Source: an uncultured Bacteroidales bacterium (GTDB taxonomy: Bacteria; Bacteroidota; Bacteroidia; Bacteroidales; Bacteroidaceae). From it: a stretch of DNA of 64,000 nt. The position numbers were made by a program, and so were the translations under genes. Location of the stretch: assembly GCA_902787575.1 (NCBI GenBank), contig CADAGX010000002.1, positions 186,001 through 250,000 of the forward strand. Direction: 5' to 3'. Below are positions 1 to 64,000 of the stretch, in pieces. The number at the start of each line of letters is the position of its first letter. Positions within the stretch are counted from its first letter, which is position 1. A model generated the notes under the pieces. It was not told the origin of the DNA. It saw nothing but the letters and a program-made list of their open reading frames with translations, and searched no databases.

Positions 1-969
1 TATCTGCCCATGAATTTCAACTCGCCATACAAGGCACAGAACTGTTCCAACTTCTGGAAACGCTGGCACATCTCGTTGTCTCGTTGGTTGCAGACCTATC
101 TTTATATTCCTCTGGGCGGTAATCGCAACACCACCGGCGCTACGTATTTCTGGATTTCAGTCATCACATTGGCTGCTCTGATACTCAGCGGCAGCGTTTG
201 GGTGGCGTCGTTGGTGGTTTTCGTCCTGCTGATGGTTGTCTGGACGGCCTATCGTCATCCCGACCGTCGCCGCCACATTTACGCAAACCTCAACTCAATG
301 ATTACGATGGTGCTGGGCGGACTGTGGCACGGCGCCTCCTGCAATTTTATGGTCTGGGGTGGACTGAACGGCGTTGGCATGATAGTCTATAAGTTCTGGC
401 GCGACATGTCTGCACTGCGTCGGGCCGTGCTCACCACATTGGCAGCCGCCGTGCTGGGTTGCCTCGTGTACTTTTCGCCTGCTGCGCTGTGGAATGTGCT
501 CTTCTGCTTCGTTGCATTTATCTGTGTCAGCGCGTGGATTCGTTACGTCAATGCTGTGCTGCCTTTCCATTTCACAGCCCTCGAGGGTGTTCTCGGCCGT
601 GCTTGGAGTATTGGCGTCACCTTCACGTTCATCACTTTCACACGTCTTTTCTTCCGTTCCGGCTCCAATCTCGATCCTGCTGTGGCCAACGAGACGGCTT
701 GGCGCATTGCCACACAGATGGTGGAGGCCATCGGAACGCGTTGGAACGTGAATGTTTGGGCTGTGTGCGAAGCGTACCGAAGTGTTTTCCTGCTCTTCGT
801 ATTCGGAATGGTGGTGCATTGGTTGCCGACAGACTGGAAGCGGCGCTACAGAATCTGCTTTGCGCGGATGCCCCTGCCGCTGATGGTTTTTGCCGTGCTG
901 GCCGTCGTTTTCATAGCCTATCAGTTTGTTACCGCCGAGATGCAGCCCTTCATCTATTTCCAGTTCTGA
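1..969 (+). CDS. MBOAT-family O-acyltransferase (AlgI-like), C-terminal part
   Basis: The reading frame is already open at the first base (Tyr-Leu-Pro precede the first visible Met), so this is the C-terminal 322 residues of a longer protein; AlgI-type enzymes are usually about 460-500 residues. The visible start holds the family motif FWKRWHISLSRWLQTYLYIP followed by PLGGNR. Further on, LGGLWHGASCNFMVWGGLNG carries the conserved MBOAT histidine. Several hydrophobic membrane spans follow. The family transfers acyl, usually acetyl, groups to extracellular polysaccharide or other envelope polymers at the inner membrane. The substrate cannot be told from sequence, and the usual SGNH-type partner is not visible downstream. 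A hairpin terminator follows, so any operon lies upstream of the window. Confidence 0.9.
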   Translation, partial: YLPMNFNSPYKAQNCSNFWKRWHISLSRWLQTYLYIPLGGNRNTTGATYFWISVITLAALILSGSVWVASLVVFVLLMVVWTAYRHPDRRRHIYANLNSMITMVLGGLWHGASCNFMVWGGLNGVGMIVYKFWRDMSALRRAVLTTLAAAVLGCLVYFSPAALWNVLFCFVAFICVSAWIRYVNAVLPFHFTALEGVLGRAWSIGVTFTFITFTRLFFRSGSNLDPAVANETAWRIATQMVEAIGTRWNVNVWAVCEAYRSVFLLFVFGMVVHWLPTDWKRRYRICFARMPLPLMVFAVLAVVFIAYQFVTAEMQPFIYFQF

Positions 970-1020
970 TGCGTCCGAACTGTGACGGCTGACGCTCTCA
1001 GATATGACCTGTGGCAAGAA

Positions 1021-1061
1021 AAAAACAGCGTGTGAGAATTTTCTTCCCACACGCTGTTTTT
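1021..1061 (+). terminator. Bidirectional hairpin terminator after the acyltransferase gene
   Basis: AAAAACAGCGTGTG pairs perfectly with CACACGCTGTTTTT (1021-1034 with 1048-1061) across a 13-nt loop. The hairpin lies between two convergent genes, and the A and T tracts on the two arms suit termination in both directions. Its 5' flank (CCTGTGGCAAGAAAAAA) recurs in inverted orientation near 11036. Confidence 0.85.
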
Positions 1062-1077
1062 ATGGAAACTGCACGTG

Positions 1078-3213
1078 CTATTCCACTCGCACGCTGAGGC
1101 CGCCTCGCAGCAGCTGGTCGTGGCCGATAAACCAGCCCTTTACAGGTCGCCCGCCACTCTCGATGGACGTAATCTTCGCGCCGTCGCCCAGCCGCTCGAT
1201 GGTGACAGGCTGGCTGCCAAGTGTCAGGGTGATGCGTGGGAAGAGCGGCACCGTGACAATGTACTCGGGGTCGGCGGGAGAGTACGTGTAGATTCCCATG
1301 GCGTTAAACACGTACCAAGCCGACATCTCGCCCGCATCGTCCATTCCGGCGTATGCCAAGTGATCCTCTCCCATGTCGTAGAATTCCTCCATCAGGCGGT
1401 TGAGAATCTTTTGGGCCTTCGGTTGACGGTCTACGAAGTAATACGTGTACGGTACGCTGTGGTCGGGCTGATTTCCGTGGCAGTAGTTTCCGATGAAACC
1501 GGTCATGTTCCATGCCTCATATTGCCGCCACGGCTCGGAAAACAGCGAGTCGAGTTTTTGCTCCACCGCGTCGCGGCTAGGGTAGAGGGCTATCATTCCT
1601 TCCGGGTCGTGCGGTGCGAAGAAAAGGCTCTGCCAGCCGTTTGCCTCGCGGTACTGGTAAGCATAGTAGGGATAATACGGGTCAAATTCTTTTATCCACT
1701 CGCCGTTGGCCGTTTTCCCGCGCCAGAATCCTGTGGACGGGTCGAAGAGATTTTTGTAGTTCTGGCTGTGGCGGAGCAGCAACTGCTGGTTTTTCTTGTC
1801 TTTCAGCTCGCGGGCGATGAGCGACGTGGCATAGTCGTCGTAGGCATACTCCACAGTTTTCGTCACGGCTGCCTTGTATTCGTCTTCGGTGGGCACATTG
1901 GTGGTATCCTTCTCTGCTATCCATCCCCTCTCGAGGTATTCTTTCAGGAACGGCCTGCCGCCCCTGCCGGGCACCGTGGCGTTCTTGAGCAGCAACGCGT
2001 AGGCTCGCTCGAGGTCGAAGTCGCGTACGCCGCGCAGCCACGTGCCGCTGACAAAAGTGGAGGCGTGGTCGCCGTGGAAGAACGTGGGCATGTACCCGCC
2101 ACGTTTCTCACCGCGGTCGGTAATGGAACGAATGATGTCGCATGCCACGTCGGGCGTCAGCAGCGTCAGCAGAATCAGTTTGTTGCGATACGTGTCCCAG
2201 AACGAGGGATTCGTGTAATAGCGAAATCCGCCGTTTGCCACCTGCCAGCGCTCGTCGAGGTAGTCGCCGTTTACGTCGCTGCGTAGTGCCGGCCACAGGA
2301 AGGAACGGTAAAGGCAGCTGTAGAAGAGGCCGCGCTGACGCTCGGTGCCGCCCTCGATGCGGATGCGAGAGAGTAGGTCTTCCCACTTCTGGTTGGCTTT
2401 GTCGCGCACATTTTCGAAGGTCGCGGTCAGCATCTCGGCTTCCAGGTTGCGCCGTGCGTTTTCGATGCTTGTGAAGGAAAATCCGAAGCGCAGTTCCAAG
2501 GGACGCGTGCCGCGGTTTTCTTCGAAGTCTACGAGCGAGACAAAGTGCTTGTGGTCGCGCAGTGTCGAGACGCCGCTCACTTTGTGATTGGCAACTGCGT
2601 AAAAGAAGATGCGGCCTTCGCCGTCTTGGAATCCAGCAAATGCGCTGTCGCCTGCCTGGTGTATTTCGTAGCGTCGCGGCCGTCCGTTGTTGCGGCTGAT
2701 GTCCACGAGCAGCCGTTTCTCGCTGTCGGGGCGAAAAGTATAGCGGTGGAATGCACAGCGCAGCGTGCTGGTCAGCTCCGCATTCACGCCGTATCGCTCC
2801 AGATACACGCGATAGTAACCGGGATGAGCCTCCTCATTCGAGTGGCTGAAGTGCGAAGCGTAGTTGCTCGGACGGAAAAACTTTCCTGTCACGGGCAGCA
2901 CCGGCAGGTGCAGCAGATTCCAATGTCCCTTGCAGGTGTGTGCGAAACCGTATATCTCGCGGTCTTCGTATTGGTAGCCGGAGCCGCTATGATACGTAGT
3001 GACGGGTGTCAGCTGCACCATGGCGTTTGGCAGTGCCGAGCCCGGAAAAACTTCGGCGCCCCATGCACGCTTCGTTTCGGTATGTGTGTAACCCAAGTCT
3101 TCGGGGTTCCACAGGGTGGCTGTGCCGAGCAGCGGGTTCACATACTGAGTGAGCGGCTGTGCCGCCAACAGCGACGACAATGTGGCCAACAGGATAAGGA
3201 CGGAGTGTCTCAT
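1078..3213 (-). CDS. GH92-family exo-alpha-mannosidase, exported
   Basis: This 711-residue protein has an N-terminal signal peptide (MRHSVLILLATLSSLLAAQP) and the full GH92 pattern. YVNPLLGT lies near residue 24, WDTYR at 339-343, EANGWQ at 523-528, HGNQPDH at 579-585 and MDDAGEMSAWYVF at 624-636. GH92 enzymes are calcium-dependent inverting alpha-mannosidases that trim mannose from host or fungal glycans. Glu523 aligns with the family general acid and Asp625/Asp626 with the base region. The usual Asn-Glu-Pro motif reads Asn-Gln-Pro at 581-583. The 34-bp gap to the small gene upstream suggests that the two are co-transcribed. Linkage specificity is not predictable here. Location is periplasm or outer surface by inference. 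Confidence 0.93.
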   Translation of the reverse strand: MRHSVLILLATLSSLLAAQPLTQYVNPLLGTATLWNPEDLGYTHTETKRAWGAEVFPGSALPNAMVQLTPVTTYHSGSGYQYEDREIYGFAHTCKGHWNLLHLPVLPVTGKFFRPSNYASHFSHSNEEAHPGYYRVYLERYGVNAELTSTLRCAFHRYTFRPDSEKRLLVDISRNNGRPRRYEIHQAGDSAFAGFQDGEGRIFFYAVANHKVSGVSTLRDHKHFVSLVDFEENRGTRPLELRFGFSFTSIENARRNLEAEMLTATFENVRDKANQKWEDLLSRIRIEGGTERQRGLFYSCLYRSFLWPALRSDVNGDYLDERWQVANGGFRYYTNPSFWDTYRNKLILLTLLTPDVACDIIRSITDRGEKRGGYMPTFFHGDHASTFVSGTWLRGVRDFDLERAYALLLKNATVPGRGGRPFLKEYLERGWIAEKDTTNVPTEDEYKAAVTKTVEYAYDDYATSLIARELKDKKNQQLLLRHSQNYKNLFDPSTGFWRGKTANGEWIKEFDPYYPYYAYQYREANGWQSLFFAPHDPEGMIALYPSRDAVEQKLDSLFSEPWRQYEAWNMTGFIGNYCHGNQPDHSVPYTYYFVDRQPKAQKILNRLMEEFYDMGEDHLAYAGMDDAGEMSAWYVFNAMGIYTYSPADPEYIVTVPLFPRITLTLGSQPVTIERLGDGAKITSIESGGRPVKGWFIGHDQLLRGGLSVRVE

Positions 3214-3247
3214 GCGAGGTGTGGGATTTGACGTGTGGATTTATGGT

Positions 3248-3661
3248 TCAGTCGTTCGGGATTTCAGTTTTTCTTCTTGCCGCCTCGTCTTCGAGCTGCT
3301 GTTGCTTCACGGCGGCGTCCAGCAGTTCGTTGAACGTGATGCGGCGGTCGAATTCTTGCAGCCACTTCTTGTCGCGTTTGTGCTTTCGTTCGCGCTTTCT
3401 CTCCTTGATGGCGAACGGATGTGTAATGCGGTCTTGCAAGCCCGGCAGGTACTTGTCCAGGATGTCGCCCAGCGTAGGAATGCGTATGACGCGTTGCCGC
3501 TCGAGCGACTGCTGTATCGCTTTTTCTACGGCCAGCGAAGTGTCGGCTCGCACCTCCACTTGGCGTAAAGTGTCGGCCCGCAGCCCTGTTGTGTCGAGGC
3601 GGGCGGTGTCGGTCCGAAGTGTGTCGGCGGCAATAGTAAAAGCAAGTATCAGCGCAAACAT
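3248..3661 (-). CDS. Small exported hypothetical protein, conserved Bacteroidales type
   Basis: This 137-residue protein starts with a short hydrophobic segment (MFALILAFTIAA) that looks like a minimal signal peptide. A Thr/Asp/Leu/Arg-rich stretch and a charged helical region follow, including IPTLGDILDKYLPGLQDRI at about 61-79 and a lysine/arginine-rich run (KERKRERKHKRDKK). The middle motif resembles a small family of unknown function that I have seen in Bacteroides and Prevotella. No catalytic motif is visible. It precedes the GH92 gene in the same direction and probably shares its transcript. Its start codon is only 4 nt from a -7 promoter box, so the message is probably leaderless. Confidence 0.75.
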   Translation of the reverse strand: MFALILAFTIAADTLRTDTARLDTTGLRADTLRQVEVRADTSLAVEKAIQQSLERQRVIRIPTLGDILDKYLPGLQDRITHPFAIKERKRERKHKRDKKWLQEFDRRITFNELLDAAVKQQQLEDEAARRKTEIPND

Positions 3662-3665
3662 GGGG

Positions 3666-3673
3666 CAAAGTTA
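3666..3673 (-). promoter_or_regulatory. -7 box (TAACTTTG) for the small gene and GH92
   Basis: Read on the minus strand, TAACTTTG is followed by CCCC and then the ATG at 3661. It matches the Bacteroidetes TAnnTTTG element. The spacing puts the transcription start at or within about a base of the start codon. Confidence 0.65.
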
Positions 3674-3728
3674 AGATTTATTCCTGGCATTTTCTTGGGT
3701 ACTTAACGTTTTTTATCAAGAATTTGCT

Positions 3729-3736
3729 TATCTTTG
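3729..3736 (+). promoter_or_regulatory. -7 box (TATCTTTG) for the histidine kinase gene
   Basis: TATCTTTG is followed by TGCCGT and then ATG at 3743. The expected transcription start falls on or next to the start codon. This rules out the in-frame TTG at 3734, which lies inside the promoter box. Confidence 0.65.
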
Positions 3737-3742
3737 TGCCGT

Positions 3743-5593
3743 ATGACACGGAGAACGACCATCTTTCTGTTGCTGTTGCTTCTGAATCTGAGTGCGGCGG
3801 CTTACAGCGACCACCGTCAGCGCCACACTGACTCGTTGGAAAATGTTTTGCGCACAGCAAAGTTCAACGACGAAGAGCGGCTGAAAATTTATAAAGACCT
3901 GATGTGGGGATATCTGCAGACCGACGGAAAGAAATCCACGCACTACGCCCGAAAAGCCTTGGCGCTGACAGAACGGCGCGACTGGCTCAAATCGCGGGCT
4001 GACGCGCTTCGCATCTTGGGACTTGTGGCGTACGGCGGAAATAACTACGAGGAGGCGCTGCATTTCTACGAGTGGGCACTGGCGGTAACGGACTCGATGC
4101 GCGGAAAAGACTACGCGGAATCGGACATTGACGACAATCTTTCTTCGCTTTACGGCTCGATAGGAAATCTCTACAACATGCAGGACCGGCTCCATCTGGC
4201 TATCGCGTACTATCAGAAGGCACTTCCCATCTTCGAAAAGTACCGCTGGCTCGAGAGCACTTCCATTCTGTATTTTAATGTCGGCGAGTTGTTTTCGAGT
4301 ATGGGCAACGTCGCAGAGGCGGAAACCAACTATCAGAAGGCGATGGACATCGCACGGGAATCGGGCGACTCACTGCTTGTGGCTCTCCCTACCAAGGGTC
4401 TCGGTAAGATTTACTTGGCGCGGGGCGAGCTCCTGCAGGCCGAGGAAGTGAGTCAGATGGGCCTTGCTTACTATCGCTGTCACGCGGAGGAGGAAAACAG
4501 CGCATACGTGTCAACGCTGAATACGTTGAGTCGCATCCGTTTGGAGGACGGTCGACTGGACGAAGCCGACGCGCTGGCGCAGGAATCGCTCGGGCGGTTG
4601 AACGAAGACACCGGGTCAGACGTCTGCGCCGACACGTACAATCTGCTCTGCGAAGTGGCAATGGAGAAACGCGACTGGTCGGCGGCATGCAACTACGCGC
4701 AGCTGGCTTTGGATGCCGACACGATTGAGACATACGACGACTTGGGCACTCATGTTCTGCTCTCGCAAATTTACGCTCACATGGGCGAGACCGAGAAAGC
4801 TTGCGTCGGCATACAGAAAGTTTACAGTGGTATGGAGCATTTTGCCACGGAGCACTATCAATCCGGGCTCTCGCAGATGGAAGTGCTCTACGAGACAGAG
4901 AAGAAACAGACGGCCATCGAGCAACTGAGACGCGAGCGGAAGTGGATTCTGTGGGGCGGCGTGCTGGTGGCGGCTGTGTTGCTGCTGCTGGCGCTGCTGT
5001 TTTTCGCCTTGTGGCACGGTGTCCGCCTCGGACGCAAGCATGCGCTGGTGAAAGCCAAACTCGAAGGAGAGCGTGACGAACGTGTCCGCATTGCTCGCGA
5101 CCTGCACGACCGGCTGGGCGGACTGCTGACAGCCATACGGCAACACGTCAGCGACCCTGCGGCTCTCTCGCTCACCGACGAAGCGATGCGCGAGATGCGT
5201 GGAGTGGCGCATCACCTATTGCCCGACTCGCTGCGGCGGTTCGGACTTCGAGTGGCGCTGCGCGACTACTGCGCGTCGCTGCGTGGCGTCTCCTTCTCGT
5301 TTCTTGGGGCGGAGCGCCACATAGAACACGAAGAGGCTGTCTATTGTATCGTTTACGAGCTCGTAAACAACGCCGTAAAGTGTGCCGAGGCGCAGACGAT
5401 ACGTGTGCAGCTCACAATGGAAGCCGACTACACGGCCATCAATGTGTGGGACGACGGAAAGGGCATGGACGTGGCGGAGCAGACACAGGGTGCTGGACTC
5501 GAAAACATACGTCAGCGCGTGGCTGCCGTGGGTGGCACCTTGCACATCTGCAGCCGGCCGGGAGAGGGAACGGAGGTGAACGTAGAGATTTAG
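3743..5593 (+). CDS. TPR sensor histidine kinase (HisKA_3/NarX-type)
   Basis: This 616-residue inner-membrane sensor has a signal peptide (about 1-20) and a periplasmic helical region of tetratricopeptide-like repeats (about 30-370), for example around ALHFYEWALAV and AIAYYQKALPIFEKY. One membrane span lies at about 399-422. The dimerisation helix carries VRIARDLHDRLGGLLT with phospho-acceptor His454. The C-terminal HATPase_c domain has the N box VYELVNNAVKCAE, the G1 box DDGKGMD and the G2 region GAGLENIRQRV. HisKA_3 kinases pair with LuxR-type regulators, and one is encoded two genes downstream. The input signal is unknown. The ATG at 3743 is chosen because of the promoter position. Confidence 0.92.
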   Translation: MTRRTTIFLLLLLLNLSAAAYSDHRQRHTDSLENVLRTAKFNDEERLKIYKDLMWGYLQTDGKKSTHYARKALALTERRDWLKSRADALRILGLVAYGGNNYEEALHFYEWALAVTDSMRGKDYAESDIDDNLSSLYGSIGNLYNMQDRLHLAIAYYQKALPIFEKYRWLESTSILYFNVGELFSSMGNVAEAETNYQKAMDIARESGDSLLVALPTKGLGKIYLARGELLQAEEVSQMGLAYYRCHAEEENSAYVSTLNTLSRIRLEDGRLDEADALAQESLGRLNEDTGSDVCADTYNLLCEVAMEKRDWSAACNYAQLALDADTIETYDDLGTHVLLSQIYAHMGETEKACVGIQKVYSGMEHFATEHYQSGLSQMEVLYETEKKQTAIEQLRRERKWILWGGVLVAAVLLLLALLFFALWHGVRLGRKHALVKAKLEGERDERVRIARDLHDRLGGLLTAIRQHVSDPAALSLTDEAMREMRGVAHHLLPDSLRRFGLRVALRDYCASLRGVSFSFLGAERHIEHEEAVYCIVYELVNNAVKCAEAQTIRVQLTMEADYTAINVWDDGKGMDVAEQTQGAGLENIRQRVAAVGGTLHICSRPGEGTEVNVEI

Positions 5594-5661
5594 CGGCGTG
5601 CTTTGGCACTGCGAGCCGAAAAACCCACAATTGGGGGATTGTTCGTAAAAAAGATAACACT

Positions 5662-5669
5662 TAACTTTG
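5662..5669 (+). promoter_or_regulatory. -7 box (TAACTTTG) for the lipoprotein/response regulator pair
   Basis: TAACTTTG lies 40 nt before the lipoprotein ATG. The leader is AT-rich. The kinase gene just upstream may read through, so this could be an internal promoter that lets the downstream pair be made separately. Confidence 0.6.
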
Positions 5670-5709
5670 CATCGATATAACTCTATTATTAACTCTAAAA
5701 CCCACTAAA

Positions 5710-6585
5710 ATGAAAAAATTTCTCTTTCTTTGCTTGACGGCCATGTGCTGTGCCTTTATTTCCTGCGGCGACGACGACGAACCGAAGGGCGGAAACACAA
5801 ATGGGCAAGTGGCAGCTACGATTAAGGAAACGGCAAACCAGTTGGTGCTGACTTACACAACTACGACTCCGGGCTTTACTTACACCACTACTTGGACGTG
5901 CGATTTCCAAAACGACAAGTGCGTAAGTTCCACGATGACGCAGACTTATCCTTCCGAGGCCATTGCAAAAATGGTTTATGACGAGTTGGACGACGAGGAT
6001 AAGCGCATAGCACGGTTGAGCGGACGTTCGGTTATCATTGATATGACGGCCGAGCACAAGGATATGACTCGCGAGCAAATAAAAATTACCATGCAGGCTA
6101 TTCAGAGTAGCTCGCAGGGAGGAACAACGCCTGTCGGTCCGAATAATCCAAATCAGCCTAATAATCCCAATAACCCGAATAACCCCGTCAATCCCACGCC
6201 TGCTTCCAGTGCTACTATCACGGAAACGGCCACCCAGCTCGTGTTAACTTTCACGGTGACGGACGTATATACTTATTCGGGCAAGTGGACTTGCGATTTT
6301 AACAAAGATGATGAGTGCACAAAGTCCCTGCGGGAAGTAACGTATCCGACTGAGGATTATGCAGAAATGGAGCTTCGCGGACTTATTGCCGAGGCTGAGG
6401 AAGAAGGCGAAGAAACGAGATACTGGCGTCAGGGCCGCGTAGTTTATGGCGACGACACAGCAGAATTTGAAGGCGAAAGCCGCCAGACGATTCGCTTTTA
6501 CATGGAAATGATGAAACAGGAGATTATCACCGGAGGATTGGACGGCGAAGGCGAGGAAGTGAAGGCCTGGAAATCCTTTAAGTAA
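5710..6585 (+). CDS. Two-domain lipoprotein in a two-component locus, function unknown
   Basis: This 291-residue protein has a type II signal peptide ending in FISC (Cys19), followed by an acidic Asp-rich stretch that in Bacteroidetes often goes with surface lipoproteins. Two related domains follow. The first begins ATIKETANQLVLTYT (about 37) and contains TWTCDFQNDKC. The second begins ATITETATQLVLTFT (about 170) and contains KWTCDFNKDDEC. They are joined by an Asn/Pro-rich linker (PNNPNQPNNPNNPNNPVNP). I do not recognise the fold. It ends 9 nt before the response regulator start, so the two are almost surely translated from one message. By position it could be an accessory sensor or an output of the pathway; this is inference. 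Confidence 0.85.
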   Translation: MKKFLFLCLTAMCCAFISCGDDDEPKGGNTNGQVAATIKETANQLVLTYTTTTPGFTYTTTWTCDFQNDKCVSSTMTQTYPSEAIAKMVYDELDDEDKRIARLSGRSVIIDMTAEHKDMTREQIKITMQAIQSSSQGGTTPVGPNNPNQPNNPNNPNNPVNPTPASSATITETATQLVLTFTVTDVYTYSGKWTCDFNKDDECTKSLREVTYPTEDYAEMELRGLIAEAEEEGEETRYWRQGRVVYGDDTAEFEGESRQTIRFYMEMMKQEIITGGLDGEGEEVKAWKSFK

Positions 6586-6594
6586 GGCAACAAG

Positions 6595-7221
6595 ATGGAA
6601 AACAACCTGGTAATTCGTGTGGCCATAGCCGACGACCATAAGATGGTGGCCGAAGGAATTGCCAGACTGATTGAAGAAAGCGAGACGGCACACGTGGTGG
6701 GCATAGCAGGCACACTCGGCGATGCCGCCTCGCTCATTTCGGCCGAGCAGCCCGACGTGTTGTTGCTCGACGTAGCATTGCCCGACGGCGACGGAATCGA
6801 CTCCATTCCGCAATTTCTCGCGGCCAGCAGTCAGACACGCGTCGTCGTGCTAACAATGTTCGGCGAGCGTGCCGTCATCGCTCGCGCCTTAGAAGCCGGA
6901 GCTTCCGGCTTTGTGTTGAAGAGTGCGGCACCCGAGGTTCTCATGGAAGCCATGCGTGCCGTCTGTCGCGACGAAGTATATCTGTGCGGCGAGTCGAGCC
7001 GAATCCAAAGGATTTCAAAGGAGGTAGCTCCCACTCTGACACCTCGCGAGCGAGAAATCTTGCGTCTCATTGTGGACGGCCTCTCGATAAAGGAAATTGC
7101 CGACCGTCTCTGCTTGGGTTTCGAGACGGTGCACAGTTACACGAAATACTTGCGACGAAAGTTGCAGGCCAACAATACGGCGTCGCTCGTGCGTACGGCC
7201 ATCGAGCAGCACCTTGTGTAA
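6595..7221 (+). CDS. LuxR/NarL-family response regulator
   Basis: This 208-residue cytoplasmic regulator has an N-terminal receiver domain (acidic pocket Asp13-Asp14, phospho-acceptor Asp59 in LLLDVALPDGDG, conserved Thr in VVVLTMFGE and Lys in GFVLKSA). It ends in a LuxR-type helix-turn-helix (LTPREREILRLIVDGLSIKE through the KYLRRKL recognition region). This is the normal partner of a HisKA_3 kinase, and the TPR kinase encoded just upstream is the obvious candidate. Targets are not evident. A strong hairpin that begins within the stop codon ends the transcript. Confidence 0.95.
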   Translation: MENNLVIRVAIADDHKMVAEGIARLIEESETAHVVGIAGTLGDAASLISAEQPDVLLLDVALPDGDGIDSIPQFLAASSQTRVVVLTMFGERAVIARALEAGASGFVLKSAAPEVLMEAMRAVCRDEVYLCGESSRIQRISKEVAPTLTPREREILRLIVDGLSIKEIADRLCLGFETVHSYTKYLRRKLQANNTASLVRTAIEQHLV

Positions 7222-7271
7222 ACGAAATGCGACGTGTAGTTTTAGTCGATACTACACGTCGCATTTCGTTT
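7220..7271. terminator. 21-bp perfect hairpin between convergent genes, made of the ACACGTCGCA repeat
   Basis: The arms at 7220-7240 and 7251-7271 are perfect inverted copies with a 10-nt loop. The arm AAACGAAATGCGACGTGTAG (plus one T) overlaps the response regulator stop codon. A T-rich stretch follows on both strands. Besides terminating both genes, it is one copy of the dispersed repeat family (word ACTACACGTCGCATTT, also present at 37055-37070). Confidence 0.85.
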
Positions 7272-7280
7272 TGTCACACG

Positions 7281-10200
7281 TCACTTTTTCAGAAACTTCC
7301 TGCCCTTTTGTACGGCGACGCCTCGTTGCGCTGTCGGAGCCGGGCGTCCCAGCAAGTCGTACGTGGCATCGGAGCGTTTGGACTCCGTGTCGGCCTCTAC
7401 GTTCCGAAGGCTTGTGCCTTCGCGTGTCACATATGCCGAGAAGGCTGGCACGCTTTCTGCCGACGGTTGCGGCTGCAAACTGTCGTCGAGCTGGCAGGCG
7501 GTAGCATCGCTGCTGAGCGTCGTCATCCCGAAGGTGCCGTGCAGCGTGACGTCGCCTACCTTCACCTGCGAGGGCTCCGACACGCTGATTTGTACGTGCT
7601 CCAGCGTGATGGGTGCTGCCAACACGTCGGTCGGGCGCACAGCGTAGGGCACTCCGGCACGCATCTCGTCCACTTCCGTCCATTTCATCGTCCAGTTTTC
7701 ATCGTCTGGACCTGTGGTTTTCACCTCGCTGAACTCCATAACCTGCGTTCCCGCGCCGAAAATGGTGCGGATGTCGGCTGCGTTCAGTGCGAAAGGAAGG
7801 CACACGGTGTTCCATACGCCGTTCAGGAACTGGCGGTTCAGCACTACGCGGTTGGTGTAACTGCGTGGCACAATCTGGTTGTCGGCTGCGGTGGCTTCGT
7901 AGGTGACGGGTAGGTCGGAGACTTTCCACGTGCGGAGCTGGTCGATATAGAACTTGCCATGATTCTGCCCGTTCTGTTTATTTGTCTCGGCGCCGTATCC
8001 TGATTTTACTCCCACCTCGAGGTTTTCTCCCTCGCCAACTTCGATGTCCAGCGACAACTCGCTAACGCGGCCGGTTGTCGTGTTGGCATTCAGGTTGGCG
8101 AACGTGGCAACTTCTCCTTCCGTGAGCAGATTTGGATATCTTTCCTTCGAACCATAATATTGCACGCTACATTTGTCGCCTGCCGCACCGTAGAGCCGTG
8201 CCAATCCCAGCTTGGCGTAGTAAACCCACATGCGGCCGCTCACTTCGTACACGCCGGGTGTCAGCCGTTCGGCCGGGATAATCTGGAAGAGTCTGAAGTC
8301 ATTTGGGATAACGGCTGTGGAACCTACCCATCCGGCCCATTTCAGCTCCAGATTTGCAGCATCGCTCACGCCGCCGTAACTATCTGTCCACGCGTTGGAC
8401 TGCCAGCCGAAAATTGTGCCGTTTGACGCCTCGTTCTTTGTCGTCTTCTGGTTCCAGTCGTACGTGACACCTTTCGGATCCTTCTCGAAGTTGTAGTTCA
8501 CAAGATTCTTCTCGCTGAAGCTGTCGGGCGTGTCAGCCCGCTCGGTGACTTTCTCTACGCGGAAATCATCCACCATAAAATAGCCGGCACCCGCCTTATC
8601 TACACCCTGATTTGAGCTATTCGTGCGTACGCCGAGAACCAAATCGTCTCCTTCGCGCAGATTGATGTATACCGTCATGCGCTGGAGATTTTGCGTCTTG
8701 ATGTTGTTGAAGCCGCCCGCGTGGCCGGCAAACGACGAGCGGTAATCGGTGTAGGTGAGCGCGTCGTAGCCCGAAGACGCATTGCGGTAGTACGCTTCTG
8801 TCGTCCAGTATTGCACGTTGCAATTTGTGCCGTCGCCGTTGTCGGCAAACAGACAGCTCGTTCCGTAGTAATCTTTCTCCACCCACATGCGGCAAGAAAT
8901 CTTATAGATGCCGGCTCCCAGTTTTTCTGACGGCACGCGCTGATAGAGTTTCAGAGGCTCCACAATGGTGCCTCCCGTGGCAGGTTTGCAAACGTAGGTC
9001 TGCTGTCCGTCTTTGTTGTTTGCCGCTGTACTTATGCTACGTTGCAGTGTCAGTCCAGCAGGTGCCTCGCTCCAACCCGCGGGCGGCAGTGTATTTTGGT
9101 TGAATGCTATTTCAAACGACGGGTTCTGCAACACGCGGCTTGTGATGTCGACGGCCACCGTATTGTTCGTCGCGGGCAGCGTCTCGAGTGAGTCGATTTG
9201 CAGCCCACCCTCCAATTGGCTGATGCAGCGGCTGGCGTCAACAGCCTGCACGCGACAATCGTGCTCGTCGATGGCCTGCACGGCAGCCAGCGCAGTCGTT
9301 TCTCCCAAAACCATGTACACGGGCTCCATGCGGATGCTGCCGTATGCAATGTGCGACGCCGACAAACACACCGGCACCAGCAGGTTTTTGGCCTCCGACT
9401 CGCGCGGTGTCACCGAACGATACGAGATATTATACGGGCCGGCCGTCAGATGGCGCTGGACATCTCCCTCATTTTTCACCATGCCGTTCACAACGTAGCG
9501 GCCGCAGTTGTGCGAATCCATAGTATACGCGCCCCAGGCGATTGGGTCGTTTGCTTCCTTGGTTCGCAAACAGTAATCTTCGGTCATCACCAGTCGGCCT
9601 ATCATGCGGCGCGCTTCGCGGATGTAAAGTTGCGGCGTGAAATTATGATTGTCTGTGTATTCGTCCAGCGGGTAGCCCCAGTTTAAATACTCGCTCTGTA
9701 TGTTTTTCGGCACGCGAGGGTCTGTCCACAGGATGTAGAGCAGTCCTTTTGTGTAATCCTCGTGTAGTTTTGCGATGGAGTCGCGCTGTTCGTACGTTGC
9801 CTCGGGGTAATCCCAACTGTATCCAATCATGTCGGTCGAAAAAGCACCGTTGTTATTGTTGTCTGTCTTGTATGCATTCCACGAATTCGGCCCCGAGGAA
9901 TCTTTCATGTAGCTCCATTTCAGGCAGTCTCCCGTGCCGCTCCAGCCTTTTTTCTCGAGCCAGCGGAAAAGCAGCTCGTAGCGACTCGGGTCGTAATTGT
10001 CGGGAATTTCGTCTGTGATGGGCCGGAAATTCTTTTTCGAGAGTGTTACGCGATAGTTGTAAGCCTGTATGTGATTGTCTCCCGCGCCCTTTGTTCCGAC
10101 CGACCCTTCCTGGATGCCCCATAGCAGGCCGCTGGCCGGATTTCCCTTCACCACATACGGGTCTACGCCGTCTGTAAACTGGTGTTTGTTGAGCATTTGC

Positions 10201-10841
10201 ACGCCGTTCTCGGGCTCGCCGTACTGCGACGCCGGCTCGCGCCCCACGGTGTACGAGACGCCGGCTCGTGCCATCAGGTCGCCCTCGTAGCTGCAATCCA
10301 TGAAAATCTTGGCGTAAACCGTGCGATTTGGCATCGTGCCTTTGATATCTCCGCAACTCTCCAGTTCGATGCTCACCAGCGCGTTTGATTCTTTGTTCGC
10401 CTTCACGATGCGCCACTGGCGCCACATCTCTTCTCCGTCGCGGATGCCTGCTTCGCTCAGGAATCCCTCGAATGTCGCCAACGCTACCTTAGGCTCGAAG
10501 TAAAACTGCGGCGAGGCAATGCCGTAGTGGTTGCCTATGCGACGATAGAATTCGCGCGCAAAACCTTTTATTATGCGCCGATGACTTGTGCTGTCCCCTA
10601 TGTCGGTCCATCCCAGACCACCTGCCGTCATGCCGCCTATTCGCTTTGTGGGCGACACCAGCAGCACGCTCTTTCCTTTCAGCCGCGCGGTGTATGCTGC
10701 CATGATGCCCGCAGGCGTACTGCCATAGACGCAGATATCTACGGTTTTCTGTGTGACGTCCGTCTCGGTTGCGCGTACCGCCGGTCTTAGCACGGCAAAC
10801 ATTATCAGTAACGCGATGCCGGAAATAGTATTTCTACCCAT
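7281..10841 (-). CDS. Exported FAD-dependent oxidoreductase with two carbohydrate-binding-like domains and a C-terminal surface tail
   Basis: This protein has 1,186 residues. The start MGRNTISGIALLIMF gives a signal peptide ending near residue 24. A pfam12831-type FAD_oxidored domain follows (dinucleotide-binding segment VYGSTPAGIMAAYTARLKGK near 38, then RIGGMTAGGLGWTDIG), reaching about residue 560. Two homologous beta-sandwich domains come next (about 570-770 and 780-980). They share the pattern G-Y-x2-S-x-RMWV and CxVQY. A Prevotella-type domain with GVWNTVCLPFALNAADI lies near 1005. The protein ends in YDLLGRPAPTAQRGVAVQKG-type sequence, typical of surface-exported Prevotella proteins. 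It probably oxidises a sugar or glycan-linked substrate outside the cell; this is inference. An upstream in-frame start would cross the promoter and a terminator, so it is rejected. Confidence 0.85.
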   Translation of the reverse strand: MGRNTISGIALLIMFAVLRPAVRATETDVTQKTVDICVYGSTPAGIMAAYTARLKGKSVLLVSPTKRIGGMTAGGLGWTDIGDSTSHRRIIKGFAREFYRRIGNHYGIASPQFYFEPKVALATFEGFLSEAGIRDGEEMWRQWRIVKANKESNALVSIELESCGDIKGTMPNRTVYAKIFMDCSYEGDLMARAGVSYTVGREPASQYGEPENGVQMLNKHQFTDGVDPYVVKGNPASGLLWGIQEGSVGTKGAGDNHIQAYNYRVTLSKKNFRPITDEIPDNYDPSRYELLFRWLEKKGWSGTGDCLKWSYMKDSSGPNSWNAYKTDNNNNGAFSTDMIGYSWDYPEATYEQRDSIAKLHEDYTKGLLYILWTDPRVPKNIQSEYLNWGYPLDEYTDNHNFTPQLYIREARRMIGRLVMTEDYCLRTKEANDPIAWGAYTMDSHNCGRYVVNGMVKNEGDVQRHLTAGPYNISYRSVTPRESEAKNLLVPVCLSASHIAYGSIRMEPVYMVLGETTALAAVQAIDEHDCRVQAVDASRCISQLEGGLQIDSLETLPATNNTVAVDITSRVLQNPSFEIAFNQNTLPPAGWSEAPAGLTLQRSISTAANNKDGQQTYVCKPATGGTIVEPLKLYQRVPSEKLGAGIYKISCRMWVEKDYYGTSCLFADNGDGTNCNVQYWTTEAYYRNASSGYDALTYTDYRSSFAGHAGGFNNIKTQNLQRMTVYINLREGDDLVLGVRTNSSNQGVDKAGAGYFMVDDFRVEKVTERADTPDSFSEKNLVNYNFEKDPKGVTYDWNQKTTKNEASNGTIFGWQSNAWTDSYGGVSDAANLELKWAGWVGSTAVIPNDFRLFQIIPAERLTPGVYEVSGRMWVYYAKLGLARLYGAAGDKCSVQYYGSKERYPNLLTEGEVATFANLNANTTTGRVSELSLDIEVGEGENLEVGVKSGYGAETNKQNGQNHGKFYIDQLRTWKVSDLPVTYEATAADNQIVPRSYTNRVVLNRQFLNGVWNTVCLPFALNAADIRTIFGAGTQVMEFSEVKTTGPDDENWTMKWTEVDEMRAGVPYAVRPTDVLAAPITLEHVQISVSEPSQVKVGDVTLHGTFGMTTLSSDATACQLDDSLQPQPSAESVPAFSAYVTREGTSLRNVEADTESKRSDATYDLLGRPAPTAQRGVAVQKGRKFLKK

Positions 10842-10894
10842 ACGATTCTTGTATTTATTTGTCGAAATTCTCGTTTTTATGTGTACTTTCTCGG

Positions 10895-10902
10895 CAAAGG
10901 TA
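10895..10902 (-). promoter_or_regulatory. -7 box (TACCTTTG) for the FAD oxidoreductase gene
   Basis: On the minus strand TACCTTTG lies about 53 nt before the ATG at 10841. The leader is AT-rich and has no obvious structure. Confidence 0.65.
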
Positions 10903-10929
10903 GTGTAAAAACACGAAATACAAAAGAAA

Positions 10930-10970
10930 GCGCGAAAAAAAGTACGAGGCGGCATTCGGATTGCCGCCTC
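10930..10970 (-). terminator. Hairpin terminator of the nine-gene minus-strand run
   Basis: On the minus strand GAGGCGGCA pairs with TGCCGCCTC around a 7-nt loop and is followed by GTACTTTTTTT. It lies about 70 nt after the C10 protease stop codon and just upstream of the next gene's promoter. Confidence 0.8.
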
Positions 10971-10986
10971 GCCGTTTCTGAAAAAC

Positions 10987-11036
10987 TGCCTTGTGGGAAA
11001 AATTTTCCCACCCGTGGTATTTTTTCTGCCACAGGC
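10987..11036 (-). repeat. Dispersed 3'-end repeat, second copy of the element near 1009-1061
   Basis: On the minus strand this reads CCTGTGGCAGAAAAAATACC and continues into GTGGGAAAA-T-TTTTCCCAC, a perfect 19-bp hairpin (10993-11011). The plus-strand sequence from about 1009 has the same order of parts: CCTGTGGCA, an A-run, a GTG-rich arm, AATTTTC and CCCACA. Both copies follow the 3' end of a gene. Confidence 0.6.
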
Positions 11037-11041
11037 GAGAA

Positions 11042-12154
11042 TTATTTTGCGGGCTGTATGCCCACCACGCCACTCACGAGGAATGTGTGCTCGCCCATCT
11101 TCGTAGTGGGCGTGATGAGTCGGAACCATCCGTTTGCCACGCCTCCCCAGCCGAGATTGAAGTGTAGATACTCGTCAAACACGCCGTCGGCTACAAAGAT
11201 ATGTTGGTTGTCGCAGAGGATGCACGGCCGTCCTGCCTCCACTTCGTGCCGCACGTATTCCACCAGTTCGCCTTCGGCAATTCCGCCCACCAGCCGTGCC
11301 GTCTCGGCGTACCCGAAGTGCTGCGTCAGTGCTTCCCTGTAGTATTTCATTTTCGTCAGGGTGGTTTTTGTGCCGTAAACCGAGTGGAGCGCGATGCCGC
11401 ACATCCTGATGAGCGGTGCCAGCGTCAGCGTATCGCGGTCGTGCCAGCCGTAGCTGTCTTTCAGCCCGTCCCATCCGAGTTTTACGCCTTCCATTTCGAC
11501 ACAGATGCGTTTCCCCTCGTCGGTTTCGTACTGACATGTTCCGCGGGCCACCTCCGGGAAACGGTGGAAGTACATCACCTGTCCCAGCGCCACGGCGCCG
11601 CAACCGCTCACCACGGGCGCGGTCTGTCCCGCGAACACGTCGTGCAACCCGAACTGCCGCCATGCAATTTGTCGCAAAAGGGGCACCACACGTGCAGATG
11701 CCTGCTTTGTTTCCAGCGATGCCTCGGGTGGCAGCACTCCTCGGCTCATCCAGACGAGCAGGCTGTCGTACTTCTGAATCATTTTTTTGAAAGGTGCCGG
11801 CCGCGAGACTGACCCGTAGCGACTGCCGATAGTAAACGCCAAAATGCGCTCGCTGACGAGATGCACGAACGAGTCTCGCACGACGAGAAAAAATTTCGTC
11901 CCCATCTCGTCGTGCAGAAAGGCCAGTCGCGGCGAGACGGCCTCGGCACGCAAGCCTAGTATCTGCAGGTTGGAGCCGCGCTGCTGTACGAAGTCCTGCA
12001 CATAGTGCACAGCCTCCTGCTGCTCGCCTTGCGGCAGTGCAATCCATTCGGCGCGCGGTTTCTGGTCCGGCGCCTTAGGCTTTTTCCTTCCTGCCGCCAC
12101 AGCGGGCAGACATAGCAGGGCGGAAAGCAAGATGCAGGCGGCTCTTTCTCGCAT
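11042..12154 (-). CDS. C10-family (streptopain-like) cysteine protease, exported
   Basis: This protein has 370 residues with a signal peptide (MRERAACILLSALLCLPAVAAG). The C10 catalytic cysteine is in VVSGCGAVALGQVMYF (Cys185). The catalytic histidine is in NQHIFVADG (His318), followed by the conserved NLGWGGVANGWF. The region between the signal peptide and Cys185 is long enough for a propeptide, as in SpeB. The ATG overlaps the stop codon of the upstream lipoprotein gene by one base (TAATG), so I take it over an in-frame start 15 codons further upstream. In Bacteroides fragilis, C10 proteases sit next to small exported inhibitors; the overlapping upstream lipoprotein could have that role here. 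Confidence 0.9.
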   Translation of the reverse strand: MRERAACILLSALLCLPAVAAGRKKPKAPDQKPRAEWIALPQGEQQEAVHYVQDFVQQRGSNLQILGLRAEAVSPRLAFLHDEMGTKFFLVVRDSFVHLVSERILAFTIGSRYGSVSRPAPFKKMIQKYDSLLVWMSRGVLPPEASLETKQASARVVPLLRQIAWRQFGLHDVFAGQTAPVVSGCGAVALGQVMYFHRFPEVARGTCQYETDEGKRICVEMEGVKLGWDGLKDSYGWHDRDTLTLAPLIRMCGIALHSVYGTKTTLTKMKYYREALTQHFGYAETARLVGGIAEGELVEYVRHEVEAGRPCILCDNQHIFVADGVFDEYLHFNLGWGGVANGWFRLITPTTKMGEHTFLVSGVVGIQPAK

Positions 12155-12666
12155 TACTTGGGCAAGTTTTCTTTCGCGCTCAGCCAGTGGTCTTCCCATT
12201 CATAGGGGAAATCATCCACGCGCCACTCGTTTTCTTCGTGTACCAAAGAGAGATAGACGTCGTGCAGCGAGCCGCAGTTTTGCAGACAAACCTTCACCCA
12301 CGCCGTGTCGGCGCCCAGTTTCTTATAGAGCGTCACGTCGTAGAGCGCCAAGTCGGTGTCCCAGTCTTGCGCCGACAGCCATGGGTCGTAGTCGATGGCG
12401 CTGGCGTTTCCCGTCTGACTTGCCTCGGCCATGTCTGCCTCGCGTCGGCGCAGCCATTCCTGCGAGCAGTATTTCTTTTCTGCGCTCCATTCAGTTTCGT
12501 GCATCGCCTCACCCGAGAGGTAGTGAGGCAGCAAATCCTCGTAGATGGCCTTCACCGTCTCTGTGGGCGACACGGCAGCTTCGCCCTCGGCCGTAGTTTT
12601 CTTGTGCGTGCAGGCTGCCATCAGGCAGACTGCGGCCAGCAGCAGAAATATTGGCTGTTGTCTCAT
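12154..12666 (-). CDS. NTF2-like (DUF3828-like) lipoprotein paired with the C10 protease
   Basis: This 170-residue lipoprotein has lipobox MAAC (Cys19). A helical segment (VKAIYEDLLPHYL) and a short alpha+beta domain ending in LVHEENEWRVDDFPYEWEDH resemble the NTF2-like DUF3828 lipoproteins. No catalytic residues are obvious. Its stop codon overlaps the protease start, so translation is coupled. It lies 12 bp after the esterase gene. A chaperone or inhibitor of the protease is a reasonable guess from position only. Confidence 0.75.
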   Translation of the reverse strand: MRQQPIFLLLAAVCLMAACTHKKTTAEGEAAVSPTETVKAIYEDLLPHYLSGEAMHETEWSAEKKYCSQEWLRRREADMAEASQTGNASAIDYDPWLSAQDWDTDLALYDVTLYKKLGADTAWVKVCLQNCGSLHDVYLSLVHEENEWRVDDFPYEWEDHWLSAKENLPK

Positions 12667-12678
12667 CTCTTTCTGCCT

Positions 12679-13542
12679 TTATTTCACGTATTTGCTGAAG
12701 AAGGACCACACTTCCTCGCCCGTGTCGATGTCGTCTGTGTGCCATTTATGTCCGGCTCCCACCACTTCGTAGAGCCACACGTCGCAGCCCGTAGGACCGC
12801 CCGTGAAGCGATGTTTTATCACGGGGTGCCCGTCCTTTTTCAGACTCTCCACGCGTTCTGTCTCCTCGTGCGTGCAGCGATTCTTCGCCACCCAGTATCC
12901 CACGGCCAGCGGCACGGGCATGTATGCGCCCCAGCCGCCTTTGTTTTCCAGGTCGCCGCCCCACTCAGAAGTGTGGTCAGCCGTGCCATGCACCTCCATG
13001 ACAGGTATCGGACGTTTTGCCTCGAGTTGCGAATACATCCACTCCATGGTAAGTCCGGCAATGGGAGCCACGGCTTTGAAAGTTTTCTGCTTGTTATTGA
13101 ACGCCATCAAGTAACACATCTCGCCTCCGTTCGACATGCCAGTGAGAAAAGTATTCGTGCGGCTCAGTTTGTGACGCTTCTGCACGTGTTGTGCTATGCG
13201 ACACAGTGCTTTCACGTCGTCTTGTTTCCATCCTGCCTGCGAAGGATAACCCACGTTCCAGCTGGGTTTTCCTTTCGGGTCGCGCAAGCCCTGCGGTATG
13301 CAGACTGCAAACCCGTGGCGTTTGGCAGCCGCAACCATAGGATTCTCGCGCCAAATCGAACCGCCGTAACCATGTAGCACCACCACAAGCGGAGCTTCTT
13401 CCTTTATTCCCTCGGGCAGGAACGTCACAAAGCGACGCATCTTGCCGTCCACACGCAGTGAATCTTTCACGAAAGTCTGTGCGCTTATTGCCGAACAGCA
13501 GAGTAGGCACATCAACATCACAAATGTCTTCTTCGTCTTCAT
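12679..13542 (-). CDS. PHB-depolymerase/feruloyl-esterase-like alpha/beta hydrolase, exported
   Basis: This 287-residue protein has a signal peptide (MKTKKTFVMLMCLLCCSAISA). It shows the fold marks of the LpqC/PHB depolymerase family: oxyanion loop VVVLHGYGGS, nucleophile elbow GMSNGG (Ser137), Asp189 in EVHGTADHTS and His265 in GAGHKWH. Relatives cleave ester links in plant polysaccharides (feruloyl or acetyl groups) or polyesters. The neighbouring secreted GH29 and protease genes favour a role in glycan or wall degradation. The substrate is unproven. Confidence 0.88.
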   Translation of the reverse strand: MKTKKTFVMLMCLLCCSAISAQTFVKDSLRVDGKMRRFVTFLPEGIKEEAPLVVVLHGYGGSIWRENPMVAAAKRHGFAVCIPQGLRDPKGKPSWNVGYPSQAGWKQDDVKALCRIAQHVQKRHKLSRTNTFLTGMSNGGEMCYLMAFNNKQKTFKAVAPIAGLTMEWMYSQLEAKRPIPVMEVHGTADHTSEWGGDLENKGGWGAYMPVPLAVGYWVAKNRCTHEETERVESLKKDGHPVIKHRFTGGPTGCDVWLYEVVGAGHKWHTDDIDTGEEVWSFFSKYVK

Positions 13543-13589
13543 CAGTTTTCTTTTTTCTAATTAGGTTAATATTTTGTTTCTTCTTATTT

Positions 13590-14711
13590 CTATTTTCCGA
13601 TGGCATCTTTCTCCCACGGCGTGAAGTCGCGTGCCGAGGCGCGCCACGTGGAATCTGGCATGTACCACCAGAGACTACGGAAATACGCGTCGAGTTCCTT
13701 GTCGCGGAACACGTATCCGCGGTGCGCGTAAGGCAGGTTGCGCAGCAGTCGCTTGTCGTCAGTGATGGGATAGACTGCGCCAATGCTGTATATCAAGTTC
13801 TTTCCTCGGTCGTAGAACAGCCAGGGATTTTCGTGCTCCCAGTTCATAAGTATGTCGGCTGAGCGTAAATTCAGTTCTCCCCGCGGGCAGAAATTGGCAC
13901 AATGCCACTCCAGCGTTCCGTTGCGTAGCGTCACCTCCGTGGCCGAGGCCTCATCGTATTTTACGTGTCGCGTCTTGCCCATGCCCTCCGTCACGCGGAA
14001 AGGTGCCTTGCTGAACGTGCTGTCGCCCAGAATGCAGAAGTGCTTGGCTGTGCGGGGCGTGCGAATGCGCAGCACGAAGTCGTCTATCTTGCGGTTGGCC
14101 CATCGCGTGGCCGGTGTGAGCTTATACGGTACGGAGAAGCACGTTCCCATGCCGAAGGATGCATCGTAGCAATAAGTATGGTGCACCACATTCTTGCCCT
14201 GTCGGAAGTGGGCGCTGAAATAGTAAGCGCAGGCCACCTCTATGACGCTGTCCGCCTTGTGATTGACAAACGCGCTACCAAAGTTTTCCCAGTCGGGCGA
14301 CGCCATGATGTCCTTGATGTTTTTTATTTTCTGCAGCCCGATTTGCAGGATGTCGGGTTTCACCACGGCCGTCCGGAAGGCGAGCGTCTTGTTGTTGAGT
14401 GTGACGTGGAAGTTGTGGATGTATGGATGCTTGCCGTCCGGCGCGATGGCGTCGCCGTTTTCAGAGGGCGCATCGGCTTCGAAGCCCATCAAAACTGTCT
14501 TTTCCGGCCCTCGGTTCCACAGTTCGTAAAGCACGTCTACGCGCGTGCGGCCGTCGTCCGTCAGGTCGATGGTGAGCACTTCTCGCGTTATGGCTATGTC
14601 GTTTTCGTTCAGCGGCACCAACTGGTTGCCGCTGCCAAAGTAGACGCTGTCGTTGGCGCGTGTCAGAGCGATGATGCAGAGCGTGAGGAGTAGGATTGCC
14701 AGTTTTCTCAT
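13590..14711 (-). CDS. Exported YARHG-domain protein, function unknown
   Basis: This 373-residue protein has a signal peptide (MRKLAILLLTLCIIALTRA). A long beta-rich N-terminal region has motifs such as VLYELWNRGPEKTVLMGFEA, recalling the DUF4424 group. The C-terminal YARHG domain (LRNLPYAHRGYVFRDKELDA, then YFRSLWWYMPDSTW) is a small extracytoplasmic module of unknown function common in peptidase- and wall-associated proteins. A GTG 11 codons upstream, directly after the rmuC stop, is possible, but the ATG gives a clean signal peptide. The 34-bp gap to rmuC suggests co-transcription. Confidence 0.85.
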   Translation of the reverse strand: MRKLAILLLTLCIIALTRANDSVYFGSGNQLVPLNENDIAITREVLTIDLTDDGRTRVDVLYELWNRGPEKTVLMGFEADAPSENGDAIAPDGKHPYIHNFHVTLNNKTLAFRTAVVKPDILQIGLQKIKNIKDIMASPDWENFGSAFVNHKADSVIEVACAYYFSAHFRQGKNVVHHTYCYDASFGMGTCFSVPYKLTPATRWANRKIDDFVLRIRTPRTAKHFCILGDSTFSKAPFRVTEGMGKTRHVKYDEASATEVTLRNGTLEWHCANFCPRGELNLRSADILMNWEHENPWLFYDRGKNLIYSIGAVYPITDDKRLLRNLPYAHRGYVFRDKELDAYFRSLWWYMPDSTWRASARDFTPWEKDAIGK

Positions 14712-14745
14712 TTTACTTTTTTTCGTGTGCTTTTTTCCGTGCACC

Positions 14746-16095
14746 TCATTCCGTTTTGTCTGCGATGAGCGATTCCGAGTCAGGCAAAGGATTTTTCTTG
14801 CGGTTCTCCTGTGCGCCGAACTTCAGCAGGTTTCGCGCTGCAGTGGTAATGCTCTGTCCTGAGTCGGCCGTCACTCGGCTGAGGTCGTCGAAGGCGCGGC
14901 GCGTTTTCGTTAGCATGTCATCCACGTGAGCAAAGCGGTCGGCAAAGTTCTGCACGCGTTCCACAATCGAGTTGGCGCACTTCATAATGTTTTCCTGATT
15001 CTCCACTTGCTTCACTTGCTTCCATGTCAGTTCCAATACGCGCAGTGTCATGTAGAGATTCTGGCTTCCGGAAATCACGACTCCCTGGTCGTAAGCGTCC
15101 TTCCAGAGCGTCGCGTCGTTCAGAAGTGCGAGTTGCAGCGCACTTTCCTGGAATACATACATCAGTACGAAGTCGAGTTTCGCACCCGCGCGCGTGTACC
15201 TATAATATTGTTTCTGTGCCAATTCTTTCACGTGAGCGCGCATACTCTGCAGATGTCGCCGCAATGCCTCGCTCCGCTCCTCGTCGTTCTGTGCGTTCTG
15301 ATAGTCCACAAATGCGGTGAAGGACATCTTACTGTCGATTACCACGTCGCGTTGGTCGGGAAAGTGCAGCACGACGTCGGGAATCAAGCGGTGGCCGGCA
15401 GCATCCTGCACGCTGTTGCCATGGTCGTCGCGCATGGTAGTCTGCTCCTCGAACTGCAAACCTTCCTCCAGGCCCATGTCTTCGAGAATCTGATGAAGCC
15501 GCAGCTCACCAAAGTCGCCTTGCACTTTGTTTTCTCCGGTCAGCGCCTGTGCCAGTCGCTCTGTCTGTGCGCCCATTGCCTTTTCGCGTTCCCAGTTCGA
15601 GCGGATGGAAGCGTCGAGACGTTCCAATGAAACGGTGTGATCGCGTCTCATTTGTTCGCTTTCGGCACGCATCTGGCGAAGATTCTCTTGCAGCGGCGTC
15701 AGTATGACACTCAACTGCTCGCGGTTTACCTGCGAGAGTTCCTGTGCGCGCTCTTTCAAGATGCGCTCGCTCGTGGTGTTCATCTGTTCGCGCATGAGGG
15801 CCAACTGCTGCTGCATTTGTTCCGCTTGCTGCTGTTCGCGGTTTTCCTGCTCGCGCCGCCAGTCGTCCATCTGCTGACGCTGCCGTTCGTTTTCTGCGGC
15901 GTGCCTCTGTTCGGTTTCAGCCTGCTTTTTCTGCGCTTCGGCGAGACGTTGCTCGTATTGCTCCTGCATGTTTTTCGTCTGCTGGTCGGCCATCTGTATA
16001 CGCTCGCGTGCCGAAATCTTCTGCTGGTGCAGGACAACCCACATGGGCACAGCACCCAAGACAAGTCCGAAGAGGATGTAAACAATTACCATCAT
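14746..16095 (-). CDS. rmuC: RmuC-family DNA recombination protein
   Basis: This 449-residue protein has an N-terminal membrane span (MMVIVYILFGLVLGAVPMWV). A long Gln/Glu-rich coiled coil follows (about 25-185), then the RmuC nuclease-like domain. That domain has NKVQGDFGELRLHQILEDMG, DVVLHFPDQRDVVIDSKMSF and VLELTWKQVKQVENQENIM. Escherichia coli RmuC limits inversions at short inverted repeats and is thought to be a restriction-endonuclease-like enzyme. That role is of interest here because the window is rich in palindromic repeats. It lies between ispG and the YARHG gene in a closely packed run. Confidence 0.93.
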   Translation of the reverse strand: MMVIVYILFGLVLGAVPMWVVLHQQKISARERIQMADQQTKNMQEQYEQRLAEAQKKQAETEQRHAAENERQRQQMDDWRREQENREQQQAEQMQQQLALMREQMNTTSERILKERAQELSQVNREQLSVILTPLQENLRQMRAESEQMRRDHTVSLERLDASIRSNWEREKAMGAQTERLAQALTGENKVQGDFGELRLHQILEDMGLEEGLQFEEQTTMRDDHGNSVQDAAGHRLIPDVVLHFPDQRDVVIDSKMSFTAFVDYQNAQNDEERSEALRRHLQSMRAHVKELAQKQYYRYTRAGAKLDFVLMYVFQESALQLALLNDATLWKDAYDQGVVISGSQNLYMTLRVLELTWKQVKQVENQENIMKCANSIVERVQNFADRFAHVDDMLTKTRRAFDDLSRVTADSGQSITTAARNLLKFGAQENRKKNPLPDSESLIADKTE

Positions 16096-16131
16096 GTCAG
16101 TTTCTCGTTTCCGTGTGTCGTTTTCCAGTTT

Positions 16132-17541
16132 TTAGCTGTGCTGTGCCTCGGTGTGCTCTATCAGCGCCAAGAGTTTGGCGACTGCTTCTTCCTCGGGGAT
16201 GTTTCGTTCCACGCATTCCTTTCTGCGGTAGAGCGAAACCTTGCCGCGGGCCGCTCCGACATAACCGTAGTCAGCGTCGGCCATCTCGCCCGGGCCGTTC
16301 ACTATGCACCCCATGATTGCAATTTTCAACCCTTTGAAATGGCTGGTGGCGGCTTTGATACGGTGGATGGTGCCTTCCAGATCGTACAAAGTGCGGCCGC
16401 ACCCTGGGCAGCTGATGTATTCGGTTTTTGTGAACTTGACGCGGGCGGCCTGCAGGATGCTGTCGGAAAGTTCCGTCAGGCGGTCGTCTGCGAAGTTCTT
16501 GCAGCGGATGACGAGTTTGGTGGCCTTACGGTCAATCAGCGGCGCACCTGCCGTCATGGCTGCCTTCAGTTGGAGTGTTTCCCAGTCGCTTTCGTCGAAT
16601 TGAAGACAGAGCGTGTCGTCGGTGATTTGGCGTTCAGCCTCGTAGCGCAGGCGTGCACATTCCTCCACGGCGGCAGTCAGTTTTCGTGCCACTGGGATTT
16701 CTTTTTCTGGTGCCTCGGAGAGAGACACGCGAATCGTGTCGCCGATACCCTCGGTCAGCAAGGCGCCAATTCCCACGGCGCTCTTGATTCTGCCGTCCTC
16801 GCCCTCACCGGCTTCGGTAACGCCCAGATGCAACGGGAAGGTCATGCCTGCTTCTTCCATTTTCTGCACCAGCAAACGTACGCTCTGCACCATGACTACC
16901 GTGTTGGAGGCCTTGATGCTGATTACTACGTCGCGGAAATTCACGTCTTCGCGCACGCAGATACGCAGAAACTCCATGCAGCTTTCCACAATTCCTTCGG
17001 GCGTGTCGCCGTAACGGCTCATTATGCGATCCGAAAGGCTCCCGTGGTTTACGCCGATTCGCACGGCGGTGTGGTGTTCGCGACAGATGTTAAGAAACGG
17101 GATGAGCCTGTTTTCTATTTTCCGAAGTTCGGCTTCGTACTCTGCGTCGCTGTATTCCAAATGTTTGAACTGTCGTGCTGCGTCAACGTAATTGCCGGGA
17201 TTGATGCGTACCTTCTCGCAGAACTGTGCTGCCACGTCTGCCACGCGCGGATTGAAGTGCACGTCTGCCACAAGTGGAACGTTGCAGCCAGCAGCCCGCA
17301 CTCCGTTTCTGATTTGCTGCATGTTCTCAGCTTCGCGTACGCCCTGTGTGGTGAGCCGAACGTACTCTCCGCCTGCTTCTGCGATGCGCAGCACTTGAGC
17401 TACGCAAGCCGCCGTGTCCATTGTGACGGTGTTCGTCATGCTTTGCACGCGAATGGGATTCACGCCGCCAAGCGGCGTGTCTCCCACTCTTACTTCGTGC
17501 GAACGGCGGCGACGGAACGTAAAATCCGATGCTTCGTTCAT
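16132..17541 (-). CDS. ispG: 4-hydroxy-3-methylbut-2-enyl diphosphate synthase, short form
   Basis: IspG makes HMBPP from MEcPP in the MEP isoprenoid pathway using a [4Fe-4S] cluster. The N-terminal TIM barrel is intact (GGVNPIRVQSMTNT, VADVHFNPR, IGVNHGSLS). The C-terminal cluster domain has SCPGCGRTLYDLE and MGCIVNGPGEMADADYGYVG with the cluster cysteines and the catalytic Glu. Bacteroidetes enzymes normally carry a large extra domain between these parts and reach about 600 residues. This one has 469, and only the last part of the insert remains (LQLKAAMTAGAPLID onward). Both catalytic halves look functional. It lies in a minus-strand run with rmuC and secreted proteins. Confidence 0.95.
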   Translation of the reverse strand: MNEASDFTFRRRRSHEVRVGDTPLGGVNPIRVQSMTNTVTMDTAACVAQVLRIAEAGGEYVRLTTQGVREAENMQQIRNGVRAAGCNVPLVADVHFNPRVADVAAQFCEKVRINPGNYVDAARQFKHLEYSDAEYEAELRKIENRLIPFLNICREHHTAVRIGVNHGSLSDRIMSRYGDTPEGIVESCMEFLRICVREDVNFRDVVISIKASNTVVMVQSVRLLVQKMEEAGMTFPLHLGVTEAGEGEDGRIKSAVGIGALLTEGIGDTIRVSLSEAPEKEIPVARKLTAAVEECARLRYEAERQITDDTLCLQFDESDWETLQLKAAMTAGAPLIDRKATKLVIRCKNFADDRLTELSDSILQAARVKFTKTEYISCPGCGRTLYDLEGTIHRIKAATSHFKGLKIAIMGCIVNGPGEMADADYGYVGAARGKVSLYRRKECVERNIPEEEAVAKLLALIEHTEAQHS

Positions 17542-17559
17542 CTGTCTTTTTTCAATATG

Positions 17560-18504
17560 TTACTTTACGAAATCTGCGGCCAGCAGGTAGTTTATGCTGT
17601 CCTCGACGCGCTGGAACTGCTTGCCGCTGCGTACGTCTTCCACTTCGACATAGAAATTCTTGTGGTCTTCGCCGTGAGAATAGAAGTGCTTGAAGATCTG
17701 TTCGAAGTTCATCATTCCGGATTGTCCGAGCACCATGCGGTCTTTGATGTGCAGCATCTTAATTCTCTCGGCATACTTGTCGATCCACTCCACGGGGTCT
17801 TGGCAGCCCATCACGGTCCAATACACGTCTAACTCGAAGATTACCTTTGCGGGGTCTGTGCCGTTGATAAAAATCTCTTCAATCTGACGACCCTCGCGTG
17901 CGGTAAAGTCGGGATTCTTGCCTTTGCCGCCTGCCACGACACGACAGAATTCGCGGTTGTGGTTGTGGTATCCAAACTGGATGCCTGCCTGCTTAGTGAT
18001 GTCGCCTGCTGCATTGAAAACCTCGCACACGGCTTGTGCGTCTTCGATGCTGTCGATTGCGGGCAGTCCGGGTTGCACCATGAACGGCACGCCCAGAATG
18101 GCATGGTCTTCGGTGGCGCGTTTCCAGAAGTCCGTCAGCTTTGTGAAGTTTGCCTTGCTGTATTTCTCAGACCGGGCAATGGTATCCGGATTGAGATGCG
18201 AGCTGGTTATGATGAGGCCTGCGTCGTCGGCCATCTTCTTGTAGTCAGCCATGCTGATGCCGCCGATTTTACCTTTTCCGTAGCCGGCAAGTTCGAGATG
18301 TGTGTATCCCATTTTTTGCAGCCGCTTGAGTCCTTCGGCCACATTGCTGCCAGAAAGTTCCGGGCCCAGCGAGTAAGTTTGCAGGCCTATGTACTTTTTG
18401 CCTTTCTTGGCTGTCTTTTTGCTCTTGGCAACTGCGATTTCCGGCATCATTGCACCCAAGGTCAGCACTCCGGCGCCCTTGAGAAAATCTCTTCTGTTCG
18501 TCAT
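17560..18504 (-). CDS. Tat-exported sugar phosphate isomerase/epimerase-like (xylose isomerase-like TIM barrel) protein
   Basis: This 314-residue protein starts with a twin-arginine signal (MTNRRDFLKGAGVLTLGAMM). The start is taken at ATG 18504, since the upstream alternative is a TTG. The mature part is an AP-endonuclease-2/xylose-isomerase-like barrel with LQTYSLG, HLELAGYGKGK, GYHNHNREF, FELDVYW and MLHIKDR, giving His, Glu and Asp metal ligands. Such secreted proteins are common in Bacteroidetes, and some act on 3-keto sugars. The substrate is unknown. It lies 46 bp after the thioredoxin lipoprotein and 18 bp before ispG in one run. Confidence 0.88.
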   Translation of the reverse strand: MTNRRDFLKGAGVLTLGAMMPEIAVAKSKKTAKKGKKYIGLQTYSLGPELSGSNVAEGLKRLQKMGYTHLELAGYGKGKIGGISMADYKKMADDAGLIITSSHLNPDTIARSEKYSKANFTKLTDFWKRATEDHAILGVPFMVQPGLPAIDSIEDAQAVCEVFNAAGDITKQAGIQFGYHNHNREFCRVVAGGKGKNPDFTAREGRQIEEIFINGTDPAKVIFELDVYWTVMGCQDPVEWIDKYAERIKMLHIKDRMVLGQSGMMNFEQIFKHFYSHGEDHKNFYVEVEDVRSGKQFQRVEDSINYLLAADFVK

Positions 18505-18550
18505 TTCTTTTTTGTTATTATAATGGTTGGACAATTTGCTTTCGAAAAAT

Positions 18551-19126
18551 TTATTTCCCGAACAATTCGTCGAGATATGTGTAGAAGGCTGGGTCTTCGC
18601 CTACCACGATTTTCAGAATCTTGCCGTCGGCATCGAGCACCATCTTGGTGGGAAATCCCTGTATGCCGTATGTTTCCAGCAGTTTGGAGTCCTCCGGGAT
18701 CTGTACGTGCAGCCACGGGAGCGAATGTTCCTTGACGGCTTTTTTCCAGTCCTCGGGGATATCGCCGGCGTCGAGGCCCAGAATCTCAAACTTGCCTGCG
18801 TATTTCTGGTAGTACGCCTTCATCTCGGGGAAACCCTTGATGCACCATCCGCACCACGAACCCCAGAAATCGAGCACCAGCACTTTGCCCCTGAGCGAAG
18901 AAAGCGTCAGCGGCTTGTCGTTGAAGTCCTGGAGCGTAAAGTCGGGCGCCAGTTCGCCTTCGGCTGCCGTGCTGCGGATTTCCTGTTCGATGAGTTCTTC
19001 CGAGCTGAGGCTGTCGGTCGTGTCGGTCTCCTGTGAGCCCGTAGCGGTCTTGCCTGTGCAGGCCGACAAAGTGAAGGCAGCAGCTGCGAGAGTGGCAAGG
19101 AGGAATGTTTTTCTTGTCTTCTTCAT
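18551..19126 (-). CDS. TlpA/ResA-like thioredoxin-fold lipoprotein
   Basis: This 191-residue protein has lipobox LSAC (Cys23), then an acidic low-complexity linker (about 24-55). An AhpC/TSA-TlpA domain follows with LAPDFTLQDF and active site WCGWC (Cys92 and Cys95), plus the cis-Pro region GFPTKMVLDADG. It would act as a periplasmic thiol-disulfide reductase anchored to a membrane, with electrons from a DsbD/CcdA-type protein not seen in this window. It is co-directional with the fucosidase upstream (39-bp gap). Confidence 0.93.
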   Translation of the reverse strand: MKKTRKTFLLATLAAAAFTLSACTGKTATGSQETDTTDSLSSEELIEQEIRSTAAEGELAPDFTLQDFNDKPLTLSSLRGKVLVLDFWGSWCGWCIKGFPEMKAYYQKYAGKFEILGLDAGDIPEDWKKAVKEHSLPWLHVQIPEDSKLLETYGIQGFPTKMVLDADGKILKIVVGEDPAFYTYLDELFGK

Positions 19127-19165
19127 TTCTTTTTTTTGTTTAGGTGTTATGCTTTATGTTCGCGT

Positions 19166-20581
19166 TTATCTTTCTTCGCAGTACACGCCCACTTCGGCAA
19201 TGCTGGCTGTGCCGCGGCTCTCGAGCACGGTCAGCCGCACGTGCGACGCCCAAAGGGTGGGGAAGCGGTGAATCTTCACGCGCTCGGCAGTGGGTGCGGC
19301 ACCCTCGAAGACGGCGTTCCACGTTCCGCCCTGCTGCACTTCGATTCGGTAACGCTGCAGGCGGTTGGCGTCGCGGTCGGTAATAACAATCGTGTTGATG
19401 GCCTTCTCTCGTCCGAGGAAGACGCTCCACCACGGATTTTTCACGTGTGGACTGGCATTCCAGCACGAGCCGAAATCGTCGTCGTTGGCGAAGTCGGAAA
19501 TGGCGTAGTCGTCGCTCCACGAACTTTCCGCCGGTTGGTTTTTGGCCAAATTAGAGGAGACGATGGGATTGTCTGCCTGCGGCAGGTCGGCTATGTGACC
19601 GCGTTTCTTCCACAGGCGGCCAATGGCATCGAGCGCGTCGAGTGCGTTCTGGTCGAAAAGCCCGTCACGATTTGGTGCTACGTTGAGGATGAATGTGCAG
19701 TGTGCACGCCCGTAAGGCTCTATCATGTCGCGCACCAGCGTCTCGGGGTCCTTCAGTTTGTCGGTCGGGAAGCTCTCTTTCCAGAACCAGTTGGCTTGCA
19801 GCGGCAGGCAGGCGAGTGCAGGCAGTCGGTTTTCGGACGTGCTAATCTTCTGTCCCGCGCCTTGTTCGTATGATTTTATGTCGGTGTAGAAGAGTGCCTC
19901 GCGCGGATATTTGGCGGCGTTGAGGTCCATGACGAGGCATTCGGGCTGCAGTTTTTTCACCAGCCGGTATATATCCTCGAAGGGTATCTCGTCGTACGAA
20001 ATCCGGCTCCACGGCGCATCCCAGCCGTCGATAATCAGCGCATCGATTTTGCCGTATCGCGTCAGCAGTTCCGTCAGTTGGTTTTTGATATACTGCAGGT
20101 GGCGGTCCGTCTGGATGTGGTGCGGGCGGATGCGGTGGTGCGTGTCGAGGATACTAAAGTAGAGGCAGACGCCCAGCCCCTCGGCGCGGAAAGCATCGGC
20201 AAACTCCTTCACGACGTCGCGTTTCACGGGCGAATTCATCACGTTGTAGTCCGTCGTCTGTGTGTCCCAAATGCAGAATCCGCTGTGATGCTTGGTGGTC
20301 AGGCAGCCGTAGGCCATGCCGGCACTACGTGCGGCCTTTGCCCACTGGCGGCAATCCAGCCGGCGCGGTGCAAACGTCGCGACGGGCTCGTCGGGGTCGG
20401 GCCAGTCGTGGCTGCAAAACGTGGGCATGTTGAAGTGAATGAACAGCCCAAAACGTGTGTCCACGAAGTCTTGTTGCAACTTGTGAAGCTTGGCATCATG
20501 TGCGCCAGCGGCCGTCGGCAGTACCAGCAGCGCCCAGACGAGCAGCTGCCACACTTTGTTTCTTCTGTTTCTGACTTGCAT
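19166..20581 (-). CDS. GH29 alpha-L-fucosidase with C-terminal F5/8C (CBM32-like) domain
   Basis: This 471-residue protein has a signal peptide (about 1-27). The GH29 barrel has RFGLFIHFNMPTFCSHDW, TTKHHSGFCIWDT (96-107) and the nucleophile region IDALIIDGWDAPW (Asp185). A C-terminal discoidin-like region (about 350-471) has SCWNASPHVKNPWWSVFLG and IVITDRDANRLQRY. The enzyme removes alpha-L-fucose from host or plant glycans, and the discoidin part probably binds sugar. Start 20581 is chosen because a -7 promoter box lies 20 nt upstream and excludes the longer frame. It is the first gene of the nine-gene minus-strand run. Confidence 0.92.
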   Translation of the reverse strand: MQVRNRRNKVWQLLVWALLVLPTAAGAHDAKLHKLQQDFVDTRFGLFIHFNMPTFCSHDWPDPDEPVATFAPRRLDCRQWAKAARSAGMAYGCLTTKHHSGFCIWDTQTTDYNVMNSPVKRDVVKEFADAFRAEGLGVCLYFSILDTHHRIRPHHIQTDRHLQYIKNQLTELLTRYGKIDALIIDGWDAPWSRISYDEIPFEDIYRLVKKLQPECLVMDLNAAKYPREALFYTDIKSYEQGAGQKISTSENRLPALACLPLQANWFWKESFPTDKLKDPETLVRDMIEPYGRAHCTFILNVAPNRDGLFDQNALDALDAIGRLWKKRGHIADLPQADNPIVSSNLAKNQPAESSWSDDYAISDFANDDDFGSCWNASPHVKNPWWSVFLGREKAINTIVITDRDANRLQRYRIEVQQGGTWNAVFEGAAPTAERVKIHRFPTLWASHVRLTVLESRGTASIAEVGVYCEER

Positions 20582-20601
20582 AAATAAGAATCTTTTGCCC
20601 A

Positions 20602-20609
20602 CAAAATTA
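20602..20609 (-). promoter_or_regulatory. -7 box (TAATTTTG) for the fucosidase-led gene run
   Basis: TAATTTTG on the minus strand lies 20 nt before the fucosidase ATG, giving a short leader of about 15 nt. Confidence 0.6.
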
Positions 20610-20650
20610 GGAAAAACTGCCGAGAATGCGAAACCCTGCGGCAAGAAATT

Positions 20651-20755
20651 GAAAAACTACGTGTAGTTTTCTCTGACGGCACACGTAGTTTTCAGAAATC
20701 TACACGTCGTGTGGACGCAAACCACACGTCGCATTTCGGCTCGCCACGTGTGGCA
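20651..20755. repeat. ACACGTCGCA repeat cluster, locus b
   Basis: This stretch lies between divergent genes. A 12-bp hairpin (AAACTACGTGT at about 20653-20664 with ACACGTAGTTT at 20681-20692) is followed by TACACGTCGTGTGG, ACCACACGTCGCATTTCG (20721-20738) and CCACGTGTGGC. The 18-mer differs by one base from the arm of the 7251-7268 hairpin. Confidence 0.75.
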
Positions 20756-20801
20756 TACAAAATATTGGCTGCAGGCTGTCGGATAATCGCTGTCTTTTTC
20801 G

Positions 20802-20809
20802 TAACTTTG
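20802..20809 (+). promoter_or_regulatory. -7 box (TAACTTTG) for the metallophosphoesterase gene
   Basis: TAACTTTG lies 35 nt before the ATG, with a short A-rich leader between. Confidence 0.65.
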
Positions 20810-20844
20810 TCACGAGAAACCTCAAATACGAAGCGGAACTCCTC

Positions 20845-21741
20845 ATGGAAAGGCGCACCTTCATACAATGTCTCTCGGGCGGAATGCTGCTGGCGGCGGG
20901 CTTGCCGCTGCAGGCGAGAGGGCGGCGACCACTGCGCTTTGGCGTGGTAACCGACCTTCACTACGCCGAGAGGGAGATGGTGGGCAGTCGTTTCTACAGC
21001 CATTCGCTGCAGAAACTCAGGGCGGCGGTGGAGGTTTTCAACCGTTCGTCGCTTGATTTCGTCATTGAGTTGGGCGACCTGAAAGATTCCCGCCCCGACA
21101 AAGATGCAGTTGCGGCACTTCGTTTCTTGGACGACGTCGAGTCGGAACTTCAGCGATTCCACGGGAAAGTGTATCACGTGTTGGGCAATCACGACATGGA
21201 CTGCCTTTCGAAGGAAGAGTTTCTGCAGCACACAGCAAACGCGGGCAAGGCTCGTGGCCGGAGTTACTACACGTTCGCGGTCCACGGCGTGCAGTTCGTT
21301 GTGCTGGATGCGAACTTCAACAAGGACCGTAGCCCCTATTGTCGCGGAAATTTCAACTGGAAGAAGGCTTACATCCCGGACGAAGAAATCGAGTGGCTCC
21401 GCCGTGAACTTCGCCAGAGTCGCAGGCCGGTCATCGTGTGTTGCCACCAGCTTTTGGACAGTTTCTCGGCCGTGCGGCACGATGTTTGCGTGGGGAATGC
21501 CGCCGAAGTGGTGCAGGCGTTGGAGGAAAGTGGCCGTGTGCTGGCCGTTCTGCAGGGTCATCACCACAGCGGACACTACAGTCAACGCAACGGAATACAC
21601 TATTGGACGATGAAAGCCATGATAGAAAATGACTTTCCGACGCACAACAGTTTTGCCATCATCAGCGTGGAGCCGGGTGGCGACATCGTGATAGAAGGAT
21701 TTGCCGACTGCGAGAGCCGCATTCTGAAGCACGAAGTCTGA
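20845..21741 (+). CDS. Calcineurin-like metallophosphoesterase, exported
   Basis: This 298-residue protein has an N-terminal export signal (MERRTFIQCLSGGMLLAAGLPLQA, Tat-like RR). The dimetal phosphoesterase motifs come in order: TDLHY, GDLKDSRPD, GNHDMD, CCHQ and GHHHSGHYS. This is the purple acid phosphatase/calcineurin fold acting on phosphomono- or diesters in the periplasm. Related Bacteroidetes proteins are annotated as alkaline phosphatase D-like or phosphodiesterase-like. The substrate is not predictable. It has its own promoter and no close partner. Confidence 0.9.
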   Translation: MERRTFIQCLSGGMLLAAGLPLQARGRRPLRFGVVTDLHYAEREMVGSRFYSHSLQKLRAAVEVFNRSSLDFVIELGDLKDSRPDKDAVAALRFLDDVESELQRFHGKVYHVLGNHDMDCLSKEEFLQHTANAGKARGRSYYTFAVHGVQFVVLDANFNKDRSPYCRGNFNWKKAYIPDEEIEWLRRELRQSRRPVIVCCHQLLDSFSAVRHDVCVGNAAEVVQALEESGRVLAVLQGHHHSGHYSQRNGIHYWTMKAMIENDFPTHNSFAIISVEPGGDIVIEGFADCESRILKHEV

Positions 21742-21782
21742 CGGCAGACTGGCGGTGAGGAGAATTTTATTCGCCGTTTTTC
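21735..21782 (+). terminator. Possible terminator after the metallophosphoesterase gene
   Basis: AGTCTG-ACGG-CAGACT is a perfect 6-bp hairpin at the stop codon. It is followed by a weaker GGCG...CGCC stem and GTTTTT. Strength is uncertain. Confidence 0.35.
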
Positions 21783-21825
21783 GAAAAAAAACGTGGCGTA
21801 ACTCGTCTGCTTACTTCTTTTTTCG

Positions 21826-21833
21826 TATCTTTG
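21826..21833 (+). promoter_or_regulatory. -7 box (TATCTTTG) for the RNase R gene
   Basis: TATCTTTG lies about 108 nt before the ATG, leaving a leader of roughly 100 nt that contains a 7-bp tandem repeat array. Confidence 0.65.
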
Positions 21834-21850
21834 ACGTCGAAAATATATGG

Positions 21851-21878
21851 ATTCGAGATTAGGGATTAGTGATTAGGG
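21851..21878 (+). repeat. Tandem heptamer array (GATTMGN x4) in the RNase R leader
   Basis: Four consecutive 7-bp units read GATTCGA, GATTAGG, GATTAGT and GATTAGG. The array lies wholly within the untranslated leader. Confidence 0.8.
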
Positions 21879-21941
21879 CGCAGTGGCCCGTAGTCTATCG
21901 TCCGCTGTCTCTTGTCCGTCACACACAATAAAGATAATACT

Positions 21942-24158
21942 ATGGGAAAAAAGAAAAGCGGTAGCCGCAACCTTAGGAAAAAAGAGCTCGAACCGATGCT
22001 TATCGAGCTTTTCCAAGAAAATCCTACGCGTTGGTTTGATTTGCAGGGCATCTTCCAGCAACTCCATCTGAAGACACATCCGGCAAAAATGATGTGTATC
22101 GACGTCTTGGAGGCGCTTCTCGTGGACGATTACATCAAGGAGGATCGCGAGCACGGCCTTTATGCGCTGCACTTCTCGACGCAGGTGATGGAGGGAACCT
22201 TCCGTCGCAAAGCCAATGGAAAGAATACTTTCGAGCCGACCGACGGCGGCGAACCAGTATTGGTGGCCGAGCGCAACAGTATGCATGCGATGGACGGCGA
22301 CACGGTGCGCGTGACAATGATGGCGCGGCGACGCAACCATGTACGCGAGGCGGCCGTGACAGAAATTCTGAAACGCTCGGACAAGCAGTTCGTGGGCACG
22401 TTGCAAGTGCGCAAGGACTACGCATACCTGCTGACGGAGGACAGAACGCTGGCGTGCGACATCTTTATCCCGCGTTCGAACCTTAAAAAAGGAAAAACCG
22501 GCGATAAGGCCGTGGTGCGCATCGTGGAGTGGCCCCAAAACTCCAAGAACCCCATCGGCAAAGTGGTGGACATTCTGGGACAGACGGGCGAGAACAACGC
22601 CGAGATGCATGCCATATTAGCCGAGTTCGGCCTTCCCTACACTTATCCTGCAGCGGTGGAAAAGGCAGCCGACAAGATAGAACCGGGCATCACGCCCGAG
22701 GAAATCAGCCAGCGCGAGGACATGCGCAACGTGCTGACCTTCACCATCGACCCACGCGACGCCAAGGACTTCGACGATGCACTCAGTATTCGGCAGTTGA
22801 AGGCCGGTCTGTGGGAAGTGGGCGTGCACATTGCCGATGTGTCGCACTACGTAACCGAAGGAAGCATCATCGACCGCGAGGCGCTGAAGCGTGGCACCAG
22901 TGTCTATCTGGTAGACCGCACGATTCCCATGCTGCCGGAACGTCTGTGCAACTTCATCTGCTCGCTCCGCCCCGACGAGGATAAACTGACGTACAGCGTC
23001 ATTTTCCAACTGACGGAGAAGGCCGAGGTGAAGAAGTGGCGCATCCGCCACACAGTGACGCGCAGCGACCGTCGTTTCACCTACGAGGAAGTACAAAAGG
23101 TGCTGGAAGACCATCACGAGGCAAGCCCCGAGGACTATAATAGCCCGGGCGACCACTCGGATGCATCGGTAGGCAAGGACGCCCGTCCAGCTGAGGATTT
23201 TGCATCCGAACTCATCATACTGAACCGCATGGCCAAGGAACTGCGGCGCCGGCGCTTTGCAGCCGGAGCTGTGGACTTCGACCGTCAGGAAGTACGCTTC
23301 GACATCGACGAAAAGGGGCATCCCGTGGGTGTTTATTTCAAGGTGGCAAAAGACGCGAACAAGCTCATCGAGGAATTTATGCTGCTTGCCAACCGCACTG
23401 TGGCAGAAAGCATCGGCAAGGTTCCCAAGAACCAGAAACCGAAGGTGCTGCCATACCGTGTCCACGACACGCCAGACCCCAACAAACTGATGAATCTTTC
23501 GGAGTTTGTTGGCAAATTCGGCTACAAACTGAAGGCCACTGGCACGCGCTCCGACATTAGTAAAAATCTGAACAAACTACTGTCCGAAGTTCGCGGCCGC
23601 AAGGAGCAGAACTTGGTGGAGATGGTAACGCTTCGTGCCATGATGAAGGCGCGCTACAGCACGCACAACATCGGTCACTACGGGCTGGCGTTCGACTACT
23701 ACACACACTTCACCAGCCCCATTCGGCGTTATCCCGACCTGATGGTGCACCGCCTTTTGACGCGTTATGCAGATGGCGGACGAAATGTGAACCAAGAACG
23801 CTATGAAGGCCTCTGCGAGCAATGCTCGGATATGGAGCAGACAGCGGCACAGGCAGAGCGCGCAAGCATCAAGTATAAGCAGGTGGAGTATATGTCGGAG
23901 CGACTGGGCGAAATATTTACAGGCACCATCAGCGGCGTCACGGAATTTGGCCTTTACGTCGAAGTGGACGAGAATAAATGCGAAGGCTTCATCCCGCTGC
24001 GCGACCTGGAGGGCGACTACTACATGTTCGACGAGAAGAATTTCTGCCTGCGGGGTCGTCGCAACCACCATACCTATAATCTGGGCGACAGCGTGAAAGT
24101 GCAGGTGGCACGGGCCGACCTCTTCCGCAAGCAGCTCGATTTTAAGTTGATAAGGTAA
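21942..24158 (+). CDS. rnr: Ribonuclease R (RNB-family 3'-5' exoribonuclease)
   Basis: This 738-residue protein has N-terminal cold-shock/OB regions, then the RNB catalytic domain with TIDPRDAKDFDDALSIRQL (the Asp cluster that binds magnesium) and LWEVGVHIADVSHYV. It also has the YRVHDTPDPNKL and YTHFTSPIRRYPDLMVHRLL blocks. A C-terminal S1 domain (GTISGVTEFGLYVEVDENKC) follows. It degrades structured RNA and takes part in rRNA and mRNA turnover. The basic N-terminus (MGKKKSGSRNLRKKE) is normal for the family. The ATG at 21942 is chosen over an upstream TTG because of a nearby A-rich ribosome site. Confidence 0.95.
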   Translation: MGKKKSGSRNLRKKELEPMLIELFQENPTRWFDLQGIFQQLHLKTHPAKMMCIDVLEALLVDDYIKEDREHGLYALHFSTQVMEGTFRRKANGKNTFEPTDGGEPVLVAERNSMHAMDGDTVRVTMMARRRNHVREAAVTEILKRSDKQFVGTLQVRKDYAYLLTEDRTLACDIFIPRSNLKKGKTGDKAVVRIVEWPQNSKNPIGKVVDILGQTGENNAEMHAILAEFGLPYTYPAAVEKAADKIEPGITPEEISQREDMRNVLTFTIDPRDAKDFDDALSIRQLKAGLWEVGVHIADVSHYVTEGSIIDREALKRGTSVYLVDRTIPMLPERLCNFICSLRPDEDKLTYSVIFQLTEKAEVKKWRIRHTVTRSDRRFTYEEVQKVLEDHHEASPEDYNSPGDHSDASVGKDARPAEDFASELIILNRMAKELRRRRFAAGAVDFDRQEVRFDIDEKGHPVGVYFKVAKDANKLIEEFMLLANRTVAESIGKVPKNQKPKVLPYRVHDTPDPNKLMNLSEFVGKFGYKLKATGTRSDISKNLNKLLSEVRGRKEQNLVEMVTLRAMMKARYSTHNIGHYGLAFDYYTHFTSPIRRYPDLMVHRLLTRYADGGRNVNQERYEGLCEQCSDMEQTAAQAERASIKYKQVEYMSERLGEIFTGTISGVTEFGLYVEVDENKCEGFIPLRDLEGDYYMFDEKNFCLRGRRNHHTYNLGDSVKVQVARADLFRKQLDFKLIR

Positions 24159-24187
24159 GAAAACGTAAACACGACGTACAAAAATTA

Positions 24188-24257
24188 GGGAGCCCACGTC
24201 CGAGTTGGCGACTGCTTGCTTCGGCAGTTCCGCCTTTCGGACGTGGGCTCCCTGTTT
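24188..24257. terminator. Strong bidirectional terminator between RNase R and the TonB receptor
   Basis: GGGAGCCCACGTCCGA (24188-24203) pairs perfectly with TCGGACGTGGGCTCCC (24237-24252). An inner stem (GACTGC with GCAGTT) sits in the loop. A T-run follows on the plus strand. Confidence 0.9.
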
Positions 24258-24275
24258 TTGCTTTCAGGCAGAGGG

Positions 24276-26126
24276 TCAGATGTCTATGCTGACGCCACCC
24301 ATGAACGTGGCTTTTGGCATGGGGAAGCCCAGATAAGTCTGATAGCGCTGGGCCAGCAGGTTCTCGCCCTTTGCAAAGATGCGCAGTTCGCGCAGGATGC
24401 GGTAGCTGGCAGTTGCATTCAGCAGCGTGAAGTCTTCCTTCTTTCCGTTGTCACCCGGCGTTAGGTAGAGGTTGTTGATGTGCTGCAGCCCCATCACGAG
24501 CGAGAAGCGACCGTACGTGCAGTTGGTTCCGAGATAGGCTTTGTGCTCTGGCGCGCCGGCCACAGGATTCTTCATGTGTAGGTAGCTGTAGTTGGCGTTC
24601 AAGGTCCAGTGCCGCGTCAGCGGGCAGCTGCCTTCGACCTCCAATCCGTGATGAGTGAATTTTCCCGTGTTCATGTTCAACGGCCGGCCGCCGGACATGA
24701 TGCGGTTGATGAGGTTCTCGCCCTTGATAAGGAACACATTGGCACCGATGCGTGCGCCCGAAGCGAAGTGGCGCGTGTAAGCCAGTTCGTAATTCATCAT
24801 ACGTTCGGGCTTCAGGTCGGGATTCTTCGGTGGGAACATATACATCTCGCGTATAATCGGGTTGCGGAAACCCTTCGACACGATGGCCTTCAGTGCATCC
24901 TGCTGTGTCAGTCGGAATGTGACGCCTCCCTGTGGCACCACCTCAGTCCCCACCTGACTGTGCCAGTCGGCGCGTACGCCGGCATTGAGTGTGAGCCAGT
25001 TGCATACGTCCTGCCGGAAATCCAGGTAGGCGCCCACTTCGTTCTGTGTGGTGTCTGCCAGTTCGGTGCGTGTGCCGTTGTTGTTCCTGTTCCATGCGTG
25101 TCCGCCGAAGTGCTGCCAGTCCATGCCCACCGTGGTGCGGTTGCCGCGGAAGAGCGATGCACCCTGAAACCAAGTGATGCCGGCAATGTGGTCGTTGTGC
25201 AGGTAGTGGTAGGTTTTCGGCGCCGCGCCGTACGGGTAGCCGTCGTCGATATTATGGTGGCCCCAGTCGTAGAAAGCACGCAGCGTGCCTGAGGTTTTCT
25301 CGTAGCGGTTCTGCACCGAGAAGGATGCCAAGCCTCGCGTGATGCGGCTGTCGTTGTCGAGCAGCGGCGCCGTCTCTTCGCCGGGATTGCTGGCAAGGAA
25401 GTGCGTCATGTCCACGTCGCCTGTCAGTCGCCAGTTGTCGCTGAGTTCGTAGCCAAGTTTCACGAAGCCTGCCGTGGAAGCAAAGTTGGAATTGGCCCTG
25501 TGGCCGTCAGTACGCTGATAGTTGATGCCCACCACGCTCGAGAAGCGGCCGTATTTCAGTCGGTTTACAGCCTCACCCTGCAGCGTACCGTAGGAGCCGG
25601 CTCCCAGTTGGAAGCTGGTCTGCTGTCCGTCTTGCTGTGCCTGGCGCGTGATAATGTTCACCACGCCACCCATGGCGTTCGAGCCGTAGAGCACACTGGC
25701 CGGGCCGCGAAGCACTTCCACCCGCTCGGCCATCATCGTCTGGTAGGCGTCAGGAATGGGATGTCCCATCAGTCCGGCGTATTGCGGTTGGCCGTCTATC
25801 AGCACCAGCAGTTGGGCGCCGCTGCCCACGCCACGCACCATCATGTTGCCTGCAGCACCCGTGCTGACGCCGTAGCCCAGCAGGTTACGACTGGTAATGA
25901 AGAGGCCGGGCACCTGCTCGGTCAGTGTGGGCAATACGCTGGGACGGAAATTCTCGGCCAGTTTTTCGTGCGAGACAACTGTTACACTCACGGGCACGGA
26001 GTTGACAGGCGCCTCGTCGCGTGTGCCAGTCACCAGCACCTCTTGTATGGTGCTGTCTTTCATTACTTCCTCGGCCGACATGCCGAGCGACAGGCACAAT
26101 GTGCCTAAAAGAAGAAATCTTCTCAT
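24276..26126 (-). CDS. TonB-dependent outer-membrane receptor
   Basis: This 616-residue protein has a signal peptide (MRRFLLLGTLCLSLGMSA). The TonB-box-like region IQEVLVTGTRDEAPVNSVPV is followed by a plug domain (LPTLTEQVPGLFITS, VRGVGSGAQLLVLIDGQPQ, RVEVLRGPASVLYGSNAMGG). A beta-barrel ends in LAQRYQTYLGFPMPKATFMG and a terminal Ile. At this length it resembles siderophore, vitamin or metal receptors (CirA/BtuB class), not the SusC polysaccharide type. No SusD partner is present. It is the last gene of an operon with two Fe-S redox proteins, so its ligand may be reduced or processed in the periplasm; this is inference. Confidence 0.93.
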   Translation of the reverse strand: MRRFLLLGTLCLSLGMSAEEVMKDSTIQEVLVTGTRDEAPVNSVPVSVTVVSHEKLAENFRPSVLPTLTEQVPGLFITSRNLLGYGVSTGAAGNMMVRGVGSGAQLLVLIDGQPQYAGLMGHPIPDAYQTMMAERVEVLRGPASVLYGSNAMGGVVNIITRQAQQDGQQTSFQLGAGSYGTLQGEAVNRLKYGRFSSVVGINYQRTDGHRANSNFASTAGFVKLGYELSDNWRLTGDVDMTHFLASNPGEETAPLLDNDSRITRGLASFSVQNRYEKTSGTLRAFYDWGHHNIDDGYPYGAAPKTYHYLHNDHIAGITWFQGASLFRGNRTTVGMDWQHFGGHAWNRNNNGTRTELADTTQNEVGAYLDFRQDVCNWLTLNAGVRADWHSQVGTEVVPQGGVTFRLTQQDALKAIVSKGFRNPIIREMYMFPPKNPDLKPERMMNYELAYTRHFASGARIGANVFLIKGENLINRIMSGGRPLNMNTGKFTHHGLEVEGSCPLTRHWTLNANYSYLHMKNPVAGAPEHKAYLGTNCTYGRFSLVMGLQHINNLYLTPGDNGKKEDFTLLNATASYRILRELRIFAKGENLLAQRYQTYLGFPMPKATFMGGVSIDI

Positions 26127-26160
26127 AACAATCTTTTACCTTAAACTATGCATTCCTTAA

Positions 26161-26190
26161 CTATGGACTATGCACTATGGACTATGCACT
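26161..26190. repeat. Tandem heptamer array (CTATGSA) in an intercistronic gap
   Basis: CTATGGA, CTATGCA, CTATGGA, CTATGCA and CT run without interruption up to the stop codon of the aldo/keto reductase gene. A single extra CTATGCA lies at 26146-26152. A similar array lies in the next gap of the same operon. Confidence 0.85.
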
Positions 26191-27599
26191 TACAATGTGC
26201 CTTGCTTCAGCTTCTCCACAAACTGATCTACGCGTTGCAACTCGCGTGGGATGTCTATGTTTTGCGGACAGTGAGGCACACACTCGCGGCAGCTGACGCA
26301 GTGGTTGGCCTGTCGCAGGCGAGGCACGCTCCGGTCGTAGCCCACCAGGAAAGCACGTCGGGCCTGCTCATAATTTTTGGCCTGCTGGCTTTCGGGCACG
26401 TTGCCCTTGTTCACACATTTATTATAGTGTACGAAGATGCCCGGGATGTCGAGTCCGTAGGGGCACGGCATGCAGTATTTGCAGTCGTTGCACGGGATGG
26501 TGGGATAACTCTTTATGAGCGCCGCCGTCTCGCCTTCGAGCCACTGCTGTTCCTCCTCGCTGAGCGGTTCCAGCGGGCTGTAGGTGCGCAGGTTGTCCTC
26601 CAGATGTTCCATATACGTCATGCCGCTCAGCACAGTCAGCACGTTAGGCTTGCTGCCTATGTAGCGGAAAGCCCAGCTGGCCACGCTGTTCTCCGGCTTG
26701 CGACTCTTCAGGTGTGCCACCACGTGGTCGGGCACCTTGGAGAGACGGCCGCCGAGTAGCGGTTCCATGATGACGGCTGGAATGCCCAGCTTCTCCAACT
26801 CGGCGTAGAGGTACGAGCCGTTCACGTTGCGCCCGTCGGCCTGATTCCAGTCCACGTAGTTGGCTTGAATCTGCACGAAGTCCCACTTGTATTCGTCGTT
26901 GTGCGCCAGCAGCCAGTCATACACCTCCACGTCTCCGTGGAACGAGAAGCCGAGGTTGCGGATGCGGCCCTTCTCTCGCTGCTCCATGAGCCACTGCAGC
27001 AGGCCGTTGTCCAGATAACGCTGCTGCAGGTTCTGCAGTCCGCCGCCGCCAACAGAGTGAAGCAGCAGGTAGTCCACGTAGTCCGTCTTCAGGTAGCGCA
27101 GGCTGTTCTCGAACATTTTCGTACCTTCCTCGAACGACCATTGCGACGGGCTGAAGTTCGAGAGTTTTGTGGCGATGAAATACTTGTCGCGCGCATATCC
27201 GCTCTGTTCCAATGCGATGCCCAGCGACTCCTCGCTCTGTCCGCGGCAGTAGGCTGGCGACGTGTCGAAGTAGTTTACGCCGTGGTCGAGCGCGTAGCGG
27301 CAGAGGCGGTTCACTTGCTCTTGGTCTATTTCTTCGTTGTTGGGGTTGTCGGCTGTGCGCGCGCTGCCGCCTTTTGTGGTCGGCAGGCGCATCCATCCGT
27401 ATCCCAGAATGCTGACGCGGTCGCCCGTCTTGGGGTTTGTGCGATATGTCATCTTGTCTTTCGGCACTTCGCCTGTGTGGTGTCCCATCGGGTCGAGGTC
27501 CACTTCGGCGTTCTGCTTGCCGCCACAGCTGGCAAGGGCTGTCGTGGCGGCCACGGTGCCGCCCACCTTCAGAAAGTCTCGTCTGTTATACTGCTTCAT
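26190..27599 (-). CDS. Tat-exported aldo/keto reductase-ferredoxin lipoprotein
   Basis: This 469-residue protein has a twin-arginine signal (YNRRDFLKVGG) and a lipobox LASC (Cys25), so it should be exported folded and lipid-anchored. The AKR barrel has VNYFDTSPAYCRGQSEESLG (Asp and Tyr of the tetrad), FIATKLSN (Lys) and YLLLHSVGGG (His). The C-terminal part has two ferredoxin-like cysteine sets, CNDCKYCMPCPYGLDIPG and CVSCRECVPHCPQNIDIP. The family is known as aldo/keto reductases with 4Fe-4S clusters, mostly uncharacterised. Downstream of a NapH-NapG-like quinol oxidase, it could receive electrons outside the cytoplasm rather than from NADPH; this is inference. Confidence 0.9.
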   Translation of the reverse strand: MKQYNRRDFLKVGGTVAATTALASCGGKQNAEVDLDPMGHHTGEVPKDKMTYRTNPKTGDRVSILGYGWMRLPTTKGGSARTADNPNNEEIDQEQVNRLCRYALDHGVNYFDTSPAYCRGQSEESLGIALEQSGYARDKYFIATKLSNFSPSQWSFEEGTKMFENSLRYLKTDYVDYLLLHSVGGGGLQNLQQRYLDNGLLQWLMEQREKGRIRNLGFSFHGDVEVYDWLLAHNDEYKWDFVQIQANYVDWNQADGRNVNGSYLYAELEKLGIPAVIMEPLLGGRLSKVPDHVVAHLKSRKPENSVASWAFRYIGSKPNVLTVLSGMTYMEHLEDNLRTYSPLEPLSEEEQQWLEGETAALIKSYPTIPCNDCKYCMPCPYGLDIPGIFVHYNKCVNKGNVPESQQAKNYEQARRAFLVGYDRSVPRLRQANHCVSCRECVPHCPQNIDIPRELQRVDQFVEKLKQGTL

Positions 27600-27624
27600 A
27601 TCGTATGTGTTCTTTAATTCTTAA

Positions 27625-27651
27625 CTATGGACTATGCACTATGCACTATGA
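27625..27651. repeat. Tandem heptamer array (CTATGSA) in the second intercistronic gap
   Basis: CTATGGA, CTATGCA, CTATGCA and CTATGA lie in the 56-bp gap between the Fe-S membrane gene and the aldo/keto reductase gene. Both arrays are preceded by TTAA. Confidence 0.85.
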
Positions 27652-27655
27652 CCTG

Positions 27656-29236
27656 TCAAATCTCCTTCTGCACCTCGTGGCCTTCCACGTAGATGGCACT
27701 GAACGGACGGCTCGGGCAAACATATTCGCACGCGCCGCATCCGATACACTTCTCTTCGTTCACCACGGGTATGAAGTGCAGCGACTGCCAGTCCACAGGC
27801 TGATTCTGTGCGTCGAACCATCGTCCGTGGTCGCCCTGGTGATAGTTTCCGTCGGGCAGCATCTGTATGGCGCCGGTGGGACAGTGGCGGGCGCAGTTGC
27901 CGCACGGCTTGTCCTCGTTGGCCGGGATGCAGTTTTCGCGTACCCACACGGCGTGGCCCACCTGCGTGGAGCTGCGTTCCTCCACAGTGATGGGCAGTAT
28001 GGCACCCGTGGGGCACACCTGCGAGCAGCGGTTGCACTCGGGACGGCAATAACCACGCTCGTAGCTCACCTCGGGCTGCATAAAATTCTTCAGGCTGCCG
28101 TTCGGCCGCAGCACATCGTTGGGACACGAGTCGATGCACAACTGGCAGGCCGTGCAGTGCTCGCTTAGATTGCGTACCGAGACGGAGCCCGGCGGTGTTA
28201 TCTTGTGCTTGCGCTTTGGTTTCTGCTTGTCCTCGATGATGGCGAAGCCGCCGTCGGTTGTCTTATCCTGTGCGTGTGCCAGTGCCGTTCCTGCCAGCAG
28301 GGCTGCCGATGTCAGCACGGCGCGGCGACCGTCGTCCACCTTCTCGGCTTGCGTCTCGGCAGTGGTCTCGGCCGTTTCTGCAGCCTTCTGCTTGCGTGCG
28401 TACAGGATGTTTTCCTTGTCTATCATGGGCTTGTAGCCGAAGGCAAGCGCTCCGAACTTACATTCCTCGAGGCAGTCGCCGCACACCACGCAGCGCGAGT
28501 AGTCTATCTCGTGGCGGCTGAGGTCGATGCAGGCGGACTTGCAGTTGCGCTCGCACTTGCGGCAGTTTTTGCACGCATTGGCATCCATCACCACCTTCAG
28601 TCGTGCATGCTTGCTTAGCATGCCCAGCAGGGTTCCCACGGGGCAAACCGTGTTGCACCACGTGCGGCCTCCGCGCCATGCCAGCACGGCGATGATGCAC
28701 CACAGCACGAGCGAGATGCCCAGCGTGGCGGCACTCTTCATCCACACGTCCACCGAGTAGAAAGCATAGCTGTCGTAGTGCTCCGCGATGCTGGCCAGCA
28801 CATTGTTTCCCATCTTGTAGAGCGGCGCCACCATCGAGCCCACGATGCGCCCATACGTGCTGTACGGGAAGATGAGGCCTGCCAGCCAGCCCAATCCGGC
28901 CGACAGCGCCACACCAGCGCCCAGTACGAACAGAGGACGCATAATGTCGTGGGCCGGCGAATAGCTGTATTTGTTCTTTTTCCTGTTAAACCATGCGATG
29001 GCATCCTGCATCACGCCCAGCGGACATATCACAGAGCAGTAAATGCGGCCCAGCAGCAATGTCAGTACGGTCAGCAGCAGCAAAACTGCCACGTTCAACG
29101 ACAGCAACGCCGGCATAAACTGAATCTTGGCCATCCAGCCCAAATAGAAATGAGCCGTGCCGGTGAAGTCCACCAGCAGCCACGTAATCGAAACCCAGAA
29201 TATCAGGGCCAGTGCAACACGGATCTTTCTCAACAT
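27656..29236 (-). CDS. NapH-NapG-like fusion: membrane quinol oxidase with six [4Fe-4S] clusters
   Basis: This protein has 526 residues. The N-terminal half is NapH/NosR-like: about four to five membrane spans, two CxxxCP motifs (Cys67/Cys71 and Cys194/Cys198), then two ferredoxin clusters (Cys222-225-228-232 and Cys249-252-255-259). Residues 304-323 read RRAVLTSAALLAGTALAHAQ, a twin-arginine-like hydrophobic segment inside the chain. After it come four more cluster motifs (361-371, 397-408, 436-452 and 497-507) arranged as in periplasmic NapG/MauM. In nap systems NapH and NapG are separate proteins that take electrons from quinol to the periplasm. The start is ATG 29236, just after the -7 box. 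No nitrate reductase genes are nearby. Confidence 0.88.
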   Translation of the reverse strand: MLRKIRVALALIFWVSITWLLVDFTGTAHFYLGWMAKIQFMPALLSLNVAVLLLLTVLTLLLGRIYCSVICPLGVMQDAIAWFNRKKNKYSYSPAHDIMRPLFVLGAGVALSAGLGWLAGLIFPYSTYGRIVGSMVAPLYKMGNNVLASIAEHYDSYAFYSVDVWMKSAATLGISLVLWCIIAVLAWRGGRTWCNTVCPVGTLLGMLSKHARLKVVMDANACKNCRKCERNCKSACIDLSRHEIDYSRCVVCGDCLEECKFGALAFGYKPMIDKENILYARKQKAAETAETTAETQAEKVDDGRRAVLTSAALLAGTALAHAQDKTTDGGFAIIEDKQKPKRKHKITPPGSVSVRNLSEHCTACQLCIDSCPNDVLRPNGSLKNFMQPEVSYERGYCRPECNRCSQVCPTGAILPITVEERSSTQVGHAVWVRENCIPANEDKPCGNCARHCPTGAIQMLPDGNYHQGDHGRWFDAQNQPVDWQSLHFIPVVNEEKCIGCGACEYVCPSRPFSAIYVEGHEVQKEI

Positions 29237-29274
29237 AGCGTAGATAATAATGATTAATAAGTGTAAAATTTCTG

Positions 29275-29282
29275 CAAATGTA
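29275..29282 (-). promoter_or_regulatory. -7 box (TACATTTG) for the Fe-S/TonB operon
   Basis: TACATTTG on the minus strand lies about 38 nt before the ATG at 29236. It is the likely promoter of the three-gene operon. Confidence 0.65.
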
Positions 29283-30042
29283 GTCATTAATTTTGATTAC
29301 TCGCTTTTAGATTTTACGCTTTTGCTTGCACAATCTGCAGATTTAACATCTTTTATGTTTTTTCTTTTGCTCCGTGTTTCGGCGTTCCCGTCCGAGAATA
29401 ATTTCTCCCTGTGATATCCGAAAAATCGCGTGCATTTTCGCAAAAAAACACGCTTCGCAGGGCAAAACCTACACCTTTTTCCGTTGCCTACACTCGAACC
29501 TACACACCTTCAACGTGCAGTATGCCAGCCACTTAATGTACCAATAGTGTAGGATGTAGGTTTTTTTGCAGAAAAATTTTTTGGGATGGATGATGCAGCA
29601 TTCTCAGTTTCCGGAAATCAGAAGCCGTGATTCCTGTCGTTGCAAGGTCAAAGGAAAAGTAAAGGCTGCGCGGGCCTGCCAGCGGCTGCAGAAAGCCTTC
29701 TTCTCCCGATGAAAAGCTAAAACATAACACACGTTTTTATGTTGTTCAGCATATTTTAACAAAATATCCTGCCCTTGTAGGTCGCCCTTCGTGCCAAAAG
29801 CTGTATTTTTGAAGTGGCAAGTGCGAAAAGCATTCCTTCGGGTGCCGAAATACGACACGTGGCAAGGAGAGAAACCAAGCGTGGTTCTGGCAGAAAGCAC
29901 GTGTCGCATCGCAGAAGGCACACGTGTTGGCAAGGAGAGACACACGTAAGGCCGACAAAGCGGAAGCTACGAAACTAAGCTGATACAGAGATATAAAAAC
30001 CAAACTTAATTAACTATTTTATTAACCTTTAATGTTTCACTT
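29283..30042. other. 760-bp non-coding region upstream of the giant surface protein
   Basis: No convincing gene is present. It holds repeated CCTACAC words (29467-29515), an inverted match AAAACCTACAC (29464-29474) with GTGTAGGATGTAGGTTTTTTT-type sequence at 29547-29567, and a small palindrome ATATTTTAACAAAATAT (29751-29767). The dispersed ACACGTCGC-type repeats at about 29849-29950 and an AT-rich leader before 30043 complete it. A promoter for the downstream gene is probable. A TAACCTTT at 30023 is too close to the start codon to be convincing. Confidence 0.6.
29849..29950. repeat. ACACGTCGCA-type repeat cluster, locus c
   Basis: ACGACACGTGGCAAGGAGAG and CACGTGTTGGCAAGGAGAGA are direct near-copies about 67 bp apart. 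Between them lies GCACGTGTCGCATCGC, in inverted relation to the first copy. It is the most divergent of the six loci. Confidence 0.6.
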
Positions 30043-33000
30043 ATGATGAAAGAAAAACTACTGAGAATGTGCTTGATGGGCATGATGTTGCTCGCTGGCA
30101 CGTCTGTATGGGCTCTGTCTCAAGTGGACGGAGTTTACCAGATTGGTACAGGTGACGACCTGAAAGCCTTTGCCGAACTGGTGAACAGTGGTGAGGTGGA
30201 CGCCAATGCTGTGCTGACAGCTGATATCGAATACGATATCAAGAGTCCGCAGATTGGTAACAGAACCAATGACTACACCTCCTACAATGGAACATTTGAC
30301 GGTCAGGGACACAGCGTGACCATCAACATGTTCGCCGAAACAGAGGGTTGTGCTCTCTTTAACGGTGTAGGCCCCAAGGGATGGGTGAAGAACCTTATCG
30401 TGAAGGGTACCATTACCACCTCTTCTAAATTGGCAGCAGGTGTTGCTGTGGACAACTTCGGTCTCATCTCCAACTGTGTGGCCGACATTACCATCGTCAG
30501 CAGTATCTCTGGCGATGCCACTCATGGCGGTATAGCTGCACGTGGTTTGCAAGGATTCGTTGTGGACTGTCTTTCAATGGTGAAGATGCAATCCAAGACG
30601 GCTACCAACTGCGGTGGTCTCGTTGGATGGCCCACCAAGAAGATGTCCGTCGAAAACTGCTTGAACATCAACGAAATGGAGCTGGCTCAGGAGAGCGGTA
30701 GCGCTGTGGTAGTACGTAATCCAGGCGGTAACCTCGGTCGCGCCTATGGCGTGTACTTCAAGACTCCGTTCGGCGACCTCACAGGCGGTACGCAGATTAC
30801 CGATGAGGATCTCAAGAGCGGTAAAGTCTGCTTCCTGCTGAACAACGACCAGAGCGACATCCAGTGGACGCAGAACATTGGCGAGGACGACTATCCTGTC
30901 CCCTTCAAGACCCACAAGCAAGTTTACTGCTCGGCCGACACCAAGTGCGATGGTACGACAGACGTGGAGGGTGCTACCTACAGCAACACTCCCGCTGGCG
31001 GTACGCCGACTCCTCACGAACTGACCGCAGGTTTCTGCTCTGTTTGTAAGGGTGTGGACAAGACGACCACGTATCATGCAACATCGCATAACGATGCTCT
31101 GAGAGGATACTTCAATATGCGATACTTGGAGCGCGACAAGGACGGCTACTATCTGATAAAGAATGCCGACGACATGCTCTGGCTCTCCAACATGATTCCG
31201 ATGGGTCTGGAGCGCTTCCACGCACGTTTCGTAAATGATGTGGACTTCAGCGAGCACGGATACTGGATTAACACCAGCAACTGGTTCGCCGGTAAGATTG
31301 ATGGTGCCGGTCACAAGGTGACCCTCAACATTGATGGTGCCGACAACTATCCTGCCCTCGTTCCTCAGTTGGCCGGTGATGTGTCGAACATCTGGATCGA
31401 CGGTACGCTGAGCACGTCTCGTACCTTTGCCGGTTCTGTTTGCTGCGAGTTTCAGAAGCAGGATCAGCGTGGTGCTCCAACCATTACGAACGTTATCAGT
31501 ACTGCAGAAATCATTACCACAAAGCAGGGCGACGGTACGCAAGGCGGACTCGTAGGTCGTGCTACGGTTGGAAACGGCAAGATTACGAACTGTATGTTTG
31601 CCGGCGCCATAACGAGCCCCGACAAAGTGACCAACAACTGCGGTGGTCTTATCGGATGGGCCAGCAACCCCGTCTTTGTGGACAACTGTGTGGTGGCAGC
31701 TACGTTCGATATAGGTGACGGCGACAACAACACCTTCTCTCGTAACTCGACGAACCTGCGTGTGACAGAGCGTCCTCTGTATTATCTGAACGCCAACGGC
31801 GCTATTCCTGCTGGTACGATTCAGATATTCGAGGAAGACCTTGCTTCCGGTGCACTGGCTTATCTGCTGAATGGCGACCAGAGCAAGATAGAATGGACGC
31901 AGGCTTTGGGCACAGACGACTATCCTATGCCCTTCCCCGGCCACGGACAAGTCTATGCACAGCCTTCCGACGGCTATCGTTGCGACGGCACCCCGCTTGG
32001 AACTATCACATACACCAACACGCCGCAGAGCGTGATTATTCCGGCTCACACCTACGCAGATGGTTTCTGTGCAGTCTGCGACCAGTATGACCCCGACTAT
32101 ATGACTCCCAACGAGGACGGATTCTATGTGTTGAGTACACCTCGCCAGTTGGCATGGTTCAGCCATAAGGTGGTGGACGGCGGCAATGGCTCGCTCAACG
32201 CCATCATGACGGAGGACCTCGACATGAGCGACGAGACACATTTCCGCAGCATCGGTATCGAAAAGATTCCTTACAACGGTCACTTCGACGGCCAGCACCA
32301 TGTAATCAGCAACCTTATCATCAATGAGCCGGCCATCAAGGGTGTAGGCTTCATTGGTGCCATTGCCGGTCCGGCCCTCATCGAGAACCTGACGCTCGAC
32401 GAGAGTTGCGCCATCACGGGTAACGGCTACGTAGGCTTCATTGGCTTCTCGGCTCCCATCTCGGGTTCTGCTACGTTGCGCAATCTGGGCAACGAGGGTT
32501 CCGTTACTTCTGTTGACGGTGCCAATGCCGGTGGTATTCTGGGCTGCTCCATGAGCAGTAGCGTGAAGTTCACACTCGAGAACTGCTACAGCACAGGTGC
32601 CATCAAGGGCCCGAAGGAGAACGGTATGCTCTCTGGCTGGCTCGGAAGCAACGCAGTGGTGACGAACTGCTGGTCGACGAGCGAAATCGAAGGCTTCAGC
32701 GACGAGGCTACCAAATTCTGCCGCCGCGGCAGCGCCACGTTCACCAACTGCTACGCCACAGACGGTGACGGCTCACAGGCAGCGAAGGTTACTGCAGAGC
32801 AGGTGGAAAGCGGTTATCTGACATACAAGCTGAACGGTAGCAAGTTCAAGGACGCAGTCTGGTTCCAGACCCTCGGTGAGGATTTGCATCCTGTCACCAT
32901 TCCCACGCACGCGGTACCTTATTATATAGGTGGCGAGTATGGCTCTGTGAAGGACGGCGAAATCGAAGACCTCTTCGAGGCCATCAAGACTGTGGAGAAG

Positions 33001-36000
33001 GCTTACCTCTATGACAACAACGATCCTGCCTTTGCCGAGAACGGCAAGGAGCTGATTGCCGAGGATTCTCTCATCCAGGCTTACGATGCTGCCATCGACG
33101 CACTGGAGGAGATTGATTCTCTCAACGCCATGTGGGACGCTTATCAAGAGCTGCTCGAGAGCAAGAAGCCGCTGACTGCAAGTGCCAACGCTTACATCAA
33201 GTACATCAACCGCGCAGCTGAAATCCGTGATCGTCTGAAGACCGACGACAGCTTCGAAGGTGATGACCGCGACTTCCTCGACGGATATATCAACGGTGCC
33301 GACCCCGCCAGCGCAGAAGGTTACCCCAACGGTGCATACTACACTGTGGTGGACGACCATATTCTCTCTGCTGAGCAGCTGGCTGCCGAGATCGAGTACA
33401 TGGAGAACCTGCTGAAGATTGCTGTGGCACGTGGCGGACAGCCTGGTACGGAAGTAACGGACCTGCTCGTGAATGCCAAGTTCAAAGAAGACTTCAAGAC
33501 GGGTTGGGAAGGCAAGATGGCCACTGGCCGCGAGTCTCACACGCTGAAGAGCCCCGTGGATGGTACGCAAGCCTCTTGGATAGGTGCCGAGTGCTGGAAC
33601 AACACGTTCGACATGCACCAGACCGTTACCGGCCTGAAGCAGGGTCTCTACTTGCTGCAGATGAACGCTGCACAGCGTCCGAGCAGCAGCATCGACACGC
33701 AGTCTCTCAACTACACTGCTTCGCTGTATGCTAACGAGAACAGCACGTACATCAACGCAGCTGTTGAGTCTATGATTTCGCAGGCCGAGGCTATCGACGG
33801 TGTGAACGCCAACATCACTGGTGCAACAGCCGACTACGTTGTGGTAGACGAGATGACGCTGGATACCTTCTACATGGCTCACGGCCTCCTCAGTATGGCC
33901 ATCATTGCTAACGCAGACCGCAGCCTCAACTACATTGTGGCCAAGGTGGGCGAAGACGGCAAGCTGACCGTCGGCATCAAGAGCCCGGGTTCGACCTCCG
34001 GCAGCGACTGGACAGGTTTTGCCAACACGAAGGTATTCTATCTTGGCGATATGGACGGTGCTGTAGCAACCGAGGGTATCGACAAGGCACTTGCCGGCCA
34101 GGTGGCTCGCGCTACGAAGATTCTGCAGGACTACATCCCCAGTGCTGGTCCCGACTATGCTACGTATCCCAACTTCAGTGCTGCACTGAAGGAAGCCCTC
34201 GAGACTGCAATCGGCGAAGCCGAGAGCGCTGCAAGCAACGAAGACAAGTACGCTGTCATCCAGAAGTTCTCTGAACTCTTCGAGAATATCTACGCTTGTA
34301 AGCAGGCTTACTTGAGCATGTTCCGCGATGCAAACCTCGTGGAGGATGTGGCCATCATGATGCAGAACGAACTGTCTGAGGCAGACCTCAAAACGTATCT
34401 GGGCATTTCAGATGACCTGCGTGTAGCATACGAAGATGGTCTCTATTCGGCCGAGGAAGCAGCAGCTCCTGCCATCATGGCACCCGTAGAGAAGTTTATT
34501 CCCGAAACGGATCCTGAGGACGGCTTCATGAAGATTACCGACAAGACGCAGATGGCTTACTTCGCTGCATACGCAAATCAGGTGAACGGTGCTCAGAATG
34601 CCAAGATGATGAACGATATCGACATGACGGGTATCGAGTTCATCGGTGTCGGTACAGAGGAGCGTCACTACACAGGTACGTTCGACGGTCAGTGCCACAC
34701 CTTCTCTAACGTCTTTGTTTCCGGTGGCGCCTATGCAGGTGTATTCGGTTGCGTGGGTGGCGGTGCTACCATCAAGCGCTTCATCGTGGATGAGAACAGC
34801 TACATCTATGGCGACCACTTTGTAGGTATCGTAGGTGGTTCAAGCGGCAGTGGTACCATCACACTCGACCAGCTCGGCAACGAGGGTATCGTGGAAGGTG
34901 CCAACCAGAACGTGGCCGGTATCATCGGTTGCAACAATGGCTCGGCTGCTACATTCGTGATTACCAACTGCTACACCACTGGCCCCATCACTGGCGGACG
35001 CGAGAGCGCAGCCATCACAGGATGGACAGGCGGTTCGCAGAGCAGCATCACCAACTGCTGGTCCACCAGCGCTGTGGTAGGTATGGATGGCGGCAAGCCT
35101 TTCTATCGCAACGACGATACTGTTATCTCTAACTGCTTCAACCTCACTGGCGAGCAGGCAACGAAGCTCGACAGCCTCGAGACTGTGAATGGTGCTCTGA
35201 CATGGAAGCTGAATGGCAGCTCGGTAGACGCTGAGCCCGTTTGGTACCAGAAGATTGGCACGGATGCTTATCCGCGTCTGTTCACTGGCGACGTGGTTTA
35301 CTACTACGGCGGTGAGTACATGAACGAGAAGCCCGTTGTGGAACTCAACTCTTATGCTTACGCACTGGAGAGCGCTTCCGACGCAGAGAAGGCTACCATC
35401 TCCTACGCTCTGATGTCTCCGGCCAAGGCTGCGAAGATTAACTTCTACGCTGGCGGCACGAAGGTTCACAGCGAGGAACTGGCAGGCGACGACCTGACAA
35501 TGGGAACCCACTCTGTGGAAGTGCTCAACAAGAACCTGGGTGAGGTTGGCACTGAAATCACGTTCGACGTAGAGGTTACCTCTATCGGCGTGAAGGAGGC
35601 CCGCCGTGTGAATTCTCCGACAGAAGGTGGCCGCTATCTGGCAAATGCCGTTCGCAGCATGGCCTTCAACGACAACACCGAGAGCACAGCCTTCGGTACT
35701 ATCTATGTGGTAGAGCCTAAGACGAGTCGCGACGAACTGACTGGCACCCAGAAGACTGGCGGCATCAGCGACGACAAGCTGCAGGGTCTCTTCGCCTTCA
35801 CTCCCACCTTCGAGCCGATTCTGGCCGAGGACGGCACTCCTGGCTTCAAGGGTGGCCTGACGTACGAAGGCGGTGTTAAGGTGTACGACGATAATGCTCA
35901 GTACGACCCGAAGACTGTGAGCGTGTCCGACGACGGCCGTGTATTCGTGAGCCGTATGAGCGGTCGCTGCAACAGCCCCATCTATGAGGTTAATCCTGAG

Positions 36001-36870
36001 AACCTGAACGAGCCTTGGACTCCTGTCTTCGCAGGCGGTGAGCTCGACAGCACTTCGGGTATTACTTATGTGGGCGATGACATTCAGAGCGGTCAGGTGG
36101 CTGCATTCAGCACCTCTGGCTCTGGCGAGAACCTGAAGTTGTGGGCCATCATGGCAGGCCGTACAGATGGTAAGGTGAACTACAGCGACTTCTTCGCATA
36201 CGTTTATGACCTCGGCACTACGCTGCCTTACACTGGCGTTCCGACGCAGAAGATTGACTCCCTGTGGGGTCAGTGGTCTGTGGCTGCCAGCGGTCTGAAC
36301 ATCGCCACCGACCACAGAGGTGGTGTATGGTTCTGCTCGTTCCGTTCGTCGCCAAAGGCAACCGAGCCCTCTCTCGTTCACATCAACGCAGAAGGCAAGG
36401 TGGACTACTTCGACAAGACGAAGTCGATGCCTGGCGGTGGCCTCGCAGTTAGCCGCGACGGTTCTATCCTCGTTCAGCCTTACGGCAACAAGACCGTGGT
36501 GGTGAACAGTGTGAACTACGCTCCTATGGCTAACGGCATGATTGCCCTCACCCCGCTGGCTTCCATCCCGACGAACGAGAACTACGCAAGCGGTCTGACG
36601 ATGGACTACGCAGGCAACATCTACGTGGCTTCCTACAACAAGACTCCCGAGCGTTCGATGAACCGCTATGTATGGCCTTCGGATGAAGAAGTGGTTACCA
36701 CCACTCCGTCCAGCAAGCGTGCAGCCTTCAAGGTTGGCGAGACGAAGACGGGCATCGAGAAGGTGAACATGGCTGGTGAGAACGAGATTTACAACCTTGG
36801 CGGCGTTCGCATGGAGAAGGCTCAGAAGGGTGTGAACATCGTGAACGGCAAGAAGGTTCTCGTGAAGTAA
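30043..36870 (+). CDS. Giant multi-module surface protein with GLUG-type repeats and a C-terminal beta-propeller
   Basis: This protein has 2,275 residues with a signal peptide (MMKEKLLRMCLMGMMLLAGT). Four related modules, each with YNGTFDGQGH-like GLUG beta-helix sequence and a closing LNG...WxQxLGxDxYP motif, lie at about 25-350, 360-690, 690-965 and 1490-1780. The first two end in GFCSVCKG or GFCAVCDQ. Helical spacers lie at about 973-1080 and 1346-1466, with a beta-sandwich region (about 1140-1336) between them. A propeller-like part (about 1950-2200) precedes the tail IYNLGGVRMEKAQKGVNIVN, ending KKVLVK, typical of Prevotella surface proteins. Codon choice looks strongly biased (AAG, AAC, GAC, GGT), suggesting high expression. 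The probable role is adhesion or glycan contact; this is unproven. Confidence 0.85.
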   Translation: MMKEKLLRMCLMGMMLLAGTSVWALSQVDGVYQIGTGDDLKAFAELVNSGEVDANAVLTADIEYDIKSPQIGNRTNDYTSYNGTFDGQGHSVTINMFAETEGCALFNGVGPKGWVKNLIVKGTITTSSKLAAGVAVDNFGLISNCVADITIVSSISGDATHGGIAARGLQGFVVDCLSMVKMQSKTATNCGGLVGWPTKKMSVENCLNINEMELAQESGSAVVVRNPGGNLGRAYGVYFKTPFGDLTGGTQITDEDLKSGKVCFLLNNDQSDIQWTQNIGEDDYPVPFKTHKQVYCSADTKCDGTTDVEGATYSNTPAGGTPTPHELTAGFCSVCKGVDKTTTYHATSHNDALRGYFNMRYLERDKDGYYLIKNADDMLWLSNMIPMGLERFHARFVNDVDFSEHGYWINTSNWFAGKIDGAGHKVTLNIDGADNYPALVPQLAGDVSNIWIDGTLSTSRTFAGSVCCEFQKQDQRGAPTITNVISTAEIITTKQGDGTQGGLVGRATVGNGKITNCMFAGAITSPDKVTNNCGGLIGWASNPVFVDNCVVAATFDIGDGDNNTFSRNSTNLRVTERPLYYLNANGAIPAGTIQIFEEDLASGALAYLLNGDQSKIEWTQALGTDDYPMPFPGHGQVYAQPSDGYRCDGTPLGTITYTNTPQSVIIPAHTYADGFCAVCDQYDPDYMTPNEDGFYVLSTPRQLAWFSHKVVDGGNGSLNAIMTEDLDMSDETHFRSIGIEKIPYNGHFDGQHHVISNLIINEPAIKGVGFIGAIAGPALIENLTLDESCAITGNGYVGFIGFSAPISGSATLRNLGNEGSVTSVDGANAGGILGCSMSSSVKFTLENCYSTGAIKGPKENGMLSGWLGSNAVVTNCWSTSEIEGFSDEATKFCRRGSATFTNCYATDGDGSQAAKVTAEQVESGYLTYKLNGSKFKDAVWFQTLGEDLHPVTIPTHAVPYYIGGEYGSVKDGEIEDLFEAIKTVEKAYLYDNNDPAFAENGKELIAEDSLIQAYDAAIDALEEIDSLNAMWDAYQELLESKKPLTASANAYIKYINRAAEIRDRLKTDDSFEGDDRDFLDGYINGADPASAEGYPNGAYYTVVDDHILSAEQLAAEIEYMENLLKIAVARGGQPGTEVTDLLVNAKFKEDFKTGWEGKMATGRESHTLKSPVDGTQASWIGAECWNNTFDMHQTVTGLKQGLYLLQMNAAQRPSSSIDTQSLNYTASLYANENSTYINAAVESMISQAEAIDGVNANITGATADYVVVDEMTLDTFYMAHGLLSMAIIANADRSLNYIVAKVGEDGKLTVGIKSPGSTSGSDWTGFANTKVFYLGDMDGAVATEGIDKALAGQVARATKILQDYIPSAGPDYATYPNFSAALKEALETAIGEAESAASNEDKYAVIQKFSELFENIYACKQAYLSMFRDANLVEDVAIMMQNELSEADLKTYLGISDDLRVAYEDGLYSAEEAAAPAIMAPVEKFIPETDPEDGFMKITDKTQMAYFAAYANQVNGAQNAKMMNDIDMTGIEFIGVGTEERHYTGTFDGQCHTFSNVFVSGGAYAGVFGCVGGGATIKRFIVDENSYIYGDHFVGIVGGSSGSGTITLDQLGNEGIVEGANQNVAGIIGCNNGSAATFVITNCYTTGPITGGRESAAITGWTGGSQSSITNCWSTSAVVGMDGGKPFYRNDDTVISNCFNLTGEQATKLDSLETVNGALTWKLNGSSVDAEPVWYQKIGTDAYPRLFTGDVVYYYGGEYMNEKPVVELNSYAYALESASDAEKATISYALMSPAKAAKINFYAGGTKVHSEELAGDDLTMGTHSVEVLNKNLGEVGTEITFDVEVTSIGVKEARRVNSPTEGGRYLANAVRSMAFNDNTESTAFGTIYVVEPKTSRDELTGTQKTGGISDDKLQGLFAFTPTFEPILAEDGTPGFKGGLTYEGGVKVYDDNAQYDPKTVSVSDDGRVFVSRMSGRCNSPIYEVNPENLNEPWTPVFAGGELDSTSGITYVGDDIQSGQVAAFSTSGSGENLKLWAIMAGRTDGKVNYSDFFAYVYDLGTTLPYTGVPTQKIDSLWGQWSVAASGLNIATDHRGGVWFCSFRSSPKATEPSLVHINAEGKVDYFDKTKSMPGGGLAVSRDGSILVQPYGNKTVVVNSVNYAPMANGMIALTPLASIPTNENYASGLTMDYAGNIYVASYNKTPERSMNRYVWPSDEEVVTTTPSSKRAAFKVGETKTGIEKVNMAGENEIYNLGGVRMEKAQKGVNIVNGKKVLVK

Positions 36871-36924
36871 AAGAAATCTCAATCCCCGCCTCTCCGCTCC
36901 GAGAGGTAGGGTTTTCCCTACATT

Positions 36925-36956
36925 GGTGGGCGTTCTTCGGGACGCCCACCTTTTTT
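36925..36956 (+). terminator. Rho-independent terminator of the giant surface protein gene
   Basis: GGTGGGCGT pairs with ACGCCCACC around TCTTCGGG-like loop bases and is followed by TTTTTT. Confidence 0.92.
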
Positions 36957-36982
36957 GTATTCAGAGGACAGACTGCGGCCGC

Positions 36983-37072
36983 AAAAATGCGACGCGTCGC
37001 ATCGCTTCACGCCACACGTCGCAAGTCGTCACGCGACGCGTCGCGTGACGGAAAACTACACGTCGCATTTTT
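36983..37072. repeat. ACACGTCGCA repeat cluster, locus d: nested palindromes
   Basis: The outer arms AAAAATGCGACG (36983-36994) and CGTCGCATTTTT (37061-37072) are complementary. Inside are a perfect 14-bp palindrome TGCGACGCGTCGCA (36988-37001), the 12-mer GCCACACGTCGC (37011-37022) and a perfect 22-bp palindrome with half-site GTCACGCGACG (37028-37049). ACTACACGTCGCATTT (37055-37070) is identical to 7251-7266. Confidence 0.85.
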
Positions 37073-37176
37073 CAGTGCCTCGTGTTAGACATTTTTCTGC
37101 GGCAGATACCTTTTTAAACAAAAAAAAGTTGTATATTTAATTGCGGCAGTTGATACTGCATTCTGAAATATTTTCG

Positions 37177-37184
37177 TACCTTTG
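37177..37184 (+). promoter_or_regulatory. -7 box (TACCTTTG) for cysS
   Basis: TACCTTTG lies 20 nt before the cysS ATG. Upstream is GCATTCTGAA, a word also found at the same approximate distance before the argS promoter. Confidence 0.7.
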
Positions 37185-37204
37185 CGGCGCGAAAAAGAGA
37201 GAAT

Positions 37205-38704
37205 ATGGAACAGACACTTTTCATCTATAACACTTTGACTCGTCGCAAGGAACTTTTCCGTCCCTTGCACGAAGGGCGAGTGGGTATGTACGTGTGTGGC
37301 CCGACGGTTTACGGCGACGCACATTTGGGACATGCTCGTCCCGCCATCACGTTCGACTTGCTCTTCCGTTACCTTCAGCACATCGGATACAAGGTTCGCT
37401 ACGTGCGTAATATCACCGACGTGGGTCATCTGGAGCACGATGCAGACGAGGGCGAAGACAAGATAGCCAAGAAGGCACGGCTCGAACAGCTGGAGCCGAT
37501 GGAGGTGGCGCAGTATTACACAAACCGCTTCCACGAGGCCATGGCTGCACTGAACTGTCTGCCGCCCAGCATTGAGCCGCATGCCACCGGACATATCATC
37601 GAGCAGCAGCAACTCGTCAGCGAGATTCTGCGCAACGGCTATGCCTACGAAAGCAACGGTTCCGTCTATTTCGATGTCGAGAAATACGACAAAGACCACA
37701 AGTACGGCATTCTCTCTGGTCGCAACCTCGAGGAGGTGAAGGACGCCTCGCGCGAGTTGGATGGAGTGGGCGAGAAGCGTCGTCAGGCCGACTTTGCGCT
37801 GTGGAAGAAGGCGCAGCCCGAGCATATCATGCGCTGGCCCAGCCCGTGGAGCGACGGATTCCCCGGCTGGCACTGCGAGTGTACGGCCATGGGGCGCAAG
37901 TATCTGGGCGCGCACTTCGACATTCACGGCGGTGGCATGGACCTCATCTTCCCGCACCACGAGTGCGAGATTGCACAGGCTGTGGCATCGCAGGGCGACC
38001 AGATGGTACGCTACTGGATGCACAACAACATGATTACCATCGAGGGCAAGAAGATGGGCAAGTCGTACAACAACTTCATCACCCTGCCGCAGTTCTTCAG
38101 CGGCGAGCACGAGAAGTTGACGCAAGCCTATGCACCGATGACCATTCGCTTCTTCATTCTGCAAGCTCACTACCGCTCGACGGTGGACTTCGGCAACGAG
38201 GCCCTGCAGGCTGCCGAGAAGGGACTGGCGCGACTGATGGACGGTTGGAAGGCGCTGAAGCGGCTGCAGGAAGGGCAGAAGGTGAAAGGCGCGCCGGCTG
38301 TGGAGATGTCGTACGTCGACGAACTGCGCTCGAAGTGTTACGAGGCGATGAACGACGACCTCAATTCGCCGATTGTTATCAGTCACCTCTTCGATGCTTG
38401 CCGCGTCATCAATACGGTGCTCGACAAGAAAGCCAGCATCTCGGCCGAAGTGGCGCAAGCATTGCTTGGTCTCTTCCATACGTTTGCTTTCGATGTGCTT
38501 GGTCTCGCTGAGGATGCCGAAGGAAACAACAAGGCACGCGAGGAAGCGTTTGGTGCCGTGGTGAATATGGTGCTGGAGCAGCGCGTGCAAGCCAAGGCCG
38601 AAAAGAACTGGGCACTGAGCGACAAGATACGCGACGACTTGGCGGCCCTTGGTTTTGAGGTAAAAGACACCAAGGATGGTTTCAGTTGGACGCTGAATAA
38701 ATAA
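37205..38704 (+). CDS. cysS: Cysteinyl-tRNA synthetase
   Basis: This 499-residue class I synthetase charges tRNA-Cys. The zinc ligand region [19 protein letters not shown] includes the HIGH-type signature HLGH. Further zinc ligands are in WHCECTAMG and FPHHECE. The second signature is KMGKS in [11 protein letters not shown]. The C-terminal DALR and anticodon-binding regions are complete. Length is normal for Bacteroidetes CysS. It is transcribed alone between a -7 promoter and a hairpin that overlaps the end of the convergent gene. Confidence 0.97.
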
Positions 38705-38715
38705 TACAAAACGTG

Positions 38716-38750
38716 GAAGGGCAAATGAGACGAGGTCTCACTTGCCCTTC
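38716..38750. terminator. Terminator hairpin between cysS and the convergent gene
   Basis: GAAGGGCAAATGAGA pairs with GTCTCACTTGCCCTTC (one mismatch). The right arm contains the last codons of the minus-strand gene, so that gene ends within the hairpin. Confidence 0.7.
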
Positions 38751-40039
38751 TTCGTTGTTTCCAATTCCCGCAGATTTGCCGGACTGATGGTCAGTGTGGG
38801 TGTCGGCCGGAGTGGCACGACGCTTCCGTTGCCAAGCAACGCTTGCCGCACGCCTTGCAAGATGGGGTCGAGCCGACGCTCGGCGGCACCATGCAACACG
38901 GTGGAGTCGCTGAATGCAGCCTGCTCCTCCTCGTTGGTACGCTGCACGATGTTGGAGGCGGCCCACAGCGTGGAGTCGTAGCCGGCCTGGTCTATGGTTT
39001 CCAGCATGTTGCGGCTCACCTTATGCCCTTTGCGCAGCCGTATCTTCAGTTCGTCAATGTTGTAGAGGAGTGAGCGTGTGACGATTTTGCCTTTCTTTAT
39101 CTGCAGTGCGATGTTTGTGACGTAGGTTCCTCGCCGCTTCGGCAAGTAGTTGGCGTGCAACTTGACGTCGATAGGCACCAGATACGACTTGTTGGCCCCC
39201 ACCACCTTCATCTGCAAGTTCTTCATCTCGCCTTCGAACCGTAGTAGGCGCAGTTTCTTTGGTGCCACGTATAGCGTTCCTTCGAGATAGGGCACCGCCA
39301 GCCTCATGCCGTCCCGCTGTCCGAGCGTGATGCGATAGAGGCTGTCACCGTCGGCCGAGGACAGCACCGCGCAACTTGTGTCGTAGTATTTCTTTATCAG
39401 CTTTGGGTCGTTCAGCGGTATGAGTGTGCCGTTCCAGAACTCGGCGTCCTTGGTCATCGGCCCCAGCCCTACGAGCACGTGCTGATTGGTGCTGTCCATG
39501 TGCGACTCCTCGAAGCCTCGGTCCGAGAACTGTCCACGCAGTCCGCGCATGAAACTCAGCTCGCGAAGGTTGATGGCCGAGCGTGCCTTCATGAAGGACT
39601 CGGCCAACTCCATGCGTTTGCCGTATTGCGTGCTGAGGCGGTAGAAGAAGGAGTTCTGCTTCCGTCGGCTCCAGCTGAATTCCTTGTTGAGCCGCCGTGC
39701 CACCAGTTCCAGCAGGTCCGTGCCCGACAGAATGGTGACTTCGCGCATGACGGCTGCCATGGGTTTCAGCTTCACCACTGCCGGACAGTCTTCGGCTCGC
39801 AACTGCAACTTTTCGTAGCCGATGAAGCTGAATTGCAGCATCTCACCTTTCTGGGCCTCGAGTGTGAAGTCTCCGTCTATGTTTGTCAGTGCGCCGCGAT
39901 CCGGCCCAAGGTAGATGGCAACGAAAGGCAACTCCTGTCCCGTCTCTCCGTCTATCACGTGGCCGTGCACCTGCAACTGCGCGCAGACGACGGCCGGCAT
40001 GGCCCACAGCAGGGCCAGAAGGATAATCTTGTGCTTCAT
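38738..40039 (-). CDS. Exported carboxypeptidase-regulatory-like protein, last gene of the sigma operon
   Basis: This 433-residue protein has a signal peptide (MKHKIILLALLWAMPAVVCA). An N-terminal CarboxypepD_reg-like beta-sandwich (VHGHVIDGETGQELPFVAIY, GALTNIDGDFTLEAQKG) is followed by a long beta-rich region of unknown fold with EVTILSGTDLLELVARRLNK. This arrangement is common in Bacteroidetes envelope proteins that accompany macroglobulin-like partners. The start overlaps the stop codon of the upstream gene by 4 nt (ATGA), so it is translationally coupled. The in-frame extension upstream is not used. Function is unknown. Confidence 0.85.
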   Translation of the reverse strand: MKHKIILLALLWAMPAVVCAQLQVHGHVIDGETGQELPFVAIYLGPDRGALTNIDGDFTLEAQKGEMLQFSFIGYEKLQLRAEDCPAVVKLKPMAAVMREVTILSGTDLLELVARRLNKEFSWSRRKQNSFFYRLSTQYGKRMELAESFMKARSAINLRELSFMRGLRGQFSDRGFEESHMDSTNQHVLVGLGPMTKDAEFWNGTLIPLNDPKLIKKYYDTSCAVLSSADGDSLYRITLGQRDGMRLAVPYLEGTLYVAPKKLRLLRFEGEMKNLQMKVVGANKSYLVPIDVKLHANYLPKRRGTYVTNIALQIKKGKIVTRSLLYNIDELKIRLRKGHKVSRNMLETIDQAGYDSTLWAASNIVQRTNEEEQAAFSDSTVLHGAAERRLDPILQGVRQALLGNGSVVPLRPTPTLTISPANLRELETTKKGK

Positions 40040-43000
40040 CTGTCTTCGGGATAACTGATACCTGTGATAATCTGTCCGTCCTCCGCCAGTCCTTCGGCGC
40101 TCAGCGTGATGGCTGTCGTGCGGCAGTTGTTCCAGAAGCTTACTTTGGCTTCTCCCTTTTCGTCGAGCTGCAGATTCGGATTCCAATAGAGCGTGCGCCG
40201 ATAGTCTTTGAGGTCGGGCAGCGGACGCTGCGAGTAGTTGGGCTGGTAGAACTCCTCGCAGATGCTGTAACCCTGCATCACATAGTGGCGGTCGCGGTAG
40301 GTGGGCCGCACCTCGCCGTCGAGATACTCGAATGCCACGTTCACCGTGGGCTGGTCTGCCCCCATGTAATGTCGGTCTCCCTCGCGGCGTGGCTCGTAGT
40401 CAGTGATGAGCCTTACGTTTTTGTAGTTTCCCATATCGTATCGCCTCAAGCTCTCTTCGCTGTATGGCGCGTAATACTTTCCACGCGTCTCGGGCCACCA
40501 GATATCAGAAATGCCACCAAATCTTAAATCTTCTGTAAAATGCGAGAAATCGATTCTCTCCACGGGTTCTCCGCTTGAGAAGGGAGAAAGATATGAGTCT
40601 ATACGACTCGAGAAAGAAGGTGTGATATTGCCCAAAGATCCACTGTATCCTGGTCCGTTCCTGTAGTGTCGGAAGTCGTTCATGTCTGCCACGTATAGTC
40701 GCGAAACCCACGACATCAGGTAGCTCGGCCCGGTAAACCACCCCGGCGTGAAGCCTGCGTCGGCGCATTCGTTGAAAGCTCTGTATGCGTCCACCACCAG
40801 CGCAGGATGGTCGGTCGAGAACTTGCGAAGTCCGCCGTGGCGTGCGTGTACCTTCACTTCGGCCAGCGTTTTTGTGTCTTTGAGGCTCGGCGCCAGCATG
40901 GTGCCCTCGCGGAATGGCGCCACGTGGGTATGATAGAAGTTGAACGGCTTCACGAAACGCGGGTAGTAAGGTGTCAGGCGGACGTAGAACTCGGGATACT
41001 CCGTGTTGTTCGGCACCACCCATAGGTGCTCGTACGATGGCTTCAGCTTGGATTTGCGCAGCCGCCAGTGGAAAATCTTGTCAATCCAGCGGCGGCGCCG
41101 TTCCGCACCTTTCCACTTTGTAGTGTCGGACGCGGCTAGATTGAGGATACACTCGCCGTAGAACGACGGCATCTGCAGAATGAATTGGCCGTTGCGTGTC
41201 TCCACTTCGCCCACCATATTCGAGAGTCCTTCCACCGTAGGCTTTGTCACCTCCACGTGTACACGTACTTCGTGCTTCAGGTAGCCTGGCGCGTAGTAGT
41301 GGGTGGAATCTTTCTCGCGCAGGCGATAGGAGTAGGTGTTGTGCAGGTCGCGTGCGTAGTCGGCTGTGCCCAGCGTGGGCACCGACACGCCGCTTGGTGA
41401 ACCGCGGTGATGGAAGAAACTTTCCGTTCGGCCGCGGCCCAGCTGTAGGTCGAAGTCTTGATCCTCGCGCCAATGGTATGCCTCGTTTCCCCAGCCGAAT
41501 AATCCCTCTCGGCCGGGCGCGAAGTAGCGGTTCACGGTGCCAAAGAAAACTGGTGTGTCTTCGATGGGATGATTGATGTGGAAAATGCCGGGCGTGGCCA
41601 TCGTGAGCCAATTGTGGCGCCGCCAGCCTTGCACGAGCAGCAGCAGATCGAGATGTCGGCGGTGCTCGTCGTCGTCTTTCTCGAAGTAGTAGTCGGGCTG
41701 CTCCACGAATCCTTTTATCTGGCTGCATAGCAGCATTTCCGTCAGCATGTTGCTGCTGTCGTAGAGATACTCGGAGTAGGCAGCGTCGCGAACGGCCAGC
41801 GAGATGGTGCTGCCTGCGGCATTCGGGTTGGAGACCGCCACGTCTATCTTTTCGAAGGGCCGGTACATGTTGCTCACGCCGTCGAACTCCACCTGTGTGC
41901 GCTCGACATCCTGTTTGTGGCGTATGAAGACGAGGCGGTCGCTATAGACACGCCCATCGGCATTGTACACTGTAACTTGCGCTACGCCTGTCGGCAGCGA
42001 GTCGGTGGGAATGAAAAACTCGGTATCCGTGGCACGGAACTTGCGGAAGAAGTGCAGTGCACCGCCCGTCATCACGGTCACGCCCAGTGTCTCCTGTGCC
42101 GCCGTGCCTCGCGGCTGCAGTGTGAGGCGCAGTTGCTGGCCGACGATGTCGGTTCGAACGGCACAACCATCGGTTTCTGCATAAGGCACTTTCACTCTGA
42201 TGACGCGCCCGCTGTCGCTCTCGAAGTGTGCGTGGTAGCTCTCGCCTTTTTCGTAGTCAAACTCCATTATGCCGCGTCCGCGGTTCTCGGTGTGGGCCTT
42301 AGCCACCGTGTCGCCCTTGCGGTTGGTGACGTACATAGTGCCGCTGATATGCTCGCCATCTCGCTCGTTGGCTTCGAAAGCCACACGCGCATGTGTGCCG
42401 GCCACGAGTACGCCGCCCTCGGGATAGAGTGTGGCTCTTGGCGACGGGCGTTTTGTCTCGGTGCGGAAGTAGCGCTGCTTGGGGCGAGTGGTCATGTTGT
42501 GGTCAAATTCGCCCGGTTCCTTGGGTTTGTCGTAGAGCGGGAAGATGCGGCTGTAGAGTTTCTCGTAGTCGCGGAAATATTCCTTCGCCATCTTTCGGGT
42601 CAGGAAATATTCCTCGGCTGGCCAAGTGTGCATGTGCTGATATTCGCCCCAGTTGAGTTGCCAGCGTGTGTAAGCCCGCAACTCGTAGAACCCACCGTAG
42701 AGCGAGTCGGGTAGCACGAAGGAACCGTAGCCCTGTCCGTTGGTAAGGCGGATAAGGTGGCGTTGCTGCAAGTATCCTTCTTGGTTCCACAGCTCGGCGT
42801 AGAGCAGGCGGCTCAAGTTGGTGGGTCGTCCGGTGTCGCTGCGGCGTACGTAGGCTTTGAAATAGAGCGTGTCGCCGGCAAAGTAGCACGTGTTATCCAT
42901 GTGCAGGAAGACTTCTTCCTGCGGAATCGTCGTGCCGAAATGTTCGAGATTACGCTTCCAACCCTCCAGCGTATTGGGCAGCTGGCTTTGCTCCGACACA

Positions 43001-43107
43001 CTGTCGGTAAGCAGTGAGAAGTCCCATCCGTCGCCTGCGGCCTGCAGTTGTGCGTGCAGGTGGCTGAAGGACGAGAGGGCGAGCAGTGTGAGAATTATCC
43101 TTTTCAT
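40036..43107 (-). CDS. Large exported macroglobulin-like (MG2-type) protein
   Basis: This 1,023-residue protein has a signal peptide (MKRIILTLLALSSFSHLHAQ). An MG2-like domain begins EEVFLHMDNTCYFAGDTLYF and continues with GYGSFVLPDSLYGGFYELRA. A further domain around YPEGGVLVAGTHARVAFEAN and a long C-terminal region ending near KGEAKVSFWNNCRTTAITLS resemble the Bacteroidetes branch of alpha-2-macroglobulin-like proteins. I see no thioester motif. The Bacteroidetes relatives are of unknown function and often lie beside a carboxypeptidase-regulatory-like gene, as here. The ATG is 5 bp after the DUF6108 gene, and a longer in-frame start is rejected. Confidence 0.82.
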   Translation of the reverse strand: MKRIILTLLALSSFSHLHAQLQAAGDGWDFSLLTDSVSEQSQLPNTLEGWKRNLEHFGTTIPQEEVFLHMDNTCYFAGDTLYFKAYVRRSDTGRPTNLSRLLYAELWNQEGYLQQRHLIRLTNGQGYGSFVLPDSLYGGFYELRAYTRWQLNWGEYQHMHTWPAEEYFLTRKMAKEYFRDYEKLYSRIFPLYDKPKEPGEFDHNMTTRPKQRYFRTETKRPSPRATLYPEGGVLVAGTHARVAFEANERDGEHISGTMYVTNRKGDTVAKAHTENRGRGIMEFDYEKGESYHAHFESDSGRVIRVKVPYAETDGCAVRTDIVGQQLRLTLQPRGTAAQETLGVTVMTGGALHFFRKFRATDTEFFIPTDSLPTGVAQVTVYNADGRVYSDRLVFIRHKQDVERTQVEFDGVSNMYRPFEKIDVAVSNPNAAGSTISLAVRDAAYSEYLYDSSNMLTEMLLCSQIKGFVEQPDYYFEKDDDEHRRHLDLLLLVQGWRRHNWLTMATPGIFHINHPIEDTPVFFGTVNRYFAPGREGLFGWGNEAYHWREDQDFDLQLGRGRTESFFHHRGSPSGVSVPTLGTADYARDLHNTYSYRLREKDSTHYYAPGYLKHEVRVHVEVTKPTVEGLSNMVGEVETRNGQFILQMPSFYGECILNLAASDTTKWKGAERRRRWIDKIFHWRLRKSKLKPSYEHLWVVPNNTEYPEFYVRLTPYYPRFVKPFNFYHTHVAPFREGTMLAPSLKDTKTLAEVKVHARHGGLRKFSTDHPALVVDAYRAFNECADAGFTPGWFTGPSYLMSWVSRLYVADMNDFRHYRNGPGYSGSLGNITPSFSSRIDSYLSPFSSGEPVERIDFSHFTEDLRFGGISDIWWPETRGKYYAPYSEESLRRYDMGNYKNVRLITDYEPRREGDRHYMGADQPTVNVAFEYLDGEVRPTYRDRHYVMQGYSICEEFYQPNYSQRPLPDLKDYRRTLYWNPNLQLDEKGEAKVSFWNNCRTTAITLSAEGLAEDGQIITGISYPEDR

Positions 43108-43112
43108 AGCAG

Positions 43113-43538
43113 TTACTTCTTGAAGTAGGCTTTCAGCTCTTCCATGCTGGCTTTGCCTTCGATGTGGATGAGCGTCAGTTTCTGTGCATTGGCACGGTAG
43201 AAAATGTAGGTGTGCAGTCGGCCGTCTGTCGGCAACTCGTAGAATCCGTAGTGGAGTCGGCCGTTCGAGCGGTCTTCCTCGCGTGCTACTGCTGTGCGGG
43301 CATCGGAAAGCACGAGGCTTTCGGCGTGCCGCATTTGTTCGTTCTGCGGCTGGCGGACTTCGATGCTGTGGAAGTTTGTCAGTTGATAGGGCTTCAGTTT
43401 CTTGCCGCTTATTCTCACTTCCGTGGCATTCGGCAGTACGGAGAATTCGCCAAAGAGCGGTGCGATGTGCACCTGTGCCTGCAGCCTGACACTGGCGACG
43501 CACAGCAGCGTAAGGAGTGTGAGTCGGATGTGTCTCAT
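43113..43538 (-). CDS. DUF6108-like small exported protein
   Basis: This 141-residue protein has a signal peptide (MRHIRLTLLTLLCVASVRLQA). The mature part has APLFGEFSVLPNATEVRISG, KLKPYQLTNFHSIEVR and YGFYELPTDGRLHTYIFYR, matching from memory the small Bacteroidales DUF6108 family that is often near ECF sigma genes. No catalytic motif is seen. The ATG overlaps the anti-sigma stop codon by 4 nt, so it belongs to the sigma operon. Confidence 0.8.
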   Translation of the reverse strand: MRHIRLTLLTLLCVASVRLQAQVHIAPLFGEFSVLPNATEVRISGKKLKPYQLTNFHSIEVRQPQNEQMRHAESLVLSDARTAVAREEDRSNGRLHYGFYELPTDGRLHTYIFYRANAQKLTLIHIEGKASMEELKAYFKK

Positions 43539-43939
43539 GGCGCAGTAGGTTTTTCGGGGTTGAACATATCCTCCATCTGGTGCTGCATCAGATCTGTGGC
43601 TTGCTCGGCCGTCAGTTGCTTGCCGGCCACAGTGGCCGTGCAGAGGTTCTGGGTGTCGAAGTGTCGGTAACTTAGTGCACCGACAAAGCAGACCGCAGCC
43701 AGACAGGCGGCTGCAGCCCATGCAATGCGGCGATGCGACGTAGGGCGGTGGTGCCGGCGGCCCGTCTGCAGGAAAAAGAGTGTGGCCCGCACCTCGTCGA
43801 AGCGTGCGTCGGCTCCCTCGGGCGACAGCAGGAATGCACGCAGAAGGCGTTCCTCGGCTGCCGAAGTGCGTGCCTCGAAGTAGCGATCGGCCAGTGCCAA
43901 CGCCTCGGGGGCAGTGAGTTTGTGTTCCTTCTGTGTCAT
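43535..43939 (-). CDS. Probable anti-sigma factor, single membrane span
   Basis: This 134-residue protein has a cytoplasmic helical N-terminus (about 1-70), with ALADRYFEARTSAAEERLLR resembling the compact anti-sigma region that binds ECF sigma factors. One membrane span lies at about 72-90 (AWAAAACLAAVCFVGALSY). A short periplasmic tail follows. The gene directly follows the sigma gene with a 4-nt overlap, which is the classic arrangement. The typical zinc HxxxCxxC motif is absent. Confidence 0.75.
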   Translation of the reverse strand: MTQKEHKLTAPEALALADRYFEARTSAAEERLLRAFLLSPEGADARFDEVRATLFFLQTGRRHHRPTSHRRIAWAAAACLAAVCFVGALSYRHFDTQNLCTATVAGKQLTAEQATDLMQHQMEDMFNPEKPTAP

Positions 43940-44427
43940 AATACTGTCTTTTTGTAGATGTCCCTAATTTTTTTCCTCGCTCGGCTCATCTGCATCATCA
44001 CGGCCGCCTCCGTCATTCCCAACGTGTCGGCAATCTGTCGGTAGCTCTCGTCTTCGTACTCGTGGCGGCGCAGGATTTCGCGTTGCAGGGGCGAGAGTTC
44101 CTTTTCCACCAGTTGTTCCACATATCGGAGCGTATCGCGCACTTCAGTCTCGTCGGGAGGTGACTTCTGTCTGCCCCATAGCTTCAGGAGCGACGACCTG
44201 CGTTGCTGCTTTTCCCGTTCCTTCTGAAGGCGGTGCTTCACAGCCGTGTGTAGCAGACGCTGCCCATCGTCGGCATTCTCTGGCGCGTAGCCCTTCTGCC
44301 AGAGGCGGTAGAAAGCATCCTGTACTGCGTCTTCCACTTCCTCGCGCGCGCCTGTAAATAATAAGGTGCCCTCGCGGAGGCGACGACAGAGACGCTTGTA
44401 TGCTTCGAGTAGTGGAGTCCGATTCAT
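43936..44427 (-). CDS. ECF-type RNA polymerase sigma-70 factor
   Basis: This 163-residue sigma factor has region 2 (around EEVEDAVQDAFYRLWQKGY) and region 4 with helix-turn-helix (LSPLQREILRRHEYEDESYR, then IADTLGMTEAAVMMQMSRAR). Region 3 is absent, as in all ECF factors. It heads an operon of itself, a membrane anti-sigma protein and three envelope proteins, so it probably responds to an envelope cue and drives its own operon. The upstream region holds a palindromic AT-rich stretch (TTTTTATATTATAAAA, about 44441-44456). Confidence 0.92.
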   Translation of the reverse strand: MNRTPLLEAYKRLCRRLREGTLLFTGAREEVEDAVQDAFYRLWQKGYAPENADDGQRLLHTAVKHRLQKEREKQQRRSSLLKLWGRQKSPPDETEVRDTLRYVEQLVEKELSPLQREILRRHEYEDESYRQIADTLGMTEAAVMMQMSRARKKIRDIYKKTVL

Positions 44428-44539
44428 GGGCAGGCAGTGCGCTTTTTATATTATAAAAGGGTATGAAACGCCAAAACCTAACGCGCGAACATCTGAAATG
44501 CGCTGCTTTTTGCAATTTTTAACTTTTCGCTTGTCTGGA

Positions 44540-44618
44540 AACGACGTGTCGCATTTTTTGCGGTGCCCGCAGTTTTGGGACTACCACGTGTTGCATTGGT
44601 CGAAACGACGTGTGGTAT
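44540..44618. repeat. ACACGTCGCA repeat cluster, locus e
   Basis: GAAACGACGTGTCGCATTTT (44538-44557), then ACCACGTGTTGCATTGGT and GAAACGACGTGTGGTATC run up to the stop codon of the Fur-family gene. The last two are in partial inverted relation (TACCAC with GTGGTA). Confidence 0.7.
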
Positions 44619-45068
44619 CTAACGTTTCCGCGCGCTGCACTCAGCGCAGACACCTTTTATCATATAGTTGACGGCCGTAGGCGCGAATCCTGCTGGCAAG
44701 TCAACGGGCGGAATGTGCGTGTCGCGCAGGCAGAAAGTGCGGTGGCATTGTTCGCAGTAGAAGTGTGTGTGCTGGTCTTCGAGCGTGCAGTCCTCTTCGC
44801 CGTGGCAGGCCTCGTACTTCATGGCACCGCTGCCGTCTTCGATGCCATGCACCAGATGGTGCTGCAGGAGCAGTGTCAGCGTGCGGAAGATGGTGCTTCG
44901 CTCGGCCGTTACCATGCGTTCCTCCAGCTCGCGAAGCGAGAGCGGATGGCGCGCGCCCTCCAGTTCGCGAAAGACCCACAGGCGCATGGCAGTGGGCTTG
45001 ACGCCGCGAGCCAGAAGTCTCTCCTCCAGCAGGTCTGTGTCCGTAGTGTTGTGGTCGGATTTATGCAT
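44619..45068 (-). CDS. Fur-family metal-responsive regulator
   Basis: This 149-residue protein has an N-terminal winged helix (MRLWVFRELEGARHPLSLRE, STIFRTLTLLLQHHLVHG) and a C-terminal dimerisation domain with EDQHTHFYCEQCHRTFCL. A structural zinc site is formed by Cys105, Cys108, Cys141 and Cys144. The double CxxC and the HTHFYC pattern fit Fur/Zur-type proteins; the metal (zinc or iron) cannot be decided. It lies 6 bp after a nucleoside kinase gene in the same direction, an arrangement I cannot explain functionally. Confidence 0.92.
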   Translation of the reverse strand: MHKSDHNTTDTDLLEERLLARGVKPTAMRLWVFRELEGARHPLSLRELEERMVTAERSTIFRTLTLLLQHHLVHGIEDGSGAMKYEACHGEEDCTLEDQHTHFYCEQCHRTFCLRDTHIPPVDLPAGFAPTAVNYMIKGVCAECSARKR

Positions 45069-45074
45069 GTGGCA

Positions 45075-46748
45075 TCAGTATCTGAACGAGCTGCCGCCTG
45101 CAAATTCGCGTAGCAGGCTGGTGGGCGGCACCTGATCGGCCGGCACTGGCAGGAAGTAGTGTATGAATTTCGTCAGGCGGTATGCCTCGGCGTACTCGGG
45201 CGCGCGCTCTGGCACTTGCTCCAGAATGGGCAGTACCTGCGTTCGTATGACGCCCAGCTCGTAGAGCAAGGCGCTGTTGAACGTGGCGTCGGCTTGCTCC
45301 TGGAAGGGCAGAATCCATTTTTCCTCGCCCGCCTTCACGCTTGGCCCGCGTTTGATGGTCTCCAGCGCCGAGTAGCCGCGATATTTGTAGTCGCGAATCA
45401 CGCGGCGTAGCAGGCGAATGTCGTCCGTCGGGATGTGGTTGTGGTCGTCCAGCTGCACGGTGGTGAGCGGCGACACGAAGATGCGGAATTTCTTGTCATC
45501 AGGAATTTGACGCGTAAAGAGCGGATTGAGCGCGTGATTGCCCTCAAGGATGATGACATCGTCGGGACCGATGCTCAGCTTCTTGCCTTCGAAGACGCGT
45601 TGGCCGCTGGGGAAATCGTAGCGTGGAAGTTCCACCTCCTCGCCTGCGAGCAGTTGGTTTATCTGCTTATTAAAGAAGGCAGTGTCCACGGCTTCGATAC
45701 ATTCGAAGTCGTATTCGCCGTGTTCGTCGAGTGGCGTATCGACACGATTCACGAAGTAGTCGTCGGTGCTCAGTATGCGCGGACGGACGCCGCACGCCAT
45801 CAGCAGTGTTGCCACACGCTTGGCCGTAGTGGTCTTGCCGCTGCTGCTCGGGCCGGCCAGCAGCACCATGCGTGCCTTGCGCTCGACAATCTGGTCTACG
45901 ATGTCCACCAGTTTCTTTTCCTGCAGTGCCTCGCTCACATTGATGAGTTCAGATGCGTAGCCGGCACGTATGGCAGCGTTGAATTCGCCCACGGTGCGTA
46001 CGCCCAGAATGTGCTGCCAATGCAGATGTTCGCGCACCACGTCCAGCATCTTTGTCTGTTCCTCCATTTCCTCCAGTTGCGACGGGTCGGACATCTTTGG
46101 CACGCGAAGCATCAGCCCATCGTGGAATGGAATCAGGTCGAAGAGATGCAGCTGTCCCGTGCGGTTGAGCAGACAGCCGTAGAAGTAATCGATGCTGTTG
46201 CCCAGCTTATAATAGGTTGTGTAGAGGCTTTCCACGCTTTCTAGCAGTTGCACCTTGCTTTTCATGCCACGTTTTTGGAAAAGCTCGATGGCTTCCTCCG
46301 TCGGGCTCTGGATGTAATAGATGGGCATGTCGGCATCTATTATTTCCTGCATCCGCTTCTTGATGCTACTGACGATGGCCGGAGAAATGCCAGCCGACAA
46401 ATTCTCTGGTTCCATGAGAAGACGGCAGAGATATCCGCCTTTCATCGGCACTCCAATGAAGAGCTGCGCCCACGGATAAAGGTCTTCCACAGCTTTTGCA
46501 AGCACGAAAAACAGCGTGCGGACGTACGTGCGCATTCCTGTGGGCGACTGAAGTCCGAAAAAGCGAACGTCCTTGTTGTTGTAGAAGCGGTAGCTCATGC
46601 CTTCTACCTTGTTGTTTACGTGTGCACACACTGGGCCGTACTGCATTTCCAGCCCCGAGAGACGAAATGCGTCGTAGAGGTCGGAGCCGAAAGGCAACGA
46701 AATTTTTTTCTTGTTGTTCGTGCAGCGTATTCTGAGTTCAGTTGCCAT
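45075..46748 (-). CDS. Nucleoside (uridine) kinase-like protein with N-terminal TGS/ThrRS-like region
   Basis: This 557-residue cytoplasmic protein has a TGS-like beginning (LRIRCTNNKKKISLPFGSDL) and a region resembling the second domain of threonyl-tRNA synthetase (about 60-240). The phosphoribulokinase/uridine kinase domain has P-loop AGPSSSGKTTTAKR (near 300), STDDYFVNR and ILEGNHALNP. This three-part arrangement is typical of Bacteroidetes and Firmicutes nucleoside kinases. The substrate is presumed to be uridine or cytidine. It is co-transcribed with sir2 upstream (26-bp gap) and the Fur-family gene downstream. Confidence 0.93.
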   Translation of the reverse strand: MATELRIRCTNNKKKISLPFGSDLYDAFRLSGLEMQYGPVCAHVNNKVEGMSYRFYNNKDVRFFGLQSPTGMRTYVRTLFFVLAKAVEDLYPWAQLFIGVPMKGGYLCRLLMEPENLSAGISPAIVSSIKKRMQEIIDADMPIYYIQSPTEEAIELFQKRGMKSKVQLLESVESLYTTYYKLGNSIDYFYGCLLNRTGQLHLFDLIPFHDGLMLRVPKMSDPSQLEEMEEQTKMLDVVREHLHWQHILGVRTVGEFNAAIRAGYASELINVSEALQEKKLVDIVDQIVERKARMVLLAGPSSSGKTTTAKRVATLLMACGVRPRILSTDDYFVNRVDTPLDEHGEYDFECIEAVDTAFFNKQINQLLAGEEVELPRYDFPSGQRVFEGKKLSIGPDDVIILEGNHALNPLFTRQIPDDKKFRIFVSPLTTVQLDDHNHIPTDDIRLLRRVIRDYKYRGYSALETIKRGPSVKAGEEKWILPFQEQADATFNSALLYELGVIRTQVLPILEQVPERAPEYAEAYRLTKFIHYFLPVPADQVPPTSLLREFAGGSSFRY

Positions 46749-46774
46749 TTTTATGTCAGATTAAGAAAAAGAAA

Positions 46775-47473
46775 TTAGGCTTGCTTCAAAAGTTTTAGGA
46801 ACTCCTCCATGCCGGCCGACGCGCCCTGCATGATGTGATGAAACGGGTGGCTGCTGTTCCACTGCACAGGCTTTGGGTCGATGAGATAGATGGGGACGCC
46901 GTCGGCCACCAGTCGTGTCAGTCCTGCGGCAGGATAGACGTTCAGACTCGTGCCGATGATGAGCATGAGGTCGGCCTTCGCACAATATTCGGCAGCAGTC
47001 TCTATTTCCGGCACGGGCTCGCCGAACCAGACAATGAATGGGCGCAACTGACTGCCGTCGGCTGCCTTGTCGCCAATTTTCACCTCCATATGGTCGGGCG
47101 GCAACGTCTGGATGTATCGCGGATTATTGGGGTCGCGGCTGCTGGTGACCTTCATCAACTCACCATGTAAGTGTATGACGTGGCTGCTGCCGGCCCGTTC
47201 GTGCAGGTCGTCCACGTTCTGGGTGATGACCGTCACGTCGTGTTCCGCCTCGAGCTGTGCCACGAGTTCATGGCCGCGGCATGGTTTTGCATCCAACAAC
47301 TGGCGCCGCCGTGTGTTGTAGAACTCGGTAACGAGCGAAGGATTGCGTGCCCAGCCCTCGGGCGTGGCCACATCCTCTACATTATACTGCTCCCAGAGTC
47401 CGCCGTTGTCGCGGAAAGTGCTGATGCCGCTCTCCGCACTCATGCCAGCACCCGTCAGAACTACCACTTTCAT
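46775..47473 (-). CDS. Sir2-family NAD-dependent protein deacylase without zinc cysteines
   Basis: This 232-residue protein has the NAD site (LTGAGMSAESGISTFRD), VTVITQNVDDLHERAG, catalytic histidine in IHLHGEL, and IIGTSLNVYPAAGL. The YNTRRR segment matches the Tyr/Arg pair found in CobB/SIRT5-type desuccinylases, so it may remove acidic acyl groups from lysine. The four cysteines that normally hold zinc are absent from the region after HGEL, where it reads KVTSSRDPNNPRYIQTLPPD. This is normal in a Bacteroidetes clade. The promoter is divergent to the FKBP cluster. Confidence 0.92.
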   Translation of the reverse strand: MKVVVLTGAGMSAESGISTFRDNGGLWEQYNVEDVATPEGWARNPSLVTEFYNTRRRQLLDAKPCRGHELVAQLEAEHDVTVITQNVDDLHERAGSSHVIHLHGELMKVTSSRDPNNPRYIQTLPPDHMEVKIGDKAADGSQLRPFIVWFGEPVPEIETAAEYCAKADLMLIIGTSLNVYPAAGLTRLVADGVPIYLIDPKPVQWNSSHPFHHIMQGASAGMEEFLKLLKQA

Positions 47474-47498
47474 CCTTGTATTTTTAGTGAATTATCTG

Positions 47499-47506
47499 CA
47501 AAAATA
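47499..47506 (-). promoter_or_regulatory. -7 box (TATTTTTG) for sir2
   Basis: TATTTTTG on the minus strand lies about 25 nt before the sir2 ATG. Confidence 0.6.
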
Positions 47507-47550
47507 CGAAAAAAACCGAAACGTTTGTCTGTTAGATGAATAAAATGTCG

Positions 47551-47558
47551 TACTTTTG
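47551..47558 (+). promoter_or_regulatory. -7 box (TACTTTTG) for the FKBP cluster
   Basis: TACTTTTG lies 28 nt before the ATG at 47587, with TTTG about 24 nt further upstream as a -33 candidate. It excludes an in-frame ATG at 47536, which is upstream of the promoter. Confidence 0.7.
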
Positions 47559-47586
47559 CGCTGCAATTTACATTTTTAGCACGTTT

Positions 47587-48171
47587 ATGGATAAAATTAG
47601 CTACGCCTTGGGCCTCGGAATTGCCCATCAGATTAAGAATATGAACATCGAGAATTTCAGCATCGAGGACTTCGCACAGAGTGTGCGTGACGTCATCGAG
47701 GGAAATCCCACAGCCATCAGCAGCCGTGAGGCGCAGCAGATGCTGAACGACTACTTCCAGAAAAAAGAGAAAGCACAGGCCGAGACCGCCATTGCTGAAG
47801 GCTCTGTTTTTCTTAAGGAGAATGCAAAGAAGGCCGGCGTAGTGCAGACGAAGAGCGGACTGCAGTACGAAGTGCTGACAGAAGGCTCGGGACGCAGTCC
47901 AAAGGCGACTGATACCGTGCGTTGCCACTACGAGGGACGTCTGCTCGATGGTAGCGTTTTCGATAGTAGCTACCAACGCGGCGAGCCTGCCGACTTCGGG
48001 CTGAATCAGGTGATAGCCGGTTGGACCGAGGGAGTGCAGCTGATGAAGGAGGGTGCCAAGTATCGTTTCTATATTCCCTACCTGTTGGCTTACGGCGAAC
48101 GTGGTGCCGGTTCCAGCATCCCGCCCTACAGCACGCTCATCTTCGACGTGGAACTGATAAAAGTACTCTAA
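47587..48171 (+). CDS. FKBP-type peptidyl-prolyl isomerase, cytoplasmic member of the triplet
   Basis: This 194-residue protein has no signal peptide. A short helical FkpA-like dimerisation region (MDKISYALGLGIAHQIKNMN onward) is followed by the FKBP domain (about 85-194) with VRCHYEGRLLDGSVFDSSYQ, VIAGWTEGVQLMKEGAKYRF and LIFDVELIKV. It catalyses proline isomerisation and assists folding. The start is placed after the -7 promoter box. Two exported relatives follow directly. Confidence 0.92.
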   Translation: MDKISYALGLGIAHQIKNMNIENFSIEDFAQSVRDVIEGNPTAISSREAQQMLNDYFQKKEKAQAETAIAEGSVFLKENAKKAGVVQTKSGLQYEVLTEGSGRSPKATDTVRCHYEGRLLDGSVFDSSYQRGEPADFGLNQVIAGWTEGVQLMKEGAKYRFYIPYLLAYGERGAGSSIPPYSTLIFDVELIKVL

Positions 48172-48207
48172 GACAAAAGAATAGTTTAACAATAAAAAGA
48201 AAAAAAC

Positions 48208-49077
48208 ATGAAAAAGATTAGTTTTCTTTTGGCCGCTTTTGTGGCTGTGGTGATGATTTCGTGCGGTCCTAAGACGCCGAAAGCAAGTTTGAAGAGCGAC
48301 GTGGACACACTGAGCTACGTGATTGGTATGGCTCAATCGCAGGGCCTGAAGGATTATCTCGTGCAGCGTATGGGCGTTGATACGGCATACATCGACGAGT
48401 TCGTGAAAGGTCTGAACGAAGGTGCAAATGCTGGCGACAGCAAGAAGCGTGCAGCCTACTATGCCGGCATTCAGATTGGCCAGCAGGTAAGCCAGCAGAT
48501 GCTGAAGGGCCTGAACTACGAAGTGTTTGGCGACGACAGCACTCAGACTGTGAGCCTCGACAACTTTATGGCTGGCTTTGTGGCTGGTACAACTGGCAAG
48601 GGCGGTCTGATGACTGTAGACTCCGCATCTCAGATGGCACAGACGCTGATGCAAACGGTGAAGGCTAAGCACATGGAAGAGGTGTATGGCGAAAACAAAA
48701 AGGCCTGCGAGGAGTTTATGGCCAACATCGCCAAAAAGGAAGGCATTCAGGCACTCGAGAACGGTGTGTACTATGAAGTGCTGACCGAGGGCAAGGGCGA
48801 AATTCCTTCTGACACCAGCCGCGTGAAAGTTCACTACGAGGGCAAGCTCATCAATGACAGCGTTTTCGACAGCTCGTACAAGCGCGAAGCTCCCACAACG
48901 TTCCGTGCCAACCAAGTGATTCCCGGCTGGACGAACGCCTTGACTCATATGCCTGTTGGCTCGAAGTGGAAAGTTTACATTCCGCAGGAGCAGGCTTACG
49001 CCGACCGCGAAGCTGGTCTGATTAAGCCGTTCTCTTGCCTTATTTTCACCATCGAACTGCTGGAGATTGAGAAATAA
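48208..49077 (+). CDS. FKBP-type peptidyl-prolyl isomerase, lipoprotein
   Basis: This 289-residue protein has a type II signal with MISC lipobox (Cys19). A long helical N-terminal domain (about 30-180, DTLSYVIGMAQSQGLKDYLV) is followed by an FKBP domain with VKVHYEGKLINDSVFDSSYK and VIPGWTNALTHMPVGSKWKV. It is probably a periplasmic folding factor anchored to a membrane. It lies 36 bp after the first FKBP gene and 10 bp before the third, so one transcript is likely. Confidence 0.93.
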   Translation: MKKISFLLAAFVAVVMISCGPKTPKASLKSDVDTLSYVIGMAQSQGLKDYLVQRMGVDTAYIDEFVKGLNEGANAGDSKKRAAYYAGIQIGQQVSQQMLKGLNYEVFGDDSTQTVSLDNFMAGFVAGTTGKGGLMTVDSASQMAQTLMQTVKAKHMEEVYGENKKACEEFMANIAKKEGIQALENGVYYEVLTEGKGEIPSDTSRVKVHYEGKLINDSVFDSSYKREAPTTFRANQVIPGWTNALTHMPVGSKWKVYIPQEQAYADREAGLIKPFSCLIFTIELLEIEK

Positions 49078-49087
49078 TTAAAGGGAA

Positions 49088-50038
49088 ATGAAAGTCGAAA
49101 AGAATAATTTCCGTTTCGCAGCGTTCAGCCCGAAGTTCGTCTGCCTAATTCTTCTCTGTCTTCTTTGTTTGCCTGCAGTCGCAGCTAGCAAGAAGAAAGC
49201 CAAGAAGGCGCCGGAAACGGTGGTTAAGGTGGACACTGTGAGCGTGGATTCTTTTAGCTACGCCCTCGGCTTGGCCAACTCAAATGGCCTGAAGGATTAT
49301 CTGGTGCAGCGTATGGGCGTCGACGTGACATACATGGAAGATTTCCTGAAGGGCTTCCAGCAGGGCACGTTCTCCGAGGCCGATAAGCGCGAAAAGGCAC
49401 GCATCGCAGGGTTGGAGATTCGCCGTCAGGTGGAAGACCAAGTATTCCCGACTTCGAATAAGCAGGTGAATGACACGGTCGACCTGCTTCGCCGCGACAG
49501 ATTCGTGCAAGGCTTCTTCGACGGCGTCAGCGGGAAGAACGCGACCCTTAGTATGGACAGTGCTCAGGCTGTTGTAAAACGTCAGATGGACTTCTATCAC
49601 AGGGAAAAGATGGAACGTCTGTACGGTGCAAACCGAGTGGCTGGCGAGGAATTCCTGAAAGCTAACGCCAAAAAGGACAGCGTGAAGACCACGCCGAGCG
49701 GTCTGCAGTACAAAGTGCTGACACAGGGCACTGGCGAGATTCCCACGCCCGAGAAGCGCGTGCGCGTTCATTACGAGGGACGGCTGATAGATGGCACTGT
49801 TTTCGACAGCAGTTATGAGCGCAACAAGCCTACCATGTTCACCGTGAATGGTGTCATTAAAGGATGGATAGAAGCGCTCTGCATGATGCCGAAAGGTAGC
49901 AAGTGGGAAGTTTATGTTCCGCAGCAGTTGGCATACGGCGACCGTGAACAGGGAAAGATACCTCCCTTCTCGTGCCTGATTTTCACCGTAGAACTGCTCG
50001 ACGTGCTTCCGGCCATCGACCTCGACAACCCGAAGTGA
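49088..50038 (+). CDS. FKBP-type peptidyl-prolyl isomerase, exported, third of the triplet
   Basis: This 316-residue protein starts with a long charged n-region and a hydrophobic span (FVCLILLCLLCLPAVAASKK). The helical domain shares GLKDYLVQRMGVD with the preceding paralogue. The FKBP domain has VRVHYEGRLIDGTVFDSSYE and VIKGWIEALCMMPKGSKWEV. The shared 13-residue block shows that the two exported members arose by tandem duplication. It ends the cluster before a clear terminator. Confidence 0.92.
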   Translation: MKVEKNNFRFAAFSPKFVCLILLCLLCLPAVAASKKKAKKAPETVVKVDTVSVDSFSYALGLANSNGLKDYLVQRMGVDVTYMEDFLKGFQQGTFSEADKREKARIAGLEIRRQVEDQVFPTSNKQVNDTVDLLRRDRFVQGFFDGVSGKNATLSMDSAQAVVKRQMDFYHREKMERLYGANRVAGEEFLKANAKKDSVKTTPSGLQYKVLTQGTGEIPTPEKRVRVHYEGRLIDGTVFDSSYERNKPTMFTVNGVIKGWIEALCMMPKGSKWEVYVPQQLAYGDREQGKIPPFSCLIFTVELLDVLPAIDLDNPK

Positions 50039-50068
50039 GGCGAGTGCGTCTCGCAGTTTTGTAAAAAC

Positions 50069-50104
50069 AACAGGCAGCAAGCAAAAAACTTGCTGCCTGT
50101 TTTA
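50069..50104 (+). terminator. Rho-independent terminator of the FKBP cluster
   Basis: AACAGGCAGCAAG pairs perfectly with CTTGCTGCCTGTT around a short CAAAAAA loop. Ts follow. Confidence 0.92.
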
Positions 50105-50167
50105 TTACGACAAAGCGTAAAAAGAAGAATTCTGAATGGCGGATTTTGCATTCTGAATTAAAATAAG

Positions 50168-50176
50168 TACCTTTGT
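50168..50176 (+). promoter_or_regulatory. -7 box (TACCTTTG) for the argS operon
   Basis: GTACCTTTG is preceded by TTTTGCATTCTGAATT. The in-frame TTG within this box cannot be the start codon, which places translation at the ATG 50209. The word GCATTCTGAA recurs upstream of cysS. Confidence 0.65.
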
Positions 50177-50208
50177 CGCGTAAAATAACGAACCGTAAAT
50201 CTTTAGGT

Positions 50209-52008
50209 ATGAATTTCGCTCTTGAAAAGAGAATATCAGAGGCAGCACGGACTGCTATCGAAGAGTTGTATGGCGGAGAAGTGAAGGCCGAAATGGTGCA
50301 GCTGCAGGAGACGCGCGCCGAATTCGAAGGCCAGCTGACGCTGGTGGTGTTTCCCTTTCTGAAAATGAGCCGTAAACGGCCGGAAGACACCGCACAGGAG
50401 ATTGGCGAACGCCTGTTGGAGAAGATTCCCGACGTGGTGAGCCGCTTCAATGTGATAAAAGGTTTTCTGAATCTCTCCATCAATCCACAGCAATGGATCG
50501 GGCTCTTGGAGCAGATTTGGCAGGATCCGACGTTCGGTTTCGTGCCAGTGACAGAGACGAGTCCCTTGGTAATGATAGAATATAGTAGCCCAAATACAAA
50601 CAAACCATTGCACCTTGGGCATGTGCGTAACAACCTTCTGGGCTGGGCGCTGGCGCAAGTGATGCAGGCCAACGGCAACCGCGTTGTTAAGACGAACATT
50701 GTGAACGACCGCGGCATTCACATCTGTAAAAGTATGCTGGCGTGGCTGAAGTGGGGACAGGGCGAAACGCCAGAAACAAGTGGCAAGAAAGGCGACCACC
50801 TTATCGGCGATTACTATGTAGCCTTCGACAAACATTATCGCGAAGAGGTTAAGAATCTTGTGGAGCAGGGCATGGACGAGGAGACAGCTAAGCAGGAGGC
50901 TCCGCTCATCAAGGAAGCGCATGAGATGTTAGTAAAATGGGAAAAGAATGACCCAGAGGTGCGCGCACTATGGCGCAAAATGAACGAATGGGTGTATGCT
51001 GGCTTCGACGAGACATACAAAGCGTTGGGCGTGAGCTTCGATAAGATTTATTACGAGAGCGAGACGTATCTCGAGGGGAAAGAAAAGGTGGAAGAAGGAT
51101 TGCAGAAGGGACTTTTCTACCGTCGCGAGGATGGCAGCGTGTGGGCCGACTTGCGTCCGGAAGGGCTCGACGAGAAACTATTGCTTCGTGCCGACGGTAC
51201 CAGCGTCTATATGACACAGGATATCGGCACGGCGAAGTTGCGCTTCCAGGATTATCCCATCGACAAGATGATATATGTGGTTGGCAACGAGCAGAATTAT
51301 CACTTCCAAGTATTGAGTATACTGCTCGACAAATTGGGATTCAAGTGGGGCAAGGACTTGGTGCACTTCTCTTACGGAATGGTGGAACTTCCCAACGGGA
51401 AAATGAAAAGCCGCGAGGGAACCGTGGTGGATGCCGACGATCTGATTGCCACTATGGTGGCTGATGCCCGACAGATGAGCGCTGACAAAGTGAACAAACT
51501 GGAGAACATAACGGAGAACGAGGCACAGGAGATTGCTCGTGTCGTGGGCATGGGTGCGCTGAAATACTTCATCCTGAAAGTTGATGCACGCAAGAATATG
51601 TTGTTCAACCCCGAGGAAAGCATTGATTTCAATGGCAACACCGGTCCTTTCATTCAGTATACGTACGCTCGTATTCGCAGCATCTTGCGCAAGGCCGATG
51701 AGCAGGGCATTGTTCCGCAGAAACTTACGACTTGCGAATTGAGCGACAAAGAAATCAGCTTGGTGCAGCACTTGCAGGGGTTTGCCGCCGCTGTGCGCCA
51801 AGCCGGTCAGGACTACAACCCAAGCTGCATCGCAAACTATTGCTATGAGTTGGTAAAAGAATACAACCAGTTCTATCACGACTTCAGCGTGCTGCGCGAA
51901 GAAGACGAAGCGAAGCGTGCTTTCCGTCTGGCCCTCTCGGCTGCTGTGAGTCAGGTGGTGAGAAACGGCATGGGACTGCTGGGTATCGAAGTCCCGGAGC
52001 GAATGTAA
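50209..52008 (+). CDS. argS: Arginyl-tRNA synthetase
   Basis: This 599-residue class I synthetase charges tRNA-Arg. The N-terminal Arg_S add-on domain is present, then SSPNTNKPLHLGHVRNNLLG with the HIGH-type HLGH, and the degenerate second signature GKMKSREGTV that is normal for ArgRS. The C-terminal DALR anticodon-binding domain (FIQYTYARIRSILRKADEQG onward) is complete. It heads a six-gene plus-strand run that continues into cell-envelope genes. Confidence 0.97.
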   Translation: MNFALEKRISEAARTAIEELYGGEVKAEMVQLQETRAEFEGQLTLVVFPFLKMSRKRPEDTAQEIGERLLEKIPDVVSRFNVIKGFLNLSINPQQWIGLLEQIWQDPTFGFVPVTETSPLVMIEYSSPNTNKPLHLGHVRNNLLGWALAQVMQANGNRVVKTNIVNDRGIHICKSMLAWLKWGQGETPETSGKKGDHLIGDYYVAFDKHYREEVKNLVEQGMDEETAKQEAPLIKEAHEMLVKWEKNDPEVRALWRKMNEWVYAGFDETYKALGVSFDKIYYESETYLEGKEKVEEGLQKGLFYRREDGSVWADLRPEGLDEKLLLRADGTSVYMTQDIGTAKLRFQDYPIDKMIYVVGNEQNYHFQVLSILLDKLGFKWGKDLVHFSYGMVELPNGKMKSREGTVVDADDLIATMVADARQMSADKVNKLENITENEAQEIARVVGMGALKYFILKVDARKNMLFNPEESIDFNGNTGPFIQYTYARIRSILRKADEQGIVPQKLTTCELSDKEISLVQHLQGFAAAVRQAGQDYNPSCIANYCYELVKEYNQFYHDFSVLREEDEAKRAFRLALSAAVSQVVRNGMGLLGIEVPERM

Positions 52009-52042
52009 GAACAGAAACTGCAGAATAATATAATAAGCCTTG

Positions 52043-52489
52043 ATGAATACAGCCTCCAGCCCCAATTCCCAGCCTGCGCCCTTCGACGGACGAGAATGCC
52101 TCTGCGTGGACGCGGCTTGCTCGGGAAATCCCGGGCCGATGGAGTATCGTGGCGTTTACCTGCCCAGCGGACGCGAAGTGTTTCGCTTCGGTCCTATTCA
52201 GGGCACGAATAATATCGGAGAGTTTCTGGCTATTGTGCATGCTTTGGCACTGATGAAGCAGCGCGGCGTAGTGATGCCCATCTATAGCGACAGTGTGAGC
52301 GGCATGGCCTGGGTACGCAATCGTAAGGCAAAGACCTCGCTGGAACGAAACGAACAGACGTCGGAGGCCTTGGACTTGGTGCTGCGGGCAGAGAAATGGC
52401 TGCGCGAAAATGGCGTGGCGGCGCCCGTCTTGAAATGGAACACTGATGAGTGGGGCGAAATCCCTGCGGACTTTGGAAGGAAAAAGTAG
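52043..52489 (+). CDS. Ribonuclease HI-family protein
   Basis: This 148-residue protein has the RNase H fold with catalytic acids in CVDAACSGNPGPMEYRGVYL (Asp), NNIGEFLAIVHALALM (Glu), IYSDS (Asp) and WNTDEWGEIPADFGRK (Asp). It belongs to the short Bacteroidetes type with the SGNPG loop. It should cut RNA in RNA-DNA hybrids. It lies 34 bp after argS and 10 bp before a lipoprotein gene. The start is the ATG at 52043; a TTG directly before it is not needed. Confidence 0.9.
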   Translation: MNTASSPNSQPAPFDGRECLCVDAACSGNPGPMEYRGVYLPSGREVFRFGPIQGTNNIGEFLAIVHALALMKQRGVVMPIYSDSVSGMAWVRNRKAKTSLERNEQTSEALDLVLRAEKWLRENGVAAPVLKWNTDEWGEIPADFGRKK

Positions 52490-52499
52490 CACAAAAGAG

Positions 52500-54734
52500 A
52501 TGAAGAAGCATTGGGCAATATTCCTCTTGGCTCTCCTTGCGACGCTATCTTGCACGAGAGTTAATATGCCAACCTATCCTCCGATTGACAAATTGCCTGG
52601 AAAAGTGGAGCAGGAAGGCGTGAAGGTGGAGCATTTCCCCTCCATGATGCACACTTTCATTTGGCGGAACTGGGGATTGGTTCCAACCTCCCGTCTTGCC
52701 GAAGTGTTGGGAACCTCGGAACGAAACGTGCGCATGGTTGCAGTTTCCATGGGGTTGGAAGCACGGCCAAAGGTTGATCCTGTCTGGACATCTTCGAAAG
52801 GATATATCACCTTGCTGAAACGCAATTGGCACATTCTTCCCTACGAGCAGATTCTCGTGCTGCTGAATATGACGCAGGAGCAACTGGAATGGAATCTCTT
52901 CGAAGACGATTTCTTATTTACTAAACTCGGAAAAAAGAAGCCCCAATGCGAGCGTCTCACCTTTCATAAGCCGACGAAAGAGATGAACCAGCGGGCTGCA
53001 GAAATTGCCGAAATGGTGCGTGCGAACAAGCCCGGCAAGACGGTGCCAAGGTTTGATTTTTTCTCGGGAATGCCTTTGTATGGCGTGACGAATCACAAAC
53101 AGTCAGGAATGGCAGACGGCCTGCGGATGGTATTCTCTTACAATGCCATCTATGGCGACCCGCTCATGGATGCGGCGCAGTCTTCCTATTCCGACGAATT
53201 GCTTGCACGGCTCAGCGCATTGGGCATCAATGCTGTGTGGGTACACTCGGTTCTCCGCATGCTGGTGGCGCCGGAAGGTCCGTTTCCCGGCGACGAGAAC
53301 TACAAGGAACGGCTCGAGAACCTGAACACGCTGGTGAAGCGAGCCGCGAAATATGGCATCCGGGTGATGATGTACGTCAATGAACCTCGCGCGTTGCCGA
53401 AAAGGTGGTTTGACACAGAGGAAAAGCAAAGCCTTGCAGGACTGACAGAAAGGGAACAACAGACTTTCTGTACCTCAGATCCACGCGTACTTAAGTGGCT
53501 GTCTGGCTCCTTCGAGAGGGTATTCAAGGCTGTGCCAGGACTTGGCGGTGTCTTTATCATTTCCATGTCCGAAAATCTCACGAACTGTGCGTCTCATAAA
53601 CACCAGAACGATTGTCCCCGATGCGCCAAGCGTCCTCATGACGAACTTTTGGCCGAGGTAAATAATACCATTGCAGATGGAGTATTAAAGGGTAATCCCG
53701 ATGCAAAGGTCTTGGTGTGGGACTGGGGATGGGACGATAGTTATGCCGAACAAATTATTAATCGATTGGATAAGCGGTGCACTCTGCTTTCCGTTAGCGA
53801 GTGGTCATTGCCAATTAACAGGGGAGGCGTGGCGTCTAAGGTCGGCGAATATTCCATTTCAGCGGTTGGCCCCGGTCCGAGAGCCGTAGAACATTGGAAG
53901 TATGCCAAAGCAGCTGGCCTGCAGACTGCGGCAAAGGTAATGGTGAATGCTACATGGGAAGTAAGTTCTATTCCGGTAATTCCTGCGATGGATCTTATTG
54001 CTTCTCATGCAAGCAACCTTGGGAAAGAAGGAGTCAAGGACGTGGTAATGACGTGGAGCGTCGGAGGATATCCATCTATCAATTTTGCCGTCTTTCAAAA
54101 GATGCTCTTAGATCCGTCCGTAAGTCTTGACGAAATAGCAAACGATTATTATGGAGAAAAATCCGGGCCTGTTGTGCGACAGGCGTGGAAAGAATTCTCT
54201 GACGGATTTAAGGAGTATCCTTACAATATAAATGTTCTATATAGCGGCCCACAGCACTTGGGGCCGGCAAACTTATTTTATCCCGAACCCACGGGCTGGC
54301 ATGTTTCTATGGTTGGTTTTCCCTACGATGACTTGGATTCGTGGAGGCGCATCTATCCCGCTGATGTTTATATCTCTCAGATTCGTAAGGTGGCCAAAGG
54401 CTTTGAGCTAGGAGCGAGTCTTTTGAAGCAGGCGATTGCCAAGGAGTCAGATTCTGGCATTAAGAAAATGCTGCAAACCGATTACAGAAGGGCTCAAGGT
54501 TTTAAATGTATTTTTAATTCCGTAGCAAACCAGGCCACGTTCATCCTCTGCCGGGACAAGAAGGATGCGAAAGGAATGAGGCAGATGATAGACGACGAGA
54601 TTCTTAATGTGAAGGAGTTCATGCCTCTGTGCGATGAAGACCCGACTTTCGGCTATGAGTCCTCGAACCACTATTATTTTGTTCGTCAGGATTTGCTGGA
54701 AAAACTTATTAACTTAGAGTTCCTCCGGAAATGA
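52500..54734 (+). CDS. Lipoprotein with HTH-like N-terminal region and glycosidase-like barrel, function unknown
   Basis: This 744-residue protein has lipobox LSC (near residue 18). Residues about 40-140 contain two helix-turn-helix-like stretches, TSRLAEVLGTSERNVRMVAV and YEQILVLLNMTQEQLEWNLF. A long region then resembles GH20/GH84-like TIM barrels (LSALGINAVWVHSVL, YGIRVMMYVNEPRALP, FIISMSENLTNCASHKH, KVLVWDWGWDDSYAE), but I cannot name a family. A cysteine pair (NCASHKHQNDCPRC) is unusual. The 3' half looks more AT-rich than its neighbours by eye. It is in an operon with argS and an ABC exporter (9-bp gap), suggesting an envelope role. Confidence 0.8.
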   Translation: MKKHWAIFLLALLATLSCTRVNMPTYPPIDKLPGKVEQEGVKVEHFPSMMHTFIWRNWGLVPTSRLAEVLGTSERNVRMVAVSMGLEARPKVDPVWTSSKGYITLLKRNWHILPYEQILVLLNMTQEQLEWNLFEDDFLFTKLGKKKPQCERLTFHKPTKEMNQRAAEIAEMVRANKPGKTVPRFDFFSGMPLYGVTNHKQSGMADGLRMVFSYNAIYGDPLMDAAQSSYSDELLARLSALGINAVWVHSVLRMLVAPEGPFPGDENYKERLENLNTLVKRAAKYGIRVMMYVNEPRALPKRWFDTEEKQSLAGLTEREQQTFCTSDPRVLKWLSGSFERVFKAVPGLGGVFIISMSENLTNCASHKHQNDCPRCAKRPHDELLAEVNNTIADGVLKGNPDAKVLVWDWGWDDSYAEQIINRLDKRCTLLSVSEWSLPINRGGVASKVGEYSISAVGPGPRAVEHWKYAKAAGLQTAAKVMVNATWEVSSIPVIPAMDLIASHASNLGKEGVKDVVMTWSVGGYPSINFAVFQKMLLDPSVSLDEIANDYYGEKSGPVVRQAWKEFSDGFKEYPYNINVLYSGPQHLGPANLFYPEPTGWHVSMVGFPYDDLDSWRRIYPADVYISQIRKVAKGFELGASLLKQAIAKESDSGIKKMLQTDYRRAQGFKCIFNSVANQATFILCRDKKDAKGMRQMIDDEILNVKEFMPLCDEDPTFGYESSNHYYFVRQDLLEKLINLEFLRK

Positions 54735-54743
54735 TATTGTATT

Positions 54744-56645
54744 ATGAATGAATCTTCGCACACTCACGACGCAAATGCCGGACGCTTCTCGTTCTTCGAG
54801 GTGATGGGTAAGTACTTTGGCCGCTACAAGCGATATATTGTCGGGACCTTCACGATGAATGTGCTGGCAGCGCTGTTCAACGTCTTTTCTTTCACCGTAC
54901 TGCTGCCCATTCTGCAGATTCTTTTCAAGGTAAATGACACCCGTTTCAGTTTTATTCCGTGGGGAACAGGCGGATGGGGCAACTTTGTGGATGTGGCCAA
55001 GAACAACGGGTATTATTATTCACAGCAGATGATTGACTCGTTTGGGCCAGCCACCACTTTGCTGCTGTTGGGCGTCATACTATCTGTCCTGACGCTTCTG
55101 AAGACGGCCACTTACTTTGGCGGTTCGGCCATGTTGATGCCGCTCCGCTCAGGAATCATCCGTGATATACGTCAGGACTTGTATCATAAGATTCTCAGCC
55201 TGCCGCTGAGCTTCTTTTCCGAAGAGCGGAAAGGTGACATCCTGACTCGTGCCTCCACGGATGTGAACGAGGTGGATGCCAGCATCAACAGTTCGCTTGA
55301 TATGGTCGTTAAGAACCCTATTTTTATTCTTGTGTACTTGTGTACGCTGGTGGCCATCAGTTGGCAGTTGACACTCTTCACGTTGTTGGTGGTGCCGTTG
55401 CTTGCGTGGGGAATCGGCTCTATTGGGAAAAAACTGAAGTCACGCTCGCTGCTGATGCAAAGCCGTCTGTCGGACAGCATGAGTCAGATCGAAGAGACAT
55501 TGGGCGGGCTTCGTATCATCAAGGCTTTCATTGCCGAGGAAAAAATGATGAGCCGTTTTGTGAAGGTGAACAACGAGTATCGCGACATTGCCACGCGAGT
55601 GGCCATCCGTCAGAGTGCCGCACATCCCGTGAGCGAGTTTCTCGGCACGGTTATGATAGTCATTGTTCTCTGGTTTGGTGGGTGGCTGATTTTCTCGGGA
55701 CAAGGTGGCATCGACGCCAACCTCTTTATCTATTATCTGGTTATCCTCTACACAACGCTACAGCCAATCAAGGAATTGTCGCGTGCAGGCTATGCCATCC
55801 AGAAAGGCATGGCCAGCATGGAGCGTATCAACAAGATTCTTTCGGCGGAGAATCATATCAAGGAATGCGCTTCGCCTGTGGAGGTAAAGGGTTTGGAGCG
55901 CGACATCTGCTTTCATGGCGTGCATTTCAGCTACACCGAGGGTAAACCGGTGCTCTGTGATATCGACCTGCGGGTGGAAAAGGGCCGCACCGTGGCACTT
56001 GTGGGCCAGTCGGGTTCGGGAAAGAGCACGCTGGTGGACCTGATTCCACGCTATCACGACGTTTCTGCAGGCTGTATCACCATTGATGGCGAAGACATCC
56101 GGCGCCTGAGCATACACTCGCTACGCGGACTGATTGGCAATGTAAACCAGGAAGCCATCCTCTTCAACGACACAATCTTCAATAACATAGCTTTCGCGGC
56201 CCCCGTTCCTACGAGCGAAGAGGAGCGCGAAGAACTGAGCCGTCGAGTGGTGGAAGCGGCGAAGATTGCCAACGCGCACACGTTTATCATGGAGAGCGAG
56301 AACGGATACGAGACGATGGTTGGCGACCGTGGCTGTCGGCTTTCTGGCGGACAGCGGCAGCGCATCAGCATAGCACGTGCCATCTTGAAGAATCCGCCCA
56401 TCCTCATTCTCGATGAGGCCACAAGTGCACTGGACACCGAGAGCGAGCGACTGGTGCAGGAGGCGCTGGAGCGACTGATGAAGACGCGCACTACCATTGC
56501 CATTGCGCACCGTTTGAGTACCATCAAGAACGCTGACGAAATCTGCGTTCTGCACGAAGGGCGCATCGTGGAGCGTGGTACGCACGAGGAGTTGCTGTCG
56601 CTCAACGGATACTATCGCAAACTGAATGATATGCAGCAGTTATGA
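54744..56645 (+). CDS. ABC exporter, MsbA-like half-transporter with fused ATPase
   Basis: This 633-residue protein has an N-terminal six-helix ABC_membrane domain (about 20-350) with a long extracytoplasmic loop before helix 2. The ATPase domain has Walker A GQSGSGKST, signature LSGGQRQRISIARA, Walker B ILILDEATSALD and the H-loop IAIAHRLSTI. It works as a dimer and probably flips a lipid or lipid-linked precursor (MsbA class). Its stop codon overlaps the start of the first LtaS-like gene by 4 nt, which links it to envelope polymer or lipid modification. Confidence 0.93.
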   Translation: MNESSHTHDANAGRFSFFEVMGKYFGRYKRYIVGTFTMNVLAALFNVFSFTVLLPILQILFKVNDTRFSFIPWGTGGWGNFVDVAKNNGYYYSQQMIDSFGPATTLLLLGVILSVLTLLKTATYFGGSAMLMPLRSGIIRDIRQDLYHKILSLPLSFFSEERKGDILTRASTDVNEVDASINSSLDMVVKNPIFILVYLCTLVAISWQLTLFTLLVVPLLAWGIGSIGKKLKSRSLLMQSRLSDSMSQIEETLGGLRIIKAFIAEEKMMSRFVKVNNEYRDIATRVAIRQSAAHPVSEFLGTVMIVIVLWFGGWLIFSGQGGIDANLFIYYLVILYTTLQPIKELSRAGYAIQKGMASMERINKILSAENHIKECASPVEVKGLERDICFHGVHFSYTEGKPVLCDIDLRVEKGRTVALVGQSGSGKSTLVDLIPRYHDVSAGCITIDGEDIRRLSIHSLRGLIGNVNQEAILFNDTIFNNIAFAAPVPTSEEEREELSRRVVEAAKIANAHTFIMESENGYETMVGDRGCRLSGGQRQRISIARAILKNPPILILDEATSALDTESERLVQEALERLMKTRTTIAIAHRLSTIKNADEICVLHEGRIVERGTHEELLSLNGYYRKLNDMQQL

Positions 56646-58453
56646 GACGTTCGATTCACTTCTTGGAATATCTTTTTTGCCTGTTGTTACTGGTTTTCTG
56701 TGTGGGTAGAATAGGCTTTATGGCCTATAATGCAGACGTGGAGACGTTCGGCGTGGGAGATGCGATGCAGGCATGCTGGCATGGGCTGCTGTCGCACGAC
56801 CTTTTTGTCACGGCGTTTTTGCTCGTAGTGCCTTGGCTCGTAAGCCTGCTGGCCCTGCGGATGAACGGGAAGTTGCCTTTGCGCGCCGTGCTTATACCTT
56901 ATTATATTATATTAGGCATCGCCGTCGGCACGATTATCGTGGCCGATGCTGTGATGTACGAATTCTGGCAGTTCAAGCTCAGCGCTGTAGTTCTCAGTTA
57001 CGCATCCTCTCCCGAGGGTACCACCAACAGCGTAAGCCTCGGTTTCCTGCTGACGCGTCTGGCTGTGCTGCTGCTGTTTTGGATAGTCATCATTGTGCCG
57101 TGCATTCTTTTTACACCACGCCGGCTCGAGAACGACCGCCCGACGCGTCTCTGGTTTCGCAACCTGAGCATCATCTGGGCTTTCCTGCTTATGGCAGGCG
57201 CCTTGCTCGTGCGAGTGGGTGACGCTTACTACAGCCGAAAGCTCTTTCTGAATCATGCGGCCACGAACTCCGTTTATGCCTTTGCGGCCTCCTTCCCGAT
57301 GGAAAAGGACTATGGAACGAAGTACCGCAGCGAGGTGGAATCTTCCGGCGTAGAGGAGATGAGCTGGCTCTATCCTGCTGATTTGACCGATGTGGCCGAT
57401 ACGTTGCTCACCACGCAGCGGCCAAATATTCTGTTCGTCCTTATCGAAAGTTTCGGTGGCAAGTTTGTCCAGGAGCTGGGCGGCGTGCCCGGTGTCGCAC
57501 CCGAATGGAGCCGACTGATACCGGAAGGCGTGTTTTGGGAGAATTACTACAGCAACAGTTTCCGAACTGACCGTGGCACCGTCTCGGCCTACAGCGGCTG
57601 GCTCAGTTATCCAACTGTGAGCCTGATGACTCACGCAGAGTGGCACCACCGGCTGCCCAGCTTGGCTAAGTCGTTGGCACGCGAGGGATACGCCACAAGC
57701 TACCTTTATGCTGGCGCCATGACGAATATGGGCAAGCGTACCTACCTGCAGAATATGGAATTCCACGAGTTGCTCGACGAGACAGCTTTCTCACCCGACG
57801 AACTGACCAGCAGTTGGGGCGCTGATGACAGCACGTCGGCAATGAAGGTCTTCCACCTTATTAGTCAGAAAGATTCAGCCCGTTGGTTCGTGGCCTACCA
57901 GACGCTCTCGAGCCACGAGCCGTGGCAAGTGCCATACCACAGGCTGGAAGATGAGAAACTGAATGCATTTGCCTACACCGACCACTGCCTCGGCCAGTTG
58001 ATCGACTCGCTGCGAACGTTGCCGGCATGGGACGATATGCTGGTTATCTTGATGCCCGACCACGGATTTCTCTACGAGCAGAGCTACGAAGACCCTGAGT
58101 TCTTCCATAGTCCCATGCTTTGGATTGGCGGCGCTGTGCGTAGTCCGCGCAGAATGTCCGTGCTGATGAATCAGAGCGACGTGGCGGCCACGCTGCTCTC
58201 GCAGATGGGAATCGGTCATGCCGACTTCCCGTGGAGCCGCAACGTGCTGAGCCGCGGATACGTATATCCCTTTGCATATTGCAACTTCCCTGCTGGCTTC
58301 CTCTTCTGCGACAGCACGGGAGTCAGTATCTTCGACATTACAGCCGATGAAACGATATTCGAGGCCGGAGATACCGACGGACACCGCCAGCAAGTGGGGA
58401 AGGCCATCTTGTCTGGCAGCGGCTTCGGCCCGTCGCCCAAAGGGGTGGAGTAG
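56642..58453 (+). CDS. LtaS-like membrane sulfatase-fold phosphotransferase, first paralogue
   Basis: This 603-residue protein has about five membrane spans (1-190). An extracytoplasmic sulfatase domain follows: RPNILFVLIESFGGKFVQEL with a metal-binding Glu (near 267), SFRTDRGTVSAYSGW with the likely Thr nucleophile (near 315), TLSSHEPWQVPYH and MPDHGFLYEQ (metal Asp-His near 471). The family includes lipoteichoic acid synthase and phosphoglycerol or phosphoethanolamine transferases. Bacteroidetes lack lipoteichoic acid, so the substrate is probably a lipid or glycan decoration. It is coupled by a 4-nt overlap to the ABC exporter. Confidence 0.9.
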   Translation: MRRSIHFLEYLFCLLLLVFCVGRIGFMAYNADVETFGVGDAMQACWHGLLSHDLFVTAFLLVVPWLVSLLALRMNGKLPLRAVLIPYYIILGIAVGTIIVADAVMYEFWQFKLSAVVLSYASSPEGTTNSVSLGFLLTRLAVLLLFWIVIIVPCILFTPRRLENDRPTRLWFRNLSIIWAFLLMAGALLVRVGDAYYSRKLFLNHAATNSVYAFAASFPMEKDYGTKYRSEVESSGVEEMSWLYPADLTDVADTLLTTQRPNILFVLIESFGGKFVQELGGVPGVAPEWSRLIPEGVFWENYYSNSFRTDRGTVSAYSGWLSYPTVSLMTHAEWHHRLPSLAKSLAREGYATSYLYAGAMTNMGKRTYLQNMEFHELLDETAFSPDELTSSWGADDSTSAMKVFHLISQKDSARWFVAYQTLSSHEPWQVPYHRLEDEKLNAFAYTDHCLGQLIDSLRTLPAWDDMLVILMPDHGFLYEQSYEDPEFFHSPMLWIGGAVRSPRRMSVLMNQSDVAATLLSQMGIGHADFPWSRNVLSRGYVYPFAYCNFPAGFLFCDSTGVSIFDITADETIFEAGDTDGHRQQVGKAILSGSGFGPSPKGVE

Positions 58454-58474
58454 GATACAATACTTGAATATACC

Positions 58475-60382
58475 ATGATGAAAGGTAACCAGATGTCAGC
58501 GGGCGGCCGTATTGCCGCCTCCTTACGCGAGAGGCAGGATCAGCATGCTGCGTGGCGCGTCTGTCTGCTCTTCCTGCTGAGGTTTTTCCTCTCGTGCCTT
58601 CTCGTTTTTGCAGTGGGAAAGGTCGTTTTCATGTGTTACAACCGTTCTGTCGAAGTTTTTTCGGTGCGCGACGTGTGGGACGTCTGGCGTCATGGCTTCA
58701 GTATGGACGTCAGCACCAGCTGTTACCTGCTCGTCCTGCCGTGGCTTGTGATGCTCCTCTGGCAAAGTTGGCGGCGGATGCCCGTCAGATGGTTGCTCGT
58801 GCCCTACAGCGTGCTTGTGGCCGTTCTGCTGGGCCTCATTATTGGCGGTGACGCGGTGCTTTATGAGTTTTGGAAATTCAAGCTCAATGCCGCCATCTTC
58901 TCCTATATGCACAATCCCGAGGGAGCTACGGCCAGTGTGAGCCTGCCATTCCTCGTTTCGCGTGTCGTTGGCATCCTGTTGGCCATCTTCCTCATAGCCA
59001 TATTACTGTTGCAGGCGGTGCGTGCCAGCCTTCCAGCCCCGCGTGTTCGACAGACAGGGCGTGCGTGGGCCGCTGTCCTGCTATTAATGCTGGCTCCAGT
59101 TGTGTTCCTTGGCATCCGTGGCAGCATAGGCACCAGTGTGATGAACGTAGGCGTTCCGTACTACAGCCAGCGGCTGTTTCTGAATCATTCGGCCGTCAAT
59201 CCGGCTTTCAGCCTGCTGTCTTCCTTCAAGCGTGCGAAGAATTACTCAGACGAGTTCGACTGGTTGCCCGAAACGGAGCGTGCCGAGGTTTTTGCCCCTC
59301 TGTATCCGTTGGAGACAGAAGACGTGGCTGATACGTTGCTCGCCACGACGCGACCCAATATCCTCGTGGTGCTGATGGAAAGCTTTGGCGGCAAATTTGT
59401 GGCCGAGTTGGGTGGTATTCCGGACGTAGCGCCGAATTTGAGCCGCCTCATACGGGAAGGCGTCTTCTGGGAGCAGTTTTATGCCAACAGCTTCCGCACC
59501 GACCGTGGTACGGTGTCTGTCTTCAGCGGTTGGGTAAGCTATCCCACCGTGTCCCTCATGCGGTTGCCCGACAAACTTGCTGGCATTCCGTCGCTGGCAC
59601 AGTGTCTGTTGCACGAAGGTTACACCACGGGTTATCTCTACGGCGGCGACATACGCATCATGGGGAAGCGAGGCTATCTTGTAAGTGCAGGGTATCAGGA
59701 TTTTGTGAGCGACAAGGATTTCCCTTTCTCGGCAGTGCACGAGAGCAAGTGGGGTGTAAACGATAGTATCGCAGCCCGTCGGATGTACGAATGGATAGCC
59801 AGTAAACCTGCTTCCGAACGGTGGCACCTGGTATTCCAGACGCTGTCGAGCCACGAGCCCTTCGAGGTGCCGTATCATCGGCTTGCCGACAAGAAACTCA
59901 ATGCCTTTGCTTTCACCGATCAGTGCATCGGGTCGCTCATAGATTCGCTGCGGACCTTGCCTGCTTGGGACGACATGCTCGTCATACTGCTGCCCGACCA
60001 CGGTTATCTCTACGACCTTACGTACGAAGACCCAGCCTTCTTCCATTGCCCCATGCTGTGGCTGGGTGGCGCTGTCAAGCAACCGCGGCGAATGCAAGTG
60101 CTGATGAATCAGAGCGACCTTGCGGCCACGCTGCTCTCGCAGATGGGAATCTCGCACACCGACTTCCCTTGGAGTCGTAACGTGCTGAGCCGTGCATATA
60201 CGTATCCTTTTGTCTATAGCAATTTCCCGGGTGGCATACTTTTCTGCGACAGCACAGGAGTCAGCGTCTTCGACATCGCCAGCCGCCAACCCATTACCGA
60301 GCAGCCGGCGCCGTCGCCCGAGCGAGTGCAAAAAGCAAAGGCTATCCTGCAGACCAGCTACGACCAGTTAGGTGCTCGCTGA
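58475..60382 (+). CDS. LtaS-like membrane sulfatase-fold phosphotransferase, second paralogue
   Basis: This 635-residue tandem paralogue of the preceding protein has the same order of spans and motifs. They are RPNILVVLMESFGGKFVAEL, SFRTDRGTVSVFSGWVSYPT, TLSSHEPFEVPYHRLADKKL and LLPDHGYLYDLTYEDPAFFH. It has an extra soluble N-terminus of about 30 residues (QMSAGGRIAASLRERQDQHA) before the first span. Identity between the two is high in the catalytic domain and lower in the membrane part, suggesting different lipid or acceptor substrates. The start may also be one of two other nearby in-frame ATGs (58478 or 58493). It is the last gene of the run. Confidence 0.9.
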   Translation: MMKGNQMSAGGRIAASLRERQDQHAAWRVCLLFLLRFFLSCLLVFAVGKVVFMCYNRSVEVFSVRDVWDVWRHGFSMDVSTSCYLLVLPWLVMLLWQSWRRMPVRWLLVPYSVLVAVLLGLIIGGDAVLYEFWKFKLNAAIFSYMHNPEGATASVSLPFLVSRVVGILLAIFLIAILLLQAVRASLPAPRVRQTGRAWAAVLLLMLAPVVFLGIRGSIGTSVMNVGVPYYSQRLFLNHSAVNPAFSLLSSFKRAKNYSDEFDWLPETERAEVFAPLYPLETEDVADTLLATTRPNILVVLMESFGGKFVAELGGIPDVAPNLSRLIREGVFWEQFYANSFRTDRGTVSVFSGWVSYPTVSLMRLPDKLAGIPSLAQCLLHEGYTTGYLYGGDIRIMGKRGYLVSAGYQDFVSDKDFPFSAVHESKWGVNDSIAARRMYEWIASKPASERWHLVFQTLSSHEPFEVPYHRLADKKLNAFAFTDQCIGSLIDSLRTLPAWDDMLVILLPDHGYLYDLTYEDPAFFHCPMLWLGGAVKQPRRMQVLMNQSDLAATLLSQMGISHTDFPWSRNVLSRAYTYPFVYSNFPGGILFCDSTGVSVFDIASRQPITEQPAPSPERVQKAKAILQTSYDQLGAR

Positions 60383-60392
60383 GGCATCCTTT

Positions 60393-60479
60393 CATGCGAC
60401 GTGTCGCATGAGTCCACGCGACGCGTCGCGTGAGCCGTTGCCACACGTCGCGTGAAGCAACGCCACACGTCGCAAAAAA
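60393..60479. repeat. ACACGTCGCA repeat cluster, locus f
   Basis: CATGCGAC-GT-GTCGCATG (60393-60410) is followed by the perfect 18-bp palindrome CACGCGACGCGTCGCGTG (60415-60432) and two copies of GCCACACGTCGC (60440-60451 and 60462-60473). That 12-mer is identical to 37011-37022. The cluster starts 11 bp after the stop codon. Confidence 0.85.
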
Positions 60480-60482
60480 ATA

Positions 60483-60516
60483 GCCGCACGCGGAAGGAAA
60501 TCTTCCGACGTGCGGC
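60483..60516. terminator. Terminator hairpin between convergent genes
   Basis: GCCGCACG pairs with CGTGCGGC, continued by GGAAG with CTTCC around a short loop. The downstream stretch is GT-rich rather than a clean T-run. Confidence 0.7.
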
Positions 60517-60558
60517 GTTGTTGGTTTAGTAAGGTTAGTATTCTCGTTGCAGCTTGCC

Positions 60559-62253
60559 TTACTCAGTCGTTTTCGGAATGATTCGGTACTGCATAGGCGT
60601 CACCTTGTAGAATTTCTTGAAGAGATTGCAGAAGTAAGGCGTGTCGTCGAATCCGCATTCGTAGGCAATGGTGTTTACCGGCCGCTCCGATTCCTTCAGC
60701 AGACGTGCTGCCTTCTCCAGGCGGATGCGGTTGAAATAAGTGTTGGCGGACATGCCTGTGGCGGCAAGTATGCGTCGTGTAAACTGCGAGCGGCTCATGC
60801 ACATTTCGGCGGCCAGCACGTCGATAGACAGGCGGTCACGTTCCAGGCTCTGCTCGTAGAGTTCCGAGACTCGGGCCAGAAACTCCACATCTTTGGCCTT
60901 CAGCGTTTGGCTTTCTGTCTCCTCCATCGCTTCTGTGGCAGGTACGACCTCCGTTTCGTCTTCAGCCACGTCTGTTTCTTCGATTATCTCCTGTGGTTTC
61001 TTGCGATGCGCAAACCATGTGGCAAATATAATGCAAGCAATACCTGCGAGCAGGATTAGCAGCGTCGGGTAGCACTCGCGCAGGTTGTCTGCCGTGCCAC
61101 GCCTGCCATCCATGATTGCCAGTTCGTTGCGTTGGCTCAGCCGGATTTCATTGGCCAGTTTCTCGGCGCGCTCGTTGTGCAGGCTGTCGTTCAGCGTCAT
61201 TGCCTCGCGCATGTAGTTCAGCGCCTGCCGTGGTGACTGGTCGCTCAGCGCATCGGCCAGCAGACGGCACGCTTGCTGCAGGATATAGTTGTTTCCCGTG
61301 GCGCGGCAAACGCTCTCGCACTCTGTCAGCGCGTGTTTGGCAGCGTTGTTGCGCCCCATCCTCATGTAGAGCCGGCCCAGTTGTTTCAGGGTGATAGCCA
61401 ACGATGTCTTTTCGTTTTCTGCGCGCAACATGTCGATGGCTCGCAGATAGAACGACTCGGCCTCCTTGTCTGCATGTTGCGCCGCGTATATGTCCGCCGT
61501 CTGTGACAGCCGTCGTGCCACCTTTATATTATTGCCCGCCTTGCGGTCCAGTTCATACGCGCGTTGCGCAAAATCCAGCGCACGGTCATATTCCTTTGAC
61601 TTGGTATAGATTTCAGCCGCCATGCCATATCGTACGCTCAGCAGCGAACTGTCCTCCAGCGAGCGTTCGATTTCCGTGGCCTTCAGGATATAGTGTTTCG
61701 CGTCGTCGAGGCGGTTCGCTTGCAGGCTAAGACCAGCTAAAATATTGTACGCGCGCGAGAGGTTTGCGCTGTCGCGACGCATACTGTCTAAGCGTAGTTC
61801 GGTCTGCGCTGCCTCCAACGCCATGTCTATGCGCCCAATACGGTGGTTTGCCACAGCCTGTAGGGCCAGTGCCTCCTCGATATATGGCGTGTCGCACTCT
61901 TCGCGTGCCTCTTTCTCTGCGCGCGTGGCAGCCTGTAACGTGGCAGTCATGTTAGACATCTTGTCGAGATAGTACGAGGCCATATGTAAATTTACGGCCT
62001 TACGTATGGTGCGATTTTTCGTGCCTTTCCCGAAATGGATGAGACTGTCAGTCACTCCTTCTGCGTCCAGCAGAAACATTAATCTGTTGGCCGTAGAAAG
62101 TTTTATGTGATTGGAAATCAGGATTTCGCGATATAGGCTATCTGTTTCTGGCACGGCGCAAATGCTGGCTGAAACAGCCGCAAATATAGTTGTAAAGAGT
62201 AATTTCTTAATCTGCGACGTTTGGAAAACCAAAATCCGGATGCGTAAATTCAT
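60559..62253 (-). CDS. Membrane-anchored TPR sensor fused to an AraC-type DNA-binding domain
   Basis: This 564-residue one-component regulator has an N-terminal signal or anchor (about 10-35). A periplasmic TPR domain follows (about 40-380, for example SRAYNILAGLSLQANRLDDA and ESFYLRAIDMLRAENEK). One membrane span lies near 395-413 (LLILLAGIACIIFATWFAH), then an acidic linker. A C-terminal AraC domain has LSIDVLAAEMCMSRSQFTRR and NTIAYECGFDDTPYFCNLFK. The signal would cross the membrane straight to DNA without phosphotransfer. It is divergent to a surface protein gene, which is the natural target candidate. The start is ATG 62253. Confidence 0.9.
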   Translation of the reverse strand: MNLRIRILVFQTSQIKKLLFTTIFAAVSASICAVPETDSLYREILISNHIKLSTANRLMFLLDAEGVTDSLIHFGKGTKNRTIRKAVNLHMASYYLDKMSNMTATLQAATRAEKEAREECDTPYIEEALALQAVANHRIGRIDMALEAAQTELRLDSMRRDSANLSRAYNILAGLSLQANRLDDAKHYILKATEIERSLEDSSLLSVRYGMAAEIYTKSKEYDRALDFAQRAYELDRKAGNNIKVARRLSQTADIYAAQHADKEAESFYLRAIDMLRAENEKTSLAITLKQLGRLYMRMGRNNAAKHALTECESVCRATGNNYILQQACRLLADALSDQSPRQALNYMREAMTLNDSLHNERAEKLANEIRLSQRNELAIMDGRRGTADNLRECYPTLLILLAGIACIIFATWFAHRKKPQEIIEETDVAEDETEVVPATEAMEETESQTLKAKDVEFLARVSELYEQSLERDRLSIDVLAAEMCMSRSQFTRRILAATGMSANTYFNRIRLEKAARLLKESERPVNTIAYECGFDDTPYFCNLFKKFYKVTPMQYRIIPKTTE

Positions 62254-62288
62254 CTTTTCTGAGGGTGTTTTTATGCTTTTTTCAGATG

Positions 62289-62296
62289 TAAAGGTA
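62289..62296 (-). promoter_or_regulatory. Weak -7 box (TACCTTTA) for the TPR-AraC regulator
   Basis: TACCTTTA on the minus strand lies about 36 nt before the ATG at 62253. It differs from the consensus at the last base. Confidence 0.4.
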
Positions 62297-62496
62297 CAAA
62301 AAAAAAGTGAAAATGACAAATATCTGCGGGGAAAAACTGAAAAATGACGGGTGGGTGCGGTTGTAATCGCAAATAACTGAAAAATAATTGAATGACGAAT
62401 TTGTATGATTCAAATTTACAATTTACAATTGCAAAATAGGCTAAAATTTACAATAAAAAGCAAAAAAAACTTAATTTTCTTGTCGTTTTTATTATG

Positions 62497-62504
62497 TATT
62501 TTTG
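62497..62504 (+). promoter_or_regulatory. -7 box (TATTTTTG) for the surface protein gene
   Basis: TATTTTTG lies 107 nt before the ATG, leaving an AT-rich leader of about 100 nt. Confidence 0.6.
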
Positions 62505-62610
62505 CGTTGCTAACATATTTTTAACGAAGTTTAAACAGTGCTACAGGATGCAAGAAGAGAAACGAAATGTGAGAAAAAACAAATAAACTAACCAATAATT
62601 TTAAACCGAG

Positions 62611-64000
62611 ATGAGTATGAAAAAGTTTTTAGCAATTCTGGCGCTTTTGCTTCCGGTGGGTGTAATGGCGCAGCATTGGACAGCGATGACGACTTACAAC
62701 TATCCGAACTCGACACCTGTCTATGTGCAAGTGAAAGTAAACGGCAAGTTGGCTACTGCCAAGACTCCGCTTGAGTTGGCAGCCTTTGTCGGTGGTGAAT
62801 GCCGCGGCTATGCTGCTTCTGCCACAGTGTTTGATACTCCTGTTGCCTCAGTGGAGTTGCACGAATTGCGTGTGGTAGGTGACCTCTCGACGGAAGCTGG
62901 TCAGGAAATCACGTTCCGCGCTTTCTACGATAATGTAGAGTATGAGTTTACTTCGAAGGTGGTTTTCTCGGGCGAGACGGACTTCATTCCTTCTAACCCG
63001 CTAGTGCTGAATCTGGATGCTGTGACAAACGTGACTTTGGCCACTCCTATCGAGATTTCGCAGCCTGCTTCGGCATTCCCTTATTCTATGGATTTGTCGC
63101 AGTACATCACGTTCCAGTATAGGCCCAATGACGGTTCGCCCTACACGCCGCTTGGCGAGAGCACCATCGTCAGCCCGATTACGTATGAGTGGATCGTTGG
63201 AAACTACATGAATGAGCTTTCGTTTGTGGGTAACAACCTTACTGTCACTCCTGCCGTAGAAGCAAATTATGATATTATGCTCTATGTGTATATTGGTGAC
63301 CGCGAGTCGCAGCAGTATCAGTCGTTCGTACGTATTCCCACTACTATTGCCGTGCAGATTGCAAAGGTTCCGGTTGAAAGCATTTCCTGCAGTATATCGT
63401 CTGCCGAGTTCTACGCATGGGAAGATTTCGCTGCTTTCTTGAACGGCAAGGTTACGGTGTTGCCCGCCAACGCCACCGACGCTACTTATCATCTGGAGGG
63501 CGGCCAGTACATGAGTGAGAACGTGTTCACGAAGGGTGGCCAATACGAAGTGCGCATCGTACCCAATGACGATTCGTACCAAGGCGCTATTCCTACGGTG
63601 AGTGTGACGGTTTACGATCGCCCCACTGGTATCGAAAGTTCGATGCCCAATGGATTAACAGTGGGCATTGGTGAGAATGTTTACGATGCCCTTTCGAACT
63701 CGACAAACTACTTCTGGAAAGGCACAGAGCCCGAAGCTAATTATGCCAGAATAAATCTTTCGTACACGCCTGGCGCAGATGGATACATCGACGGACAAGG
63801 CGTGGCCACCAAGGTCGGTCAGGTACGCGTTACGGTGACGCTTACTAATTATACTGTTGATGATGCATCTCCTGTAGCTCGTCCGACCAACTACACCGTG
63901 CCGGTGAACATCGTCAGCCGTCTGCAGCTGCAAGTGCAGATTGGCCAGGAAAGCACTTACATTAAGGGTGTAGAGTCCGGAGTTTCGCCTGTATTTGTTT
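62611..64000 (+). CDS. Exported Ig-like-domain surface protein, N-terminal part
   Basis: The frame is open from ATG 62611 to the window end, giving 463 residues so far. It starts with a signal peptide (MSMKKFLAILALLLPVGVMA). The mature part begins QHWTAMTTYNYPNSTPVYVQ. An early domain has LELAAFVGGECRGYAASATV and GQEITFRAFYDNVEYEF, a module common at the N-terminus of Prevotella/Bacteroides cell-surface proteins. Ig-like beta repeats follow (TYHLEGGQYMSENVFTKGGQ, then YEVRIVPND). The end and any C-terminal sorting tail lie outside the window. It is divergent to the TPR-AraC regulator, which probably controls it. Confidence 0.85.
   Translation, partial: MSMKKFLAILALLLPVGVMAQHWTAMTTYNYPNSTPVYVQVKVNGKLATAKTPLELAAFVGGECRGYAASATVFDTPVASVELHELRVVGDLSTEAGQEITFRAFYDNVEYEFTSKVVFSGETDFIPSNPLVLNLDAVTNVTLATPIEISQPASAFPYSMDLSQYITFQYRPNDGSPYTPLGESTIVSPITYEWIVGNYMNELSFVGNNLTVTPAVEANYDIMLYVYIGDRESQQYQSFVRIPTTIAVQIAKVPVESISCSISSAEFYAWEDFAAFLNGKVTVLPANATDATYHLEGGQYMSENVFTKGGQYEVRIVPNDDSYQGAIPTVSVTVYDRPTGIESSMPNGLTVGIGENVYDALSNSTNYFWKGTEPEANYARINLSYTPGADGYIDGQGVATKVGQVRVTVTLTNYTVDDASPVARPTNYTVPVNIVSRLQLQVQIGQESTYIKGVESGVSPVFV

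Follow-up and report, generated by a model that had tools for sequence, protein, structure and literature searches.

The recurring word ACACGTCGCA and its relatives, which the first-pass annotation had described at six intergenic loci of the window (the whole 64-kb stretch of DNA analyzed) and which we found at all six, are fragments of larger structures: arrays of three to seven dyads with the core ACRYGT, repeated every 22 bp (Table 1). We tentatively favor the reading that these arrays are DNA-level sites for a putative dimeric protein, placed every two helical turns at the borders of transcription units.

Arrays of phased dyads in the source genome

The word family itself is real, as the annotation had proposed. 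With up to one mismatch allowed, ACACGTCGCA occurs 20 times in the window against 6.8 expected (none of 100 shuffles reached this number) and TGCGACNNGTCGCA occurs 3 times against 0.38 expected. Across the whole source genome (G000, a Prevotella-like MAG), ACACGTCGCA is present in 187 copies (91 + 96 on the two strands), compared with 17 (8 + 9) for the reversed word. Nor were the copies spread equally through coding DNA, the outcome that the annotation had named as speaking against a genuine family: in an 830-kb sample of G000, divided into coding and non-coding DNA by a simple gene caller of our own, the 76.6 kb of non-coding sequence contained 69 copies and the 753 kb of coding sequence 6 (reversed word, 1 and 5). 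The word is nearly specific to G000, being found in 0 to 13 copies in 60 other genomes of the genus, about the level of their controls.

Table 1. The six arrays of the window. Gene coordinates come from a simple ORF/hexamer caller and not from an annotation.
Position	Strand	Array	Core positions	Context
7224..7289	.	3 ACRYGT cores, 22-bp pitch	7232, 7254, 7276	Convergent genes: LuxR-type response regulator (6595-7221 +) and FAD-oxidoreductase-domain protein (7281-11129 -)
20651..20759	.	5 cores	20659, 20681, 20702, 20724, 20746	Divergent genes: alpha-L-fucosidase-domain protein and metallophosphoesterase
29847..29955	.	4 cores, degenerate	29855, 29899, 29920, 29942	Divergent genes: 4Fe-4S-domain protein and 2264-aa protein
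36984..37071	.	4 cores, canonical 88 bp; ends AAAATGCG...CGCATTTT	36992, 37014, 37036, 37058	Upstream of cysS (37205-38704 +)
44536..44621	.	3 cores; spacings 42 and 22	44544, 44586, 44608	Fur-family gene (44619-45068 -), whose stop codon the array reaches
60391..60478	.	4 cores, canonical 88 bp	60399, 60421, 60443, 60465	Convergent genes; a sulfatase gene (58475-60382 +) has its stop 8 bp before the array

Where the annotation had seen differently combined words with irregular spacers of 7 to 17 bp, we found a symmetric core recurring at a fixed pitch. Adjacent cores within arrays, called by a detector that permitted a deviation of ±1, are spaced 22 bp apart in 140 cases, 21 in 18, 44 in 4 and 43 in 2, and a free count of ACRYGT pairs gave 2, 8, 73, 1 and 2 at spacings of 20, 21, 22, 23 and 24 bp. 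This pitch is peculiar to the ACRYGT class, as seven other palindromic classes gave 0 to 1 pairs at 22 bp. Runs of only two cores were left out of the counts; 8 of 13 lie in genes, as chance pairs do. A typical G000 array is 88 bp long, and the genome holds at least 79 arrays, counted among the matches listed (150 of 195).

Each unit consists of two 8-bp half-sites (YGTvGYdT) around a dyad, followed by a free linker of ~6 bp; at positions +9 to +11 from the dyad, half-site information drops to 0.18, 0.05 and 0.02 bit. The two halves of a dyad are correlated: an AT center was observed 2 times against 31 expected (0 of 10,000 permutations as low), and mutual information across the dyad was 0.47 against a null of 0.13 (0 of 2,000). 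Across the linker the correlation is weaker (0.25 versus 0.13; 6 of 2,000). Since the units of an array are not independent, part of the dyad correlation reflects duplication. The 22-bp unit may be the binding site of a dimeric DNA-binding protein, with two half-sites and ~6 bp left free. A dyad plus ~6 bp of free sequence would set successive dimers two turns apart on one face of the helix, where neighbors could bind side by side, perhaps cooperatively.

Position relative to genes and along the chromosome

Among the 53 arrays of the 830-kb sample, from which the array at the Fur-family gene is absent because of its 42-bp step, 47 are intergenic (12 of them between divergent genes), 3 lie in genes and 3 at sequence ends. 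The statement that no member lies within a gene therefore holds for most arrays and fails for these three, and of the eight exact words in the window, the one at 12777-12786 stands alone within a predicted gene. Arrays come within 30 bp of a gene on 22 of 48 stop sides but on only 3 of 46 start sides (Fisher 1.5e-5), and the different flavors of G071 behave likewise (13 of 31 versus 2 of 33). When the G000 arrays were placed at random within their own intergenic stretches, the preference for stops persisted (15.5 expected, 22 seen; 5 of 2,000 as high), whereas avoidance of starts was weak (6.3 expected, 3 seen; 144 of 2,000 as low).

Closeness to stop codons is what the annotation's RNA-stabilizing 3′ hairpins, or terminators, would lead one to expect, and some arrays are inverted repeats (7220-7271 forms a perfect 21-bp stem); moreover, the true order of units folds slightly better than within-array shuffles do (z -2.2, 0 of 60). 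Nevertheless, we consider RNA elements of either kind very improbable. Covariation amounted to 0.01 kcal/mol over 44 overlapping three-unit segments, the folds are less stable than those of arrays rebuilt from half-sites of different arrays (z +3.0 and +3.5), and the sense strand favors ACACGT, which does not pair with itself, over ACGTGT (16 versus 5 tandem arrays), a bias that also stands against our own reading. Positions between divergent genes and inside genes fit poorly as well. Nor is intrinsic termination supported: only 4 of 22 tandem-gene arrays have a U-run on the sense strand at their 3′ end, and a terminator scan scored 9 of 46 3′ regions with their array, 6 of 46 with the array masked and 34 of 270 without one. 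No Rfam family matched the window above its gathering score.

In G000 and G071 the arrays are mostly at least 4 kb apart. Although the exclusion-zone thresholds of 3.5 to 4 kb were picked once the smallest gaps were known, the tests on the coefficient of variation (CV) of the gaps were not chosen in this way: it was 0.64 in G000 against null values of 0.79 to 0.90 (P 0.0025-0.033) and 0.51 in G071 against 0.70 to 0.92 (P 0/4000 to 0.0075), with five slot-size nulls each. In a third genome, G005, over-dispersed spacing was seen on contig C73 only and not on C35 or C113. Loss of arrays by recombination between like copies is an unlikely cause of the spacing, since adjacent G071 arrays are mostly of unlike flavor (by eye). 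Arrays at borders, often just past stops and away from starts, and rarely less than ~4 kb apart in these two genomes, are as expected if their role were to organize the chromosome or mark boundaries.

Flavors in relatives and exchange between sister genomes

Many genomes of the genus, and four from other families, have arrays of 22-bp pitch, in flavors that include CCCTATAGGG (194 copies in G005, 0 in G000) and GGCRYGCC; the cultured Hallella multisaccharivorax DSM 17128 has at least one three-unit array. A lag of 22 was the top self-similarity lag in seven of eight genome samples, the exception being a 20-kb sample of G115 (two clusters at lag 21, one at lag 22). In larger samples, lag 22 gave 31 clusters in G071 and 21 in G005, compared with 5 and 4 for the next lag once the harmonic (44 in G071) is set aside (22 and 19). 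Although the main flavors are clearly palindromic, palindromy over all lag-22 arrays is modest: 46 of 83 have a dyad score of 5 or 6 versus 13 of 49 at other lags, and 13% versus 10% are individually palindromic at p<0.05. G071 alone carries many unrelated flavors, which one sequence-specific protein cannot all read, and this counts against our reading.

In a pair of sister genomes with collinear blocks 91-97% identical, 45 kb of synteny contain eight array slots, all occupied in both; the flavor has been exchanged at two of them and the core recoded at a third. At one conserved slot, differences affect 0 of 48 core but 6 of 40 linker positions (P 0.007), while in a second orthologous pair (G026/G058) core conservation was not significant (0 of 20 versus 11 of 90, P 0.21). 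None of 29 other cysS loci has an ACRYGT array upstream as G000 does; some 22-bp-lag repeat lies near cysS in 11 of the 29 (two upstream, the rest on the 3′ side, where five of the loci are cut) and near the Fur gene in 4 of 29.

These comparisons also bear on a purely mutational origin, in which replication slippage and template switching at quasi-palindromes would keep remaking functionless minisatellites in unconstrained DNA. Such a process would explain why unit numbers differ between the sisters (5 versus 2, 6 versus 4), why equal neighboring units occur within arrays and why intergenic spots of the pair that lack arrays diverge too. It would not readily yield one pitch for unrelated sequences, a flavor repeated at many dispersed places, as CCCTATAGGG is in G005, a slot that keeps its cores while its linkers change, or regular spacing in two genomes, and we hold it to be most unlikely.

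If the arrays are instead protein-binding sites, each genome would have its own sequence dialect or dialects, and inherited slots would persist while their core sequences were exchanged or converted, within one array as well as from one to another, through gene conversion, by tracking an altered binding protein, or both.

A possible selfish origin and known repeat families

It is quite possible, on the other hand, that the arrays are non-autonomous elements of tandem dyads, MITE- or REP-like, that a putative enzyme spreads into harmless places. Copying between arrays would then homogenize them, the dyads would be recognition sites of the enzyme, and the over-dispersed spacing would reflect target immunity. 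The three in-gene arrays, in polA and in genes for a PD40-domain and an HHH_3-domain protein, suit such an element well: all are in frame with the ORF open throughout, which is odd for boundary elements and counts against binding arrays. In G117, too, the polA linker has GCACGC/GCGTGC/GCACGC at 22-bp spacing, and in G101 a degenerate 22-bp repeat was read there by eye. Almost identical arrays stand at separate G000 loci (C2:12175 and C2:222992), and presence/absence differences occur between related genomes, as with a G109 array that has no counterpart in G005. However, neither of the two presence/absence cases is a clean insertion, as the entire intergenic stretch differs, and five G000 arrays compared by eye share neither a common flank nor a target-site duplication in their 22-bp flanks; a classical MITE, with clean empty sites and a common flank, finds no support in the arrays compared. 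Filling of all eight slots in both sisters while the sequence changes likewise points to replacement and not jumping.

Nor is a dependence of the arrays on RAYT genes (PF01797) supported: a profile search scored above its cut-off in 53 of 139 genomes, G000 among them (37 bits), but found no match in array-bearing G005, G109, G101, G115 and G052, whose genomes are 80-89% complete. Carriage by phages or plasmids was likewise rejected. The 22-bp pair pattern matched 14 IMG/VR stretches, all of them one two-site segment of related contigs and not arrays, the CCCTATAGGG pair pattern matched none, and a 301-bp piece of the window had no plasmid match. Of the annotation's suggestions, protein-binding sites and a small element both fit the evidence, which does not separate them.

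The annotation had also set the family apart from REP and CRISPR, and we agree. CRISPRs have near-identical repeats with unique spacers about as long as the repeat, whereas the units here vary and are joined by a free linker of ~6 bp. Iterons and multi-operator regions are arrays of dimer sites near a two-turn pitch, with few sites in a row; the present arrays, unlike these, are not confined to one locus but dispersed over 79 or more places on the chromosome, in flavors that vary between and within genomes. Rickettsia palindromic elements lie in frame within protein genes as single units, a similar tolerance of a palindromic repeat, but here the arrays are phased and of many flavors. REP/BIME sequences resemble ours in being short, palindromic, intergenic, species-specific and often downstream of genes, sometimes inside them. 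They consist of a palindrome that carries an unpaired tag, GTAG or CGTC, on one side and are associated with RAYT transposases (PMC3733652). No such one-sided tag appears in our 44-segment alignment or symmetrized unit profile, and the arrays differ further in their head-to-tail 22-bp order, their exchange of flavors in shared slots and their independence of a RAYT gene.

Closest in period is the BrickBuilt MITE of Porphyromonas gingivalis, 84 to 991 nt long, with 23-nt tandem repeats between a leader and a tail and IS5-like ends (GAGACC...) (PMC4596501). It too is an intergenic element of Bacteroidales with a varying number of units, but it differs in its ends and dyad structure from the present arrays of typically 88 bp. 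Inspection by eye of the 22-bp flanks of G000 runs showed no leader or tail with terminal inverted repeats, and AAATGTTA, which lies outside one end in all seven arrays checked in G076/RGIG6721 (5 left, 2 right), is not a BrickBuilt end. In agreement with the annotation, which knew of no such family, a full-text literature search whose scope left out most subscription papers and all bioRxiv preprints returned no description of such arrays.

A chromosome-wide layer of regularly spaced putative protein-binding arrays in Bacteroidales, whose position and 22-bp pitch are inherited while the sequence is exchanged between sister species, is a broader proposal that we regard as rather doubtful; it would mean that the genome keeps the "where" and quickly alters the "what." If the arrays are binding sites, they would represent an undescribed chromosome-organizing or boundary system in Prevotella-like rumen and gut bacteria, with a DNA code that turns over faster than the flanking genes, and flavor-swapped sisters would show the specificity of a DNA-binding protein coevolving with its many sites. 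If they are selfish, they would be phased mosaic repeats of a new kind, able to enter even polA, with a spacing that suggests a rule like target immunity. On either reading, the 22-bp pitch allows precise tests, and H. multisaccharivorax DSM 17128 offers a cultured carrier.

Repeat unit and abundance in the source genome

The first-pass annotation described six intergenic loci of the window (G000:C2:186001-250000) that share the word ACACGTCGCA together with palindromic variants, and all six proved real and nonrandom. The word occurs 187 times in the whole source genome (G000; assembly of 2.65 Mb, 87% complete) against 17 times for its reversed control, well above expectation, and an 830-kb sample bore out the proposed intergenic enrichment, with 69 copies in 76.6 kb of noncoding DNA against 6 in 753 kb of coding DNA. 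Across 60 further genomes from the genus, copy number ranges from 0 to 13, approximately the control level.

The words had been thought to be combined irregularly. When the search was switched from the word to the symmetric core ACRYGT, a regular structure became visible instead: the cores stand at a 22-bp pitch, and the loci align when written out in 22-base rows. Among 533 cores in 450 kb of G000, 73 pair spacings are exactly 22 bp, 47 are 44 bp and 22 are 66 bp; seven other palindromic hexamer classes gave 0 or 1 pair at 22 bp in the same DNA. The canonical array has four units (88 bp), often with AAAATGC at its start and GCATTTT at its end.

We surveyed arrays of at least three cores in 830 kb of G000, with genes from our own ORF caller. 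The resulting 53 arrays (217 cores) give the half-site consensus YGTvGYdT. Information content is 0.5, 1.6, 1.0, 0.5 and 0.8 bits from dyad +4 through +8, then 0.18, 0.05 and 0.02 bits from +9 through +11; the core-finding method itself sets positions +1 to +3. Each 22-bp unit is thus made of a 16-bp dyad and 6 bp of free linker. The type of one half-site correlates with that of its partner across the dyad (0.47 versus 0.13 for the null; 0 of 2000) and less strongly with that of its neighbor across the linker (0.25 versus 0.13; 6 of 2000), both values being inflated by duplicated units.

A search of the window matched no Rfam family to the arrays, and the literature searched yielded no description of these arrays. 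By the features tested they are not CRISPRs, nor are they REPs of the GTAG or CGTC families (PMC3733652) or BrickBuilt elements (PMC4596501).

Position relative to genes and folding

Most arrays (47 of 53) do lie between genes, as first proposed (22 tandem, 13 convergent, 12 divergent); 3 are at sequence ends and 3 are in genes. The arrays prefer stop codons, which lie within 30 bp of 22 of 48 array sides, as against 3 of 46 for start codons (Fisher, 1.5e-5). Random placement in the same intergenic stretches gave a mean of 15.5 stop sides, reaching 22 or more in 5 of 2000 runs, and 6.3 start sides against the 3 seen (144 of 2000 runs as low); the preference for stops is thus firm, and start codon avoidance stems partly from intergenic length. 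Arrays of other flavours (core sequences) in G071, another genome, have 13 of 31 stop and 2 of 33 start sides within 30 bp.

The ORFs of the three genes with arrays remain open, and the coding score falls locally at or beside the array; such in-frame arrays fit better with a selfish element, the main rival to the protein-site reading taken up below. Among 30 polA interdomain linkers read, that of G117 has three GCRYGC cores at 22-bp spacing and that of G101 a degenerate 22-bp repeat, as judged by eye; 22-bp-spaced RCRYGY cores are absent from the 27 others besides G000. On the 3′ side of cysS, a 22-bp-lag repeat of varying sequence occurs in 9 of 29 other genomes (L112 to L140), a recurrently used place.

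In G000 and G071, neighboring arrays keep apart. With kilobase thresholds picked after viewing the gaps, 1 of 47 G000 gaps is below 4 kb (~10 expected) and 3 of 47 below 5 kb (12 to 13 expected) for arrays among the matches listed, and 0 of 31 G071 gaps are below 3.5 kb (5 to 10 expected over five slot-size choices; the 32 lag-22 arrays in these 280 kb come in many flavours). The gap CV, a test chosen beforehand, is low in both genomes. Spacing in G005 is mixed, over-dispersed on C73 and not on C35 or C113.

The earlier suggestion of RNA-stabilizing 3′ hairpins found little support. Hairpins should favor AT or GC centers and matching halves, whereas the cores have GC, AC or GT centers, AT being nearly absent (2 seen versus 31 expected; 0 of 10000 permutations), and the G000 arrays have no excess of matching halves at dyad +4. 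The RNAalifold covariation term was just 0.01 (44 overlapping three-unit segments). Half-sites shuffled between arrays folded better than real arrays (z of +3.0 and +3.5); shuffles within arrays folded slightly worse (z of −2.2; 0 of 60). Sense 3′-end U-runs occur in only 4 of 22 tandem arrays, and A4 and T4 runs in 18 and 14 of 53 array ends versus 37 and 38 of 164 places inside. A simple terminator scan scored 9 of 46 array-bearing 3′ regions, 6 of these 46 once their arrays were masked, and 34 of 270 regions without one; by the features tested the arrays are not intrinsic terminators. The central dinucleotide of tandem-gene arrays is biased by the direction of transcription: on the sense strand, 16 of the 22 have more ACACGT than ACGTGT, 5 have more ACGTGT and 1 has as many of each.

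Flavours among relatives and exchange in shared slots

R1, a three-unit sequence-only model, matches 54 of 139 genus genomes including G000 (E of 0.01, strict filters) and, at E of 0.001, 5 of 295 genomes in an order sample: G000 and four from other families, whose matches are also 22-bp repeats, mostly around CACACGTGGTTTT-like words. By core-independent self-similarity, lag 22 is commonest in 7 of 8 samples, clearly so in the larger G071 and G005 samples; the exception is a 20-kb G115 sample. Counted as sites (control in parentheses), CGACRYGTCG has 156 (25) in G000 and 182 (20) in G115 and is under its control in many genomes; CCCTATAGGG has 194 (0) in G005, 39 (1) in G109 and 0 (2) in G000; and CGGCRYGCCR, on the two strands, has 89/74 (6/6) in G109, 26/19 (6/6) in G005 and 140/138 (15/18) in G086. 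Palindromy is strong in the main flavours and, over all lag-22 arrays, only modestly above other lags. On G071:C73 (L181, L182, L300 to L312), more than 10 flavours share one contig, some recurring, with neighbors mostly unlike by eye. AAATGTTA lies directly outside one end of seven G076 arrays (L082, L052, L058, L064, L067, L068, L072), possibly a one-sided leader.

The sister genomes G005 (C73) and G109 (C2) are collinear over 45 kb, with 94% identity overall with gaps (larger blocks, 91 to 97%; longest, 96.7%), and eight array slots there are occupied in both. At 11.2 and 39.4 kb the flanking intergenic DNA also partly differs; array-free spots near 7.7, 13.1, 18.3 and 23.6 kb are likewise diverged. 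In the unchanged slot the cores are intact (0 of 48) and every one of the 6 differences falls in a linker (P = 0.007); one unit at 16.7 kb has 3 differences, every one inside its core (P = 0.036). In the pair G026/G058, fixed core letters changed in 0 of 20 cases versus 11 of 90 elsewhere, which is not significant (P = 0.21), and center letters in 3 of 10, each change staying within R or within Y. A ninth array, in G109, lies behind a gene whose 3′ neighborhood is not collinear in G005. For another G109 array without a G005 counterpart, the entire intergenic stretch differs, so G005 does not offer a clean empty site.

Arrays and other features by location
Feature	Location	Content
Slot	G005/G109, 0.8 kb	one flavour in both, 5 vs 2 units (2-unit copy below detection threshold, read by eye)
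Slot	G005/G109, 11.2 kb	CCCTATAGGG vs GGCRYGCC, 5 vs 5 units
Slot	G005/G109, 15.1 kb	3 vs 4 units
Slot	G005/G109, 16.7 kb	CGACGCGTCG vs CGGCACGCCG
Slot	G005/G109, 25.9 kb	same flavour, hardly altered
Slot	G005/G109, 29.9 kb	mixed, 6 vs 4 units
Slot	G005/G109, 35.1 kb	composite, two flavours, 1+5 vs 4+2 units
Slot	G005/G109, 39.4 kb	CCCTATAGGG vs GGCRYGCC, 4 vs 4 units
In-gene array 1	G000, polA	between 5′-3′ and 3′-5′ exonuclease domains
In-gene array 2	G000, PD40-domain protein gene	
In-gene array 3	G000, HHH_3-domain protein gene	
Y1-transposase-like gene (PF01797)	L048:9866-10471 (G000:C1)	201 aa; ~3.2 kb from six-core array; one such gene
Terminator-like hairpin	window 24181-24259	long, 23-nt arms, 91% complementary, T-run; without ACRYGT
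ACTATGCACTATGGACTATG minisatellite-like repeat	window 26156-26195, 27620-27659	88% alike; unrelated to 22-bp arrays
Tandem paralogue set	window 47536-50038	three consecutive + strand ORFs; shared segments ~71-83% over 40-111 nt
Adjacent ORF pair	window 56642-60382	second with sulfatase domain; DNA blocks 73-82% identical, 1932-1938 bp apart

Candidate protein sites at gene borders

The many flavours within one genome and the gain and loss of arrays also fit better with a selfish element, a reading to which we give appreciable but minority weight. Sites for a dimeric protein would fit with the phasing of the dyads, the freedom of the linkers, the coupling between halves and the arrays' position and spacing; we tentatively favor that reading, at somewhat short of even confidence. 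A hybrid, in which a mobile or gene-converting array is bound by a host protein, is possible. As putative dimer sites, the arrays may work like the operator or iteron site arrays of other systems: the protein would bind side by side, one dimer every two helical turns, and the bound arrays would mark the borders of transcription units.
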